This document shows, piece by piece, positions 1 to 64,000 of a DNA stretch of 64,000 nt. Position 1 is the stretch's first letter, and each line of letters opens with the position of its first letter. The notes under the pieces are model-generated. The model did not search any database and was not told where the DNA came from. It saw only the letters and a list, made by a program, of their open reading frames with translations. Position numbers and translations under genes: made by a program. The stretch is from Brachyhypopomus gauderio (taxonomy: Eukaryota > Chordata > Actinopteri > Gymnotiformes > Hypopomidae), in contig NW_027506898.1 in NCBI RefSeq assembly GCF_052324685.1, positions 176,001-240,000 of the forward strand, written 5' to 3'.

Positions 1-174
1 ATTCCAACTTGTATGGTGGAGATCAGAAAGTCTTGTCGGACGGTGTGGACTCTTGACATGTGCAAGCCCTTATTGTTGAGTACTCATATAGTACGAATCA
101 CATGTTTAAGTTGACACATTCTAACAGAGATTTGGCATGTAGTGTGTGAAAAGAATTATGGAAGCGTCAGGGTC

Positions 175-180
175 AAAAAA
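175..180 (-). terminator. Pol III T6 terminator of tRNA-Ala (unit 1; same offset in each unit)
   Basis: AAAAAA on the plus strand reads as T6 for the minus-strand Ala gene. It is the first run of four or more T after the gene and sits 50 nt past the discriminator, so the predicted primary transcript has an unusually long 3' trailer. Confidence 0.75.
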
Positions 181-230
181 CATGCACCAATTTTCTTTTT
201 CACTATCGAGCATGACTGAAATGCCTATAA

Positions 231-303
231 TGGAGAATGTGGGCATCGATCCCACTACTTCTCGCATGCTAAGCGAGCGCTCTACCACTTGAGCTAATTA
301 CCC
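231..303 (-). tRNA. tRNA-Ala-AGC: tRNA-Ala(AGC), unit 1
   Basis: Decodes GCU (and GCC/GCA after A34 becomes inosine). The 73-nt cloverleaf reads acceptor GGGTAAT/ATTCTCC, D arm GCTC/GAGC, anticodon loop TTAGCAT with AGC at 270-268, T arm GTGGG-ATCGATG-CCCAC, discriminator A73. The G3:T70 wobble is the universal alanine identity element, and A54 in the T loop is usual for this isoacceptor in vertebrates. This copy has the T4 form (T4:C69 mismatch) and a private G45A in the variable loop. Confidence 0.9.
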
Positions 304-636
304 TAGTAGGCTCAGTGCTCTTGTTGTTCAGATCCTGGACAAAAGCTCAAGTCCAAACTGAGAGTGCAAAGCTCTACAGACACTGCAATTGATGATTTTT
401 ACATTTCTTTACTGTGAACAGCTGCATGGACTTGCATTTTAGCAGTGGCTCAAAGGTTGAGTAGATTTAATTTGATCGTTGACCACCAATCAACCAAGAA
501 GAGAAGGAAACTGGAGGTGTCAACTAATGTCTGTGCTTGGTCGATTACCGCAGACATCCCTCCTCATACCATTTGTATACTTTCATGGAACAGGCCTACC
601 TCAGCCACACAACTTGCAGAAAGCCTCCCTCATGTA
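304..636. other. Divergent spacer between Ala and Ile 5' ends (unit 1; recurs every 769 bp)
   Basis: About 333 bp with no supported gene. It contains the short inverted repeat GTTGA...TCAAC (near 479-495) and GTATAC about 60 bp upstream of Ile. The run read as a 75-codon frame from a GTG at 445 ends inside the Ile anticodon loop and is not considered coding. Any upstream control of both tRNAs would have to lie here, but no recognised element is visible. Confidence 0.7.
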
Positions 637-710
637 GGCCGGTTAGCTCAGCTGGTTAGAGCGTGGTGCTAATAACGCCAAGGTCATGGGTTCGATCCCC
701 ATACGGGCCA
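637..710 (+). tRNA. tRNA-Ile-AAT: tRNA-Ile(AAT), unit 1
   Basis: Decodes AUU (and AUC/AUA after A34 becomes inosine). The 74-nt cloverleaf reads acceptor GGCCGGT/ACGGGCC with the family's usual G5:G68 non-pair, D arm GCTC/GAGC, anticodon stem TGGTG/CGCCA, loop CTAATAA with AAT at 671-673, T arm ATGGG-TTCGATC-CCCAT, discriminator A73. A box and B box are both intact. This is the reference form; haplotype A. Confidence 0.97.
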
Positions 711-999
711 ATGATGATAGTCTTTTGGATCAGATATGAGGCGGATTAGTGTTATTTTGGGTCTCTCAAATTCCAACTTGTATGGTGGAGATCAGAAAGT
801 CTTGTCGGACGGTGTGGACTCTTGACATGTGCGAGCCCTTATTGTTGAGTACTCATATAGTACGAATCACATGTTTAAGGTGACACATTCTAACAGAGAT
901 TTGGCATGTAGTGTGTGAAAAGAATTATGGAAGCGTCAGGGTCAAAAAACATGCACCAATTTTCTTTTTCACTATCGAGCATGACTGAAATGCCTATAA
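711..999. other. Convergent spacer between Ile 3' end and next Ala 3' end (recurs every 769 bp)
   Basis: About 289 bp holding the Ile terminator near its left end and the Ala terminator in its right third. No other gene or motif is recognised. Haplotype differences here include AAATTCC/AAATGCC, GGAGATC/GGTGATC, GTGCAAG/GTGCGAG and TTAAGTTG/TTAAGGTG. Confidence 0.7.
723..726 (+). terminator. Pol III T4 terminator of tRNA-Ile (unit 1; same offset in each full unit)
   Basis: TCTTTTGG lies 12 nt after the discriminator base, a normal RNA polymerase III stop. It is missing after the truncated Ile copies of units 69 and 70. Confidence 0.85.
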
Positions 1000-1072
1000 T
1001 GGAGAATGTGGGCATCGATCCCACTACCTCTCGCATGCTAAGCGAGCGCTCTACCACTTGAGCTAATTCCCC
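1000..1072 (-). tRNA. tRNA-Ala-AGC: tRNA-Ala(AGC), unit 2
   Basis: Reference G4 form: acceptor GGGGAAT pairs fully with ATTCTCC apart from the G3:T70 identity wobble. Confidence 0.97.
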
Positions 1073-1405
1073 TACGAGGCTCAGTGTTCTTGTTGTTCAG
1101 ATCCTCGACAAAAGCTCAAGTCCAAACTGAGAGTGCAAAGCTCTACAGACACTGCAATTGATGATTTTTACATTTCTTTACTGTGAACAGCTGCATGGAC
1201 TTGCATTTTAGCAGTGGCTCAAAGGTTGAGTAGATTTAATTTGATCGTTGACCACCAATCAACCAAGAAGAGAAGGGAACTGGAGGTGTCAACTAATGTC
1301 TGTGCTTGGTCGATTACCGCAGACATCCCTCCTCATACCATTTGTATACTTTCATGGAACAGGCCTACCTCAGCCACACAACTTGCAGAAAGACTCCATC
1401 ATGTA

Positions 1406-1479
1406 GGCCGGTTAGCTCAGCTGGTTAGAGCGTGGTGCTAATAACGCCAAGGTCATGGGTTCGATCCCCATACGGGCCA
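1406..1479 (+). tRNA. tRNA-Ile-AAT: tRNA-Ile(AAT), unit 2
   Basis: Reference form; haplotype B. Confidence 0.97.
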
Positions 1480-1768
1480 TTGATGATAGTCTTTTGGATC
1501 AGATATGAGGCGGATTAGTGTTATTTTGGGTCTCTCAAATTCCAACTTGTATGGTGGAGATCAGAAAGTCTTGTCGGACGGTGTGGACTCTTGACATGTG
1601 CAAGCCCTTATTGTTGAGTACTCATATAGTACGAATCACATGTTTAAGTTGACACATTCTAACAGAGATTTGGCATGTAGTGTGTGAAAAGAATTATGGA
1701 AGCGTCAGGGTCAAAAAACATGCACCAATTTTCTTTTTCACTATCGAGCATGACTGAAATGCCTATAA

Positions 1769-1841
1769 TGGAGAATGTGGGCATCGATCCCACTACCTCT
1801 CGCATGCTAAGCGAGCGCTCTACCACTTGAGCTAATTCCCC
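1769..1841 (-). tRNA. tRNA-Ala-AGC: tRNA-Ala(AGC), unit 3
   Basis: G4 form. Confidence 0.97.
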
Positions 1842-2174
1842 TACGAGGCTCAGTGTTCTTGTTGTTCAGATCCTCGACAAAAGCTCAAGTCCAAACTGAG
1901 AGTGCAAAGCTCTACAGACACTGCAATTGATGATTTTTACATTTCTTTACTGTGAACAGCTGCATGGACTTGCATTTTAGCAGTGGCTCAAAGGTTGAGT
2001 AGATTTAATTTGATCGTTGACCGCCAATCAACCAAGAAGAGAAGGAAACTGGAGGTGTCAACTAATGTCTGTGCTTGGTCGATTACCGCAAACATCCCTC
2101 CTCATACCATTTGTATACTTTCATGGAAAAGGCCTACCTCAGCCACACAACTTGCAGAAAGCATCCATCATGTA

Positions 2175-2248
2175 GGCTGGATAGCTCAGCTGGTTAGAGC
2201 GTGGTGCTAATAACGCCAAGGTCATGGGTTCGATCCCCATACGGGCCA
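2175..2248 (+). tRNA. tRNA-Ile-AAT: tRNA-Ile(AAT), unit 3
   Basis: Haplotype C: T4 gives a T4:G69 wobble and A7 opposes A66, so the base of the acceptor stem is unpaired. A box is otherwise intact. Confidence 0.88.
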
Positions 2249-2537
2249 TTGATGATAGTCTTTTGGATCAGATATGAGGCGGATTAGTGTTATTTTGGGT
2301 CTCTCAAATTCCAACTTGTATGGTGGAGATCAGAAAGTCTTGTCGGACGGTGTGGACTCTTGACATGTGCGAGCCCTTATTGTTGAGTACTCATATAGTA
2401 CGAATCACATGTTTAAGGTGACACATTCTAACAGAGATTTGGCATGTAGTGTGTGAAAAGAATTATGGAAGCGTCAGGGTCAAAAAACATGCACCAATTT
2501 TCTTTTTCACTATCGAGCATGACTGAAATGCCTATAA

Positions 2538-2610
2538 TGGAGAATGTGGGCATCGATCCCACTACCTCTCGCATGCTAAGCGAGCGCTCTACCACTTGAG
2601 CTAATTCCCC
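2538..2610 (-). tRNA. tRNA-Ala-AGC: tRNA-Ala(AGC), unit 4
   Basis: G4 form. Confidence 0.97.
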
Positions 2611-2943
2611 TACTAGGCTCAGTGCCCTTGTTGTTCAGATCCTGGACAAAAGCTCAAGTCCAAACTGAGAGTGCAAAGCTCTACAGACACTGCAATTGAT
2701 GATTTTTACATTTCTTTACTGTGAACAGCTGCATGGACTTGCATTTTAGCAGTGGCTCAAAGGTTGAGTAGATTTAATTTGATCGTTGACCGCCAATCAA
2801 CCAAGAAGAGAAGGAAACTGGAGGTGTCAACTAATGTCTGTGCTTGGTCGATTACCGCAGACATCCCTCCTCATACCATTTGTATACTTTCATGGAAAAG
2901 GCCTACCTCAGCCACACAACTTGCAGAAAGCGTCCATCATGTA

Positions 2944-3017
2944 GGCTGGTTAGCTCAGCTGGTTAGAGCGTGGTGCTAATAACGCCAAGGTCATGGGTTC
3001 GATCCCCATACGGGCCA
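2944..3017 (+). tRNA. tRNA-Ile-AAT: tRNA-Ile(AAT), unit 4
   Basis: Haplotype D: T4:G69 wobble, otherwise reference. Confidence 0.96.
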
Positions 3018-3306
3018 TTGATGATAGTCTTTTGGATCAGATATGAGGCGGATTAGTGTTATTTTGGGTCTCTCAAATGCCAACTTGTATGGTGGTGATC
3101 AGAAAGTCTTGTCGGACGGTGTGGACTCTTGACATGTGCGAGCCCTTATTGTTGAGTACTCATATAGTACGAATCACATGTTTAAGGTGACACATTCTAA
3201 CAGAGATTTGGCATGTAGTGTGTGAAAAGAATTATGGAAGCGTCAGGGTCAAAAAACATGCACCAATTTTCTTTTTCACTATCGAGCATGACTGAAATGC
3301 CTATAA

Positions 3307-3379
3307 TGGAGAATGTGGGCATCGATCCCACTACCTCTCGCATGCTAAGCGAGCGCTCTACCACTTGAGCTAATTACCC
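3307..3379 (-). tRNA. tRNA-Ala-AGC: tRNA-Ala(AGC), unit 5
   Basis: T4 form (T4:C69 mismatch). Confidence 0.91.
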
Positions 3380-3712
3380 TAGTAGGCTCAGTGCTCTTGT
3401 TGTTCAGATCCTGGACAAAAGCTCAAGTCCAAACTGAGAGTGCAAAGCTCTACAGACACTGCAATTGATGATTTTTACATTTCTTTACTGTGAACAGCTG
3501 CATGGACTTGCATTTTAGCAGTGGCTCAAAGGTTGAGTAGATTTAATTTGATCGTTGACCACCAATCAACCAAGAAGAGAAGGAAACTGGAGGTGTCAAC
3601 TAATGTCTGTGCTTGGTCGATTACCGCAGACATCCCTCCTCATACCATTTGTATACTTTCATGGAACAGGCCTACCTCAGCCACACAACTTGCAGAAAGC
3701 CTCCCTCATGTA

Positions 3713-3786
3713 GGCCGGTTAGCTCAGCTGGTTAGAGCGTGGTGCTAATAACGCCAAGGTCATGGGTTCGATCCCCATACGGGCCA
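3713..3786 (+). tRNA. tRNA-Ile-AAT: tRNA-Ile(AAT), unit 5
   Basis: Reference form; haplotype A. Confidence 0.97.
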
Positions 3787-4075
3787 ATGATGATAGTCTT
3801 TTGGATCAGATATGAGGCGGATTAGTGTTATTTTGGGTCTCTCAAATTCCAACTTGTATGGTGGAGATCAGAAAGTCTTGTCGGACGGTGTGGACTCTTG
3901 ACATGTGCGAGCCCTTATTGTTGAGTACTCATATAGTACGAATCACATGTTTAAGGTGACACATTCTAACAGAGATTTGGCATGTAGTGTGTGAAAAGAA
4001 TTATGGAAGCGTCAGGGTCAAAAAACATGCACCAATTTTCTTTTTCACTATCGAGCATGACTGAAATGCCTATAA

Positions 4076-4148
4076 TGGAGAATGTGGGCATCGATCCCAC
4101 TACCTCTCGCATGCTAAGCGAGCGCTCTACCACTTGAGCTAATTCCCC
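4076..4148 (-). tRNA. tRNA-Ala-AGC: tRNA-Ala(AGC), unit 6
   Basis: G4 form. Confidence 0.97.
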
Positions 4149-4481
4149 TACGAGGCTCAGTGTTCTTGTTGTTCAGATCCTCGACAAAAGCTCAAGTCCA
4201 AACTGAGAGTGCAAAGCTCTACAGACACTGCAATTGATGATTTTTACATTTCTTTACTGTGAACAGCTGCATGGACTTGCATTTTAGCAGTGGCTCAAAG
4301 GTTGAGTAGATTTAATTTGATCGTTGACCACCAATCAACCAAGAAGAGAAGGGAACTGGAGGTGTCAACTAATGTCTGTGCTTGGTCGATTACCGCAGAC
4401 ATCCCTCCTCATACCATTTGTATACTTTCATGGAACAGGCCTACCTCAGCCACACAACTTGCAGAAAGACTCCATCATGTA

Positions 4482-4555
4482 GGCCGGTTAGCTCAGCTGG
4501 TTAGAGCGTGGTGCTAATAACGCCAAGGTCATGGGTTCGATCCCCATACGGGCCA
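4482..4555 (+). tRNA. tRNA-Ile-AAT: tRNA-Ile(AAT), unit 6
   Basis: Reference form; haplotype B. Confidence 0.97.
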
Positions 4556-4844
4556 TTGATGATAGTCTTTTGGATCAGATATGAGGCGGATTAGTGTTAT
4601 TTTGGGTCTCTCAAATTCCAACTTGTATGGTGGAGATCAGAAAGTCTTGTCGGACGGTGTGGACTCTTGACATGTGCAAGCCCTTATTGTTGAGTACTCA
4701 TATAGTACGAATCACATGTTTAAGTTGACACATTCTAACAGAGATTTGGCATGTAGTGTGTGAAAAGAATTATGGAAGCGTCAGGGTCAAAAAACATGCA
4801 CCAATTTTCTTTTTCACTATCGAGCATGACTGAAATGCCTATAA

Positions 4845-4917
4845 TGGAGAATGTGGGCATCCATCCCACTACCTCTCGCATGCTAAGCGAGCGCTCTACC
4901 ACTTGAGCTAATTCCCC
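4845..4917 (-). tRNA. tRNA-Ala-AGC: tRNA-Ala(AGC), unit 7, T-loop C56G
   Basis: G4 form, but the T loop reads ATGGATG. C56 normally pairs with G19 at the elbow and is part of the B box, so both folding and transcription may suffer. Confidence 0.8.
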
Positions 4918-5250
4918 TACGAGGCTCAGTGTTCTTGTTGTTCAGATCCTCGACAAAAGCTCAAGTCCAAACTGAGAGTGCAAAGCTCTACAGACACTGC
5001 AATTGATGATTTTTACATTTCTTTACTGTGAACAGCTGCATGGACTTGCATTTTAGCAGTGGCTCAAAGGTTGAGTAGATTTAATTTGATCGTTGACCGC
5101 CAATCAACCAAGAAGAGAAGGAAACTGGAGGTGTCAACTAATGTCTGTGCTTGGTCGATTACCGCAAACATCCCTCCTCATACCATTTGTATACTTTCAT
5201 GGAAAAGGCCTACCTCAGCCACACAACTTGCAGAAAGCATCCATCATGTA

Positions 5251-5324
5251 GGCTGGTTAGCTCAGCTGGTTAGAGCGTGGTGCTAATAACGCCAAGGTCA
5301 TGGGTTCGATCCCCATACGGGCCA
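5251..5324 (+). tRNA. tRNA-Ile-AAT: tRNA-Ile(AAT), unit 7
   Basis: Haplotype C1: T4:G69 wobble. Confidence 0.96.
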
Positions 5325-5613
5325 TTGATGATAGTCTTTTGGATCAGATATGAGGCGGATTAGTGTTATTTTGGGTCTCTCAAATTCCAACTTGTATGGT
5401 GGAGATCAGAAAGTCTTGTCGGACGGTGTGGACTCTTGACATGTGCGAGCCCTTATTGTTGAGTACTCATATAGTACGAATCACATGTTTAAGGTGACAC
5501 ATTCTAACAGAGATTTGGCATGTAGTGTGTGAAAAGAATTATGGAAGCGTCAGGGTCAAAAAACATGCACCAATTTTCTTTTTCACTATCGAGCATGACT
5601 GAAATGCCTATAA

Positions 5614-5686
5614 TGGAGAATGTGGGCATCGATCCCACTACCTCTCGCATGCTAAGCGAGCGCTCTACCACTTGAGCTAATTCCCC
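5614..5686 (-). tRNA. tRNA-Ala-AGC: tRNA-Ala(AGC), unit 8
   Basis: G4 form. Confidence 0.97.
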
Positions 5687-6019
5687 TACTAGGCTCAGTG
5701 CTCTTGTTGTTCAGATCCTGGACAAAAGCTCAAGTCCAAACTGAGAGTGCAAAGCTCTACAGACACTGCAATTGATGATTTTTACATTTCTTTACTGTGA
5801 ACAGCTGCATGGACTTGCATTTTAGCAGTGGCTCAAAGGTTGAGTAGATTTAATTTGATCGTTGACCGCCAATCAACCAAGAAGAGAAGGAAACTGGAGG
5901 TGTCAACTAATGTCTGTGCTTGGTCGATTACCGCAGACATCCCTCCTCATACCATTTGTATACTTTCATGGAAAAGGCCTACCTCAGCCACACAACTTGC
6001 AGAAAGCGTCCATCATGTA

Positions 6020-6093
6020 GGCTGGTTAGCTCAGCTGGTTAGAGCGTGGTGCTAATAATGCCAAGGTCATGGGTTCGATCCCCATACGGGCCA
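6020..6093 (+). tRNA. tRNA-Ile-AAT: tRNA-Ile(AAT), unit 8
   Basis: Haplotype D with T4:G69 wobble and C39T, which turns the last anticodon-stem pair into G31:T39. Confidence 0.93.
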
Positions 6094-6382
6094 TTGATGA
6101 TAGTCTTTTGGATCAGATATGAGGCGGATTAGTGTTATTTTGGGTCTCTCAAATGCCAACTTGTATGGTGGAGATCAGAAAGTCTTGTCGGACGGTGTGG
6201 ACTCTTGACATGTGCAAGCCCTTATTGTTGAGTAATCATATAGTACGAATCACATGTGTAAGTTGACACATTCTAACAGAGATTTGGCATGTAGTGTGTG
6301 AAAAGAATTATGGAAGCGTCAGGGTCAAAAAACATGCACCAATTTTCTTTTTCACTATCGAGCATGACTGAAATGCCTATAA

Positions 6383-6455
6383 TGGAGAATGTGGGCATCG
6401 ATCCCACTACCTCTCGCATGCTAAGCGAGCGCTCTACCACTTGAGCTAATTCCCC
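6383..6455 (-). tRNA. tRNA-Ala-AGC: tRNA-Ala(AGC), unit 9
   Basis: G4 form. Confidence 0.97.
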
Positions 6456-6788
6456 TACGAGGCTCAGTGTTCTTGTTGTTCAGATCCTCGACAAAAGCTC
6501 AAGTCCAAACTGAGAGTGCAAAGCTCTACAGACACTGCAATTGATGATTTTTACATTTCTTTACTGTGAACAGCTGCATGGACTTGCATTTTAGCAGTGG
6601 CTCAAAGGTTGAGTAGATTTAATTTGATCGTTGACCGCCAATCAACCAAGAAGAGAAGGAAACTGGAGGTGTCAACTAATGTCTGTGCTTGGTCGATTAC
6701 CGCAAACATCCCTCCTCATACCATTTGTATACTTTCATGGAAAAGGCCTACCTCAGCCACACAACTTTCAGAAAGCATCCATCATGTA

Positions 6789-6862
6789 GGCTGGTTAGCT
6801 CAGCTGGTTAGAGCGTGGTGCTAATAACGCCAAGGTCATGGGTTCGATCCCCATACGGGCCA
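6789..6862 (+). tRNA. tRNA-Ile-AAT: tRNA-Ile(AAT), unit 9
   Basis: Haplotype C2: T4:G69 wobble; trailer CTGATGATAGGCTTTT keeps the terminator. Confidence 0.96.
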
Positions 6863-7151
6863 CTGATGATAGGCTTTTGGATCAGATATGAGGCGGATTA
6901 GTGTTATTTTGGGTCTCTCAAATGCCAACTTGTATGGTGGTGATCAGAAAGTCTTGTCGGACGGTGTGGACTCTTGACATGTGCGAGCCCTTATTGTTGA
7001 GTACTCATATAGTACGAATCACATGTTTAAGGTGACACATTCTAACAGAGATTTGGCATGTAGTGTGTGAAAAGAATTATGGAAGCGTCAGGGTCAAAAA
7101 ACATGCACCAATTTTCTTTTTCACTATCGAGCATGACTGAAATGCCTATAA

Positions 7152-7224
7152 TGGAGAATGTGGGCATCGATCCCACTACCTCTCGCATGCTAAGCGAGCG
7201 CTCTACCACTTGAGCTAATTACCC
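7152..7224 (-). tRNA. tRNA-Ala-AGC: tRNA-Ala(AGC), unit 10
   Basis: T4 form (T4:C69 mismatch). Confidence 0.91.
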
Positions 7225-7557
7225 TAGTAGGCTCAGTGCTCTTGTTGTTCAGATCCTGGACAAAAGCTCAAGTCCAAACTGAGAGTGCAAAGCTCTACAG
7301 ACACTGCAATTGATGATTTTTACATTTCTTTACTGTGAACAGCTGCATGGACTTGCATTTTAGCAGTGGCTCAAAGGTTGAGTAGATTTAATTTGATCGT
7401 TGACCACCAATCAACCAAGAAGAGAAGGAAACTGGAGGTGTCAACTAATGTCTGTGCTTGGTCGATTACCGCAGACATCCCTCCTCATACCATTTGTATA
7501 CTTTCATGGAACAGGCCTACCTCAGCCACACAACTTGCAGAAAGCCTCCCTCATGTT

Positions 7558-7631
7558 GGCCGGTTAGCTCAGCTGGTTAGAGCGTGGTTCTAATAACGCC
7601 AAGGTCATGGGTTCGATCCCCATACGGGCCA
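7558..7631 (+). tRNA. tRNA-Ile-AAT: tRNA-Ile(AAT), unit 10, anticodon-stem mismatch
   Basis: Haplotype A1: G31T leaves T31 facing C39 at the top of the anticodon stem. All else is reference. Confidence 0.85.
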
Positions 7632-7920
7632 TTGATGATAGTCTTTTGGATCAGATATGAGGCGGATTAGTGTTATTTTGGGTCTCTCAAATTCCAACTT
7701 GTATGGTGGAGATCAGAAAGTCTTGTCGGACAGTGTGGACTCTTGACATGTGCGAGCCCTTATTGTTGAGTACTCATATAGTACGAATCACATGTTTAAG
7801 GTGACACATTCTAACAGAGATTTGGCATGTAGTGTGTGAAAAGAATTATGGAAGCGTCAGGGTCAAAAAACATGCACCAATTTTCTTTTTCACTATCGAG
7901 CATGACTGAAATGCCTATAA

Positions 7921-7993
7921 TGGAGAATGTGGGCATCAATCCCACTACCTCTCGCATGCTAAGCGAGCGCTCTACCACTTGAGCTAATTCCCC
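7921..7993 (-). tRNA. tRNA-Ala-AGC: tRNA-Ala(AGC), unit 11, T-loop C56T
   Basis: G4 form with T loop ATTGATG, changing the elbow base C56 and the B box. Confidence 0.8.
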
Positions 7994-8326
7994 TACTAGG
8001 CTCAGTGCTCTTGTTGTTCAGATCCTGGACAAAAGCTCAAGTCCAAACTGAGAGTGCAAAGCTCTACAGACACTGCAATTGATGATTTTTACATTTCTTT
8101 ACTGTGAACAGCTGCATGGACTTGCATTTTAGCAGTGGCTCAAAGGTTGAGTAGATTTAATTTGATCGTTGACCGCCAATCAACCAAGAAGAGAAGGGAA
8201 CTGGAGGTGTCAACCAATGTCTGTGCTTGGTCGATTACCGCAGACATCCCTCCTCATACCATTTGTATATTTTCATGGAAAAGGCCTACCTCAGCCACAC
8301 AACTTGCAGAAAGCATCCATCATGTA

Positions 8327-8400
8327 GGCCGGTTAGCTCAGCTGGTTAGAGCGTGGTGCTAATAACGCCAAGGTCATGGGTTCGATCCCCATACGGGCCA
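8327..8400 (+). tRNA. tRNA-Ile-AAT: tRNA-Ile(AAT), unit 11
   Basis: Reference form; haplotype E. Confidence 0.97.
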
Positions 8401-8689
8401 TTGATGATAGTCTTTTGGATCAGATATGAGGCGGATTAGTGTTATTTTGGGTCTCTCAAATGCCAACTTGTATGGTGGAGATCAGAAAGTCTTGTCGGAC
8501 GGTGTGGACTCTTGACATGTGCGAGCCCATATTGTTGAGTACTCATATAGTACGAATCACATGTTTAAGGTGACACATTCTAACAGAGATTTGGCATGTA
8601 GTGTGTGAAAAGAATTATGGAAGCGTCAGGGTCAAAAAACATGCACCAATTTTCTTTTTCACTATCGAGCATGACTGAAATGCCTATAA

Positions 8690-8762
8690 TGGAGAATGTG
8701 GGCATCGATCCCACTACCTCTCGCATGCTAAGCGAGCGCTCTACCACTTGAGCTAATTACCC
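8690..8762 (-). tRNA. tRNA-Ala-AGC: tRNA-Ala(AGC), unit 12
   Basis: T4 form (T4:C69 mismatch). Confidence 0.91.
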
Positions 8763-9095
8763 TAGTAGGCTCAGTGCTCTTGTTGTTCAGATCCTGGACA
8801 AAAGCTCAAGTCCAAACTGAGAGTGCAAAGCTCTACAGACACTGCAATTGATGATTTTTACATTTCTTTACTGTGAACAGCTGCATGGACTTGCATTTTA
8901 GCAGTGGCTCAAAGGTTGAGTAGATTTAATTTGATCGTTGACCACCAATCAACCAAGAAGAGAAGGAAACTGGAGGTGTCAACTAATGTCTGTGCTTGGT
9001 CGATTACCGCAGACATCCCTCCTCATACCATTTGTATACTTTCATGGAACAGGCCTACCTCAGCCACACAACTTGCAGAAAGCCTCCCTCATGTT

Positions 9096-9169
9096 GGCCG
9101 GTTAGCTCAGCTGGTTAGAGCGTGGTTCTAATAACGCCAAGGTCATGGGTTCGATCCCCATACGGGCCA
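9096..9169 (+). tRNA. tRNA-Ile-AAT: tRNA-Ile(AAT), unit 12, anticodon-stem mismatch
   Basis: Haplotype A1, T31:C39 mismatch. Confidence 0.85.
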
Positions 9170-9458
9170 TTGATGATAGTCTTTTGGATCAGATATGAGG
9201 CGGATTAGTGTTATTTTGGGTCTCTCAAATTCCAACTTGTATGGTGGAGATCAGAAAGTCTTGTCGGACGGTGTGGACTCTTGACATGTGCGAGCCCTTA
9301 TTGTTGAGTACTCATATAGTACGAATCACATGTTTAAGGTGACACATTCTAACAGAGATTTGGCATGTAGTGTGTGAAAAGAATTATGGAAGCGTCAGGG
9401 TCAAAAAACATGCACCAATTTTCTTTTTCACTATCGAGCATGACTGAAATGCCTATAA

Positions 9459-9531
9459 TGGAGAATGTGGGCATCGATCCCACTACCTCTCGCATGCTAA
9501 GCGAGCGCTCTACCACTTGAGCTAATTCCCC
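9459..9531 (-). tRNA. tRNA-Ala-AGC: tRNA-Ala(AGC), unit 13
   Basis: G4 form. Confidence 0.97.
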
Positions 9532-9864
9532 TACTAGGCTCAGTGCTCTTGTTGTTCAGATCCTGGACAAAAGCTCAAGTCCAAACTGAGAGTGCAAAGC
9601 TCTACAGACACTGCAATTGATGATTTTTACATTTCTTTACTGTGAACAGCTGCATGGACTTGCATTTTAGCAGTGGCTCAAAGGTTGAGTAGATTTAATT
9701 TGATCGTTGACCGCCAATCAACCAAGAAGAGAAGGGAACTGGAGGTGTCAACCAATGTCTGTGCTTGGTCGATTACCGCAGACATCCCTCCTCATACCAT
9801 TTGTATATTTTCATGGAAAAGGCCTACCTCAGCCACACAACTTGCAGAAAGCATCCATCATGTA

Positions 9865-9938
9865 GGCCGGTTAGCTCAGCTGGTTAGAGCGTGGTGCTAA
9901 TAACGCCAAGGTCATGGGTTCGATCCCCATACGGGCCA
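9865..9938 (+). tRNA. tRNA-Ile-AAT: tRNA-Ile(AAT), unit 13
   Basis: Reference form; haplotype E. Confidence 0.97.
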
Positions 9939-10227
9939 TTGATGATAGTCTTTTGGATCAGATATGAGGCGGATTAGTGTTATTTTGGGTCTCTCAAATG
10001 CCAACTTGTATGGTGGAGATCAGAAAGTCTTGTCGGACGGTGTGGACTCTTGACATGTGCGAGCCCATATTGTTGAGTACTCATATAGTACGAATCACAT
10101 GTTTAAGGTGACACATTCTAACAGAGATTTGGCATGTAGTGTGTGAAAAGAATTATGGAAGCGTCAGGGTCAAAAAACATGCACCAATTTTCTTTTTCAC
10201 TATCGAGCATGACTGAAATGCCTATAA

Positions 10228-10300
10228 TGGAGAATGTGGGCATCGATCCCACTACCTCTCGCATGCTAAGCGAGCGCTCTACCACTTGAGCTAATTACCC
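10228..10300 (-). tRNA. tRNA-Ala-AGC: tRNA-Ala(AGC), unit 14
   Basis: T4 form (T4:C69 mismatch). Confidence 0.91.
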
Positions 10301-10633
10301 TAGTAGGCTCAGTGCTCTTGTTGTTCAGATCCTGGACAAAAGCTCAAGTCCAAACTGAGAGTGCAAAGCTCTACAGACACTGCAATTGATGATTTTTACA
10401 TTTCTTTACTGTGAACAGCTGCATGGACTTGCATTTTAGCAGTGGCTCAAAGGTTGAGTAGATTTAATTTGATCGTTGACCACCAATCAACCAAGAAGAG
10501 AAGGGAACTGGAGGTGTCAACTAATGTCTGTGCTTGGTCGATTACCGCAGACATCCCTCCTCATACCATTTGTATACTTTCATGGAAAAGGCCTACCTCA
10601 GCCACACAACTTGCAGAAAGCATCCATCATGTA

Positions 10634-10707
10634 GGCCGGTTAGCTCAGCTGGTTAGAGCGTGGTGCTAATAACGCCAAGGTCATGGGTTCGATCCCCATA
10701 CGGGCCA
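10634..10707 (+). tRNA. tRNA-Ile-AAT: tRNA-Ile(AAT), unit 14
   Basis: Reference form; haplotype F. Confidence 0.97.
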
Positions 10708-10996
10708 TTGATGATAGTCTTTTGGATCAGATATGAGGCGGATTAGTGTTATTTTGGGTCTCTCAAATGCCAACTTGTATGGTGGAGATCAGAAAGTCTT
10801 GTCGGACGGTGTGGACTCTTGACATGTGCGAGCCCTTATTGTTGAGTACTCATATAGTACGAATCACATGTTTAAGGTGACACATTCTAACAGAGATTTG
10901 GCATGTAGTGTGTGAAAAGAATTATGGAAGCGTCAGGGTCAAAAAACATGCACCAATTTTCTTTTTCACTATCGAGCATGACTGAAATGCCTATAA

Positions 10997-11069
10997 TGGA
11001 GAATGTGGGCATCGATCCCACTACCTCTCGCATGCTAAGCGAGCGCTCTACCACTTGAGCTAATTACCC
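10997..11069 (-). tRNA. tRNA-Ala-AGC: tRNA-Ala(AGC), unit 15
   Basis: T4 form in an F-like front half (mosaic B1 unit). Confidence 0.91.
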
Positions 11070-11402
11070 TAGTAGGCTCAGTGCTCTTGTTGTTCAGATC
11101 CTGGACAAAAGCTCAAGTCCAAACTGAGAGTGCAAAGCTCTACAGACACTGCAATTGATGATTTTTACATTTCTTTACTGTGAACAGCTGCATGGACTTG
11201 CATTTTAGCAGTGGCTCAAAGGTTGAGTAGATTTAATTTGATCGTTGACCACCAATCAACCAAGAAGAGAAGGGAACTGGAGGTGTCAACTAATGTCTGT
11301 GCTTGGTCGATTACCGCAGACATCCCTCCTCATACCATTTGTATACTTTCATGGAACAGGCCTACCTCAGCCACACAACTTGCAGAAAGACTCCATCATG
11401 TA

Positions 11403-11476
11403 GGCCGGTTAGCTCAGCTGGTTAGAGCGTGGTGCTAATAACGCCAAGGTCATGGGTTCGATCCCCATACGGGCCA
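11403..11476 (+). tRNA. tRNA-Ile-AAT: tRNA-Ile(AAT), unit 15
   Basis: Reference form; B-like end of a B1 unit. Confidence 0.97.
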
Positions 11477-11765
11477 TTGATGATAGTCTTTTGGATCAGA
11501 TATGAGGCGGATTAGTGTTATTTTGGGTCTCTCAAATTCCAACTTGTATGGTGGAGATCAGAAAGTCTTGTCGGACGGTGTGGACTCTTGACATGTGCAA
11601 GCCCTTATTGTTGAGTACTCATATAGTACGAATCACATGTTTAAGTTGACACATTCTAACAGAGATTTGGCATGTAGTGTGTGAAAAGAATTATGGAAGC
11701 GTCAGGGTCAAAAAACATGCACCAATTTTCTTTTTCACTATCGAGCATGACTGAAATGCCTATAA

Positions 11766-11838
11766 TGGAGAATGTGGGCATCGATCCCACTACCTCTCGC
11801 ATGCTAAGCGAGCGCTCTACCACTTGAGCTAATTCCCC
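11766..11838 (-). tRNA. tRNA-Ala-AGC: tRNA-Ala(AGC), unit 16
   Basis: G4 form. Confidence 0.97.
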
Positions 11839-12171
11839 TACGAGGCTCAGTGTTCTTGTTGTTCAGATCCTCGACAAAAGCTCAAGTCCAAACTGAGAGT
11901 GCAAAGCTCTACAGACACTGGAATTGATGATTTTTACATTTCTTTACTGTGAACAGCTGCATGGACTTGCATTTTAGCAGTGGCTCAAAGGTTGAGTAGA
12001 TTTAATTTGATCGTTGACCGCCAATCAACCAAGAAGAGAAGGAAACTGGAGGTGTCAACTAATGTCTGTGCTTGGTCGATTACCGCAAACATCCCTCCTC
12101 ATACCATTTGTATACTTTCATGGAAAAGGCCTACCTCAGCCACACAACTTGCAGAAAGCATCCATCATGTA

Positions 12172-12245
12172 GGCTGGTTAGCTCAGCTGGTTAGAGCGTG
12201 GTGCTAATAACGCCAAGGTCATGGGTTCGATCCCCATACGGGCCA
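12172..12245 (+). tRNA. tRNA-Ile-AAT: tRNA-Ile(AAT), unit 16
   Basis: Haplotype C1: T4:G69 wobble. Confidence 0.96.
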
Positions 12246-12534
12246 TTGATGATAGTCTTTTGGATCAGATATGAGGCGGATTAGTGTTATTTTGGGTCTC
12301 TCAAATTCCAACTTGTATGGTGGAGATCAGAAAGTCTTGTCGGACGGTGTGGACTCTTGACATGTGCGAGCCCTTATTGTTGAGTACTCATATAGTACGA
12401 ATCACATGTTTAAGGTGACACATTCTAACAGAGATTTGGCATGTAGTGTGTGAAAAGAATTATGGAAGCGTCAGGGTCAAAAAACATGCACCAATTTTCT
12501 TTTTCACTATCGAGCATGACTGAAATGCCTATAA

Positions 12535-12607
12535 TGGAGAATGTGGGCATCGATCCCACTACCTCTCGCATGCTAAGCGAGCGCTCTACCACTTGAGCTA
12601 ATTCCCC
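12535..12607 (-). tRNA. tRNA-Ala-AGC: tRNA-Ala(AGC), unit 17
   Basis: G4 form. Confidence 0.97.
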
Positions 12608-12940
12608 TACTAGGCTCAGTGCTCTTGTTGTTCAGATCCTGGACAAAAGCTCAAGTCCAAACTGAGAGTGCAAAGCTCTACAGACACTGCAATTGATGAT
12701 TTTTACATTTCTTTACTGTGAACAGCTGCATGGACTTGCATTTTAGCAGTGGCTCAAAGGTTGAGTAGATTTAATTTGATCGTTGACCGCCAATCAACCA
12801 AGAAGAGAAGGAAACTGGAGGTGTCAACTAATGTCTGTGCTTGGTCGATTACCGCAGACATCCCTCCTCATACCATTTGTATACTTTCATGGAAAAGGCC
12901 TACCTCAGCCACACAACTTGCAGAAAGCGTCCATCATGTA

Positions 12941-13014
12941 GGCTGGTTAGCTCAGCTGGTTAGAGCGTGGTGCTAATAACGCCAAGGTCATGGGTTCGAT
13001 CCCCATACGGGCCA
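12941..13014 (+). tRNA. tRNA-Ile-AAT: tRNA-Ile(AAT), unit 17
   Basis: Haplotype D: T4:G69 wobble. Confidence 0.96.
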
Positions 13015-13303
13015 TTGATGATAGTCTTTTGGATCAGATATGAGGCGGATTAGTGTTATTTTGGGTCTCTCAAATGCCAACTTGTATGGTGGTGATCAGA
13101 AAGTCTTGTCGGACGGTGTGGACTCTTGACATGTGCGAGCCCTTATTGTTGAGTACTCATATAGTACGAATCACATGTTTAAGGTGACACATTCTAACAG
13201 AGATTTGGCATGTAGTGTGTGAAAAGAATTATGGAAGCGTCAGGGTCAAAAAACATGCACCAATTTTCTTTTTCACTATCGAGCATGACTGAAATGCCTA
13301 TAA

Positions 13304-13376
13304 TGGAGAATGTGGGCATCGATCCCACTACCTCTCGCATGCTAAGCGAGCGCTCTACCACTTGAGCTAATTACCC
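13304..13376 (-). tRNA. tRNA-Ala-AGC: tRNA-Ala(AGC), unit 18
   Basis: T4 form (T4:C69 mismatch). Confidence 0.91.
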
Positions 13377-13709
13377 TAGTAGGCTCAGTGCTCTTGTTGT
13401 TCAGATCCTGGACAAAAGCTCAAGTCCAAACTGAGAGTGCAAAGCTCTACAGACACTGCAATTGATGATTTTTACATTTCTTTACTGTGAACAGCTGCAT
13501 GGACTTGCATTTTAGCAGTGGCTCAAAGGTTGAGTAGATTTAATTTGATCGTTGACCACCAATCAACCAAGAAGAGAAGGAAACTGGAGGTGTCAACTAA
13601 TGTCTGTGCTTGGTCGATTACCGCAGACATCCCTCCTCATACCATTTGTATACTTTCATGGAACAGGCCTACCTCAGCCACACAACTTGCAGAAAGCCTC
13701 CCTCATGTA

Positions 13710-13783
13710 GGCCGGTTAGCTCAGCTGGTTAGAGCGTGGTGCTAATAACGCCAAGGTCATGGGTTCGATCCCCATACGGGCCA
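13710..13783 (+). tRNA. tRNA-Ile-AAT: tRNA-Ile(AAT), unit 18
   Basis: Reference form; haplotype A. Confidence 0.97.
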
Positions 13784-14072
13784 ATGATGATAGTCTTTTG
13801 GATCAGATATGAGGCGGATTAGTGTTATTTTGGGTCTCTCAAATTCCAACTTGTATGGTGGAGATCAGAAAGTCTTGTCGGACGGTGTGGACTCTTGACA
13901 TGTGCGAGCCCTTATTGTTGAGTACTCATATAGTACGAATCACATGTTTAAGGTGACACATTCTAACAGAGATTTGGCATGTAGTGTGTGAAAAGAATTA
14001 TGGAAGCGTCAGGGTCAAAAAACATGCACCAATTTTCTTTTTCACTATCGAGCATGACTGAAATGCCTATAA

Positions 14073-14145
14073 TGGAGAATGTGGGCATCGATCCCACTAC
14101 CTCTCGCATGCTAAGCGAGCGCTCTACCACTTGAGCTAATTCCCC
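14073..14145 (-). tRNA. tRNA-Ala-AGC: tRNA-Ala(AGC), unit 19
   Basis: G4 form. Confidence 0.97.
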
Positions 14146-14478
14146 TACGAGGCTCAGTGTTCTTGTTGTTCAGATCCTCGACAAAAGCTCAAGTCCAAAC
14201 TGAGAGTGCAAAGCTCTACAGACACTGCAATTGATGATTTTTACATTTCTTTACTGTGAACAGCTGCATGGACTTGCATTTTAGCAGTGGCTCAAAGGTT
14301 GAGTAGATTTAATTTGATCGTTGACCACCAATCAACCAAGAAGAGAAGGGAACTGGAGGTGTCAACTAATGTCTGTGCTTGGTCGATTACCGCAGACATC
14401 CCTCCTCATACCATTTGTATACTTTCATGGAACAGGCCTACCTCAGCCACACAACTTGCAGAAAGACTCCATCATGTA

Positions 14479-14552
14479 GGCCGGTTAGCTCAGCTGGTTA
14501 GAGCGTGGTGCTAATAACGCCAAGGTCATGGGTTTGATCCCCATACGGGCCA
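14479..14552 (+). tRNA. tRNA-Ile-AAT: tRNA-Ile(AAT), unit 19, T-loop C56T
   Basis: T loop TTTGATC instead of TTCGATC. C56 is near-invariant in tRNAs and in the B box, so this copy is probably weak. The same change is in unit 29. Confidence 0.78.
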
Positions 14553-14841
14553 TTGATGATAGTCTTTTGGATCAGATATGAGGCGGATTAGTGTTATTTT
14601 GGGTCTCTCAAATTCCAACTTGTATGGTGGAGATCAGAAAGTCTTGTCGGACGGTGTGGACTCTTGACATGTGCAAGCCCTTATTGTTGAGTACTCATAT
14701 AGTACGAATCACATGTTTAAGTTGACACATTCTAACAGAGATTTGGCATGTAGTGTGTGAAAAGAATTATGGAAGCGTCAGGGTCAAAAAACATGCACCA
14801 ATTTTCTTTTTCACTATCGAGCATGACTGAAATGCCTATAA

Positions 14842-14914
14842 TGGAGAATGTGGGCATCGATCCCACTACCTCTCGCATGCTAAGCGAGCGCTCTACCACT
14901 TGAGCTAATTACCC
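14842..14914 (-). tRNA. tRNA-Ala-AGC: tRNA-Ala(AGC), unit 20
   Basis: T4 form (T4:C69 mismatch). Confidence 0.91.
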
Positions 14915-15247
14915 TAGTAGGCTCAGTGCTCTTGTTGTTCAGATCCTGGACAAAAGCTCAAGTCCAAACTGAGAGTGCAAAGCTCTACAGACACTGCAAT
15001 TGATGATTTTTACATTTCTTTACTGTGAACAGCTGCATGGACTTGCATTTTAGCAGTGGCTCAAAGGTTGAGTAGATTTAATTTGATCGTTGACCACCAA
15101 TCAACCAAGAAGAGAAGGAAACTGGAGGTGTCAACTAATGTCTGTGCTTGGTCGATTACCGCAGACATCCCTCCTCATACCATTTGTATACTTTCATGGA
15201 ACAGGCCTACCTCAGCCACACAACTTGCAGAAAGCCTCCCTCATGTA

Positions 15248-15321
15248 GGCCGGTTAGCTCAGCTGGTTAGAGCGTGGTGCTAATAACGCCAAGGTCATGG
15301 GTTCGATCCCCATACGGGCCA
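15248..15321 (+). tRNA. tRNA-Ile-AAT: tRNA-Ile(AAT), unit 20
   Basis: Reference form; haplotype A with a C-like left end (GTGCAAG, TTAAGTTG). Confidence 0.97.
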
Positions 15322-15610
15322 ATGATGATAGTCTTTTGGATCAGATATGAGGCGGATTAGTGTTATTTTGGGTCTCTCAAATTCCAACTTGTATGGTGGA
15401 GATCAGAAAGTCTTGTCGGACGGTGTGGACTCTTGACATGTGCGAGCCCTTATTGTTGAGTACTCATATAGTACGAATCACATGTTTAAGGTGACACATT
15501 CTAACAGAGATTTGGCATGTAGTGTGTGAAAAGAATTATGGAAGCGTCAGGGTCAAAAAACATGCACCAATTTTCTTTTTCACTATCGAGCATGACTGAA
15601 ATGCCTATAA

Positions 15611-15683
15611 TGGAGAATGTGGGCATCGATCCCACTACCTCTCGCATGCTAAGCGAGCGCTCTACCACTTGAGCTAATTCCCC
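15611..15683 (-). tRNA. tRNA-Ala-AGC: tRNA-Ala(AGC), unit 21
   Basis: G4 form. Confidence 0.97.
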
Positions 15684-16016
15684 TACGAGGCTCAGTGTTC
15701 TTGTTGTTCAGATCCTCGACAAAAGCTCAAGTCCAAACTGAGAGTGCAAAGCTCTACAGACACTGCAATTGATGATTTTTACATTTCTTTACTGTGAACA
15801 GCTGCATGGACTTGCATTTTAGCAGTGGCTCAAAGGTTGAGTAGATTTAATTTGATCGTTGACCACCAATCAACCAAGAAGAGAAGGGAACTGGAGGTGT
15901 CAACTAATGTCTGTGCTTGGTCGATTACCGCAGACATCCCTCCTCATACCATTTGTATACTTTCATGGAACAGGCCTACCTCAGCCACACAACTTGCAGA
16001 AAGACTCCATCATGTA

Positions 16017-16090
16017 GGCCGGTTAGCTCAGCTGGTTAGAGCGTGGTGCTAATAACGCCAAGGTCATGGGTTCGATCCCCATACGGGCCA
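16017..16090 (+). tRNA. tRNA-Ile-AAT: tRNA-Ile(AAT), unit 21
   Basis: Reference form; haplotype B. Confidence 0.97.
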
Positions 16091-16379
16091 TTGATGATAG
16101 TCTTTTGGATCAGATATGAGGCGGATTAGTGTTATTTTGGGTCTCTCAAATTCCAACTTGTATGGTGGAGATCAGAAAGTCTTGTCGGACGGTGTGGACT
16201 CTTGACATGTGCAAGCCCTTATTGTTGAGTACTCATATAGTACGAATCACATGTTTAAGTTGACACATTCTAACAGAGATTTGGCATGTAGTGTGTGAAA
16301 AGAATTATGGAAGCGTCAGGGTCAAAAAACATGCACCAATTTTCTTTTTCACTATCGAGCATGACTGAAATGCCTATAA

Positions 16380-16452
16380 TGGAGAATGTGGGCATCGATC
16401 CCACTACCTCTCGCATGCTAAGCGAGCGCTCTACCACTTGAGCTAATTCCCC
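16380..16452 (-). tRNA. tRNA-Ala-AGC: tRNA-Ala(AGC), unit 22
   Basis: G4 form. Confidence 0.97.
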
Positions 16453-16785
16453 TACGAGGCTCAGTGTTCTTGTTGTTCAGATCCTCGACAAAAGCTCAAG
16501 TCCAAACTGAGAGTGCAAAGCTCTACAGACACTGCAATTGATGATTTTTACATTTCTTTACTGTGAACAGCTGCATGGACTTGCATTTTAGCAGTGGCTC
16601 AAAGGTTGAGTAGATTTAATTTGATCGTTGACCGCCAATCAACCAAGAAGAGAAGGAAACTGGAGGTGTCAACTAATGTCTGTGCTTGGTCGATTACCGC
16701 AAACATCCCTCCTCATACCATTTGTATACTTTCATGGAAAAGGCCTACCTCAGCCACACAACTTGCAGAAAGCATCCATCATGTA

Positions 16786-16859
16786 GGCTGGATAGCTCAG
16801 CTGGTTAGAGCGTGGTGCTAATAACGCCAAGGTCATGGGTTCGATCCCCATACGGGCCA
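16786..16859 (+). tRNA. tRNA-Ile-AAT: tRNA-Ile(AAT), unit 22
   Basis: Haplotype C: T4:G69 wobble and A7:A66 mismatch. Confidence 0.88.
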
Positions 16860-17148
16860 TTGATGATAGTCTTTTGGATCAGATATGAGGCGGATTAGTG
16901 TTATTTTGGGTCTCTCAAATTCCAACTTGTATGGTGGAGATCAGAAAGTCTTGTCGGACGGTGTGGACTCTTGACATGTGCGAGCCCTTATTGTTGAGTA
17001 CTCATATAGTACGAATCACATGTTTAAGGTGACACATTCTAACAGAGATTTGGCATGTAGTGTGTGAAAAGAATTATGGAAGCGTCAGGGTCAAAAAACA
17101 TGCACCAATTTTCTTTTTCACTATCGAGCATGACTGAAATGCCTATAA

Positions 17149-17221
17149 TGGAGAATGTGGGCATCGATCCCACTACCTCTCGCATGCTAAGCGAGCGCTC
17201 TACCACTTGAGCTAATTCCCC
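17149..17221 (-). tRNA. tRNA-Ala-AGC: tRNA-Ala(AGC), unit 23
   Basis: G4 form. Confidence 0.97.
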
Positions 17222-17554
17222 TACTAGGCTCAGTGCTCTTGTTGTTCAGATCCTGGACAAAAGCTCAAGTCCAAACTGAGAGTGCAAAGCTCTACAGACA
17301 CTGCAATTGATGATTTTTACATTTCTTTACTGTGAACAGCTGCATGGACTTGCATTTTAGCAGTGGCTCAAAGGTTGAGTAGATTTAATTTGATCGTTGA
17401 CCGCCAATCAACCAAGAAGAGAAGGAAACTGGAGGTGTCAACTAATGTCTGTGCTTGGTCGATTACCGCAGACATCCCTCCTCATACCATTTGTATACTT
17501 TCATGGAACAGGCCTACCTCAGCCACACAACTTGCAGAAAGCCTCCCTCATGTA

Positions 17555-17628
17555 GGCCGGTTAGCTCAGCTGGTTAGAGCGTGGTGCTAATAACGCCAAG
17601 GTCATGGGTTCGATCCCCATACGGGCCA
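17555..17628 (+). tRNA. tRNA-Ile-AAT: tRNA-Ile(AAT), unit 23
   Basis: Reference form; mosaic haplotype G (D-like front, A-like end). Confidence 0.97.
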
Positions 17629-17917
17629 ATGATGATAGTCTTTTGGATCAGATATGAGGCGGATTAGTGTTATTTTGGGTCTCTCAAATTCCAACTTGTA
17701 TGGTGGAGATCAGAAAGTCTTGTCGGACGGTGTGGACTCTTGACATGTGCGAGCCCTTATTGTTGAGTACTCATATAGTACGAATCACATGTTTAAGGTG
17801 ACACATTCTAACAGAGATTTGGCATGTAGTGTGTGAAAAGAATTATGGAAGCGTCAGGGTCAAAAAACATGCACCAATTTTCTTTTTCACTATCGAGCAT
17901 GACTGAAATGCCTATAA

Positions 17918-17990
17918 TGGAGAATGTGGGCATCGATCCCACTACCTCTCGCATGCTAAGCGAGCGCTCTACCACTTGAGCTAATTCCCC
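17918..17990 (-). tRNA. tRNA-Ala-AGC: tRNA-Ala(AGC), unit 24
   Basis: G4 form. Confidence 0.97.
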
Positions 17991-18323
17991 TACGAGGCTC
18001 AGTGTTCTTGTTGTTCAGATCCTCGACAAAAGCTCAAGTCCAAACTGAGAGTGCAAAGCTCTACAGACACTGCAATTGATGATTTTTACATTTCTTTACT
18101 GTGAACAGCTGCATGGACTTGCATTTTAGCAGTGGCTCAAAGGTTGAGTAGATTTAATTTGATCGTTGACCACCAATCAACCAAGAAGAGAAGGGAACTG
18201 GAGGTGTCAACTAATGTCTGTGCTTGGTCGATTACCGCAGACATCCCTCCTCATACCATTTGTATACTTTCATGGAACAGGCCTACCTCAGCCACACAAC
18301 TTGCAGAAAGACTCCATCATGTA

Positions 18324-18397
18324 GGCCGGTTAGCTCAGCTGGTTAGAGCGTGGTGCTAATAACGCCAAGGTCATGGGTTCGATCCCCATACGGGCCA
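18324..18397 (+). tRNA. tRNA-Ile-AAT: tRNA-Ile(AAT), unit 24
   Basis: Reference form; haplotype B. Confidence 0.97.
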
Positions 18398-18686
18398 TTG
18401 ATGATAGTCTTTTGGATCAGATATGAGGCGGATTAGTGTTATTTTGGGTCTCTCAAATTCCAACTTGTATGGTGGAGATCAGAAAGTCTTGTCGGACGGT
18501 GTGGACTCTTGACATGTGCAAGCCCTTATTGTTGAGTACTCATATAGTACGAATCACATGTTTAAGTTGACACATTCTAACAGAGATTTGGCATGTAGTG
18601 TGTGAAAAGAATTATGGAAGCGTCAGGGTCAAAAAACATGCACCAATTTTCTTTTTCACTATCGAGCATGACTGAAATGCCTATAA

Positions 18687-18759
18687 TGGAGAACGTGGGC
18701 ATCGATCCCACTACCTCTCGCATGCTAAGCGAGCGCTCTACCACTTGAGCTAATTACCC
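18687..18759 (-). tRNA. tRNA-Ala-AGC: tRNA-Ala(AGC), unit 25
   Basis: T4 form, plus a private A66G that makes the last acceptor pair T7:G66. Confidence 0.88.
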
Positions 18760-19092
18760 TAGTAGGCTCAGTGCTCTTGTTGTTCAGATCCTGGACAAAA
18801 GCTCAAGTCCAAACTGAGAGTGCAAAGCTCTACAGACACTGCAATTGATGATTTTTACATTTCTTTACTGTGAACAGCTGCATGGACTTGCATTTTAGCA
18901 GTGGCTCAAAGGTTGAGTAGATTTAATTTGATCGTTGACCACCAATCAACCAAGAAGAGAAGGAAACTGGAGGTGTCAACTAATGTCTGTGCTTGGTCGA
19001 TTACCGCAGACATCCCTCCTCATACCATTTGTATACTTTCATGGAACAGGCCTACCTCAGCCACACAACTTGCAGAAAGCCTCCCTCATGTA

Positions 19093-19166
19093 GGCCGGTT
19101 AGCTCAGCTGGTTAGAGCGTGGTGCTAATAACGCCAAGGTCATGGGTTCGATCCCCATACGGGCCA
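19093..19166 (+). tRNA. tRNA-Ile-AAT: tRNA-Ile(AAT), unit 25
   Basis: Reference form; haplotype A. Confidence 0.97.
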
Positions 19167-19455
19167 ATGATGATAGTCTTTTGGATCAGATATGAGGCGG
19201 ATTAGTGTTATTTTGGGTCTCTCAAATTCCAACTTGTATGGTGGAGATCAGAAAGTCTTGTCGGACGGTGTGGACTCTTGACATGTGCGAGCCCTTATTG
19301 TTGAGTACTCATATAGTACGAATCACATGTTTAAGGTGACACATTCTAACAGAGATTTGGCATGTAGTGTGTGAAAAGAATTATGGAAGCGTCAGGGTCA
19401 AAAAACATGCACCAATTTTCTTTTTCACTATCGAGCATGACTGAAATGCCTATAA

Positions 19456-19528
19456 TGGAGAATGTGGGCATCGATCCCACTACCTCTCGCATGCTAAGCG
19501 AGCGCTCTACCACTTGAGCTAATTCCCC
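19456..19528 (-). tRNA. tRNA-Ala-AGC: tRNA-Ala(AGC), unit 26
   Basis: G4 form, in the B-like front of mosaic unit H. Confidence 0.97.
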
Positions 19529-19861
19529 TACGAGGCTCAGTGTTCTTGTTGTTCAGATCCTCGACAAAAGCTCAAGTCCAAACTGAGAGTGCAAAGCTCT
19601 ACAGACACTGCAATTGATGATTTTTACATTTCTTTACTGTGAACAGCTGCATGGACTTGCATTTTAGCAGTGGCTCAAAGGTTGAGTAGATTTAATTTGA
19701 TCGTTGACCACCAATCAACCAAGAAGAGAAGGGAACTGGAGGTGTCAACTAATGTCTGTGCTTGGTCGATTACCGCAGACATCCCTCCTCATACCATTTG
19801 TATACTTTCATGGAACAGGCCTACCTCAGCCACACAACTTGCAGAAAGCATCCATCATGTA

Positions 19862-19935
19862 GGCTGGTTAGCTCAGCTGGTTAGAGCGTGGTGCTAATAA
19901 CGCCAAGGTCATGGGTTCGATCCCCATACGGGCCA
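19862..19935 (+). tRNA. tRNA-Ile-AAT: tRNA-Ile(AAT), unit 26
   Basis: T4:G69 wobble, from the C1-like end of mosaic unit H. Confidence 0.96.
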
Positions 19936-20224
19936 TTGATGATAGTCTTTTGGATCAGATATGAGGCGGATTAGTGTTATTTTGGGTCTCTCAAATTCCA
20001 ACTTGTATGGTGGAGATCAGAAAGTCTTGTCGGACGGTGTGGACTCTTGACATGTGCGAGCCCTTATTGTTGAGTACTCATATAGTACGAATCACATGTT
20101 TAAGGTGACACATTCTAACAGAGATTTGGCATGTAGTGTGTGAAAAGAATTATGGAAGCGTCAGGGTCAAAAAACATGCACCAATTTTCTTTTTCACTAT
20201 CGAGCATGACTGAAATGCCTATAA

Positions 20225-20297
20225 TGGAGAATGTGGGCATCGATCCCACTACCTCTCGCATGCTAAGCGAGCGCTCTACCACTTGAGCTAATTCCCC
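20225..20297 (-). tRNA. tRNA-Ala-AGC: tRNA-Ala(AGC), unit 27
   Basis: G4 form. Confidence 0.97.
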
Positions 20298-20630
20298 TAC
20301 TAGGCTCAGTGCTCTTGTTGTTCAGATCCTGGACAAAAGCTCAAGTCCAAACTGAGAGTGCAAAGCTCTACAGACACTGCAATTGATGATTTTTACATTT
20401 CTTTACTGTGAACAGCTGCATGGACTTGCATTTTAGCAGTGGCTCAAAGGTTGAGTAGATTTAATTTGATCGTTGACCGCCAATCAACCAAGAAGAGAAG
20501 GAAACTGGAGGTGTCAACTAATGTCTGTGCTTGGTCGATTACCGCAGACATCCCTCCTCATACCATTTGTATACTTTCATGGAAAAGGCCTACCTCAGCC
20601 ACACAACTTGCAGAAAGCGTCCATCATGTA

Positions 20631-20704
20631 GGCTGGTTAGCTCAGCTGGTTAGAGCGTGGTGCTAATAACGCCAAGGTCATGGGTTCGATCCCCATACGG
20701 GCCA
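20631..20704 (+). tRNA. tRNA-Ile-AAT: tRNA-Ile(AAT), unit 27
   Basis: Haplotype D: T4:G69 wobble. Confidence 0.96.
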
Positions 20705-20993
20705 TTGATGATAGTCTTTTGGATCAGATATGAGGCGGATTAGTGTTATTTTGGGTCTCTCAAATGCCAACTTGTATGGTGGTGATCAGAAAGTCTTGTC
20801 GGACGGTGTGGACTCTTGACATGTGCGAGCCCTTATTGTTGAGTACTCATATAGTACGAATCACATGTTTAAGGTGACACATTCTAACAGAGATTTGGCA
20901 TGTAGTGTGTGAAAAGAATTATGGAAGCGTCAGGGTCAAAAAACATGCACCAATTTTCTTTTTCACTATCGAGCATGACTGAAATGCCTATAA

Positions 20994-21066
20994 TGGAGAA
21001 TGTGGGCATCGATCCCACTACCTCTCGCATGCTAAGCGAGCGCTCTACCACTTGAGCTAATTACCC
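20994..21066 (-). tRNA. tRNA-Ala-AGC: tRNA-Ala(AGC), unit 28
   Basis: T4 form (T4:C69 mismatch). Confidence 0.91.
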
Positions 21067-21399
21067 TAGTAGGCTCAGTGCTCTTGTTGTTCAGATCCTG
21101 GACAAAAGCTCAAGTCCAAACTGAGAGTGCAAAGCTCTACAGACACTGCAATTGATGATTTTTACATTTCTTTACTGTGAACAGCTGCATGGACTTGCAT
21201 TTTAGCAGTGGCTCAAAGGTTGAGTAGATTTAATTTGATCGTTGACCACCAATCAACCAAGAAGAGAAGGAAACTGGAGGTGTCAACTAATGTCTGTGCT
21301 TGGTCGATTACCGCAGACATCCCTCCTCATACCATTTGTATACTTTCATGGAACAGGCCTACCTCAGCCACACAACTTGCAGAAAGCCTCCCTCATGTA

Positions 21400-21473
21400 G
21401 GCCGGTTAGCTCAGCTGGTTAGAGCGTGGTGCTAATAACGCCAAGGTCATGGGTTCGATCCCCATACGGGCCA
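21400..21473 (+). tRNA. tRNA-Ile-AAT: tRNA-Ile(AAT), unit 28
   Basis: Reference form; haplotype A. Confidence 0.97.
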
Positions 21474-21762
21474 ATGATGATAGTCTTTTGGATCAGATAT
21501 GAGGCGGATTAGTGTTATTTTGGGTCTCTCAAATTCCAACTTGTATGGTGGAGATCAGAAAGTCTTGTCGGACGGTGTGGACTCTTGACATGTGCGAGCC
21601 CTTATTGTTGAGTACTCATATAGTACGAATCACATGTTTAAGGTGACACATTCTAACAGAGATTTGGCATGTAGTGTGTGAAAAGAATTATGGAAGCGTC
21701 AGGGTCAAAAAACATGCACCAATTTTCTTTTTCACTATCGAGCATGACTGAAATGCCTATAA

Positions 21763-21835
21763 TGGAGAATGTGGGCATCGATCCCACTACCTCTCGCATG
21801 CTAAGCGAGCGCTCTACCACTTGAGCTAATTCCCC
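21763..21835 (-). tRNA. tRNA-Ala-AGC: tRNA-Ala(AGC), unit 29
   Basis: G4 form. Confidence 0.97.
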
Positions 21836-22168
21836 TACGAGGCTCAGTGTTCTTGTTGTTCAGATCCTCGACAAAAGCTCAAGTCCAAACTGAGAGTGCA
21901 AAGCTCTACAGACACTGCAATTGATGATTTTTACATTTCTTTACTGTGAACAGCTGCATGGACTTGCATTTTAGCAGTGGCTCAAAGGTTGAGTAGATTT
22001 AATTTGATCGTTGACCACCAATCAACCAAGAAGAGAAGGGAACTGGAGGTGTCAACTAATGTCTGTGCTTGGTCGATTACCGCAGACATCCCTCCTCATA
22101 CCATTTGTATACTTTCATGGAACAGGCCTACCTCAGCCACACAACTTGCAGAAAGACTCCATCATGTA

Positions 22169-22242
22169 GGCCGGTTAGCTCAGCTGGTTAGAGCGTGGTG
22201 CTAATAACGCCAAGGTCATGGGTTTGATCCCCATACGGGCCA
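22169..22242 (+). tRNA. tRNA-Ile-AAT: tRNA-Ile(AAT), unit 29, T-loop C56T
   Basis: Same T-loop change as unit 19; a marker of the ten-unit duplication. Confidence 0.78.
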
Positions 22243-22531
22243 TTGATGATAGTCTTTTGGATCAGATATGAGGCGGATTAGTGTTATTTTGGGTCTCTCA
22301 AATTCCAACTTGTATGGTGGAGATCAGAAAGTCTTGTCGGACGGTGTGGACTCTTGACATGTGCAAGCCCTTATTGTTGAGTACTCATATAGTACGAATC
22401 ACATGTTTAAGTTGACACATTCTAACAGAGATTTGGCATGTAGTGTGTGAAAAGAATTATGGAAGCGTCAGGGTCAAAAAACATGCACCAATTTTCTTTT
22501 TCACTATCGAGCATGACTGAAATGCCTATAA

Positions 22532-22604
22532 TGGAGAATGTGGGCATCGATCCCACTACCTCTCGCATGCTAAGCGAGCGCTCTACCACTTGAGCTAATT
22601 ACCC
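22532..22604 (-). tRNA. tRNA-Ala-AGC: tRNA-Ala(AGC), unit 30
   Basis: T4 form (T4:C69 mismatch). Confidence 0.91.
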
Positions 22605-22937
22605 TAGTAGGCTCAGTGCTCTTGTTGTTCAGATCCTGGACAAAAGCTCAAGTCCAAACTGAGAGTGCAAAGCTCTACAGACACTGCAATTGATGATTTT
22701 TACATTTCTTTACTGTGAACAGCTGCATGGACTTGCATTTTAGCAGTGGCTCAAAGGTTGAGTAGATTTAATTTGATCGTTGACCACCAATCAACCAAGA
22801 AGAGAAGGAAACTGGAGGTGTCAACTAATGTCTGTGCTTGGTCGATTACCGCAGACATCCCTCCTCATACCATTTGTATACTTTCATGGAACAGGCCTAC
22901 CTCAGCCACACAACTTGCAGAAAGCCTCCCTCATGTA

Positions 22938-23011
22938 GGCCGGTTAGCTCAGCTGGTTAGAGCGTGGTGCTAATAACGCCAAGGTCATGGGTTCGATCCC
23001 CATACGGGCCA
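22938..23011 (+). tRNA. tRNA-Ile-AAT: tRNA-Ile(AAT), unit 30
   Basis: Reference form; haplotype A. Confidence 0.97.
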
Positions 23012-23300
23012 ATGATGATAGTCTTTTGGATCAGATATGAGGCGGATTAGTGTTATTTTGGGTCTCTCAAATTCCAACTTGTATGGTGGAGATCAGAAAG
23101 TCTTGTCGGACGGTGTGGACTCTTGACATGTGCGAGCCCTTATTGTTGAGTACTCATATAGTACGAATCACATGTTTAAGGTGACACATTCTAACAGAGA
23201 TTTGGCATGTAGTGTGTGAAAAGAATTATGGAAGCGTCAGGGTCAAAAAACATGCACCAATTTTCTTTTTCACTATCGAGCATGACTGAAATGCCTATAA

Positions 23301-23373
23301 TGGAGAATGTGGGCATCGATCCCACTACCTCTCGCATGCTAAGCGAGCGCTCTACCACTTGAGCTAATTCCCC
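23301..23373 (-). tRNA. tRNA-Ala-AGC: tRNA-Ala(AGC), unit 31
   Basis: G4 form. Confidence 0.97.
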
Positions 23374-23706
23374 TACGAGGCTCAGTGTTCTTGTTGTTCA
23401 GATCCTCGACAAAAGCTCAAGTCCAAACTGAGAGTGCAAAGCTCTACAGACACTGCAATTGATGATTTTTACATTTCTTTACTGTGAACAGCTGCATGGA
23501 CTTGCATTTTAGCAGTGGCTCAAAGGTTGAGTAGATTTAATTTGATCGTTGACCACCAATCAACCAAGAAGAGAAGGGAACTGGAGGTGTCAACTAATGT
23601 CTGTGCTTGGTCGATTACCGCAGACATCCCTCCTCATACCATTTGTATACTTTCATGGAACAGGCCTACCTCAGCCACACAACTTGCAGAAAGACTCCAT
23701 CATGTA

Positions 23707-23780
23707 GGCCGGTTAGCTCAGCTGGTTAGAGCGTGGTGCTAATAACGCCAAGGTCATGGGTTCGATCCCCATACGGGCCA
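23707..23780 (+). tRNA. tRNA-Ile-AAT: tRNA-Ile(AAT), unit 31
   Basis: Reference form; haplotype B. Confidence 0.97.
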
Positions 23781-24069
23781 TTGATGATAGTCTTTTGGAT
23801 CAGATATGAGGCGGATTAGTGTTATTTTGGGTCTCTCAAATTCCAACTTGTATGGTGGAGATCAGAAAGTCTTGTCGGACGGTGTGGACTCTTGACATGT
23901 GCAAGCCCTTATTGTTGAGTACTCATATAGTACGAATCACATGTTTAAGTTGACACATTCTAACAGAGATTTGGCATGTAGTGTGTGAAAAGAATTATGG
24001 AAGCGTCAGGGTCAAAAAACATGCACCAATTTTCTTTTTCACTATCGAGCATGACTGAAATGCCTATAA

Positions 24070-24142
24070 TGGAGAATGTGGGCATCGATCCCACTACCTC
24101 TCGCATGCTAAGCGAGCGCTCTACCACTTGAGCTAATTCCCC
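24070..24142 (-). tRNA. tRNA-Ala-AGC: tRNA-Ala(AGC), unit 32
   Basis: G4 form. Confidence 0.97.
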
Positions 24143-24475
24143 TACGAGGCTCAGTGTTCTTGTTGTTCAGATCCTCGACAAAAGCTCAAGTCCAAACTGA
24201 GAGTGCAAAGCTCTACAGACACTGCAATTGATGATTTTTACATTTCTTTACTGTGAACAGCTGCATGGACTTGCATTTTAGCAGTGGCTCAAAGGTTGAG
24301 TAGATTTAATTTGATCGTTGACCGCCAATCAACCAAGAAGAGAAGGAAACTGGAGGTGTCAACTAATGTCTGTGCTTGGTCGATTACCGCAAACATCCCT
24401 CCTCATACCATTTGTATACTTTCATGGAAAAGGCCTACCTCAGCCACACAACTTGCAGAAAGCATCCATCATGTA

Positions 24476-24549
24476 GGCTGGATAGCTCAGCTGGTTAGAG
24501 CGTGGTGCTAATAACGCCAAGGTCATGGGTTCGATCCCCATACGGGCCA
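24476..24549 (+). tRNA. tRNA-Ile-AAT: tRNA-Ile(AAT), unit 32
   Basis: Haplotype C: T4:G69 wobble and A7:A66 mismatch. Confidence 0.88.
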
Positions 24550-24838
24550 TTGATGATAGTCTTTTGGATCAGATATGAGGCGGATTAGTGTTATTTTGGG
24601 TCTCTCAAATTCCAACTTGTATGGTGGAGATCAGAAAGTCTTGTCGGACGGTGTGGACTCTTGACATGTGCGAGCCCTTATTGTTGAGTACTCATATAGT
24701 ACGAATCACATGTTTAAGGTGACACATTCTAACAGAGATTTGGCATGTAGTGTGTGAAAAGAATTATGGAAGCGTCAGGGTCAAAAAACATGCACCAATT
24801 TTCTTTTTCACTATCGAGCATGACTGAAATGCCTATAA

Positions 24839-24911
24839 TGGAGAATGTGGGCATCGATCCCACTACCTCTCGCATGCTAAGCGAGCGCTCTACCACTTGA
24901 GCTAATTCCCC
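24839..24911 (-). tRNA. tRNA-Ala-AGC: tRNA-Ala(AGC), unit 33
   Basis: G4 form. Confidence 0.97.
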
Positions 24912-25244
24912 TACTAGGCTCAGTGCTCTTGTTGTTCAGATCCTGGACAAAAGCTCAAGTCCAAACTGAGAGTGCAAAGCTCTACAGACACTGCAATTGA
25001 TGATTTTTACATTTCTTTACTGTGAACAGCTGCATGGACTTGCATTTTAGCAGTGGCTCAAAGGTTGAGTAGATTTAATTTGATCGTTGACCGCCAATCA
25101 ACCAAGAAGAGAAGGAAACTGGAGGTGTCAACTAATGTCTGTGCTTGGTCGATTACCGCAGACATCCCTCCTCATACCATTTGTATACTTTCATGGAACA
25201 GGCCTACCTCAGCCACACAACTTGCAGAAAGCCTCCCTCATGTA

Positions 25245-25318
25245 GGCCGGTTAGCTCAGCTGGTTAGAGCGTGGTGCTAATAACGCCAAGGTCATGGGTT
25301 CGATCCCCATACGGGCCA
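25245..25318 (+). tRNA. tRNA-Ile-AAT: tRNA-Ile(AAT), unit 33
   Basis: Reference form; haplotype G. Confidence 0.97.
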
Positions 25319-25607
25319 ATGATGATAGTCTTTTGGATCAGATATGAGGCGGATTAGTGTTATTTTGGGTCTCTCAAATTCCAACTTGTATGGTGGAGAT
25401 CAGAAAGTCTTGTCGGACGGTGTGGACTCTTGACATGTGCGAGCCCTTATTGTTGAGTACTCATATAGTACGAATCACATGTTTAAGGTGACACATTCTA
25501 ACAGAGATTTGGCATGTAGTGTGTGAAAAGAATTATGGAAGCGTCAGGGTCAAAAAACATGCACCAATTTTCTTTTTCACTATCGAGCATGACTGAAATG
25601 CCTATAA

Positions 25608-25680
25608 TGGAGAATGTGGGCATCGATCCCACTACCTCTCGCATGCTAAGCGAGCGCTCTACCACTTGAGCTAATTCCCC
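25608..25680 (-). tRNA. tRNA-Ala-AGC: tRNA-Ala(AGC), unit 34
   Basis: G4 form. Confidence 0.97.
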
Positions 25681-26013
25681 TACGAGGCTCAGTGTTCTTG
25701 TTGTTCAGATCCTCGACAAAAGCTCAAGTCCAAACTGAGAGTGCAAAGCTCTACAGACACTGCAATTGATGATTTTTACATTTCTTTACTGTGAACAGCT
25801 GCATGGACTTGCATTTTAGCAGTGGCTCAAAGGTTGAGTAGATTTAATTTGATCGTTGACCACCAATCAACCAAGAAGAGAAGGGAACTGGAGGTGTCAA
25901 CTAATGTCTGTGCTTGGTCGATTACCGCAGACATCCCTCCTCATACCATTTGTATACTTTCATGGAACAGGCCTACCTCAGCCACACAACTTGCAGAAAG
26001 ACTCCATCATGTA

Positions 26014-26087
26014 GGCCGGTTAGCTCAGCTGGTTAGAGCGTGGTGCTAATAACGCCAAGGTCATGGGTTCGATCCCCATACGGGCCA
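26014..26087 (+). tRNA. tRNA-Ile-AAT: tRNA-Ile(AAT), unit 34
   Basis: Reference form; haplotype B. Confidence 0.97.
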
Positions 26088-26376
26088 TTGATGATAGTCT
26101 TTTGGATCAGATATGAGGCGGATTAGTGTTATTTTGGGTCTCTCAAATTCCAACTTGTATGGTGGAGATCAGAAAGTCTTGTCGGACGGTGTGGACTCTT
26201 GACATGTGCAAGCCCTTATTGTTGAGTACTCATATAGTACGAATCACATGTTTAAGTTGACACATTCTAACAGAGATTTGGCATGTAGTGTGTGAAAAGA
26301 ATTATGGAAGCGTCAGGGTCAAAAAACATGCACCAATTTTCTTTTTCACTATCGAGCATGACTGAAATGCCTATAA

Positions 26377-26449
26377 TGGAGAATGTGGGCATCGATCCCA
26401 CTACCTCTCGCATGCTAAGCGAGCGCTCTACCACTTGAGCTAATTACCC
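26377..26449 (-). tRNA. tRNA-Ala-AGC: tRNA-Ala(AGC), unit 35
   Basis: T4 form (T4:C69 mismatch). Confidence 0.91.
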
Positions 26450-26782
26450 TAGTAGGCTCAGTGCTCTTGTTGTTCAGATCCTGGACAAAAGCTCAAGTCC
26501 AAACTGAGAGTGCAAAGCTCTACAGACACTGCAATTGATGATTTTTACATTTCTTTACTGTGAACAGCTGCATGGACTTGCATTTTAGCAGTGGCTCAAA
26601 GGTTGAGTAGATTTAATTTGATCGTTGACCACCAATCAACCAAGAAGAGAAGGAAACTGGAGGTGTCAACTAATGTCTGTGCTTGGTCGATTACCGCAGA
26701 CATCCCTCCTCATACCATTTGTATACTTTCATGGAACAGGCCTACCTCAGCCACACAACTTGCAGAAAGCCTCCCTCATGTA

Positions 26783-26856
26783 GGCCGGTTAGCTCAGCTG
26801 GTTAGAGCGTGGTGCTAATAACGCCAAGGTCATGGGTTCGATCCCCATACGGGCCA
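26783..26856 (+). tRNA. tRNA-Ile-AAT: tRNA-Ile(AAT), unit 35
   Basis: Reference form; haplotype A. Confidence 0.97.
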
Positions 26857-27145
26857 ATGATGATAGTCTTTTGGATCAGATATGAGGCGGATTAGTGTTA
26901 TTTTGGGTCTCTCAAATTCCAACTTGTATGGTGGAGATCAGAAAGTCTTGTCGGACGGTGTGGACTCTTGACATGTGCGAGCCCTTATTGTTGAGTACTC
27001 ATATAGTACGAATCACATGTTTAAGGTGACACATTCTAACAGAGATTTGGCATGTAGTGTGTGAAAAGAATTATGGAAGCGTCAGGGTCAAAAAACATGC
27101 ACCAATTTTCTTTTTCACTATCGAGCATGACTGAAATGCCTATAA

Positions 27146-27218
27146 TGGAGAATGTGGGCATCGATCCCACTACCTCTCGCATGCTAAGCGAGCGCTCTAC
27201 CACTTGAGCTAATTCCCC
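27146..27218 (-). tRNA. tRNA-Ala-AGC: tRNA-Ala(AGC), unit 36
   Basis: G4 form. Confidence 0.97.
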
Positions 27219-27551
27219 TACGAGGCTCAGTGTTCTTGTTGTTCAGATCCTCGACAAAAGCTCAAGTCCAAACTGAGAGTGCAAAGCTCTACAGACACTG
27301 CAATTGATGATTTTTACATTTCTTTACTGTGAACAGCTGCATGGACTTGCATTTTAGCAGTGGCTCAAAGGTTGAGTAGATTTAATTTGATCGTTGACCA
27401 CCAATCAACCAAGAAGAGAAGGGAACTGGAGGTGTCAACTAATGTCTGTGCTTGGTCGATTACCGCAGACATCCCTCCTCATACCATTTGTATACTTTCA
27501 TGGAACAGGCCTACCTCAGCCACACAACTTGCAGAAAGACTCCATCATGTA

Positions 27552-27625
27552 GGCCGGTTAGCTCAGCTGGTTAGAGCGTGGTGCTAATAACGCCAAGGTC
27601 ATGGGTTCGATCCCCATACGGGCCA
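27552..27625 (+). tRNA. tRNA-Ile-AAT: tRNA-Ile(AAT), unit 36
   Basis: Reference form; haplotype B. Confidence 0.97.
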
Positions 27626-27914
27626 TTGATGATAGTCTTTTGGATCAGATATGAGGCGGATTAGTGTTATTTTGGGTCTCTCAAATTCCAACTTGTATGG
27701 TGGAGATCAGAAAGTCTTGTCGGACGGTGTGGACTCTTGACATGTGCAAGCCCTTATTGTTGAGTACTCATATAGTACGAATCACATGTTTAAGTTGACA
27801 CATTCTAACAGAGATTTGGCATGTAGTGTGTGAAAAGAATTATGGAAGCGTCAGGGTCAAAAAACATGCACCAATTTTCTTTTTCACTATCGAGCATGAC
27901 TGAAATGCCTATAA

Positions 27915-27987
27915 TGGAGAATGTGGGCATCGATCCCACTACCTCTCGCATGCTAAGCGAGCGCTCTACCACTTGAGCTAATTCCCC
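27915..27987 (-). tRNA. tRNA-Ala-AGC: tRNA-Ala(AGC), unit 37
   Basis: G4 form. Confidence 0.97.
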
Positions 27988-28320
27988 TACGAGGCTCAGT
28001 GTTCTTGTTGTTCAGATCCTCGACAAAAGCTCAAGTCCAAACTGAGAGTGCAAAGCTCTACAGACACTGCAATTGATGATTTTTACATTTCTTTACTGTG
28101 AACAGCTGCATGGACTTGCATTTTAGCAGTGGCTCAAAGGTTGAGTAGATTTAATTTGATCGTTGACCGCCAATCAACCAAGAAGAGAAGGAAACTGGAG
28201 GTGTCAACTAATGTCTGTGCTTGGTCGATTACCGCAAACATCCCTCCTCATACCATTTGTATACTTTCATGGAAAAGGCCTACCTCAGCCACACAACTTG
28301 CAGAAAGCATCCATCATGTA

Positions 28321-28394
28321 GGCTGGATAGCTCAGCTGGTTAGAGCGTGGTGCTAATAACGCCAAGGTCATGGGTTCGATCCCCATACGGGCCA
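28321..28394 (+). tRNA. tRNA-Ile-AAT: tRNA-Ile(AAT), unit 37
   Basis: Haplotype C: T4:G69 wobble and A7:A66 mismatch. Confidence 0.88.
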
Positions 28395-28683
28395 TTGATG
28401 ATAGTCTTTTGGATCAGATATGAGGCGGATTAGTGTTATTTTGGGTCTCTCAAATTCCAACTTGTATGGTGGAGATCAGAAAGTCTTGTCGGACGGTGTG
28501 GACTCTTGACATGTGCGAGCCCTTATTGTTGAGTACTCATATAGTACGAATCACATGTTTAAGGTGACACATTCTAACAGAGATTTGGCATGTAGTGTGT
28601 GAAAAGAATTATGGAAGCGTCAGGGTCAAAAAACATGCACCAATTTTCTTTTTCACTATCGAGCATGACTGAAATGCCTATAA

Positions 28684-28756
28684 TGGAGAATGTGGGCATC
28701 GATCCCACTACCTCTCGCATGCTAAGCGAGCGCTCTACCACTTGAGCTAATTCCCC
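28684..28756 (-). tRNA. tRNA-Ala-AGC: tRNA-Ala(AGC), unit 38
   Basis: G4 form. Confidence 0.97.
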
Positions 28757-29089
28757 TACTAGGCTCAGTGCTCTTGTTGTTCAGATCCTGGACAAAAGCT
28801 CAAGTCCAAACTGAGAGTGCAAAGCTCTACAGACACTGCAATTGATGATTTTTACATTTCTTTACTGTGAACAGCTGCATGGACTTGCATTTTAGCAGTG
28901 GCTCAAAGGTTGAGTAGATTTAATTTGATCGTTGACCGCCAATCAACCAAGAAGAGAAGGAAACTGGAGGTGTCAACTAATGTCTGTGCTTGGTCGATTA
29001 CCGCAGACATCCCTCCTCATACCATTTGTATACTTTCATGGAAAAGGCCTACCTCAGCCACACAACTTGCAGAAAGCGTCCATCATGTA

Positions 29090-29163
29090 GGCTGGTTAGC
29101 TCAGCTGGTTAGAGCGTGGTGCTAATAACGCCAAGGTCATGGGTTCGATCCCCATACGGGCCA
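29090..29163 (+). tRNA. tRNA-Ile-AAT: tRNA-Ile(AAT), unit 38
   Basis: Haplotype D: T4:G69 wobble. Confidence 0.96.
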
Positions 29164-29452
29164 TTGATGATAGTCTTTTGGATCAGATATGAGGCGGATT
29201 AGTGTTATTTTGGGTCTCTCAAATGCCAACTTGTATGGTGGTGATCAGAAAGTCTTGTCGGACGGTGTGGACTCTTGACATGTGCGAGCCCTTATTGTTG
29301 AGTACTCATATAGTACGAATCACATGTTTAAGGTGACACATTCTAACAGAGATTTGGCATGTAGTGTGTGAAAAGAATTATGGAAGCGTCAGGGTCAAAA
29401 AACATGCACCAATTTTCTTTTTCACTATCGAGCATGACTGAAATGCCTATAA

Positions 29453-29525
29453 TGGAGAATGTGGGCATCGATCCCACTACCTCTCGCATGCTAAGCGAGC
29501 GCTCTACCACTTGAGCTAATTACCC
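29453..29525 (-). tRNA. tRNA-Ala-AGC: tRNA-Ala(AGC), unit 39
   Basis: T4 form (T4:C69 mismatch). Confidence 0.91.
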
Positions 29526-29858
29526 TAGTAGGCTCAGTGCTCTTGTTGTTCAGATCCTGGACAAAAGCTCAAGTCCAAACTGAGAGTGCAAAGCTCTACA
29601 GACACTGCAATTGATGATTTTTACATTTCTTTACTGTGAACAGCTGCATGGACTTGCATTTTAGCAGTGGCTCAAAGGTTGAGTAGATTTAATTTGATCG
29701 TTGACCACCAATCAACCAAGAAGAGAAGGAAACTGGAGGTGTCAACTAATGTCTGTGCTTGGTCGATTACCGCAGACATCCCTCCTCATACCATTTGTAT
29801 ACTTTCATGGAACAGGCCTACCTCAGCCACACAACTTGCAGAAAGCCTCCCTCATGTA

Positions 29859-29932
29859 GGCCGGTTAGCTCAGCTGGTTAGAGCGTGGTGCTAATAACGC
29901 CAAGGTCATGGGTTCGATCCCCATACGGGCCA
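29859..29932 (+). tRNA. tRNA-Ile-AAT: tRNA-Ile(AAT), unit 39
   Basis: Reference form; haplotype A. Confidence 0.97.
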
Positions 29933-30221
29933 ATGATGATAGTCTTTTGGATCAGATATGAGGCGGATTAGTGTTATTTTGGGTCTCTCAAATTCCAACT
30001 TGTATGGTGGAGATCAGAAAGTCTTGTCGGACGGTGTGGACTCTTGACATGTGCGAGCCCTTATTGTTGAGTACTCATATAGTACGAATCACATGTTTAA
30101 GGTGACACATTCTAACAGAGATTTGGCATGTAGTGTGTGAAAAGAATTATGGAAGCGTCAGGGTCAAAAAACATGCACCAATTTTCTTTTTCACTATCGA
30201 GCATGACTGAAATGCCTATAA

Positions 30222-30294
30222 TGGAGAATGTGGGCATCGATCCCACTACCTCTCGCATGCTAAGCGAGCGCTCTACCACTTGAGCTAATTCCCC
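30222..30294 (-). tRNA. tRNA-Ala-AGC: tRNA-Ala(AGC), unit 40
   Basis: G4 form. Confidence 0.97.
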
Positions 30295-30627
30295 TACGAG
30301 GCTCAGTGTTCTTGTTGTTCAGATCCTCGACAAAAGCTCAAGTCCAAACTGAGAGTGCAAAGCTCTACAGACACTGCAATTGATGATTTTTACATTTCTT
30401 TACTGTGAACAGCTGCATGGACTTGCATTTTAGCAGTGGCTCAAAGGTTGAGTAGATTTAATTTGATCGTTGACCACCAATCAACCAAGAAGAGAAGGGA
30501 ACTGGAGGTGTCAACTAATGTCTGTGCTTGGTCGATTACCGCAGACATCCCTCCTCATACCATTTGTATACTTTCATGGAACAGGCCTACCTCAGCCACA
30601 CAACTTGCAGAAAGACTCCATCATGTA

Positions 30628-30701
30628 GGCCGGTTAGCTCAGCTGGTTAGAGCGTGGTGCTAATAACGCCAAGGTCATGGGTTCGATCCCCATACGGGCC
30701 A
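30628..30701 (+). tRNA. tRNA-Ile-AAT: tRNA-Ile(AAT), unit 40
   Basis: Reference form; haplotype B. Confidence 0.97.
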
Positions 30702-30990
30702 TTGATGATAGTCTTTTGGATCAGATATGAGGCGGATTAGTGTTATTTTGGGTCTCTCAAATTCCAACTTGTATGGTGGAGATCAGAAAGTCTTGTCGGA
30801 CGGTGTGGACTCTTGACATGTGCAAGCCCTTATTGTTGAGTACTCATATAGTACGAATCACATGTTTAAGTTGACACATTCTAACAGAGATTTGGCATGT
30901 AGTGTGTGAAAAGAATTATGGAAGCGTCAGGGTCAAAAAACATGCACCAATTTTCTTTTTCACTATCGAGCATGACTGAAATGCCTATAA

Positions 30991-31063
30991 TGGAGAATGT
31001 GGGCATCGATCCCACTACCTCTCGCATGCTAAGCGAGCGCTCTACCACTTGAGCTAATTCCCC
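30991..31063 (-). tRNA. tRNA-Ala-AGC: tRNA-Ala(AGC), unit 41
   Basis: G4 form. Confidence 0.97.
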
Positions 31064-31396
31064 TACGAGGCTCAGTGTTCTTGTTGTTCAGATCCTCGAC
31101 AAAAGCTCAAGTCCAAACTGAGAGTGCAAAGCTCTACAGACACTGCAATTGATGATTTTTACATTTCTTTACTGTGAACAGCTGCATGGACTTGCATTTT
31201 AGCAGTGGCTCAAAGGTTGAGTAGATTTAATTTGATCGTTGACCGCCAATCAACCAAGAAGAGAAGGAAACTGGAGGTGTCAACTAATGTCTGTGCTTGG
31301 TCGATTACCGCAAACATCCCTCCTCATACCATTTGTATACTTTCATGGAAAAGGCCTACCTCAGCCACACAACTTGCAGAAAGCATCCATCATGTA

Positions 31397-31470
31397 GGCT
31401 GGTTAGCTCAGCTGGTTAGAGCGTGGTGCTAATAACGCCAAGGTCATGGGTTCGATCCCCATACGGGCCA
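31397..31470 (+). tRNA. tRNA-Ile-AAT: tRNA-Ile(AAT), unit 41
   Basis: Haplotype C1: T4:G69 wobble. Confidence 0.96.
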
Positions 31471-31759
31471 TTGATGATAGTCTTTTGGATCAGATATGAG
31501 GCGGATTAGTGTTATTTTGGGTCTCTCAAATTCCAACTTGTATGGTGGAGATCAGAAAGTCTTGTCGGACGGTGTGGACTCTTGACATGTGCGAGCCCTT
31601 ATTGTTGAGTACTCATATAGTACGAATCACATGTTTAAGGTGACACATTCTAACAGAGATTTGGCATGTAGTGTGTGAAAAGAATTATGGAAGCGTCAGG
31701 GTCAAAAAACATGCACCAATTTTCTTTTTCACTATCGAGCATGACTGAAATGCCTATAA

Positions 31760-31832
31760 TGGAGAATGTGGGCATCGATCCCACTACCTCTCGCATGCTA
31801 AGCGAGCGCTCTACCACTTGAGCTAATTCCCC
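31760..31832 (-). tRNA. tRNA-Ala-AGC: tRNA-Ala(AGC), unit 42
   Basis: G4 form. Confidence 0.97.
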
Positions 31833-32165
31833 TACTAGGCTCAGTGCTCTTGTTGTTCAGATCCTGGACAAAAGCTCAAGTCCAAACTGAGAGTGCAAAG
31901 CTCTACAGACACTGCAATTGATGATTTTTACATTTCTTTACTGTGAACAGCTGCATGGACTTGCATTTTAGCAGTGGCTCAAAGGTTGAGTAGATTTAAT
32001 TTGATCGTTGACCGCCAATCAACCAAGAAGAGAAGGAAACTGGAGGTGTCAACTAATGTCTGTGCTTGGTCGATTACCGCAGACATCCCTCCTCATACCA
32101 TTTGTATACTTTCATGGAAAAGGCCTACCTCAGCCACACAACTTGCAGAAAGCGTCCATCATGTA

Positions 32166-32239
32166 GGCTGGTTAGCTCAGCTGGTTAGAGCGTGGTGCTA
32201 ATAATGCCAAGGTCATGGGTTCGATCCCCATACGGGCCA
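32166..32239 (+). tRNA. tRNA-Ile-AAT: tRNA-Ile(AAT), unit 42
   Basis: Haplotype D with T4:G69 and G31:T39 wobbles, as in unit 8. Confidence 0.93.
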
Positions 32240-32528
32240 TTGATGATAGTCTTTTGGATCAGATATGAGGCGGATTAGTGTTATTTTGGGTCTCTCAAAT
32301 GCCAACTTGTATGGTGGTGATCAGAAAGTCTTGTCGGACGGTGTGGACTCTTGACATGTGCGAGCCCTTATTGTTGAGTACTCATATAGTACGAATCACA
32401 TGTTTAAGGTGACACATTCTAACAGAGATTTGGCATGTAGTGTGTGAAAAGAATTATGGAAGCGTCAGGGTCAAAAAACATGCACCAATTTTCTTTTTCA
32501 CTATCGAGCATGACTGAAATGCCTATAA

Positions 32529-32601
32529 TGGAGAATGTGGGCATCGATCCCACTACCTCTCGCATGCTAAGCGAGCGCTCTACCACTTGAGCTAATTACC
32601 C
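32529..32601 (-). tRNA. tRNA-Ala-AGC: tRNA-Ala(AGC), unit 43
   Basis: T4 form, in the A-like front of mosaic unit I. Confidence 0.91.
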
Positions 32602-32934
32602 TAGTAGGCTCAGTGCTCTTGTTGTTCAGATCCTCGACAAAAGCTCAAGTCCAAACTGAGAGTGCAAAGCTCTACAGACACTGCAATTGATGATTTTTAC
32701 ATTTCTTTACTGTGAACAGCTGCATGGACTTGCATTTTAGCAGTGGCTCAAAGGTTGAGTAGATTTAATTTGATCGTTGACCGCCAATCAACCAAGAAGA
32801 GAAGGAAACTGGAGGTGTCAACTAATGTCTGTGCTTGGTCGATTACCGCAGACATCCCTCCTCATACCATTTGTATACTTTCATGGAACAGGCCTACCTC
32901 AGCCACACAACTTGCAGAAAGACTCCATCATGTA

Positions 32935-33008
32935 GGCCGGTTAGCTCAGCTGGTTAGAGCGTGGTGCTAATAACGCCAAGGTCATGGGTTCGATCCCCAT
33001 ACGGGCCA
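32935..33008 (+). tRNA. tRNA-Ile-AAT: tRNA-Ile(AAT), unit 43
   Basis: Reference form, from the B-like end of mosaic unit I. Confidence 0.97.
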
Positions 33009-33297
33009 TTGATGATAGTCTTTTGGATCAGATATGAGGCGGATTAGTGTTATTTTGGGTCTCTCAAATGCCAACTTGTATGGTGGAGATCAGAAAGTCT
33101 TGTCGGACGGTGTGGACTCTTGACATGTGCAAGCCCTTATTGTTGAGTAATCATATAGTACGAATCACATGTTTAAGTTGACACATTCTAACAGAGATTT
33201 GGCATGTAGTGTGTGAAAAGAATTATGGAAGCGTCAGGGTCAAAAAACATGCACCAATTTTCTTTTTCACTATCGAGCATGACTGAAATGCCTATAA

Positions 33298-33370
33298 TGG
33301 AGAATGTGGGCATCGATCCCACTACCTCTCGCATGCTAAGCGAGCGCTCTACCACTTGAGCTAATTCCCC
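33298..33370 (-). tRNA. tRNA-Ala-AGC: tRNA-Ala(AGC), unit 44
   Basis: G4 form. Confidence 0.97.
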
Positions 33371-33703
33371 TACGAGGCTCAGTGTTCTTGTTGTTCAGAT
33401 CCTCGACAAAAGCTCAAGTCCAAACTGAGAGTGCAAAGCTCTACAGACACTGCAATTGATGATTTTTACATTTCTTTACTGTGAACAGCTGCATGGACTT
33501 GCATTTTAGCAGTGGCTCAAAGGTTGAGTAGATTTAATTTGATCGTTGACCGCCAATCAACCAAGAAGAGAAGGAAACTGGAGGTGTCAACTAATGTCTG
33601 TGCTTGGTCGATTACCGCAAACATCCCTCCTCATACCATTTGTATACTTTCATGGAAAAGGCCTACCTCAGCCACACAACTTTCAGAAAGCATCCATCAT
33701 GTA

Positions 33704-33777
33704 GGCTGGTTAGCTCAGCTGGTTAGAGCGTGGTGCTAATAACGCCAAGGTCATGGGTTCGATCCCCATACGGGCCA
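33704..33777 (+). tRNA. tRNA-Ile-AAT: tRNA-Ile(AAT), unit 44
   Basis: Haplotype C2: T4:G69 wobble. Confidence 0.96.
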
Positions 33778-34066
33778 CTGATGATAGGCTTTTGGATCAG
33801 ATATGAGGCGGATTAGTGTTATTTTGGGTCTCTCAAATGCCAACTTGTATGGTGGTGATCAGAAAGTCTTGTCGGACGGTGTGGACTCTTGACATGTGCG
33901 AGCCCTTATTGTTGAGTACTCATATAGTACGAATCACATGTTTAAGGTGACGCATTCTAACAGAGATTTGGCATGTAGTGTGTGAAAAGAATTATGGAAG
34001 CGTCAGGGTCAAAAAACATGCACCAATTTTCTTTTTCACTATCGAGCATGACTGAAATGCCTATAA

Positions 34067-34139
34067 TGGAGAATGTGGGCATCGATCCCACTACCTCTCG
34101 CATGCTAAGCGAGCGCTCTACCACTTGAGCTAATTACCC
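34067..34139 (-). tRNA. tRNA-Ala-AGC: tRNA-Ala(AGC), unit 45
   Basis: T4 form (T4:C69 mismatch). Confidence 0.91.
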
Positions 34140-34472
34140 TAGTAGGCTCAGTGCTCTTGTTGTTCAGATCCTGGACAAAAGCTCAAGTCCAAACTGAGAG
34201 TGCAAAGCTCTACAGACACTGCAATTGATGATTTTTACATTTCTTTACTGTGAACAGCTGCATGGACTTGCATTTTAGCAGTGGCTCAAAGGTTGAGTAG
34301 ATTTAATTTGATCGTTGACCACCAATCAACCAAGAAGAGAAGGAAACTGGAGGTGTCAACTAATGTCTGTGCTTGGTCGATTACCGCAGACATCCCTCCT
34401 CATACCATTTGTATACTTTCATGGAACAGGCCTACCTCAGCCACACAACTTGCAGAAAGCCTCCCTCATGTT

Positions 34473-34546
34473 GGCCGGTTAGCTCAGCTGGTTAGAGCGT
34501 GGTTCTAATAACGCCAAGGTCATGGGTTCGATCCCCATACGGGCCA
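34473..34546 (+). tRNA. tRNA-Ile-AAT: tRNA-Ile(AAT), unit 45, anticodon-stem mismatch
   Basis: Haplotype A1, T31:C39 mismatch. Confidence 0.85.
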
Positions 34547-34835
34547 TTGATGATAGTCTTTTGGATCAGATATGAGGCGGATTAGTGTTATTTTGGGTCT
34601 CTCAAATTCCAACTTGTATGGTGGAGATCAGAAAGTCTTGTCGGACGGTGTGGACTCTTGACATGTGCGAGCCCTTATTGTTGAGTACTCATATAGTACG
34701 AATCACATGTTTAAGGTGACACATTCTAACAGAGATTTGGCATGTAGTGTGTGAAAAGAATTATGGAAGCGTCAGGGTCAAAAAACATGCACCAATTTTC
34801 TTTTTCACTATCGAGCATGACTGAAATGCCTATAA

Positions 34836-34908
34836 TGGAGAATGTGGGCATCAATCCCACTACCTCTCGCATGCTAAGCGAGCGCTCTACCACTTGAGCT
34901 AATTCCCC
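34836..34908 (-). tRNA. tRNA-Ala-AGC: tRNA-Ala(AGC), unit 46, T-loop C56T
   Basis: G4 form with T loop ATTGATG. Confidence 0.8.
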
Positions 34909-35241
34909 TACTAGGCTCAGTGCTCTTGTTGTTCAGATCCTGGACAAAAGCTCAAGTCCAAACTGAGAGTGCAAAGCTCTACAGACACTGCAATTGATGA
35001 TTTTTACATTTCTTTACTGTGAACAGCTGCATGGACTTGCATTTTAGCAGTGGCTCAAAGGTTGAGTAGATTTAATTTGATCGTTGACCGCCAATCAACC
35101 AAGAAGAGAAGGGAACTGGAGGTGTCAACCAATGTCTGTGCTTGGTCGATTACCGCAGACATCCCTCCTCATACCATTTGTATATTTTCATGGAAAAGGC
35201 CTACCTCAGCCACACAACTTGCAGAAAGCATCCATCATGTA

Positions 35242-35315
35242 GGCCGGTTAGCTCAGCTGGTTAGAGCGTGGTGCTAATAACGCCAAGGTCATGGGTTCGA
35301 TCCCCATACGGGCCA
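35242..35315 (+). tRNA. tRNA-Ile-AAT: tRNA-Ile(AAT), unit 46
   Basis: Reference form; haplotype E. Confidence 0.97.
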
Positions 35316-35604
35316 TTGATGATAGTCTTTTGGATCAGATATGAGGCGGATTAGTGTTATTTTGGGTCTCTCAAATGCCAACTTGTATGGTGGAGATCAG
35401 AAAGTCTTGTCGGACGGTGTGGACTCTTGACATGTGCGAGCCCATATTGTTGAGTACTCATATAGTACGAATCACATGTTTAAGGTGACACATTCTAACA
35501 GAGATTTGGCATGTAGTGTGTGAAAAGAATTATGGAAGCGTCAGGGTCAAAAAACATGCACCAATTTTCTTTTTCACTATCGAGCATGACTGAAATGCCT
35601 ATAA

Positions 35605-35677
35605 TGGAGAATGTGGGCATCGATCCCACTACCTCTCGCATGCTAAGCGAGCGCTCTACCACTTGAGCTAATTACCC
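35605..35677 (-). tRNA. tRNA-Ala-AGC: tRNA-Ala(AGC), unit 47
   Basis: T4 form; the 5' flank has the marker CTAGTTGG. Confidence 0.91.
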
Positions 35678-36010
35678 TAGTTGGCTCAGTGCTCTTGTTG
35701 TTCAGATCCTGGACAAAAGCTCAAGTCCAAACTGAGAGTGCAAAGCTCTACAGACACTGCAATTGATGATTTTTACATTTCTTTACTGTGAACAGCTGCA
35801 TGGACTTGCATTTTAGCAGTGGCTCAAAGGTTGAGTAGATTTAATTTGATCGTTGACCACCAATCAACCAAGAAGAGAAGGAAACTGGAGGTGTCAACTA
35901 ATGTCTGTGCTTGGTCGATTACCGCAGACATCCCTCCTCATACCATTTGTATACTTTCATGGAACAGGCCTACCTCAGCCACACAACTTGCAGAAAGCCT
36001 CCCTCATGTT

Positions 36011-36084
36011 GGCCGGTTAGCTCAGCTGGTTAGAGCGTGGTTCTAATAACGCCAAGGTCATGGGTTCGATCCCCATACGGGCCA
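36011..36084 (+). tRNA. tRNA-Ile-AAT: tRNA-Ile(AAT), unit 47, anticodon-stem mismatch
   Basis: Haplotype A1, T31:C39 mismatch. Confidence 0.85.
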
Positions 36085-36373
36085 TTGATGATAGTCTTTT
36101 GGATCAGATATGAGGCGGATTAGTGTTATTTTGGGTCTCTCAAATTCCAACTTGTATGGTGGAGATCAGAAAGTCTTGTCGGACGGTGTGGACTCTTGAC
36201 ATGTGCGAGCCCTTATTGTTGAGTACTCATATAGTACGAATCACATGTTTAAGGTGACACATTCTAACAGAGATTTGGCATGTAGTGTGTGAAAAGAATT
36301 ATGGAAGCGTCAGGGTCAAAAAACATGCACCAATTTTCTTTTTCACTATCGAGCATGACTGAAATGCCTATAA

Positions 36374-36446
36374 TGGAGAATGTGGGCATCGATCCCACTA
36401 CCTCTCGCATGCTAAGCGAGCGCTCTACCACTTGAGCTAATTCCCC
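36374..36446 (-). tRNA. tRNA-Ala-AGC: tRNA-Ala(AGC), unit 48
   Basis: G4 form. Confidence 0.97.
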
Positions 36447-36779
36447 TACTAGGCTCAGTGCTCTTGTTGTTCAGATCCTGGACAAAAGCTCAAGTCCAAA
36501 CTGAGAGTGCAAAGCTCTACAGACACTGCAATTGATGATTTTTACATTTCTTTACTGTGAACAGCTGCATGGACTTGCATTTTAGCAGTGGCTCAAAGGT
36601 TGAGTAGATTTAATTTGATCGTTGACCGCCAATCAACCAAGAAGAGAAGGGAACTGGAGGTGTCAACCAATGTCTGTGCTTGGTCGATTACCGCAGACAT
36701 CCCTCCTCATACCATTTGTATATTTTCATGGAAAAGGCCTACCTCAGCCACACAACTTGCAGAAAGCATCCATCATGTA

Positions 36780-36853
36780 GGCCGGTTAGCTCAGCTGGTT
36801 AGAGCGTGGTGCTAATAACGCCAAGGTCATGGGTTCGATCCCCATACGGGCCA
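36780..36853 (+). tRNA. tRNA-Ile-AAT: tRNA-Ile(AAT), unit 48
   Basis: Reference form; haplotype E. Confidence 0.97.
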
Positions 36854-37142
36854 TTGATGATAGTCTTTTGGATCAGATATGAGGCGGATTAGTGTTATTT
36901 TGGGTCTCTCAAATGCCAACTTGTATGGTGGAGATCAGAAAGTCTTGTCGGACGGTGTGGACTCTTGACATGTGCGAGCCCATATTGTTGAGTACTCATA
37001 TAGTACGAATCACATGTTTAAGGTGACACATTCTAACAGAGATTTGGCATGTAGTGTGTGAAAAGAATTATGGAAGCGTCAGGGTCAAAAAACATGCACC
37101 AATTTTCTTTTTCACTATCGAGCATGACTGAAATGCCTATAA

Positions 37143-37215
37143 TGGAGAATGTGGGCATCGATCCCACTACCTCTCGCATGCTAAGCGAGCGCTCTACCAC
37201 TTGAGCTAATTACCC
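37143..37215 (-). tRNA. tRNA-Ala-AGC: tRNA-Ala(AGC), unit 49
   Basis: T4 form (T4:C69 mismatch). Confidence 0.91.
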
Positions 37216-37548
37216 TAGTAGGCTCAGTGCTCTTGTTGTTCAGATCCTGGACAAAAGCTCAAGTCCAAACTGAGAGTGCAAAGCTCTACAGACACTGCAA
37301 TTGATGATTTTTACATTTCTTTACTGTGAACAGCTGCATGGACTTGCATTTTAGCAGTGGCTCAAAGGTTGAGTAGATTTAATTTGATCGTTGACCACCA
37401 ATCAACCAAGAAGAGAAGGAAACTGGAGGTGTCAACTAATGTCTGTGCTTGGTCGATTACCGCAGACATCCCTCCTCATACCATTTGTATACTTTCATGG
37501 AACAGGCCTACCTCAGCCACACAACTTGCAGAAAGCCTCCCTCATGTT

Positions 37549-37622
37549 GGCCGGTTAGCTCAGCTGGTTAGAGCGTGGTTCTAATAACGCCAAGGTCATG
37601 GGTTCGATCCCCATACGGGCCA
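37549..37622 (+). tRNA. tRNA-Ile-AAT: tRNA-Ile(AAT), unit 49, anticodon-stem mismatch
   Basis: Haplotype A1, T31:C39 mismatch. Confidence 0.85.
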
Positions 37623-37911
37623 TTGATGATAGTCTTTTGGATCAGATATGAGGCGGATTAGTGTTATTTTGGGTCTCTCAAATTCCAACTTGTATGGTGG
37701 AGATCAGAAAGTCTTGTCGGACGGTGTGGACTCTTGACATGTGCGAGCCCTTATTGTTGAGTACTCATATAGTACGAATCACATGTTTAAGGTGACACAT
37801 TCTAACAGAGATTTGGCATGTAGTGTGTGAAAAGAATTATGGAAGCGTCAGGGTCAAAAAACATGCACCAATTTTCTTTTTCACTATCGAGCATGACTGA
37901 AATGCCTATAA

Positions 37912-37984
37912 TGGAGAATGTGGGCATCAATCCCACTACCTCTCGCATGCTAAGCGAGCGCTCTACCACTTGAGCTAATTCCCC
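37912..37984 (-). tRNA. tRNA-Ala-AGC: tRNA-Ala(AGC), unit 50, T-loop C56T
   Basis: G4 form with T loop ATTGATG. Confidence 0.8.
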
Positions 37985-38317
37985 TACTAGGCTCAGTGCT
38001 CTTGTTGTTCAGATCCTGGACAAAAGCTCAAGTCCAAACTGAGAGTGCAAAGCTCTACAGACACTGCAATTGATGATTTTTACATTTCTTTACTGTGAAC
38101 AGCTGCATGGACTTGCATTTTAGCAGTGGCTCAAAGGTTGAGTAGATTTAATTTGATCGTTGACCGCCAATCAACCAAGAAGAGAAGGGAACTGGAGGTG
38201 TCAACCAATGTCTGTGCTTGGTCGATTACCGCAGACATCCCTCCTCATACCATTTGTATATTTTCATGGAAAAGGCCTACCTCAGCCACACAACTTGCAG
38301 AAAGCATCCATCATGTA

Positions 38318-38391
38318 GGCCGGTTAGCTCAGCTGGTTAGAGCGTGGTGCTAATAACGCCAAGGTCATGGGTTCGATCCCCATACGGGCCA
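38318..38391 (+). tRNA. tRNA-Ile-AAT: tRNA-Ile(AAT), unit 50
   Basis: Reference form; haplotype E. Confidence 0.97.
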
Positions 38392-38680
38392 TTGATGATA
38401 GTCTTTTGGATCAGATATGAGGCGGATTAGTGTTATTTTGGGTCTCTCAAATGCCAACTTGTATGGTGGAGATCAGAAAGTCTTGTCGGACGGTGTGGAC
38501 TCTTGACATGTGCGAGCCCTTATTGTTGAGTACTCATATAGTACGAATCACATGTTTAAGGTGACACATTCTAACAGAGATTTGGCATGTAGTGTGTGAA
38601 AAGAATTATGGAAGCGTCAGGGTCAAAAAACATGCACCAATTTTCTATTTCACTATCGAGCATGACTGAAATGCCTATAA

Positions 38681-38753
38681 TGGAGAATGTGGGCATCGAT
38701 CCCACTACCTCTCGCATGCTAAGCGAGCGCTCTACCACTTGAGCTAATTCCCC
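38681..38753 (-). tRNA. tRNA-Ala-AGC: tRNA-Ala(AGC), unit 51
   Basis: G4 form; the 3' flank has the marker TTTCTATTTC. Confidence 0.97.
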
Positions 38754-39086
38754 TACTAGGCTCAGTGCTCTTGTTGTTCAGATCCTGGACAAAAGCTCAA
38801 GTCCAAACTGAGAGTGCAAAGCTCTACAGACACTGCAATTGATGATTTTTACATTTCTTTACTGTGAACAGCTGCATGGACTTGCATTTTAGCAGTGGCT
38901 CAAAGGTTGAGTAGATTTAATTTGATCGTTGACCGCCAATCAACCAAGAAGAGAAGGGAACTGGAGGTGTCAACCAATGTCTGTGCTTGGTCGATTACCG
39001 CAGACATCCCTCCTCATACCATTTGTATATTTTCATGGAAAAGGCCTACCTCAGCCACACAACTTGCAGAAAGCATCCATCATGTA

Positions 39087-39160
39087 GGCCGGTTAGCTCA
39101 GCTGGTTAGAGCGTGGTGCTAATAACGCCAAGGTCATGGGTTCGATCCCCATACGGGCCA
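39087..39160 (+). tRNA. tRNA-Ile-AAT: tRNA-Ile(AAT), unit 51
   Basis: Reference form; haplotype E. Confidence 0.97.
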
Positions 39161-39449
39161 TTGATGATAGTCTTTTGGATCAGATATGAGGCGGATTAGT
39201 GTTATTTTGGGTCTCTCAAATGCCAACTTGTATGGTGGAGATCAGAAAGTCTTGTCGGACGGTGTGGACTCTTGACATGTGCGAGCCCATATTGTTGAGT
39301 ACTCATATAGTACGAATCACATGTTTAAGGTGACACATTCTAACAGAGATTTGGCATGTAGTGTGTGAAAAGAATTATGGAAGCGTCAGGGTCAAAAAAC
39401 ATGCACCAATTTTCTTTTTCACTATCGAGCATGACTGAAATGCCTATAA

Positions 39450-39522
39450 TGGAGAATGTGGGCATCGATCCCACTACCTCTCGCATGCTAAGCGAGCGCT
39501 CTACCACTTGAGCTAATTACCC
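39450..39522 (-). tRNA. tRNA-Ala-AGC: tRNA-Ala(AGC), unit 52
   Basis: T4 form (T4:C69 mismatch). Confidence 0.91.
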
Positions 39523-39855
39523 TAGTAGGCTCAGTGCTCTTGTTGTTCAGATCCTGGACAAAAGCTCAAGTCCAAACTGAGAGTGCAAAGCTCTACAGAC
39601 ACTGCAATTGATGATTTTTACATTTCTTTACTGTGAACAGCTGCATGGACTTGCATTTTAGCAGTGGCTCAAAGGTTGAGTAGATTTAATTTGATCGTTG
39701 ACCACCAATCAACCAAGAAGAGAAGGGAACTGGAGGTGTCAACTAATGTCTGTGCTTGGTCGATTACCGCAGACATCCCTCCTCATACCATTTGTATACT
39801 TTCATGGAAAAGGCCTACCTCAGCCACACAACTTGCAGAAAGCATCCATCATGTA

Positions 39856-39929
39856 GGCCGGTTAGCTCAGCTGGTTAGAGCGTGGTGCTAATAACGCCAA
39901 GGTCATGGGTTCGATCCCCATACGGGCCA
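39856..39929 (+). tRNA. tRNA-Ile-AAT: tRNA-Ile(AAT), unit 52
   Basis: Reference form; haplotype F. Confidence 0.97.
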
Positions 39930-40218
39930 TTGATGATAGTCTTTTGGATCAGATATGAGGCGGATTAGTGTTATTTTGGGTCTCTCAAATGCCAACTTGT
40001 ATGGTGGAGATCAGAAAGTCTTGTCGGACGGTGTGGACTCTTGACATGTGCGAGCCCTTATTGTTGAGTACTCATATAGTACGAATCACATGTTTAAGGT
40101 GACACATTCTAACAGAGATTTGGCATGTAGTGCGTGAAAAGAATTATGGAAGCGTCAGGGTCAAAAAACATGCACCAATTTTCTTTTTCACTATCGAGCA
40201 TGACTGAAATGCCTATAA

Positions 40219-40291
40219 TGGAGAATGTGGGCATCGATCCCACTACCTCTCGCATGCTAAGCGAGCGCTCTACCACTTGAGCTAATTACCC
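40219..40291 (-). tRNA. tRNA-Ala-AGC: tRNA-Ala(AGC), unit 53
   Basis: T4 form in a B1 mosaic like unit 15. Confidence 0.91.
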
Positions 40292-40624
40292 TAGTAGGCT
40301 CAGTGCTCTTGTTGTTCAGATCCTGGACAAAAGCTCAAGTCCAAACTGAGAGTGCAAAGCTCTACAGACACTGCAATTGATGATTTTTACATTTCTTTAC
40401 TGTGAACAGCTGCATGGACTTGCATTTTAGCAGTGGCTCAAAGGTTGAGTAGATTTAATTTGATCGTTGACCACCAATCAACCAAGAAGAGAAGGGAACT
40501 GGAGGTGTCAACTAATGTCTGTGCTTGGTCGATTACCGCAGACATCCCTCCTCATACCATTTGTATACTTTCATGGAACAGGCCTACCTCAGCCACACAA
40601 CTTGCAGAAAGACTCCATCATGTA

Positions 40625-40698
40625 GGCCGGTTAGCTCAGCTGGTTAGAGCGTGGTGCTAATAACGCCAAGGTCATGGGTTCGATCCCCATACGGGCCA
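40625..40698 (+). tRNA. tRNA-Ile-AAT: tRNA-Ile(AAT), unit 53
   Basis: Reference form; haplotype B1. Confidence 0.97.
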
Positions 40699-40987
40699 TT
40701 GATGATAGTCTTTTGGATCAGATATGAGGCGGATTAGTGTTATTTTGGGTCTCTCAAATGCCAACTTGTATGGTGGAGATCAGAAAGTCTTGTCGGACGG
40801 TGTGGACTCTTGACATGTGCAAGCCCTTATTGTTGAGTAATCATATAGTACGAATCACATGTTTAAGTTGACACATTCTAACAGAGATTTGGCATGTAGT
40901 GTGTGAAAAGAATTATGGAAGCGTCAGGGTCAAAAAACATGCACCAATTTTCTTTTTCACTATCGAGCATGACTGAAATGCCTATAA

Positions 40988-41060
40988 TGGAGAATGTGGG
41001 CATCGATCCCACTACCTCTCGCATGCTAAGCGAGCGCTCTACCACTTGAGCTAATTCCCC
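40988..41060 (-). tRNA. tRNA-Ala-AGC: tRNA-Ala(AGC), unit 54
   Basis: G4 form. Confidence 0.97.
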
Positions 41061-41393
41061 TACGAGGCTCAGTGTTCTTGTTGTTCAGATCCTCGACAAA
41101 AGCTCAAGTCCAAACTGAGAGTGCAAAGCTCTACAGACACTGCAATTGATGATTTTTACATTTCTTTACTGTGAACAGCTGCATGGACTTGCATTTTAGC
41201 AGTGGCTCAAAGGTTGAGTAGATTTAATTTGATCGTTGACCGCCAATCAACCAAGAAGAGAAGGAAACTGGAGGTGTCAACTAATGTCTGTGCTTGGTCG
41301 ATTACCGCAAACATCCCTCCTCATACCATTTGTATACTTTCATGGAAAAGGCCTACCTCAGCCACACAACTTTCAGAAAGCATCCATCATGTA

Positions 41394-41467
41394 GGCTGGT
41401 TAGCTCAGCTGGTTAGAGCGTGGTGCTAATAACGCCAAGGTCATGGGTTCGATCCCCATACGGGCCA
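41394..41467 (+). tRNA. tRNA-Ile-AAT: tRNA-Ile(AAT), unit 54
   Basis: Haplotype C2: T4:G69 wobble. Confidence 0.96.
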
Positions 41468-41756
41468 CTGATGATAGGCTTTTGGATCAGATATGAGGCG
41501 GATTAGTGTTATTTTGGGTCTCTCAAATGCCAACTTGTATGGTGGTGATCAGAAAGTCTTGTCGGACGGTGTGGACTCTTGACATGTGCGAGCCCTTATT
41601 GTTGAGTACTCATATAGTACGAATCACATGTTTAAGGTGACGCATTCTAACAGAGATTTGGCATGTAGTGTGTGAAAAGAATTATGGAAGCGTCAGGGTC
41701 AAAAAACATGCACCAATTTTCTTTTTCACTATCGAGCATGACTGAAATGCCTATAA

Positions 41757-41829
41757 TGGAGAATGTGGGCATCGATCCCACTACCTCTCGCATGCTAAGC
41801 GAGCGCTCTACCACTTGAGCTAATTACCC
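41757..41829 (-). tRNA. tRNA-Ala-AGC: tRNA-Ala(AGC), unit 55
   Basis: T4 form (T4:C69 mismatch). Confidence 0.91.
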
Positions 41830-42162
41830 TAGTAGGCTCAGTGCTCTTGTTGTTCAGATCCTGGACAAAAGCTCAAGTCCAAACTGAGAGTGCAAAGCTC
41901 TACAGACACTGCAATTGATGATTTTTACATTTCTTTACTGTGAACAGCTGCATGGACTTGCATTTTAGCAGTGGCTCAAAGGTTGAGTAGATTTAATTTG
42001 ATCGTTGACCACCAATCAACCAAGAAGAGAAGGAAACTGGAGGTGTCAACTAATGTCTGTGCTTGGTCGATTACCGCAGACATCCCTCCTCATACCATTT
42101 GTATACTTTCATGGAACAGGCCTACCTCAGCCACACAACTTGCAGAAAGCCTCCCTCATGTT

Positions 42163-42236
42163 GGCCGGTTAGCTCAGCTGGTTAGAGCGTGGTTCTAATA
42201 ACGCCAAGGTCATGGGTTCGATCCCCATACGGGCCA
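42163..42236 (+). tRNA. tRNA-Ile-AAT: tRNA-Ile(AAT), unit 55, anticodon-stem mismatch
   Basis: Haplotype A1, T31:C39 mismatch. Confidence 0.85.
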
Positions 42237-42525
42237 TTGATGATAGTCTTTTGGATCAGATATGAGGCGGATTAGTGTTATTTTGGGTCTCTCAAATTCC
42301 AACTTGTATGGTGGAGATCAGAAAGTCTTGTCGGACGGTGTGGACTCTTGACATGTGCGAGCCCTTATTGTTGAGTACTCATATAGTACGAATCACATGT
42401 TTAAGGTGACACATTCTAACAGAGATTTGGCATGTAGTGTGTGAAAAGAATTATGGAAGCGTCAGGGTCAAAAAACATGCACCAATTTTCTTTTTCACTA
42501 TCGAGCATGACTGAAATGCCTATAA

Positions 42526-42598
42526 TGGAGAATGTGGGCATCAATCCCACTACCTCTCGCATGCTAAGCGAGCGCTCTACCACTTGAGCTAATTCCCC
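42526..42598 (-). tRNA. tRNA-Ala-AGC: tRNA-Ala(AGC), unit 56, T-loop C56T
   Basis: G4 form with T loop ATTGATG. Confidence 0.8.
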
Positions 42599-42931
42599 TA
42601 CTAGGCTCAGTGCTCTTGTTGTTCAGATCCTGGACAAAAGCTCAAGTCCAAACTGAGAGTGCAAAGCTCTACAGACACTGCAATTGATGATTTTTACATT
42701 TCTTTACTGTGAACAGCTGCATGGACTTGCATTTTAGCAGTGGCTCAAAGGTTGAGTAGATTTAATTTGATCGTTGACCGCCAATCAACCAAGAAGAGAA
42801 GGGAACTGGAGGTGTCAACCAATGTCTGTGCTTGGTCGATTACCGCAGACATCCCTCCTCATACCATTTGTATATTTTCATGGAAAAGGCCTACCTCAGC
42901 CACACAACTTGCAGAAAGCATCCATCATGTA

Positions 42932-43005
42932 GGCCGGTTAGCTCAGCTGGTTAGAGCGTGGTGCTAATAACGCCAAGGTCATGGGTTCGATCCCCATACG
43001 GGCCA
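42932..43005 (+). tRNA. tRNA-Ile-AAT: tRNA-Ile(AAT), unit 56
   Basis: Reference form; haplotype E. Confidence 0.97.
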
Positions 43006-43294
43006 TTGATGATAGTCTTTTGGATCAGATATGAGGCGGATTAGTGTTATTTTGGGTCTCTCAAATGCCAACTTGTATGGTGGAGATCAGAAAGTCTTGT
43101 CGGACGGTGTGGACTCTTGACATGTGCGAGCCCATATTGTTGAGTACTCATATAGTACGAATCACATGTTTAAGGTGACACATTCTAACAGAGATTTGGC
43201 ATGTAGTGTGTGAAAAGAATTATGGAAGCGTCAGGGTCAAAAAACATGCACCAATTTTCTTTTTCACTATCGAGCATGACTGAAATGCCTATAA

Positions 43295-43367
43295 TGGAGA
43301 ATGTGGGCATCGATCCCACTACCTCTCGCATGCTAAGCGAGCGCTCTACCACTTGAGCTAATTACCC
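43295..43367 (-). tRNA. tRNA-Ala-AGC: tRNA-Ala(AGC), unit 57
   Basis: T4 form; flank marker CTAGTTGG shared with unit 47. Confidence 0.91.
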
Positions 43368-43700
43368 TAGTTGGCTCAGTGCTCTTGTTGTTCAGATCCT
43401 GGACAAAAGCTCAAGTCCAAACTGAGAGTGCAAAGCTCTACAGACACTGCAATTGATGATTTTTACATTTCTTTACTGTGAACAGCTGCATGGACTTGCA
43501 TTTTAGCAGTGGCTCAAAGGTTGAGTAGATTTAATTTGATCGTTGACCACCAATCAACCAAGAAGAGAAGGAAACTGGAGGTGTCAACTAATGTCTGTGC
43601 TTGGTCGATTACCGCAGACATCCCTCCTCATACCATTTGTATACTTTCATGGAACAGGCCTACCTCAGCCACACAACTTGCAGAAAGCCTCCCTCATGTT

Positions 43701-43774
43701 GGCCGGTTAGCTCAGCTGGTTAGAGCGTGGTTCTAATAACGCCAAGGTCATGGGTTCGATCCCCATACGGGCCA
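43701..43774 (+). tRNA. tRNA-Ile-AAT: tRNA-Ile(AAT), unit 57, anticodon-stem mismatch
   Basis: Haplotype A1, T31:C39 mismatch. Confidence 0.85.
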
Positions 43775-44063
43775 TTGATGATAGTCTTTTGGATCAGATA
43801 TGAGGCGGATTAGTGTTATTTTGGGTCTCTCAAATTCCAACTTGTATGGTGGAGATCAGAAAGTCTTGTCGGACGGTGTGGACTCTTGACATGTGCGAGC
43901 CCTTATTGTTGAGTACTCATATAGTACGAATCACATGTTTAAGGTGACACATTCTAACAGAGATTTGGCATGTAGTGTGTGAAAAGAATTATGGAAGCGT
44001 CAGGGTCAAAAAACATGCACCAATTTTCTTTTTCACTATCGAGCATGACTGAAATGCCTATAA

Positions 44064-44136
44064 TGGAGAATGTGGGCATCGATCCCACTACCTCTCGCAT
44101 GCTAAGCGAGCGCTCTACCACTTGAGCTAATTCCCC
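44064..44136 (-). tRNA. tRNA-Ala-AGC: tRNA-Ala(AGC), unit 58
   Basis: G4 form. Confidence 0.97.
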
Positions 44137-44469
44137 TACTAGGCTCAGTGCTCTTGTTGTTCAGATCCTGGACAAAAGCTCAAGTCCAAACTGAGAGTGC
44201 AAAGCTCTACAGACACTGCAATTGATGATTTTTACATTTCTTTACTGTGAACAGCTGCATGGACTTGCATTTTAGCAGTGGCTCAAAGGTTGAGTAGATT
44301 TAATTTGATCGTTGACCGCCAATCAACCAAGAAGAGAAGGGAACTGGAGGTGTCAACCAATGTCTGTGCTTGGTCGATTACCGCAGACATCCCTCCTCAT
44401 ACCATTTGTATATTTTCATGGAAAAGGCCTACCTCAGCCACACAACTTGCAGAAAGCATCCATCATGTA

Positions 44470-44543
44470 GGCCGGTTAGCTCAGCTGGTTAGAGCGTGGT
44501 GCTAATAACGCCAAGGTCATGGGTTCGATCCCCATACGGGCCA
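44470..44543 (+). tRNA. tRNA-Ile-AAT: tRNA-Ile(AAT), unit 58
   Basis: Reference form; haplotype E. Confidence 0.97.
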
Positions 44544-44832
44544 TTGATGATAGTCTTTTGGATCAGATATGAGGCGGATTAGTGTTATTTTGGGTCTCTC
44601 AAATGCCAACTTGTATGGTGGAGATCAGAAAGTCTTGTCGGACGGTGTGGACTCTTGACATGTGCGAGCCCATATTGTTGAGTACTCATATAGTACGAAT
44701 CACATGTTTAAGGTGACACATTCTAACAGAGATTTGGCATGTAGTGTGTGAAAAGAATTATGGAAGCGTCAGGGTCAAAAAACATGCACCAATTTTCTTT
44801 TTCACTATCGAGCATGACTGAAATGCCTATAA

Positions 44833-44905
44833 TGGAGAATGTGGGCATCGATCCCACTACCTCTCGCATGCTAAGCGAGCGCTCTACCACTTGAGCTAAT
44901 TCCCC
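44833..44905 (-). tRNA. tRNA-Ala-AGC: tRNA-Ala(AGC), unit 59
   Basis: G4 form. The unit's left end (AGCCCATATTG) resembles an A1 unit and its right part is C2, so it is another mosaic. Confidence 0.97.
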
Positions 44906-45238
44906 TACGAGGCTCAGTGTTCTTGTTGTTCAGATCCTCGACAAAAGCTCAAGTCCAAACTGAGAGTGCAAAGCTCTACAGACACTGCAATTGATGATTT
45001 TTACATTTCTTTACTGTGAACAGCTGCATGGACTTGCATTTTAGCAGTGGCTCAAAGGTTGAGTAGATTTAATTTGATCGTTGACCGCCAATCAACCAAG
45101 AAGAGAAGGAAACTGGAGGTGTCAACTAATGTCTGTGCTTGGTCGATTACCGCAAACATCCCTCCTCATACCATTTGTATACTTTCATGGAAAAGGCCTA
45201 CCTCAGCCACACAACTTTCAGAAAGCATCCATCATGTA

Positions 45239-45312
45239 GGCTGGTTAGCTCAGCTGGTTAGAGCGTGGTGCTAATAACGCCAAGGTCATGGGTTCGATCC
45301 CCATACGGGCCA
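45239..45312 (+). tRNA. tRNA-Ile-AAT: tRNA-Ile(AAT), unit 59
   Basis: Haplotype C2: T4:G69 wobble. Confidence 0.96.
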
Positions 45313-45601
45313 CTGATGATAGGCTTTTGGATCAGATATGAGGCGGATTAGTGTTATTTTGGGTCTCTCAAATGCCAACTTGTATGGTGGTGATCAGAAA
45401 GTCTTGTCGGACGGTGTGGACTCTTGACATGTGCGAGCCCTTATTGTTGAGTACTCATATAGTACGAATCACATGTTTAAGGTGACACATTCTAACAGAG
45501 ATTTGGCATGTAGTGTGTGAAAAGAATTATGGAAGCGTCAGGGTCAAAAAACATGCACCAATTTTCTTTTTCACTATCGAGCATGACTGAAATGCCTATA
45601 A

Positions 45602-45674
45602 TGGAGAATGTGGGCATCGATCCCACTACCTCTCGCATGCTAAGCGAGCGCTCTACCACTTGAGCTAATTACCC
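45602..45674 (-). tRNA. tRNA-Ala-AGC: tRNA-Ala(AGC), unit 60
   Basis: T4 form (T4:C69 mismatch). Confidence 0.91.
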
Positions 45675-46007
45675 TAGTAGGCTCAGTGCTCTTGTTGTTC
45701 AGATCCTGGACAAAAGCTCAAGTCCAAACTGAGAGTGCAAAGCTCTACAGACACTGCAATTGATGATTTTTACATTTCTTTACTGTGAACAGCTGCATGG
45801 ACTTGCATTTTAGCAGTGGCTCAAAGGTTGAGTAGATTTAATTTGATCGTTGACCACCAATCAACCAAGAAGAGAAGGAAACTGGAGGTGTCAACTAATG
45901 TCTGTGCTTGGTCGATTACCGCAGACATCCCTCCTCATACCATTTGTATACTTTCATGGAACAGGCCTACCTCAGCCACACAACTTGCAGAAAGCCTCCC
46001 TCATGTT

Positions 46008-46081
46008 GGCCGGTTAGCTCAGCTGGTTAGAGCGTGGTTCTAATAACGCCAAGGTCATGGGTTCGATCCCCATACGGGCCA
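46008..46081 (+). tRNA. tRNA-Ile-AAT: tRNA-Ile(AAT), unit 60, anticodon-stem mismatch
   Basis: Haplotype A1, T31:C39 mismatch. Confidence 0.85.
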
Positions 46082-46370
46082 TTGATGATAGTCTTTTGGA
46101 TCAGATATGAGGCGGATTAGTGTTATTTTGGGTCTCTCAAATTCCAACTTGTATGGTGGAGATCAGAAAGTCTTGTCGGACGGTGTGGACTCTTGACATG
46201 TGCGAGCCCTTATTGTTGAGTACTCATATAGTACGAATCACATGTTTAAGGTGACACATTCTAACAGAGATTTGGCATGTAGTGTGTGAAAAGAATTATG
46301 GAAGCGTCAGGGTCAAAAAACATGCACCAATTTTCTTTTTCACTATCGAGCATGACTGAAATGCCTATAA

Positions 46371-46443
46371 TGGAGAATGTGGGCATCAATCCCACTACCT
46401 CTCGCATGCTAAGCGAGCGCTCTACCACTTGAGCTAATTCCCC
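46371..46443 (-). tRNA. tRNA-Ala-AGC: tRNA-Ala(AGC), unit 61, T-loop C56T
   Basis: G4 form with T loop ATTGATG. Confidence 0.8.
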
Positions 46444-46776
46444 TACTAGGCTCAGTGCTCTTGTTGTTCAGATCCTGGACAAAAGCTCAAGTCCAAACTG
46501 AGAGTGCAAAGCTCTACAGACACTGCAATTGATGATTTTTACATTTCTTTACTGTGAACAGCTGCATGGACTTGCATTTTAGCAGTGGCTCAAAGGTTGA
46601 GTAGATTTAATTTGATCGTTGACCGCCAATCAACCAAGAAGAGAAGGGAACTGGAGGTGTCAACCAATGTCTGTGCTTGGTCGATTACCGCAGACATCCC
46701 TCCTCATACCATTTGTATATTTTCATGGAAAAGGCCTACCTCAGCCACACAACTTGCAGAAAGCATCCATCATGTA

Positions 46777-46850
46777 GGCCGGTTAGCTCAGCTGGTTAGA
46801 GCGTGGTGCTAATAACGCCAAGGTCATGGGTTCGATCCCCATACGGGCCA
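46777..46850 (+). tRNA. tRNA-Ile-AAT: tRNA-Ile(AAT), unit 61
   Basis: Reference form; haplotype E. Confidence 0.97.
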
Positions 46851-47139
46851 TTGATGATAGTCTTTTGGATCAGATATGAGGCGGATTAGTGTTATTTTGG
46901 GTCTCTCAAATGCCAACTTGTATGGTGGAGATCAGAAAGTCTTGTCGGACGGTGTGGACTCTTGACATGTGCGAGCCCTTATTGTTGAGTACTCATATAG
47001 TACGAATCACATGTTTAAGGTGACACATTCTAACAGAGATTTGGCATGTAGTGTGTGAAAAGAATTATGGAAGCGTCAGGGTCAAAAAACATGCACCAAT
47101 TTTCTATTTCACTATCGAGCATGACTGAAATGCCTATAA

Positions 47140-47212
47140 TGGAGAATGTGGGCATCGATCCCACTACCTCTCGCATGCTAAGCGAGCGCTCTACCACTTG
47201 AGCTAATTCCCC
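47140..47212 (-). tRNA. tRNA-Ala-AGC: tRNA-Ala(AGC), unit 62
   Basis: G4 form; flank marker TTTCTATTTC shared with unit 51. Confidence 0.97.
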
Positions 47213-47545
47213 TACTAGGCTCAGTGCTCTTGTTGTTCAGATCCTGGACAAAAGCTCAAGTCCAAACTGAGAGTGCAAAGCTCTACAGACACTGCAATTG
47301 ATGATTTTTACATTTCTTTACTGTGAACAGCTGCATGGACTTGCATTTTAGCAGTGGCTCAAAGGTTGAGTAGATTTAATTTGATCGTTGACCGCCAATC
47401 AACCAAGAAGAGAAGGGAACTGGAGGTGTCAACCAATGTCTGTGCTTGGTCGATTACCGCAGACATCCCTCCTCATACCATTTGTATATTTTCATGGAAA
47501 AGGCCTACCTCAGCCACACAACTTGCAGAAAGCATCCATCATGTA

Positions 47546-47619
47546 GGCCGGTTAGCTCAGCTGGTTAGAGCGTGGTGCTAATAACGCCAAGGTCATGGGT
47601 TCGATCCCCATACGGGCCA
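47546..47619 (+). tRNA. tRNA-Ile-AAT: tRNA-Ile(AAT), unit 62
   Basis: Reference form; haplotype E. Confidence 0.97.
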
Positions 47620-47908
47620 TTGATGATAGTCTTTTGGATCAGATATGAGGCGGATTAGTGTTATTTTGGGTCTCTCAAATGCCAACTTGTATGGTGGAGA
47701 TCAGAAAGTCTTGTCGGACGGTGTGGACTCTTGACATGTGCGAGCCCATATTGTTGAGTACTCATATAGTACGAATCACATGTTTAAGGTGACACATTCT
47801 AACAGAGATTTGGCATGTAGTGTGTGAAAAGAATTATGGAAGCGTCAGGGTCAAAAAACATGCACCAATTTTCTTTTTCACTATCGAGCATGACTGAAAT
47901 GCCTATAA

Positions 47909-47981
47909 TGGAGAATGTGGGCATCGATCCCACTACCTCTCGCATGCTAAGCGAGCGCTCTACCACTTGAGCTAATTACCC
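47909..47981 (-). tRNA. tRNA-Ala-AGC: tRNA-Ala(AGC), unit 63
   Basis: T4 form (T4:C69 mismatch). Confidence 0.91.
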
Positions 47982-48314
47982 TAGTAGGCTCAGTGCTCTT
48001 GTTGTTCAGATCCTGGACAAAAGCTCAAGTCCAAACTGAGAGTGCAAAGCTCTACAGACACTGCAATTGATGATTTTTACATTTCTTTACTGTGAACAGC
48101 TGCATGGACTTGCATTTTAGCAGTGGCTCAAAGGTTGAGTAGATTTAATTTGATCGTTGACCACCAATCAACCAAGAAGAGAAGGGAACTGGAGGTGTCA
48201 ACTAATGTCTGTGCTTGGTCGATTACCGCAGACATCCCTCCTCATACCATTTGTATACTTTCATGGAAAAGGCCTACCTCAGCCACACAACTTGCAGAAA
48301 GCATCCATCATGTA

Positions 48315-48388
48315 GGCCGGTTAGCTCAGCTGGTTAGAGCGTGGTGCTAATAACGCCAAGGTCATGGGTTCGATCCCCATACGGGCCA
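48315..48388 (+). tRNA. tRNA-Ile-AAT: tRNA-Ile(AAT), unit 63
   Basis: Reference form; haplotype F. Confidence 0.97.
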
Positions 48389-48677
48389 TTGATGATAGTC
48401 TTTTGGATCAGATATGAGGCGGATTAGTGTTATTTTGGGTCTCTCAAATGCCAACTTGTATGGTGGAGATCAGAAAGTCTTGTCGGACGGTGTGGACTCT
48501 TGACATGTGCGAGCCCTTATTGTTGAGTACTCATATAGTACGAATCACATGTTTAAGGTGACACATTCTAACAGAGATTTGGCATGTAGTGTGTGAAAAG
48601 AATTATGGAAGCGTCAGGGTCAAAAAACATGCACCAATTTTCTTTTTCACTATCGAGCATGACTGAAATGCCTATAA

Positions 48678-48750
48678 TGGAGAATGTGGGCATCGATCCC
48701 ACTACCTCTCGCATGCTAAGCGAGCGCTCTACCACTTGAGCTAATTACCC
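48678..48750 (-). tRNA. tRNA-Ala-AGC: tRNA-Ala(AGC), unit 64
   Basis: T4 form (T4:C69 mismatch). Confidence 0.91.
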
Positions 48751-49083
48751 TAGTAGGCTCAGTGCTCTTGTTGTTCAGATCCTGGACAAAAGCTCAAGTC
48801 CAAACTGAGAGTGCAAAGCTCTACAGACACTGCAATTGATGATTTTTACATTTCTTTACTGTGAACAGCTGCATGGACTTGCATTTTAGCAGTGGCTCAA
48901 AGGTTGAGTAGATTTAATTTGATCGTTGACCACCAATCAACCAAGAAGAGAAGGGAACTGGAGGTGTCAACTAATGTCTGTGCTTGGTCGATTACCGCAG
49001 ACATCCCTCCTCATACCATTTGTATACTTTCATGGAAAAGGCCTACCTCAGCCACACAACTTGCAGAAAGCATCCATCATGTA

Positions 49084-49157
49084 GGCCGGTTAGCTCAGCT
49101 GGTTAGAGCGTGATGCTAATAACGCCAAGGTCATGGGTTCGATCCCCATACGGGCCA
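49084..49157 (+). tRNA. tRNA-Ile-AAT: tRNA-Ile(AAT), unit 64, G29A
   Basis: Private change: anticodon stem TGATG leaves A29 opposite C41. Confidence 0.84.
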
Positions 49158-49446
49158 TTGATGATAGTCTTTTGGATCAGATATGAGGCGGATTAGTGTT
49201 ATTTTGGGTCTCTCAAATGCCAACTTGTATGGTGGAGATCAGAAAGTCTTGTCGGACGGTGTGGACTCTTGACATGTGCGAGCCCATATTGTTGAGTACT
49301 CATATAGTACGAATCACATGTTTAAGGTGACACATTCTAACAGAGATTTGGCATGTAGTGTGTGAAAAGAATTATGGAAGCGTCAGGGTCAAAAAACATG
49401 CACCAATTTTCTTTTTCACTATCGAGCATGACTGAAATGCCTATAA

Positions 49447-49519
49447 TGGAGAATGTGGGCATCGATCCCACTACCTCTCGCATGCTAAGCGAGCGCTCTA
49501 CCACTTGAGCTAATTACCC
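49447..49519 (-). tRNA. tRNA-Ala-AGC: tRNA-Ala(AGC), unit 65
   Basis: T4 form (T4:C69 mismatch). Confidence 0.91.
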
Positions 49520-49852
49520 TAGTAGGCTCAGTGCTCTTGTTGTTCAGATCCTGGACAAAAGCTCAAGTCCAAACTGAGAGTGCAAAGCTCTACAGACACT
49601 GCAATTGATGATTTTTACATTTCTTTACTGTGAACAGCTGCATGGACTTGCATTTTAGCAGTGGCTCAAAGGTTGAGTAGATTTAATTTGATCGTTGACC
49701 ACCAATCAACCAAGAAGAGAAGGGAACTGGAGGTGTCAACTAATGTCTGTGCTTGGTCGATTACCGCAGACATCCCTCCTCATACCATTTGTATACTTTC
49801 ATGGAAAAGGCCTACCTCAGCCACACAACTTGCAGAAAGCATCCATCATGTA

Positions 49853-49926
49853 GGCCGGTTAGCTCAGCTGGTTAGAGCGTGGTGCTAATAACGCCAAGGT
49901 CATGGGTTCGATCCCCATACGGGCCA
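49853..49926 (+). tRNA. tRNA-Ile-AAT: tRNA-Ile(AAT), unit 65
   Basis: Reference form; haplotype F. Confidence 0.97.
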
Positions 49927-50215
49927 TTGATGATAGTCTTTTGGATCAGATATGAGGCGGATTAGTGTTATTTTGGGTCTCTCAAATGCCAACTTGTATG
50001 GTGGAGATCAGAAAGTCTTGTCGGACGGTGTGGACTCTTGACATGTGCGAGCCCTTATTGTTGAGTACTCATATAGTACGAATCACATGTTTAAGGTGAC
50101 ACATTCTAACAGAGATTTGGCATGTAGTGTGTGAAAAGAATTATGGAAGCGTCAGGGTCAAAAAACATGCACCAATTTTCTTTTTCACTATCGAGCATGA
50201 CTGAAATGCCTATAA

Positions 50216-50288
50216 TGGAGAATGTGGGCATCGATCCCACTACCTCTCGCATGCTAAGCGAGCGCTCTACCACTTGAGCTAATTACCC
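50216..50288 (-). tRNA. tRNA-Ala-AGC: tRNA-Ala(AGC), unit 66
   Basis: T4 form (T4:C69 mismatch). Confidence 0.91.
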
Positions 50289-50621
50289 TAGTAGGCTCAG
50301 TGCTCTTGTTGTTCAGATCCTGGACAAAAGCTCAAGTCCAAACTGAGAGTGCAAAGCTCTACAGACACTGCAATTGATGATTTTTACATTTCTTTACTGT
50401 GAACAGCTGCATGGACTTGCATTTTAGCAGTGGCTCAAAGGTTGAGTAGATTTAATTTGATCGTTGACCACCAATCAACCAAGAAGAGAAGGGAACTGGA
50501 GGTGTCAACTAATGTCTGTGCTTGGTCGATTACCGCAGACATCCCTCCTCATACCATTTGTATACTTTCATGGAAAAGGCCTACCTCAGCCACACAACTT
50601 GCAGAAAGCATCCATCATGTA

Positions 50622-50695
50622 GGCCGGTTAGCTCAGCTGGTTAGAGCGTGGTGCTAATAACGCCAAGGTCATGGGTTCGATCCCCATACGGGCCA
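50622..50695 (+). tRNA. tRNA-Ile-AAT: tRNA-Ile(AAT), unit 66
   Basis: Reference form; haplotype F. Confidence 0.97.
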
Positions 50696-50984
50696 TTGAT
50701 GATAGTCTTTTGGATCAGATATGAGGCGGATTAGTGTTATTTTGGGTCTCTCAAATGCCAACTTGTATGGTGGAGATCAGAAAGTCTTGTCGGACGGTGT
50801 GGACTCTTGACATGTGCGAGCCCTTATTGTTGAGTACTCATATAGTACGAATCACATGTTTAAGGTGACACATTCTAACAGAGATTTGGCATGTAGTGTG
50901 TGAAAAGAATTATGGAAGCGTCAGGGTCAAAAAACATGCACCAATTTTCTTTTTCACTATCGAGCATGACTGAAATGCCTATAA

Positions 50985-51057
50985 TGGAGAATGTGGGCAT
51001 CGATCCCACTACCTCTCGCATGCTAAGCGAGCGCTCTACCACTTGAGCTAATTACCC
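50985..51057 (-). tRNA. tRNA-Ala-AGC: tRNA-Ala(AGC), unit 67
   Basis: T4 form; the last unit toward the right edge with T4. Confidence 0.91.
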
Positions 51058-51390
51058 TAGTAGGCTCAGTGCTCTTGTTGTTCAGATCCTGGACAAAAGC
51101 TCAAGTCCAAACTGAGAGTGCAAAGCTCTACAGACACTGCAATTGATGATTTTTACATTTCTTTACTGTGAACAGCTGCATGGACTTGCATTTTAGCAGT
51201 GGCTCAAAGGTTGAGTAGATTTAATTTGATCGTTGACCACCAATCAACCAAGAAGAGAAGGGAACTGGAGGTGTCAACTAATGTCTGTGCTTGGTCGATT
51301 ACCGCAGACATCCCTCCTCATACCATTTGTATACTTTCATGGAAAAGGCCTACCTCAGCCACACAACTTGCAGAAAGCATCCATCATGTA

Positions 51391-51464
51391 GGCCGGTTAG
51401 CTCAGCTGGTTAGAGCGTGGTGCTAATAACGCCAAGGTCATGGGTTCGATCCCCATACGGGCCA
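51391..51464 (+). tRNA. tRNA-Ile-AAT: tRNA-Ile(AAT), unit 67
   Basis: Reference form; haplotype F. Confidence 0.97.
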
Positions 51465-51753
51465 TTGATGATAGTCTTTTGGATCAGATATGAGGCGGAT
51501 TAGTGTTATTTTGGGTCTCTCAAATGCCAACTTGTATGGTGGAGATCAGAAAGTCTTGTCGGACGGTGTGGACTCTTGACATGTGCGAGCCCTTATTGTT
51601 GAGTACTCATATAGTACGAATCACATGTTTAAGGTGACACATTCTAACAGAGATTTGGCATGTAGTGTGTGAAAAGAATTATGGAAGCGTCAGGGTCAAA
51701 AAACATGCACCAATTTTCTTTTTCACTATCGAGCATGACTGAAATGCCTATAA

Positions 51754-51826
51754 TGGAGAATGTGGGCATCGATCCCACCACCTCTCGCATGCTAAGCGAG
51801 CGCTCTACCACTTGAGCTAATTCCCC
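51754..51826 (-). tRNA. tRNA-Ala-AGC: tRNA-Ala(AGC), unit 68
   Basis: G4 form with A48G in the variable loop. Flank CTAGTAGG, otherwise typical of T4 units, is combined here with G4. Confidence 0.95.
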
Positions 51827-52159
51827 TAGTAGGCTCAGTGCTCTTGTTGTTCAGATCCTGGACAAAAGCTCAAGTCCAAACTGAGAGTGCAAAGCTCTAC
51901 AGACACTGCAATTGATGATTTTTACATTTCTTTACTGTGAACAGCTGCATGGACTTGCATTTTAGCAGTGGCTCAAAGGTTGAGTAGATTTAATTTGATC
52001 GTTGACCGCCAATCAACCAAGAAGAGAAGGGAACTGGAGGTGTCAACTAATGTATGTGCTTGGTCGATTACCGCAGACATCCCTCCTCATACCATTTGTA
52101 TACTTTCATGGAAAAGGCCTACCTCAGCCACACAACTTGCAGAAAGCGTCCATCATGTA

Positions 52160-52233
52160 GGCCGGTTAGCTCAGCTGGTTAGAGCGTGGTGCTAATAACG
52201 CCAAGGTAATGGGTTCGATCCCCATACGGGCCA
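52160..52233 (+). tRNA. tRNA-Ile-AAT: tRNA-Ile(AAT), unit 68, C48A
   Basis: Variable loop AGGTA instead of AGGTC, which replaces the usual G15:C48 tertiary pair. Confidence 0.9.
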
Positions 52234-52522
52234 TTGATGATAGTCTTTTGGATCAGATATGAGGCGGATTAGTGTTATTTTGGGTCTCTCAAATGCCAAC
52301 TTGTATGGTGGAGATCAGAAAGTCTTGTCGGACGGTGTGGACTCTTGACATGTGCGAGCCCTTATTGTTGAGTACTCATATAGTACGAATCACATGTTTA
52401 AGTTGACACATTGTAACAGGGATTTGGCATGTAGCGTGTGAAAAGAATTATGGAAGCGTCAGGGTCAAAAAACATGCACCAATTTTCTTTTTCACTATCG
52501 AGCATGACTGAAATGCCTATAA

Positions 52523-52595
52523 TGGAGAATGTGGGCATCGATCCCACTACCTCTCGCATGCTAAGCGAGCGCTCTACCACTTGAGCTAATTCCCC
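52523..52595 (-). tRNA. tRNA-Ala-AGC: tRNA-Ala(AGC), unit 69
   Basis: G4 form in a unit with several new spacer changes (TTGTAACAGG, TAGCGTGTG). Confidence 0.96.
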
Positions 52596-52928
52596 TACTA
52601 GGCTGAGTGCTCTTGTTGTTCAGATCCTGGACAAAAGCTCAAGTCCAAACTGAGTGTGCAAAGCTCTACAGACACTACAATTGATGATTTTTACATTTCT
52701 TTACTGTGAACAGCTGCATGGACTTGCATTTTAGCAGTGGCTCAAAGGTTGAGTAGATTTAATTTGATCGTTGACCGCCAATCAACCAAGAAGAGAAGGG
52801 AACTGGAGGTGTCAACTAATGTCTGTGCTTGGTCGATTACCGCAGACATCCCTCCTCATACCATTTGTATACTTTCATGGAACAGGCCTTCCTCAGCCAC
52901 ACAACTTGCAGAAAGAGTCCATCATGTA

Positions 52929-52984
52929 GGCTGGTTAGCTCAGCTGGTTAGAGCATGGTGCTAATAATGCCAAGGTCATGGGTT
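52929..52984 (+). pseudogene. Truncated tRNA-Ile(AAT), unit 69
   Basis: Keeps the acceptor 5' strand (T4), D arm, anticodon arm (G26A, C39T) and T-stem 5' strand, then breaks off in the T loop at the 99-bp deletion. The B box, acceptor 3' strand and terminator are gone. Confidence 0.95.
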
Positions 52985-52986
52985 TC
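52985..52986. other. Junction of 99-bp deletion, first copy
   Basis: The T-loop of Ile in unit 69 runs from ATGGGTT straight into CAGAAAGTC, which normally lies at offset 24 of the next unit. The Ile 3' end, its terminator and the start of the next unit are lost. One or two T/C bases at the join are ambiguous. Confidence 0.92.
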
Positions 52987-53192
52987 AGAAAGTCTTGTCG
53001 GACGGTGTGGACTCTAGACACGTGCTAGCCCTTATTGTTGAGTACTCATATAGTAAGAATCACATGTTTAAGGTGACACATTGTAACAGGGATTTGGCAT
53101 GTAGCGTGTGAAAAGAATTATGGAAGCGTCAGGGTCAAAAAACATGCACCAATTTTCTTTTTCACTATCGAGCATGACTGAAATGCCTATAA

Positions 53193-53265
53193 TGGAGAAT
53201 GTGGGCATCGATCCCACTACCTCTCGCATGCTAAGCGAGCGCTCTACCACTTGAGCTAATTCCCC
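53193..53265 (-). tRNA. tRNA-Ala-AGC: tRNA-Ala(AGC), unit 70
   Basis: G4 form; intact although its downstream unit boundary is deleted. Confidence 0.96.
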
Positions 53266-53598
53266 TAGTAGGCTCAGTGCTCTTGTTGTTCAGATCCTGG
53301 ACAAAAGCTCAAGTCCAAACTGAGAGTGCAAAGCTCTACAGACACTGCAATTGATGATTTTTACATTTCTTTACTGTGAACAGCTGCATGGACTTACATT
53401 TTAGCAGTGGCTCAAAGGTTGAGTAGATTTAATTTGATCGTTGACCGCCAATCAACCAAGAAGAGAAGGGAACTGGAGGTGTCAACTAATGTCTGTGCTT
53501 GGTCGATTACCGCAGACATCCCTCCTCATACCATTTGTATACTTTCATGGAACAGGCCTTCCTCAGCCACACAACTTGCAGAAAGAGTCCATCATGTA

Positions 53599-53654
53599 GG
53601 CTGGTTAGCTCAGCTGGTTAGAGCATGGTGCTAATAATGCCAAGGTCATGGGTT
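53599..53654 (+). pseudogene. Truncated tRNA-Ile(AAT), unit 70
   Basis: Same truncation point and same G26A and C39T changes as unit 69. Confidence 0.95.
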
Positions 53655-53656
53655 TC
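53655..53656. other. Junction of 99-bp deletion, second copy
   Basis: Same breakpoint as at 52985, 670 bp downstream, with the same flanking variants (CTCTAGACACGTGCTAGCC). It is a duplicate of one deletion event rather than a second independent loss. Confidence 0.92.
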
Positions 53657-53862
53657 AGAAAGTCTTGTCGGACGGTGTGGACTCTAGACACGTGCTAGCC
53701 CTTATTGTTGAGTACTCATATAGTAAGAATCACATGTTTAAGGTGACACATTGTAACAGGGATTTGGCATGTAGCGTGTGAAAAGAATTATGGAAGCGTC
53801 AGGGTCAAAAAACATGCACCAATTTTCTTTTTCACTATCGAGCATGACTGAAATGCCTATAA

Positions 53863-53935
53863 TGGAGAATGTGGGCATCGATCCCACTACCTCTCGCATG
53901 CTAAGCGAGCGCTCTACCACTTGAGCTAATTCCCC
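53863..53935 (-). tRNA. tRNA-Ala-AGC: tRNA-Ala(AGC), unit 71
   Basis: G4 form. Confidence 0.96.
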
Positions 53936-54267
53936 TACTAGGCTCAGTGCTCTTGTTGTTCAGATCCTGGACAAAAGCTCAAGTCCAAACTGAGTGTACA
54001 AAGCTCTACAGACACTACAATTGATGATTTTTACATTTCTTTACTGTGAACAGCTGCATGGACTTGCATTTTAGCAGTGGCTCAAAGGTTGAGTAGATTT
54101 AATTTGATCGTTGACCGCCAATCAACCAGAAGAGAAGGGAACTGGAGGTGTCAACTAATGTCTGTGGTTGGTCAATTACCGCAGACATCCCTCCTCATAC
54201 CATTTGTATACTTTCATGGAACAGGCCTTCCTCAGCCACACAACTTGCAGAAAGAGTCCATCATGTA

Positions 54268-54341
54268 GGCTGGTTAGCTCGGCTGGTTAGAGCGTGGTGC
54301 TAATAACGCCAAGGTCATGGGTTCGATCCCCATACGGGCCA
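54268..54341 (+). tRNA. tRNA-Ile-AAT: tRNA-Ile(AAT), unit 71, A14G
   Basis: T4:G69 wobble and A14G (GCTCGGCTGG). A14 normally pairs with T8 and is part of the A box. The unit has lost one A in its spacer (CAACCAGAAG), so the next unit starts at a 768-bp distance. Confidence 0.8.
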
Positions 54342-54630
54342 TTGATGATAGTCTTTTGGATCAGATATGAGGTGGATTAGTGTTATTTTGGGTCTCTCAA
54401 ATGCCAACTTGTATGGTGGAGATCAGAAAGTCTTGTCGGACGGTGTGGACTCTTGACATGTGTGAGCCCTTATTGTTGAGTACTCATATAGTACGAATCA
54501 CATGTTTAAGGTGACACATTCTAACAGAGATTTGGCATGTAGTGTGTGAAAAGAATTATGGAAGCGTCAGGGTCAAAAAACATGCACCAATTTTCTTTTT
54601 CACTATCGAGCATGACTGAAATGCCTATAA

Positions 54631-54703
54631 TGGAGAATGTGGGCATCGATCCCACTACCTCTCGCATGCTAAGCGAGCGCTCTACCACTTGAGCTAATTC
54701 CCC
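54631..54703 (-). tRNA. tRNA-Ala-AGC: tRNA-Ala(AGC), unit 72
   Basis: G4 form. Confidence 0.96.
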
Positions 54704-55036
54704 TACTAGGCTCAGTGCTCTTGTTGTTCAGATCCTGGACAAAAGCTCAAGTCCAAACTGAGAGTGCAAAGCTCTACAGACACTACAATTGATGATTTTT
54801 ACATTTCTTTACTGTGAACAGCTGCATGGACTTGCATTTTAGCAGTGGCTCAAAGGTTGAGTAGATTTAATTTGATCGTTGACCGCCAATCAACCAAGAA
54901 GAGAAGGGAACTGGAGGTGTCAACTAATGTCTGTGCTTGGTCGATTACCGCAGACATCCCTCCTCATACCATTTGTATACTTTCATGGAACAGGCCTACC
55001 TCAGCCACACAACTTGCAGAAAGCGTCCATCATGTA

Positions 55037-55110
55037 GGCCGGTTAGCTCAGCTGGTTAGAGTGTGGTGCTAATAACGCCAAGGTCATGGTTTTGATCCCC
55101 ATACGGGCCA
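55037..55110 (+). pseudogene. Decayed tRNA-Ile(AAT), unit 72
   Basis: C25T, G53T and C56T together: the T arm reads ATGGT-TTTGATC, losing the invariant G53:C61 pair and the B-box core. Probably inactive. Confidence 0.8.
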
Positions 55111-55399
55111 TTGATGATAGTCTTTTGGATCAGATATGAGGCGGATTAGTGTTATCTTGGGTCTCTCAAATGCCAACTTGTATGGTGGAGATCAGAACGT
55201 CTTGTCGGACGGTGTGGACTCTTGACACGTGCAAGCCCTTATTGTTGAGTACTCATATAGTAAGAATCACATGTTTAAGGTGACACATTCTAACAGAGAT
55301 TTGGCATGTAGTGTGTGAAAAGAATTATGGAAGCGTCAGGGTCAAAAAACATGCACCAATTTTCTTTTTCACTATCGAGCATGACTGAAATACCTATAA

Positions 55400-55472
55400 T
55401 GGAGAATGTGGGCATCAATCCCACTACCTCTCGCATGCTAAGCAAGCGCTTTACCACTTGAGCTAATTCCTC
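55400..55472 (-). pseudogene. Decayed tRNA-Ala(AGC), unit 73
   Basis: Acceptor GAGGAAT (A2:C71 mismatch), G22A breaking the D stem, C29T (wobble with G41) and C56T. The anticodon is still AGC. Four changes in one copy suggest loss of function. Confidence 0.75.
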
Positions 55473-55805
55473 TACCAGGCTCAGTGCTCTTGTTGTTCAG
55501 ATCCTGGACAAAAGCTCAAGTCCAAACTGAGAGTGCAAAGCTCTACAGACACTACAATTGATGATTTTTACATTTCTTTACTGTGAACAGCTGCATGGAC
55601 TTGCATTTTAGCAGTGGCTCAAAGGTTGAGTAGATTTAATTTGATCGTTGACCGCCAATCAACCAAGAAGAGAAGGGAAATGGAGGTGTCAACTAATGTC
55701 TGTGCTTGGTCGATTACCGCAGACATCCCTCCTCATACCATTTGTATACTTTCATGGAACAGGCCTACCTCAGCCACACAACTTGCAGAAAGACTCCATC
55801 ATGTA

Positions 55806-55879
55806 GGCCGGTTAGCTCAGCTGGTTAGAGCGTGGTGCTAATAACGCCAAGGTCATGGGTTCGATCCCCATACGGGCCA
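55806..55879 (+). tRNA. tRNA-Ile-AAT: tRNA-Ile(AAT), unit 73
   Basis: Reference form despite the damaged Ala in the same unit. Confidence 0.96.
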
Positions 55880-56168
55880 TTGATGATAGTCTTTTGGATC
55901 AGATATGAGGCGGATTAGTGTTATTTTGGGTCTCTCAAATGCCAACTTGTATGGTGGAGATCAGAAAGTCTTGTCGGACGGTGTGGACTCTTGACACGTG
56001 CAAGCCCTTATTGTTGAGTACTCATATAGTAAGAATCACATGTTTAAGGTGACACATTCTAACAGAGATTTGGCATGTAGTGTGTGAAAAGAATTATGGA
56101 AGCGTCAGGGTCAAAAAACATGCACCAATTTTGTTTTTCACTATAGAGCATATCTGAAATACCTATAA

Positions 56169-56241
56169 TGGAGAATGTGGGCATCGATCCCACTACCTCT
56201 CGCATGCTAAGCGAGCGCTCTACCACTTGAGCGAATTCCCC
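56169..56241 (-). tRNA. tRNA-Ala-AGC: tRNA-Ala(AGC), unit 74, A9C
   Basis: Stems are all paired (G4 form). A9C touches a tertiary-interaction base and the A box. Confidence 0.85.
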
Positions 56242-56574
56242 TACTAGGCTCAGTGCTCTTGTTGTTAAGATCCTGGACAAAAGCTCAAGTCCAAACTGAG
56301 AGTGCAAAGCTCTACAGACACTACAATTGATGATTTTTACATTTCTTTACTGTGAACAGCTGCATGGACTTACATTTTAGCAGTGGCTCAAAGGTTGAGT
56401 AGATTTAATTTGATCGTTGACCGCCAATCAACCAAGAAGAGAAGGGAACTGGAGGTGTCAACTAATGTCTGTGCTTGGTCGATTACCGCAGACATCCCTC
56501 CTCATACCATTTGTATACTTTCATGGAACAGGCCTTCCTCAGCCACACAACTTGCAGAAAGTGCCCATCATGTA

Positions 56575-56648
56575 TGCCGGTTAGCTCAGCTGGTTAGAGC
56601 GTAGTGCTAATAACGCCAAGGTCATGGGTTTGATTCCCATACGGGCCA
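56575..56648 (+). pseudogene. Decayed tRNA-Ile(AAT), unit 74
   Basis: G1T (no pair with C72), G28A (A28:C42 mismatch), C56T and C60T (T loop TTTGATT). Acceptor, anticodon arm and B box are all hit. Confidence 0.82.
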
Positions 56649-56937
56649 TTGATGATAGTCTTTTGGATCAGATATGAGGCGGATTAGTGTTATTTTGGGT
56701 CTCTCAAATGCCAACTTGTATGGTGGAGATCAGAAAGTCTTGTCGGACGGTGTGGACTCTTGACACGTGCAAGCCCTTATTGTTGAGTACTCATATAGTA
56801 AGAATCACATGTTTAAGGTGACACATTCTAACAGAGATTTGGCATGTAGTGTGTGAAAAGAATTATGGAAGCGTCAGGGTCAAAAAACATGCACCAATTT
56901 TCTTTTTCACTATCGAGCATGACTGAAATACCTATAA

Positions 56938-57010
56938 TGGAGAATGTGGGCATCGATCCCACTACCTCTCGCACGCTAAGCAATCGCTTTACCACTTGAG
57001 CTAATTCCTC
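56938..57010 (-). pseudogene. Decayed tRNA-Ala(AGC), unit 75
   Basis: A2:C71 mismatch, G22A, anticodon stem ATTGC/GCGAG with an A27:G43 mismatch, and A37G next to the AGC anticodon. A37 is the base converted to m1I in eukaryotic tRNA-Ala, so G37 would remove that modification. Confidence 0.78.
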
Positions 57011-57343
57011 TACCAGGCTCAGTGCTCTTGTTGTTCAGATCCTGGACAAAAGCTCAAGTCCAAACTGAGAGTGCAAAGCTCTACAGACACTACAATTGAT
57101 GATTTTTACATTTCTTTACTGTGAACAGCTGCATGGACTTGCATTTTAGCAGTGGCTCAAAGGTTGAGTAGATTTAATTTGATCGTTGACCGCCAATCAA
57201 CCAAGAAGAGAAGGGAAATGGAGGTGTCAACTAATGTCTGTGCTTGGTCGATTACCGCAGACATCCCTCCTCATACCATTTGTATACTTTCATGGAACAG
57301 GCCTACCTCAGCCACACAACTTGCAGAAAGACTCCATCATGTA

Positions 57344-57417
57344 GGCCGGTTAGGTCAGCTGGTTAGAGCGTGGTGCTAATAACGCCAAGGTCATGGGTTC
57401 GATCCCCATACGGGCCA
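57344..57417 (+). tRNA. tRNA-Ile-AAT: tRNA-Ile(AAT), unit 75, C11G
   Basis: D stem GGTC/GAGC: G11 faces G24 and the A box is altered. The rest is reference, so activity is doubtful. Confidence 0.72.
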
Positions 57418-57706
57418 TTGATGATAGTCTTTTGGATCAGATATGAGGCGGATTAGTGTTATTTTGGGTCTCTCAAATGCCAACTTGTATGGTGGAGATC
57501 AGAAAGTCTTGTCGGACGGTGTGGACTCTTGACACGTGCAAGCCCTTATTGTTGAGTACTCATATAGTAAGAATCACATGTTTAAGGTGACACATTCTAA
57601 CAGAGATTTGGCATGTAGTGTGTGAAAAGAATTATGGAAGCGTCAGGGTCAAAAAACATGCACCAATTTTGTTTTTCACTATAGAGCATATCTGAAATAC
57701 CTATAA

Positions 57707-57779
57707 TGGAGAATGTGGGCATCGATCCCACTACCTCTCGCATGCTAAGCGAGCGCTCTACCACTTGAGCGAATTCCCC
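57707..57779 (-). tRNA. tRNA-Ala-AGC: tRNA-Ala(AGC), unit 76, A9C
   Basis: Duplicate of the unit 74 copy. Confidence 0.85.
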
Positions 57780-58112
57780 TACTAGGCTCAGTGCTCTTGT
57801 TGTTAAGATCCTGGACAAAAGCTCAAGTCCAAACTGAGAGTGCAAAGCTCTACAGACACTACAATTGATGATTTTTACATTTCTTTACTGTGAACATCTG
57901 CATGGACTTACATTTTAGCAGTGGCTCAAAGGTTGAGTAGATTTAATTTGATCGTTGACCGCCAATCAACCAAGAAGAGAAGGGAACTGGAGGTGTCAAC
58001 TAATGTCTGTGCTTGGTCGATTACCGCAGACATCCCTCCTCATACCATTTGTATACTTTCATGGAACAGGCCTTCCTCAGCCACACAACTTGCAGAAAGT
58101 GCCCATCATGTA

Positions 58113-58186
58113 TGCCGGTTAGCTCAGCTGGTTAGAGCGTAGTGCTAATAACGCCAAGGTCATGGGTTTGATTCCCATACGGGCCA
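58113..58186 (+). pseudogene. Decayed tRNA-Ile(AAT), unit 76
   Basis: Duplicate of the unit 74 copy: G1T, G28A, C56T, C60T. Confidence 0.82.
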
Positions 58187-58475
58187 TTGATGATAGTCTT
58201 TTGGATCAGATATGAGGCGGATTAGTGTTATTTTGGGTCTCTCAAATGCCAACTTGTATGGTGGAGATCAGAAAGTCTTGTCGGACGGTGTGGACTCTTG
58301 ACACGTGCAAGCCCTTATTGTTGAGTACTCATATAGTAAGAATCACATGTTTAAGGTGACACATTCTAACAGAGATTTGGCATGTAGTGTGTGAAAAGAA
58401 TTATGGAAGCGTCAGGGTCAAAAAACATGCACCAATTTTCTTTTTCACTATCGAGCATGACTGAAATACCTATAA

Positions 58476-58548
58476 TGGAGAATGTGGGCATCGATCCCAC
58501 TACCTCTCGCACGCTAAGCAATCGCTTTACCACTTGAGCTAATTCCTC
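58476..58548 (-). pseudogene. Decayed tRNA-Ala(AGC), unit 77
   Basis: Duplicate of the unit 75 copy, including A37G and the A27:G43 mismatch. Confidence 0.78.
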
Positions 58549-58881
58549 TACCAGGCTCAGTGCTCTTGTTGTTCAGATCCTGGACAAAAGCTCAAGTCCA
58601 AACTGAGAGTGCAAAGCTCTACAGACACTACAATTGATGATTTTTACATTTCTTTACTGTGAACAGCTGCATGGACTTGCATTTTAGCAGTGGCTCAAAG
58701 GTTGAGTAGATTTAATTTGATCGTTGACCGCCAATCAACCAAGAAGAGAAGGGAAATGGAGGTGTCAACTAATGTCTGTGCTTGGTCGATTACCGCAGAC
58801 ATCCCTCCTCATACCATTTGTATACTTTCATGGAACAGGCCTACCTCAGCCACACAACTTGCAGAAAGACTCCATCATGTA

Positions 58882-58955
58882 GGCCGGTTAGCTCAGCTGG
58901 TTAGAGCGTGGTGCTAATAACGCCAAGGTCATGGATTCGATCCCCATACGGGCCA
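58882..58955 (+). tRNA. tRNA-Ile-AAT: tRNA-Ile(AAT), unit 77, G53A
   Basis: T stem ATGGA replaces the invariant G53:C61 pair and alters the B box. Probably weak. Confidence 0.72.
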
Positions 58956-59244
58956 TTGATGATAGTCTTTTGGATCAGATATGAGGCGGATTAGTGTTAT
59001 TTTGGGTCTCTCAAATGCCAACTTGTATGGTGGAGATCAGAAAGTCTTGTCGGACGGTGTGGACTCTTGACACGTGCAAGCCCTTATTGTTGAGTACTCA
59101 TATAGTAAGTATCACATGTTTAAGGTGACACATTCTAACAGAGATTTGGCATGTAGTGTGTGAAAAGAATTATGGAAGCGTCAGGGTCAAAAAACATGCA
59201 CCAATTTTCTTTTTCACTATCGAGCATGACTGAAATGCCTATAA

Positions 59245-59317
59245 TGGAGAATGTGGGCATCGATTCCACTACCTCTCGCATGCTAAGCCAGCGCTCTACC
59301 ACTTGAGCTAATTCCCC
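59245..59317 (-). tRNA. tRNA-Ala-AGC: tRNA-Ala(AGC), unit 78, two stem mismatches
   Basis: C29G gives G29:G41 in the anticodon stem and G53A gives A53:C61 in the T stem. Likely impaired. Confidence 0.72.
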
Positions 59318-59650
59318 TACTAGGCTGAGTGCTCTTGTTGTTCAGATCCTGGACAAAAGCTCAAGTCCAAACTGAGAGTGCAAAGCTCTACAGACACTAC
59401 AATTGATGATTTTTACATTTCTTTACTGTGAACAGCTGCATGGACTTGCATTTTAGCAGTGGCTCAAATGTTGAGTAGATTTAATTTGATCGTTGACCGC
59501 CAATCAACCAAGAAGAGAAGGGACCTGGAGGTGTCAACTAATGTCTGTGCTTGGTCGATTACCGCAGACATCCCTCCTCATACCATTTGTATACTTTCAT
59601 GGAACAGGCCTTCCTCAGCCACACAACTTGCAGAAAGCACCCATCATGAA

Positions 59651-59724
59651 GGCCGGTTAGCTCAGCTGGTTAGAGCATGGTGCTAATAACGCCAAGGTCA
59701 TGGGTTCGATCCCCATACGGGCCA
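59651..59724 (+). tRNA. tRNA-Ile-AAT: tRNA-Ile(AAT), unit 78
   Basis: Reference stems; only G26A between the D and anticodon stems. Confidence 0.95.
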
Positions 59725-60013
59725 TTGATGATAGTCTTTTGGATCAGATATGAGGCGGATTAGTGTTATTTTGGGTCTCTCAAATGCCAACTTGTCTGGT
59801 GGAGATCAGAAAGTCTTGTCGGACGGTGTGGACTCTTGACACGTGCGAGCCCTTATTGTTGAGTACTCATATAGTAAGAATCACATGTTTAAGGTGACAC
59901 ATTCTAACAGAGATTTGGCATGTAGTGTGTGAAAAGAATTATGGAGGCGTCAGGGTCAAAAAACATGCACCAATTTTCTTTTTCACTATCGAGCATGACT
60001 GATATGCCTATAA

Positions 60014-60086
60014 TGGAGAATGTGGGCATCGAACCCACTACCTCTCGCATGCTAAGCGAGCGCTCTACCACTTGAGCTAATTCCCC
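60014..60086 (-). tRNA. tRNA-Ala-AGC: tRNA-Ala(AGC), unit 79, A54T
   Basis: G4 form. The T loop reads TTCGATG, so this one copy has the canonical T54 in place of the A54 seen in the others. Confidence 0.93.
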
Positions 60087-60419
60087 TACTAGGCTGAGTG
60101 CTCTTGTTGTTCAGATCCTGGACAAAAGCTCAAGTCCAAACTGAGAGTGCAAAGCTCTACAGACACTACAATTGATGATTTTTACATTTCTTTACTGTGA
60201 ACAGCTGCATGGACTTGCATTTTAGCAGTGGCTCAAAGGTTGAGTAGATTTAATTTGATTGTTGACCGCCAATCAACCAAGAAGAGAAGGGAACTGGAGG
60301 TGTCAACTAATGTCTGTGCTTGGTCGATTACCGCAGACATCCCTCCTCATACCATTTGTATACTTTCATGGAACAGGCCTTCCTCAGCCACCCAACTTGC
60401 AGAAAATCTCCATCCTGTA

Positions 60420-60493
60420 GGCTGGTTAGCTCACCTGGTTAGAGCGTGGTGCTAATAACGCCAAGGTCATGGGTTCGATCCCCATACGGGCCA
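60420..60493 (+). tRNA. tRNA-Ile-AAT: tRNA-Ile(AAT), unit 79, G15C
   Basis: T4:G69 wobble and G15C (GCTCACCTGG), which breaks the G15:C48 tertiary pair and changes the A box. Confidence 0.8.
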
Positions 60494-60782
60494 TTGTTTA
60501 TAGTCTTTTGGATCAGAAATGAGGCGGATTAGTGTTATCTTGGGTCTCTCAAGTGCCAACTTGTATGTTGGAGATCAGAACGTCTTGTCGGACGGTGTGG
60601 ACTCTTGACACGTGCGAGCCCTTATTGTTGAGTACTCATATAGTAAGAATCACATGTTTAAGGTGACACATTCTAACAGAGATTTGGCATGTAGTGTGTG
60701 AAAAGAATTATGGTAGCGTCATGGTCAAAAAACATGCACCAATTTTCTTTTTCACTATCGAGCATGACTGAAATACCTATAA

Positions 60783-60855
60783 TGGAGAATGTGGGCATCG
60801 ATCCCACTACCTCTCGCATGCTAAGCTAGCGCTCTACCACTTGAGCTAATTCCTC
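60783..60855 (-). tRNA. tRNA-Ala-AGC: tRNA-Ala(AGC), unit 80
   Basis: C29A (A29:G41 mismatch) and acceptor GAGGAAT (A2:C71 mismatch). Confidence 0.75.
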
Positions 60856-61184
60856 TACCAGGCTCAGTGCTCTTGTTGTTCAGATCCTGGACAAAAGCTC
60901 AAGTTCAAACTGAGAGCGCAAAGCTCTACAGACACTACATTTGATGATTTTTGCATTTCTTTACTGTGAAAAGCTGCATGGACTTGCATTTTAGCAGTGG
61001 CTCAAAGGTTGAGTAGATTTAATTTGATCGTTGACCGCCAATCAACCAAGAAGAGAAGGGAACTGGAGGTGTCAACTAATGTCTGTGCTTGGTCGATACC
61101 GCAGACATCCCTCCTCATACCATTTGTATAATTTCATTGAACGGGCCTTCCTCTGCCACACAGCTTGCAGAAAGTATCAATCAA

Positions 61185-61258
61185 GGCAGGTTAGCTCAGC
61201 TGGTTAGAGCATGGTGCTAATAACGCCAAGGTCATGGGTTCAACCTCCATACGGGCCA
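61185..61258 (+). tRNA. tRNA-Ile-AAT: tRNA-Ile(AAT), unit 80
   Basis: C4A opposes G69; G26A; T arm ATGGG-TTCAACC-TCCAT, still foldable with a G:T at the loop-closing pair. A short deletion in the 5' flank joins TCAA to the gene. Confidence 0.8.
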
Positions 61259-61547
61259 TTGATGATAGTCTTTTGGATCAGATATGAGGCGGATCAGTAT
61301 TATCTTGGGTCTCTCAAATGCCAACTTGTATGTTGGAGATCAGAACGTCTTGTCGGACGGTGTGGACTCTTGACACGTGCGAGCCCTTATTGTTGAGTAC
61401 TCATATAGTAAGAATCACATGTTTAAGGTGACACATTCTAACAGAGATTTGGCATGTAGTGTGTGAAAAGAATTATGGCAGCATCAGGGTCAAAAAACAG
61501 GCACCAGTTTTCTTTTTCACTATCAAGCATGACTGAAATGCCTATAA

Positions 61548-61620
61548 TGGAGAAAGTGGGCATCGATCCCACTACCTCTCGCATGCTAAGCGAGCACTCT
61601 ACCACTTGAGCTAATTCCCC
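61548..61620 (-). tRNA. tRNA-Ala-AGC: tRNA-Ala(AGC), unit 81
   Basis: A66T opposes T7 and C25T makes a G10:T25 wobble. Otherwise G4 form. Confidence 0.8.
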
Positions 61621-61953
61621 TAGTAGGCTCAGTCCTCTTGTTGTTCAGATCCTGGACAAAAGCTCAAGTCCAAACTGAGAGCGCAAAGTTCTACATACAC
61701 TACAATTGATGATTTTTACATTTCTTTACTGTGAACAGCTGCATGGACTTGCATTTTAGCAGTGGCTCAAAGGTTGAGTAGAATAATTTTGATCGTTGAC
61801 CGCCAATCAACCAAGAAGAGAAGAGAACTGTAGGTGTCAACTAATGTCTGTGCTTGGTCGATTACCGCAGACATCCCTCCTCATACCATTTGTATAATTT
61901 CACTGAACGGGCCTTCCTCTGCCACACAGCTTGCAGAAAGTATCCATCAAGTA

Positions 61954-62027
61954 GGCCGGTTAGCTCAGCTTGTTAGAGTGTGGTGCTAATAACGCCAAGG
62001 TCATGGGTTCAACCTCCATACGGGCCT
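61954..62027 (+). tRNA. tRNA-Ile-AAT: tRNA-Ile(AAT), unit 81 (last copy)
   Basis: G18T (G18 normally contacts the T loop), C25T, A73T discriminator change, and the same TTCAACC T loop as unit 80. The discriminator change argues against normal charging. Confidence 0.72.
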
Positions 62028-62122
62028 TTGATGATTGTCTTTTGGATCAGATATGAGGCGGATCAGTGTTATTTTGGGTCTCTCAAATGCCAACTTGTAT
62101 GTTGGAGATAAGAACGTCTTGT

Positions 62123-62193
62123 TCAAAGTTCATATTGATCTCTTGTAATCTAAATGACATGACCTAATCAAGAATGACATAATTTCTGTCACA
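62123..62193. other. Unique spacer after array end
   Basis: About 70 bp unlike the 769-bp unit, lying between the array end and an orphan scrap of the unit. No gene or motif is recognised. Confidence 0.6.
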
Positions 62194-62262
62194 GGGCCAT
62201 TGGCGATTGGCTTTTGGATCAGAAATGAGGCAAATCAGTGTTAGCTTGGGTCTCTCAAATGC
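62194..62262 (+). repeat. Orphan degenerate fragment of the array unit
   Basis: Matches the unit from the last bases of tRNA-Ile (GGGCCA) through CTTTTGGATCAGA, ATGAGGC and GGGTCTCTCAAATGC with many substitutions. It shows that the array once extended further or that this edge was rearranged by deletion or insertion. Confidence 0.88.
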
Positions 62263-62465
62263 TGTGCAATGTGGCATAAGATTCCATGTGCTCTTATTCT
62301 TAATTGACTCATCTTATTTTATCTCTATTTGGAGTTCTTTCCCAGCAAGTCACAACTTTGCTTATCCTTCTTTTCTCTTTATCAAGTCCTATAAATCAGA
62401 CTGACAAATTCTTGATCAATTAAGATTTAAAAATTTTATTTTAGAAAAAAATATTATATATTAAT
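62263..62465. other. AT-rich unique sequence
   Basis: Low-complexity AT-rich stretch toward its right end (AAAAATTTTATTTTAG, ATATTATATATTAATT). No gene is seen. Confidence 0.55.
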
Positions 62466-63800
62466 TCATGCATTAACAACATACTCATCCTTCACAACAA
62501 TAGATATTTTTTTTTGGAAAACTGGCATATCATTTAAAACCTCTGAACAAATCACCAAGTTAATATTTGGCCCATGTTACCGATCGTACCATGGTGGAAA
62601 ACGACAAGTTTAAATGACATGAAAGCTGCTCCTTAGCAAGAAAAGATGACACTGGTTTCATTTTGCCTGGACCAACAGTCAACGTGTCATTAGATAACCT
62701 CTCCCAATGATAAGCCATGTAGTTCTGATGTTTCTTTGCTAAACTCCAAGTTATGTTTTTGAAACATTTCTTCTGCTTTTTGAAAAAATTGTGTTTTCCC
62801 TCATACTTCATACACCAAACATGAATGATTGGACCAATGTTCTGTATGCAACATGGATAGTGAATAAATGTGTGGTGTTTTGGTAGTAAATTCTTTAAAT
62901 GGTCACGTATGGGGAAAATACAATGTTTATAATCTGCAGCAGTAAAATCAACAAGAGCCAGTGTCCATCATTTTGCTGAACTACATCACCAAATATTAAT
63001 GGGATGTTGCGCATAAAGCACCATGACTGAATGGCATTCAGACCTAAGTCATTGCTGGAATCCACCAGTTTTAGAGCTGATGGTTGATTCCTTCGCTCTA
63101 AGTATCCGTAGTTGAAAGACTGAACCCTATCATACACATTTGTCAGCAATGTATTTAAGAACAAGCTTCACTTCATATTGCGCCACACCTTCCAAAATGT
63201 CATGCATAATATCAACAGCAAAATTATCCACTATATAGAAGTATTTCAGAGAGTTTAGTGAACACTGTCCTTTCACACCATACACATGAGACAGGGGATG
63301 TCTGTAAGAGCTGGTAATGTGAATATATTTCTTTGGTTCTTAAGCACGTTTGGGTGGTCTTCAGAGAATACATTCTGATAGTCGTCTCTCTCTATGTTAG
63401 ACAAAAACGGCAGCAATTTTTGGCAGTGACTTGATATATCCAAACAAGCTGTGTAGGCCTAGGTTGTCACCTGTGACCTGAAAAATGCTCCCCTTAATGC
63501 GCTCATCAAGTCCTGGAACAGCAATTCCATCTGTTTCTAAAACCTTCAGATCAGTCACCAGAGGCCCAAGAATGGTTCGCAAGGGAAGAATTAAACCTTG
63601 GTGGAAAGTTCCTTAAGGTGAAGTAAATTGCACATATTTTATGCAAGCCTTTTTTGATCCTAACAGATTACAGGGCTTGAAGTCATCATAGAATAATTGG
63701 ATCTGAAGAGATTGTGTGTCTTTGGAAAACAGGATGTTTCTTAAAATATGCTCCATCTCTTAAGTTGGCATATAGATTTGAACTTGATGATTGTACAGCA
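62466..63800 (-). pseudogene. Decayed transposase-like gene (fish multicopy family, possibly CACTA/EnSpm-like)
   Basis: Read right to left in shifting frames, the strand gives ordered blocks of one protein: DGAYFKKHPVF near 63730-63765, QLFYDDFKPCN near 63667-63700, ILGPLVTDLKVLE near 63530-63570, QVTGDNLGLHSLFGYI at 63433-63483, DDYQNVFSEDHPNVLKN near 63340-63390, HPLSHVYGVKGQCSLNSLKY near 63240-63300, VDIMHDILEGVAQYE near 63178-63222, FNYGYLERRNQPSALKL and NIPLIFGDVV (62940-63120), PKHHTFIHYPCCI near 62840-62880, then KYEGKHNFFKKQKKCFKNI (62755-62811), and DMPVFQKKISIVVKDEY down to a TGA at 62466-62468. At least four frame changes or stops and a short internal loss near 62890 make it a non-functional relic. 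I recall this block order from multicopy uncharacterised fish proteins; the MHD..EG and GDN motifs fit a CACTA-type transposase, but that class assignment is inference. Confidence 0.72.
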
Positions 63801-63804
63801 ATTA

Positions 63805-64000
63805 CGGCGCATTTTAATTGTAGCATTCTTTCACTTACGCAACATTGCTAAAATTAGAAATATATTAAATACTAGTGATGCGGAAAAGCTAATCCATGCA
63901 TTCATATCCTCTCGCCTAGATTATTGCAATAGTCTTCTAGCTGGATGTTCTGGTAAATCGATAAACAAACTCCAGCTTGTTCAGAATGCAGCAGCGCGAG
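63805..64000 (+). mobile_element. 5'-truncated LINE reverse-transcriptase fragment (L2/CR1/Rex-like), runs off window
   Basis: In the frame set by the TTC codon at 63826, the sequence reads FFHLRNIAKIRNIL, then DAEKLIHAFISSRLDYCNSL and LQLVQNAAAR at the very end. This is the C-terminal reverse-transcriptase region typical of L2/CR1-type fish LINEs. The 5' limit (about 63800-63820) abuts the transposase relic, as expected for a 5'-truncated insertion. The frame is open to the window end. Confidence 0.82.

Follow-up and report, generated by a model that had tools for sequence, protein, structure and literature searches.

The window analysed here, a stretch of 64,000 nucleotides from Brachyhypopomus gauderio, is filled almost to its right edge by a tandem array of paired tRNA-Ala(AGC) and tRNA-Ile(AAT) genes, which in the assembly amounts to about 620 units if contig C632 is array throughout. 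We give about even credence to the reading that this is a germline-methylated macro-array, built by unequal exchange, whose genes are or were transcribed by Pol III in the germline and plausibly have an oocyte-type function.

We define the unit as a 769-bp segment that carries tRNA-Ala(AGC) on the minus strand and tRNA-Ile(AAT) on the plus strand, head-to-head, with gaps of 289 and 333 bp between neighbouring tRNA genes in core units. A mismatch scan placed exactly 81 Ala and 81 Ile register positions in the window, the same 81 units and 162 gene copies in 62 kb (1..62122) that the first-pass annotation had counted. Most of the 81 unit registers are 769 bp long, two are 670, one is 768 and one 765; in order, the Ala-to-Ala spacings are 769 bp 68 times in succession, then 670, 670, 768, eight more of 769, and 765. 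The core comprises 68 units of the same length that differ from their consensus by 0.93% on average and hold 44 variable sites, whereas right-edge units 73-81 (55170..62122) carry 17-44 substitutions from the core consensus, compared to a core mean of 7.1. The right end had been put near 62122, and it is indeed there: an isolated 69-bp remnant of an older unit, made of an Ile 3' end and spacer at 85-87% identity, lies outside it (62194..62262, plus strand). The array had also been said to continue past the left edge, giving a higher true count, and it runs to base 1 of contig C54.

The exact periodicity rules out chance as the origin of the pattern. An origin as a tRNA-derived transposable element (a SINE or Dada insertion) was rejected: such an element is expected to leave dispersed copies, and these were not found. 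On the forward strand, C54 carries every one of the 287 spacer matches and of the 236 matches to the array-type Ile gene; the reverse-strand matches, among those listed, all fall in a block on contig C1. The spacer yielded no RNA other than tRNA (Rfam, E up to 1, 1.6 kb), and Tandem Repeats Finder (score 50) detected no short tandem repeats between the genes in the window. Five open frames in the right flank had no Pfam match at E 0.1. Transposon remnants look fish-like by eye and are likewise without a Pfam match.

A search of the assembly (796.5 Mb, 840 contigs) returned at least 598 exact spacer matches. C54 contains 238 kb of array in all, with about 300 units and 301 Ile copies, and further array blocks are located on C1 (210 kb) and C632; the first-pass view of an rDNA-like array of real tRNA genes, larger than the window, was thus upheld. 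The C1 block borders a run of N and also has an end where it passes into other sequence with no gap. Contigs break at the array, C54 starting inside it and C632 appearing array-filled, and the practical point is that such arrays break assemblies. Allelism between the C54 edge and the neighbourhood of the C1 block was considered and rejected, as only short repeats of 41-75 bases match. Several distinct arrays, differing in their tRNA sets, coexist in the genome: besides Ala/Ile, there is a Leu/Glu/Lys array (971-bp unit, count at least 423) and a Thr array (1,219-bp unit, count at least 235) elsewhere. These further arrays number at least two, 63 of 74,024 first-look tRNA candidates having been scored.

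Near-identical units recur in blocks. Comparing units at lags of 8-88, we found 12 runs in which 5-9 near-identical units follow one another, whereas the longest run in 50 shuffles of unit order was 3; in the window core alone the longest run was 9, and the maximum in 300 shuffles was 6. The pattern points to exchange, and the process may be reconstructed from it: a 769-bp head-to-head Pol III gene pair would have been amplified to about 620 copies by multi-unit unequal exchange, and continuing exchange would keep the units uniform while older, diverged units survive at the edge. The recurrence of these blocks, and the breaks at C54, C632 and the run of N on C1, would also be expected if the blocks were assembly errors and the true copy number far smaller. 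Assemblies usually collapse tandem arrays of this kind instead of inflating them, the lags between blocks vary, as unequal exchange also predicts, and the C1 block has its gapless junction; we regard inflation as most improbable.

Several lines of evidence indicate that the genes are largely intact. ARAGORN called 156 tRNA genes in the window, and 160 of the 162 copies (83 + 77 by window half) exceeded the Rfam gathering score, each one over its full length as RF00005 tRNA; the cut-off is 29 bits and the lowest-scoring copy reached 33.8. The first of the 81 Ala copies (231..303, minus strand) scores 50.2 bits and the first of the 81 Ile copies (637..710, plus strand) 60.7 bits, and both are supported by ARAGORN and stem pairing. 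The two positions without an Rfam match are Ile copies in adjacent units (52929..52985 and 53599..53655, plus strand) truncated by an identical 99-bp deletion that removes the T arm and 3' end. A T4 Pol III terminator begins 13 nt past Ile (723..726, plus strand) in 79 of 81 copies, and a T6 begins 51 nt past Ala (175..180, minus strand) in all 81. The anticodons are AGC in 81/81 Ala and AAT in 81/81 Ile copies, and the Ala G3:U70 pair is present in 81/81. Ala stems are fully paired in 48 of 81 copies, 27 have a sole mismatch at acceptor position 4:69, which adjoins the G3:U70 identity pair, and six have others. In Ile, 60 of 81 copies show only a 5:68 mismatch, common to the consensus and an isolated gene on C1, and 21, including the two truncated copies, show more. 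"Mostly cloverleaf-intact", as the genes had been described, needs qualifying for the Ala acceptor stem, mismatched in a third of copies; that most copies might prove to be pseudogenes was not borne out by ARAGORN or Rfam.

Most copies carry A and B boxes, terminators, G3:U70 and the anticodons, a combination that would probably suffice for transcription and charging. High-output genes that meet Ala and Ile tRNA demand in all tissues, as rDNA does for its product, would be expected to keep their promoters, terminators and identity elements, as most copies do here, and the array-type Ile 3' half, with all its forward-strand copies on C54, points the same way. This must be set against the isolated gene. 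C54 has 248 of the 249 forward anticodon-arm matches; the sole match outside the array is the isolated Ile gene on C1, with a T-arm of GCGGG/CCCGT where the array has ATGGG/CCCAT. In this comparison of Ile only, with one isolated gene and forward-strand matches, the array gene is, judged by its sequence, a distinct isodecoder. The canonical Ile T-arm pattern gave 0 matches, a result that carries no weight given that it covers part of the genome and that the isolated gene is one base off the pattern. Body-wide output is also at odds with the long germline methylation implied by CpG transitions (below) and with a zebrafish report in which tRNA abundance had no significant correlation with gene number, so that the latter did not predict tRNA levels in embryos (PMC11574265). 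We consider it distinctly unlikely.

Variation between units is concentrated just upstream of the genes. The data comprise 254 in-register units from C54, of which the window contributes 75. Two 20-bp stretches are hypervariable: the Ala 5' flank (unit positions 304-323; 304..323, minus strand) and the Ile 5' flank (unit positions 617-636; 617..636, plus strand). Variable sites occupy 24 of 40 flank positions, 54 of 147 gene positions and 93 of 582 positions in all other spacer (Fisher test, 2e-9 for flanks and 1e-7 for genes). The flank count is the same after dropping CpG sites, and when the flank mask is moved around the unit in 768 circular shifts, the observed value is reached solely by shifts of 1-3 bases, in which the mask still overlaps its true position. 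Because the flank idea came from the list of core variable sites, the core result (9 of 32 variable spacer sites in flanks, P 1.4e-4) does not test it independently. Independent tests were provided by units outside the window (21/40 flank sites vs 0.107 elsewhere; 2/768 shifts), by the Leu/Glu/Lys array (11/60 vs 16/617, P 5e-6, 20 units) and by the Thr array (3/20 vs 18/1124, P 0.005), the last a small sample of three whole units plus a partial fourth, with one indel column counted. The excess is weaker in 13 right-edge units (12/40 vs 84/582, P 0.02), and clustering of variable sites in the window core, scored by the densest 30 bp, did not reach significance (P 0.11). In 3' flanks the count is 13/40 in the Ala/Ile array and 2/60, not raised, in Leu/Glu/Lys. 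The gene-internal excess in the Ala/Ile array fails the shift test alone (113/768 shifts reach the value) and is not seen in Leu/Glu/Lys (P 0.26). Only the upstream excess recurs in all three arrays.

An upstream excess of variable sites is the footprint described for transcription-associated mutagenesis. Since the excess falls in the 20 bp upstream, the mutation pattern suggests that germline cells transcribe the genes now or did so recently, and Pol III would have been, or would still be, active on the array there; taking this trace as a sign of germline activity is a criterion of our own, not one published as a defining feature. Read on the sense strand of the genes, non-CpG substitutions showed no obvious strand bias by inspection. 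Transcription-linked damage might give such a bias, and its absence counts against germline transcription.

Transitions at CpG positions affect 22 of 40 sites vs 67 of 729 others in the 254 C54 units (P 4e-12), and from this enrichment we infer that array CpGs have been methylated in the germline. The tRNA genes were expected to be less variable than spacer, and the equal or the opposite was found (genes 27/147 vs 96/622 in the 13 right-edge units, P 0.38), giving no signal of per-copy purifying selection. At that level a silent array could look alike. Both observations favour a mostly silent tRNA satellite, spread by exchange and held in methylated heterochromatin, which persists since unequal exchange multiplies the unit, with little or no useful transcription and isolated genes supplying the tRNA. 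The isolated Ile gene exists, and large zebrafish clusters are reported to be near-completely CpG-methylated in early embryos (PMC11574265). However, if Pol III were inactive, one would not expect three unrelated arrays to be hypervariable upstream of their genes, and anticodons, G3:U70 and terminators are retained almost throughout, although young age could explain the latter. Silence is a serious contender that we nonetheless think unlikely.

The oocyte-type reading was preferred because it is the most economical function that joins integrity, methylation and germline transcription. The array would be a tRNA gene set whose distinct isodecoder pool is stocked in the egg and which is largely silent in the body. 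An oocyte (maternal) type is plausible by analogy with proposals for repetitive tRNA clusters in zebrafish, where the isodecoders present in eggs are reported to originate in repetitive regions, and those that appear late in isolated genes (PMC11417395). Presence in the zebrafish egg does not prove oocyte-specific transcription. The acceptor mismatch in 27 of 81 Ala copies also weighs against this reading, as does the missing correlation between tRNA abundance and gene number in zebrafish (PMC11574265). More tentatively, the Ala/Ile, Leu/Glu/Lys and Thr macro-arrays may together form a dedicated egg-only translation kit, transcribed in the germline while CpG-methylated; each would be a separate Pol III satellite of hundreds of kilobases, with the footprint at six of six upstream flanks examined. 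If true, near-neutral copies, hundreds per array, would offer a base-resolution map of mutation rate at Pol III initiation, with transcription-associated mutagenesis readable where purifying selection does not hide it, as it does at a single-copy tRNA gene.

Transfer RNA genes bind TFIIIC and can block replication forks. The array might accordingly be a chromatin boundary or fork barrier, its tRNA products incidental; such a role has been suggested for the tRNA repeat at human 1q23.3, which binds CTCF (PMC4041453), and fork interference by tRNA genes has been raised (PMC2888827). The unit has no CTCF-like site in a crude scan of one unit with an approximate consensus (best, 4/14 mismatches), and a structural role appears very unlikely.

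At stake is whether, and when, fish use their repetitive tRNA genes, which number in the thousands. Database predictions filter out tRNAs with excessive gene copies (PMC11417395), and the maternal-specific role of zebrafish chr4 tRNA genes was put forward as a hypothesis only (PMC11075544); with a two-gene unit this clean, which has isodecoders of its own, tRNA sequencing is enough to test that idea. Given an assembly, one can use the upstream footprint, seen in three arrays that are unrelated, to infer whether tRNA arrays are active in the germline, and hundreds of near-identical copies are a setting for transcription-associated mutagenesis at Pol III genes. A search of titles and abstract beginnings, covering few subscription journals, returned no Ala/Ile tandem array and no transcription-associated mutagenesis inside tRNA arrays.

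The Xenopus 3.18-kb tRNA repeat is said to hold about eight tRNA genes per unit, in tandem and at high copy; it too is a vertebrate tandem unit, reportedly a longer one. The SYY tRNA cluster of Arabidopsis is said to be smaller than the Ala/Ile array. It resembles ours as a tandem, two-isotype, highly methylated cluster, but in that plant expression in particular cells was shown (PMC12308677), whereas germline transcription here is deduced. In Entamoeba, too, several tandem arrays carry their own small tRNA sets in homogenised units (PMC2652664); the present genome is much larger, has at least one tRNA gene outside arrays and, in the window, lacks the short tandem repeats between genes reported for E. 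histolytica and E. dispar (PMC2652664). The human 1q23.3 repeat is likewise a tRNA-bearing tandem macrosatellite, its copy number varying (9-43 units) where we see block duplications, but its GC-rich unit is 7.3 kb with five tRNA genes and CTCF binding (PMC4041453), in contrast to 769 bp, two genes and about 620 units. Huge tandem Pol III repeats are also known in zebrafish chr4 maternal 5S genes (PMC11075544) and pike 5S rDNA (PMC5437419), with heavy CpG methylation in pike and, in zebrafish, a second type of gene at another location; these encode rRNA, with oocyte expression reported for zebrafish (PMC11075544), whereas ours encode tRNA with a presumptive oocyte role.

Teleost clusters are the closest parallel. 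Clusters of fifty and more tRNA genes have been reported (PMC2888827, Bermudez-Santana et al. 2010), and neighbours less than 1000 nt apart with fifty or more members are what the array shows; like those of stickleback and zebrafish, zebrafish chr4 included, it is very large, spaced within 1 kb and of mixed isotypes (PMC2888827, PMC11574265, PMC11075544). Array isodecoders differ from isolated genes in both fish (PMC11417395), and methylation in zebrafish clusters has its counterpart here in CpG decay. The array had been called unusual, and because teleost clusters are known and at least two more arrays exist here, it is less so than implied. Its orientation does stand out, since zebrafish tRNA gene pairs are nearly all parallel, with K-N, K-S and R-T the commonest (PMC2888827), and so does the strict regularity of its 769-bp unit. 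Big fish tRNA clusters were already known; what is new is the regularity of the head-to-head unit, the size and the recurring mutation footprint.

The first-pass annotation had described an array of 81 Ala/Ile units running past the left edge of the window, and a mismatch scan of the window recovered exactly 81 minus-strand tRNA-Ala(AGC) positions and exactly 81 plus-strand tRNA-Ile(AAT) positions between 1 and 62122. ARAGORN called 156 genes in the window, and Rfam returned 160 matches at the gathering score, each a full-length match to the tRNA family; Rfam searches of two units at E values up to 1 gave no match other than tRNA. The 769-bp unit carries the Ala gene leftward and the Ile gene rightward, with 333 bp between their 5' ends and 289 bp from Ile to the Ala of the next unit. 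Sixty-eight units in a row are identical in length to the base; they differ from their majority sequence at 7.1 positions on average (0.93%), and only 44 positions vary among them. Near the right end, two units share an identical 99-bp deletion that removes the Ile T arm in both, and these are followed by units carrying 11 to 44 substitutions and, past the array end at 62122, by 69 bp left over from an even older unit. Uniformity in the middle and decay at the edge are typical of tandem arrays. To the right lie broken frames that by eye suggest a CACTA-type transposase (62560-63612, minus strand, motif DIMHDILEGV) and the terminal part of an L2-like LINE (63745-63999, plus strand), neither with a Pfam match.

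All 81 Ala copies retain the AGC anticodon, A73 and the G3:U70 pair, which is a mark of alanine tRNAs, and AAT is retained at all 81 Ile positions. The Ala stems are fully paired in 48 of 81 copies, have a single 4:69 mismatch in 27 and other mismatches in 6. The 4:69 mismatch reflects a shared G4-to-U change at unit position 300 and marks a sub-type that has spread in the array and is probably of lower quality. In 60 of the 81 Ile copies the sole stem mismatch is 5:68, which is also present in the isolated Ile gene of the genome; the remaining 21 have more. The A-box pattern is retained in 79/81 copies of each gene and the B-box pattern in 73/81 Ala and 71/81 Ile copies. A T6 terminator starts 51 nt past the Ala gene in 81/81 units, and a T4 terminator 13 nt past the Ile gene in 79/81.

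The array extends far beyond the window. On its contig, C54 (NW_027506898.1), of which the window is positions 176,001-240,000, it begins at base 1 and ends at 238,122, and 301 Ile copies were counted in it (tRNA gene counts outside the window are lower bounds). The only large interruption seen in these 238 kb is one 7.2-kb LTR retrotransposon at C54:22163-29325, left of the window, with domains in the order aspartyl protease, reverse transcriptase, RNase H and integrase; because its two 910-bp terminal repeats are identical, the insertion is very recent. In the searched assembly (796.5 Mb, 840 contigs) an invariant 44-base spacer word of the unit occurs 287 times forward, every time on C54, and 311 times reverse, among the matches listed in an inverted block on contig C1. 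That block, read in parts, begins next to an N stretch near 43.987 Mb and ends at 44,197,483. At this far end it stops at about unit position 546 and continues without a gap into other sequence, which is TTTAAGACC-rich and resembles an interspersed repeat. The unit is also present on the 37-kb contig C632, in the first 1.5 kb read and in further matches to 32.6 kb. Together C54, C632 and C1 hold about 622 units, provided that C632 is array throughout, and their orientations are compatible with C54 (reversed), C632 and C1 being one array that may have been broken by the assembly.

The order of variant units suggests how the array grew. On C54, 12 stretches, each of 5 to 9 successive units, reappear nearly unchanged at distances of 8 to 88 units, and the longest such run after 50 shuffles of unit order was three. 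The recurring runs indicate that blocks of several units are duplicated, as predicted by unequal exchange, the probable mechanism.

To describe variation among units we used the 254 of 301 C54 units in strict register, 75 of them inside the window; those left out lie at an end or beside a length change. Transitions were found at 22 of 40 CpG positions and 67 of 729 others (P = 4e-12), and in the right-edge units at 15/38 and 44/731 (P = 1e-8). An excess of this kind is the expected trace of CpG methylation in the germline, and suggests that the array has been methylated there.

Variation was also concentrated immediately upstream of the genes. In the 20-bp 5' flanks, 24 of 40 positions vary (Ala 13/20, Ile 11/20), compared with 93 of 582 in the remaining spacer, which includes the 20-bp 3' flanks (13/40); gene interiors vary at 54 of 147 positions (Fisher tests against the remaining spacer: 5' flanks, 2e-9; genes, 1e-7). 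The 5' flank count is the same after CpG positions are dropped. When the mask was shifted around the unit, the observed 5' flank value was reached by 5 of 768 shifts, only those of 1 to 3 bases that overlap the true place, and the gene-interior value by 113 of 768, a weaker excess. The C54 units outside the window alone gave 21/40 variable 5' flank positions (2/768 shifts).

A genome-wide tRNA scan, in which 63 of 74,024 candidates were scored, pointed to further places with tRNA genes, among them two more tandem arrays. On contig C71 the unit is 971 bp and contains Leu(TAG), a reversed Glu(CTC) and Lys(TTT); 423 matches to its spacer word imply at least 423 units, and those listed first lie at C1:52.04-52.14 Mb and on C71 from the very beginning of the contig. 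As with the Ala/Ile array, one block is on C1 and another opens a smaller contig. On contig C7, at 24.155-24.29 Mb, a 1,219-bp unit carries Thr(TGT), and its spacer word has 235 matches in the genome, for at least 235 units; the matches listed first are all on C7. BLAST at E 0.1 found no similarity between samples of either unit and the Ala/Ile unit. A single strong tRNA match at 23.2 Mb on C7 lies away from the Thr array. A looser cluster at C4:23.030-23.033 Mb holds Thr (TGT, CGT) genes and one called Ala(CGC), with further matches to 23.061 Mb and a common 44-base word recurring at 945- and 1,523-bp spacings.

The upstream excess is repeated in the two unrelated arrays. In 20 Leu/Glu/Lys units, 11 of 60 upstream positions vary versus 16 of 617 (P = 5e-6), with 10/234 in genes (P = 0.26) and 2/60 in 3' flanks; in three Thr units and part of a fourth, the figures are 3/20 versus 18/1,124 (P = 0.005, one indel column counted). 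Transcribed tRNA genes are reported to show raised mutation directly beside them, an effect termed transcription-associated mutagenesis (Thornlow et al. 2018, as cited in PMC8113476). Because a heritable trace requires germline activity, the upstream excess suggests that Pol III transcribes the array in the germline, or did so in the recent past. The non-CpG spectrum on the gene sense strand, in which a strand bias is not obvious by inspection, speaks against this reading, and the excess may instead be due to fork stalling, conversion tracts or a constrained spacer.

The Ile genes of the array form a distinct type. An Ile anticodon-arm word has 249 forward matches genome-wide, 248 on C54 and one in an isolated gene at C1:39,100,455. 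The isolated gene has T-stem GCGGG/CCCGT and D-loop GTTGG, versus ATGGG/CCCAT and GCTGG in the array; the difference at 50:64 is compensated. For the array-type 3' half, exact matches on the forward strand number 236, all on C54. The array and the isolated gene thus encode different Ile tRNAs, a comparison that covers the readable copies on the forward strand and the first-listed matches on the reverse strand.

In zebrafish, isodecoders present in the egg are reported to come from repetitive regions and later-rising ones from isolated genes (PMC11417395), and large clusters are described as near-completely methylated in early embryos (PMC11574265); a maternal role for clustered tRNA genes is a stated hypothesis (PMC11075544). 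In carrying a distinct isodecoder, decayed CpG positions and a mutation trace upstream of its genes, the Ala/Ile array is compatible with an oocyte-type tRNA array. The main rival is that it is a mostly silent satellite.

The Ala/Ile array belongs alongside the large tRNA clusters and tandem arrays of Xenopus, teleosts, Nematostella, Entamoeba and man. Very large clusters are described from teleosts and Nematostella (PMC2888827), and tandem arrays from Entamoeba (PMC2652664) and man (PMC4041453). The known occurrence of such clusters, together with the overall appearance of the transposon remnants beside the array, would suit a teleost host. The Ala/Ile array is unusual for the strict regularity of its head-to-head unit, for its size and for an upstream mutation footprint that recurs in the other arrays.
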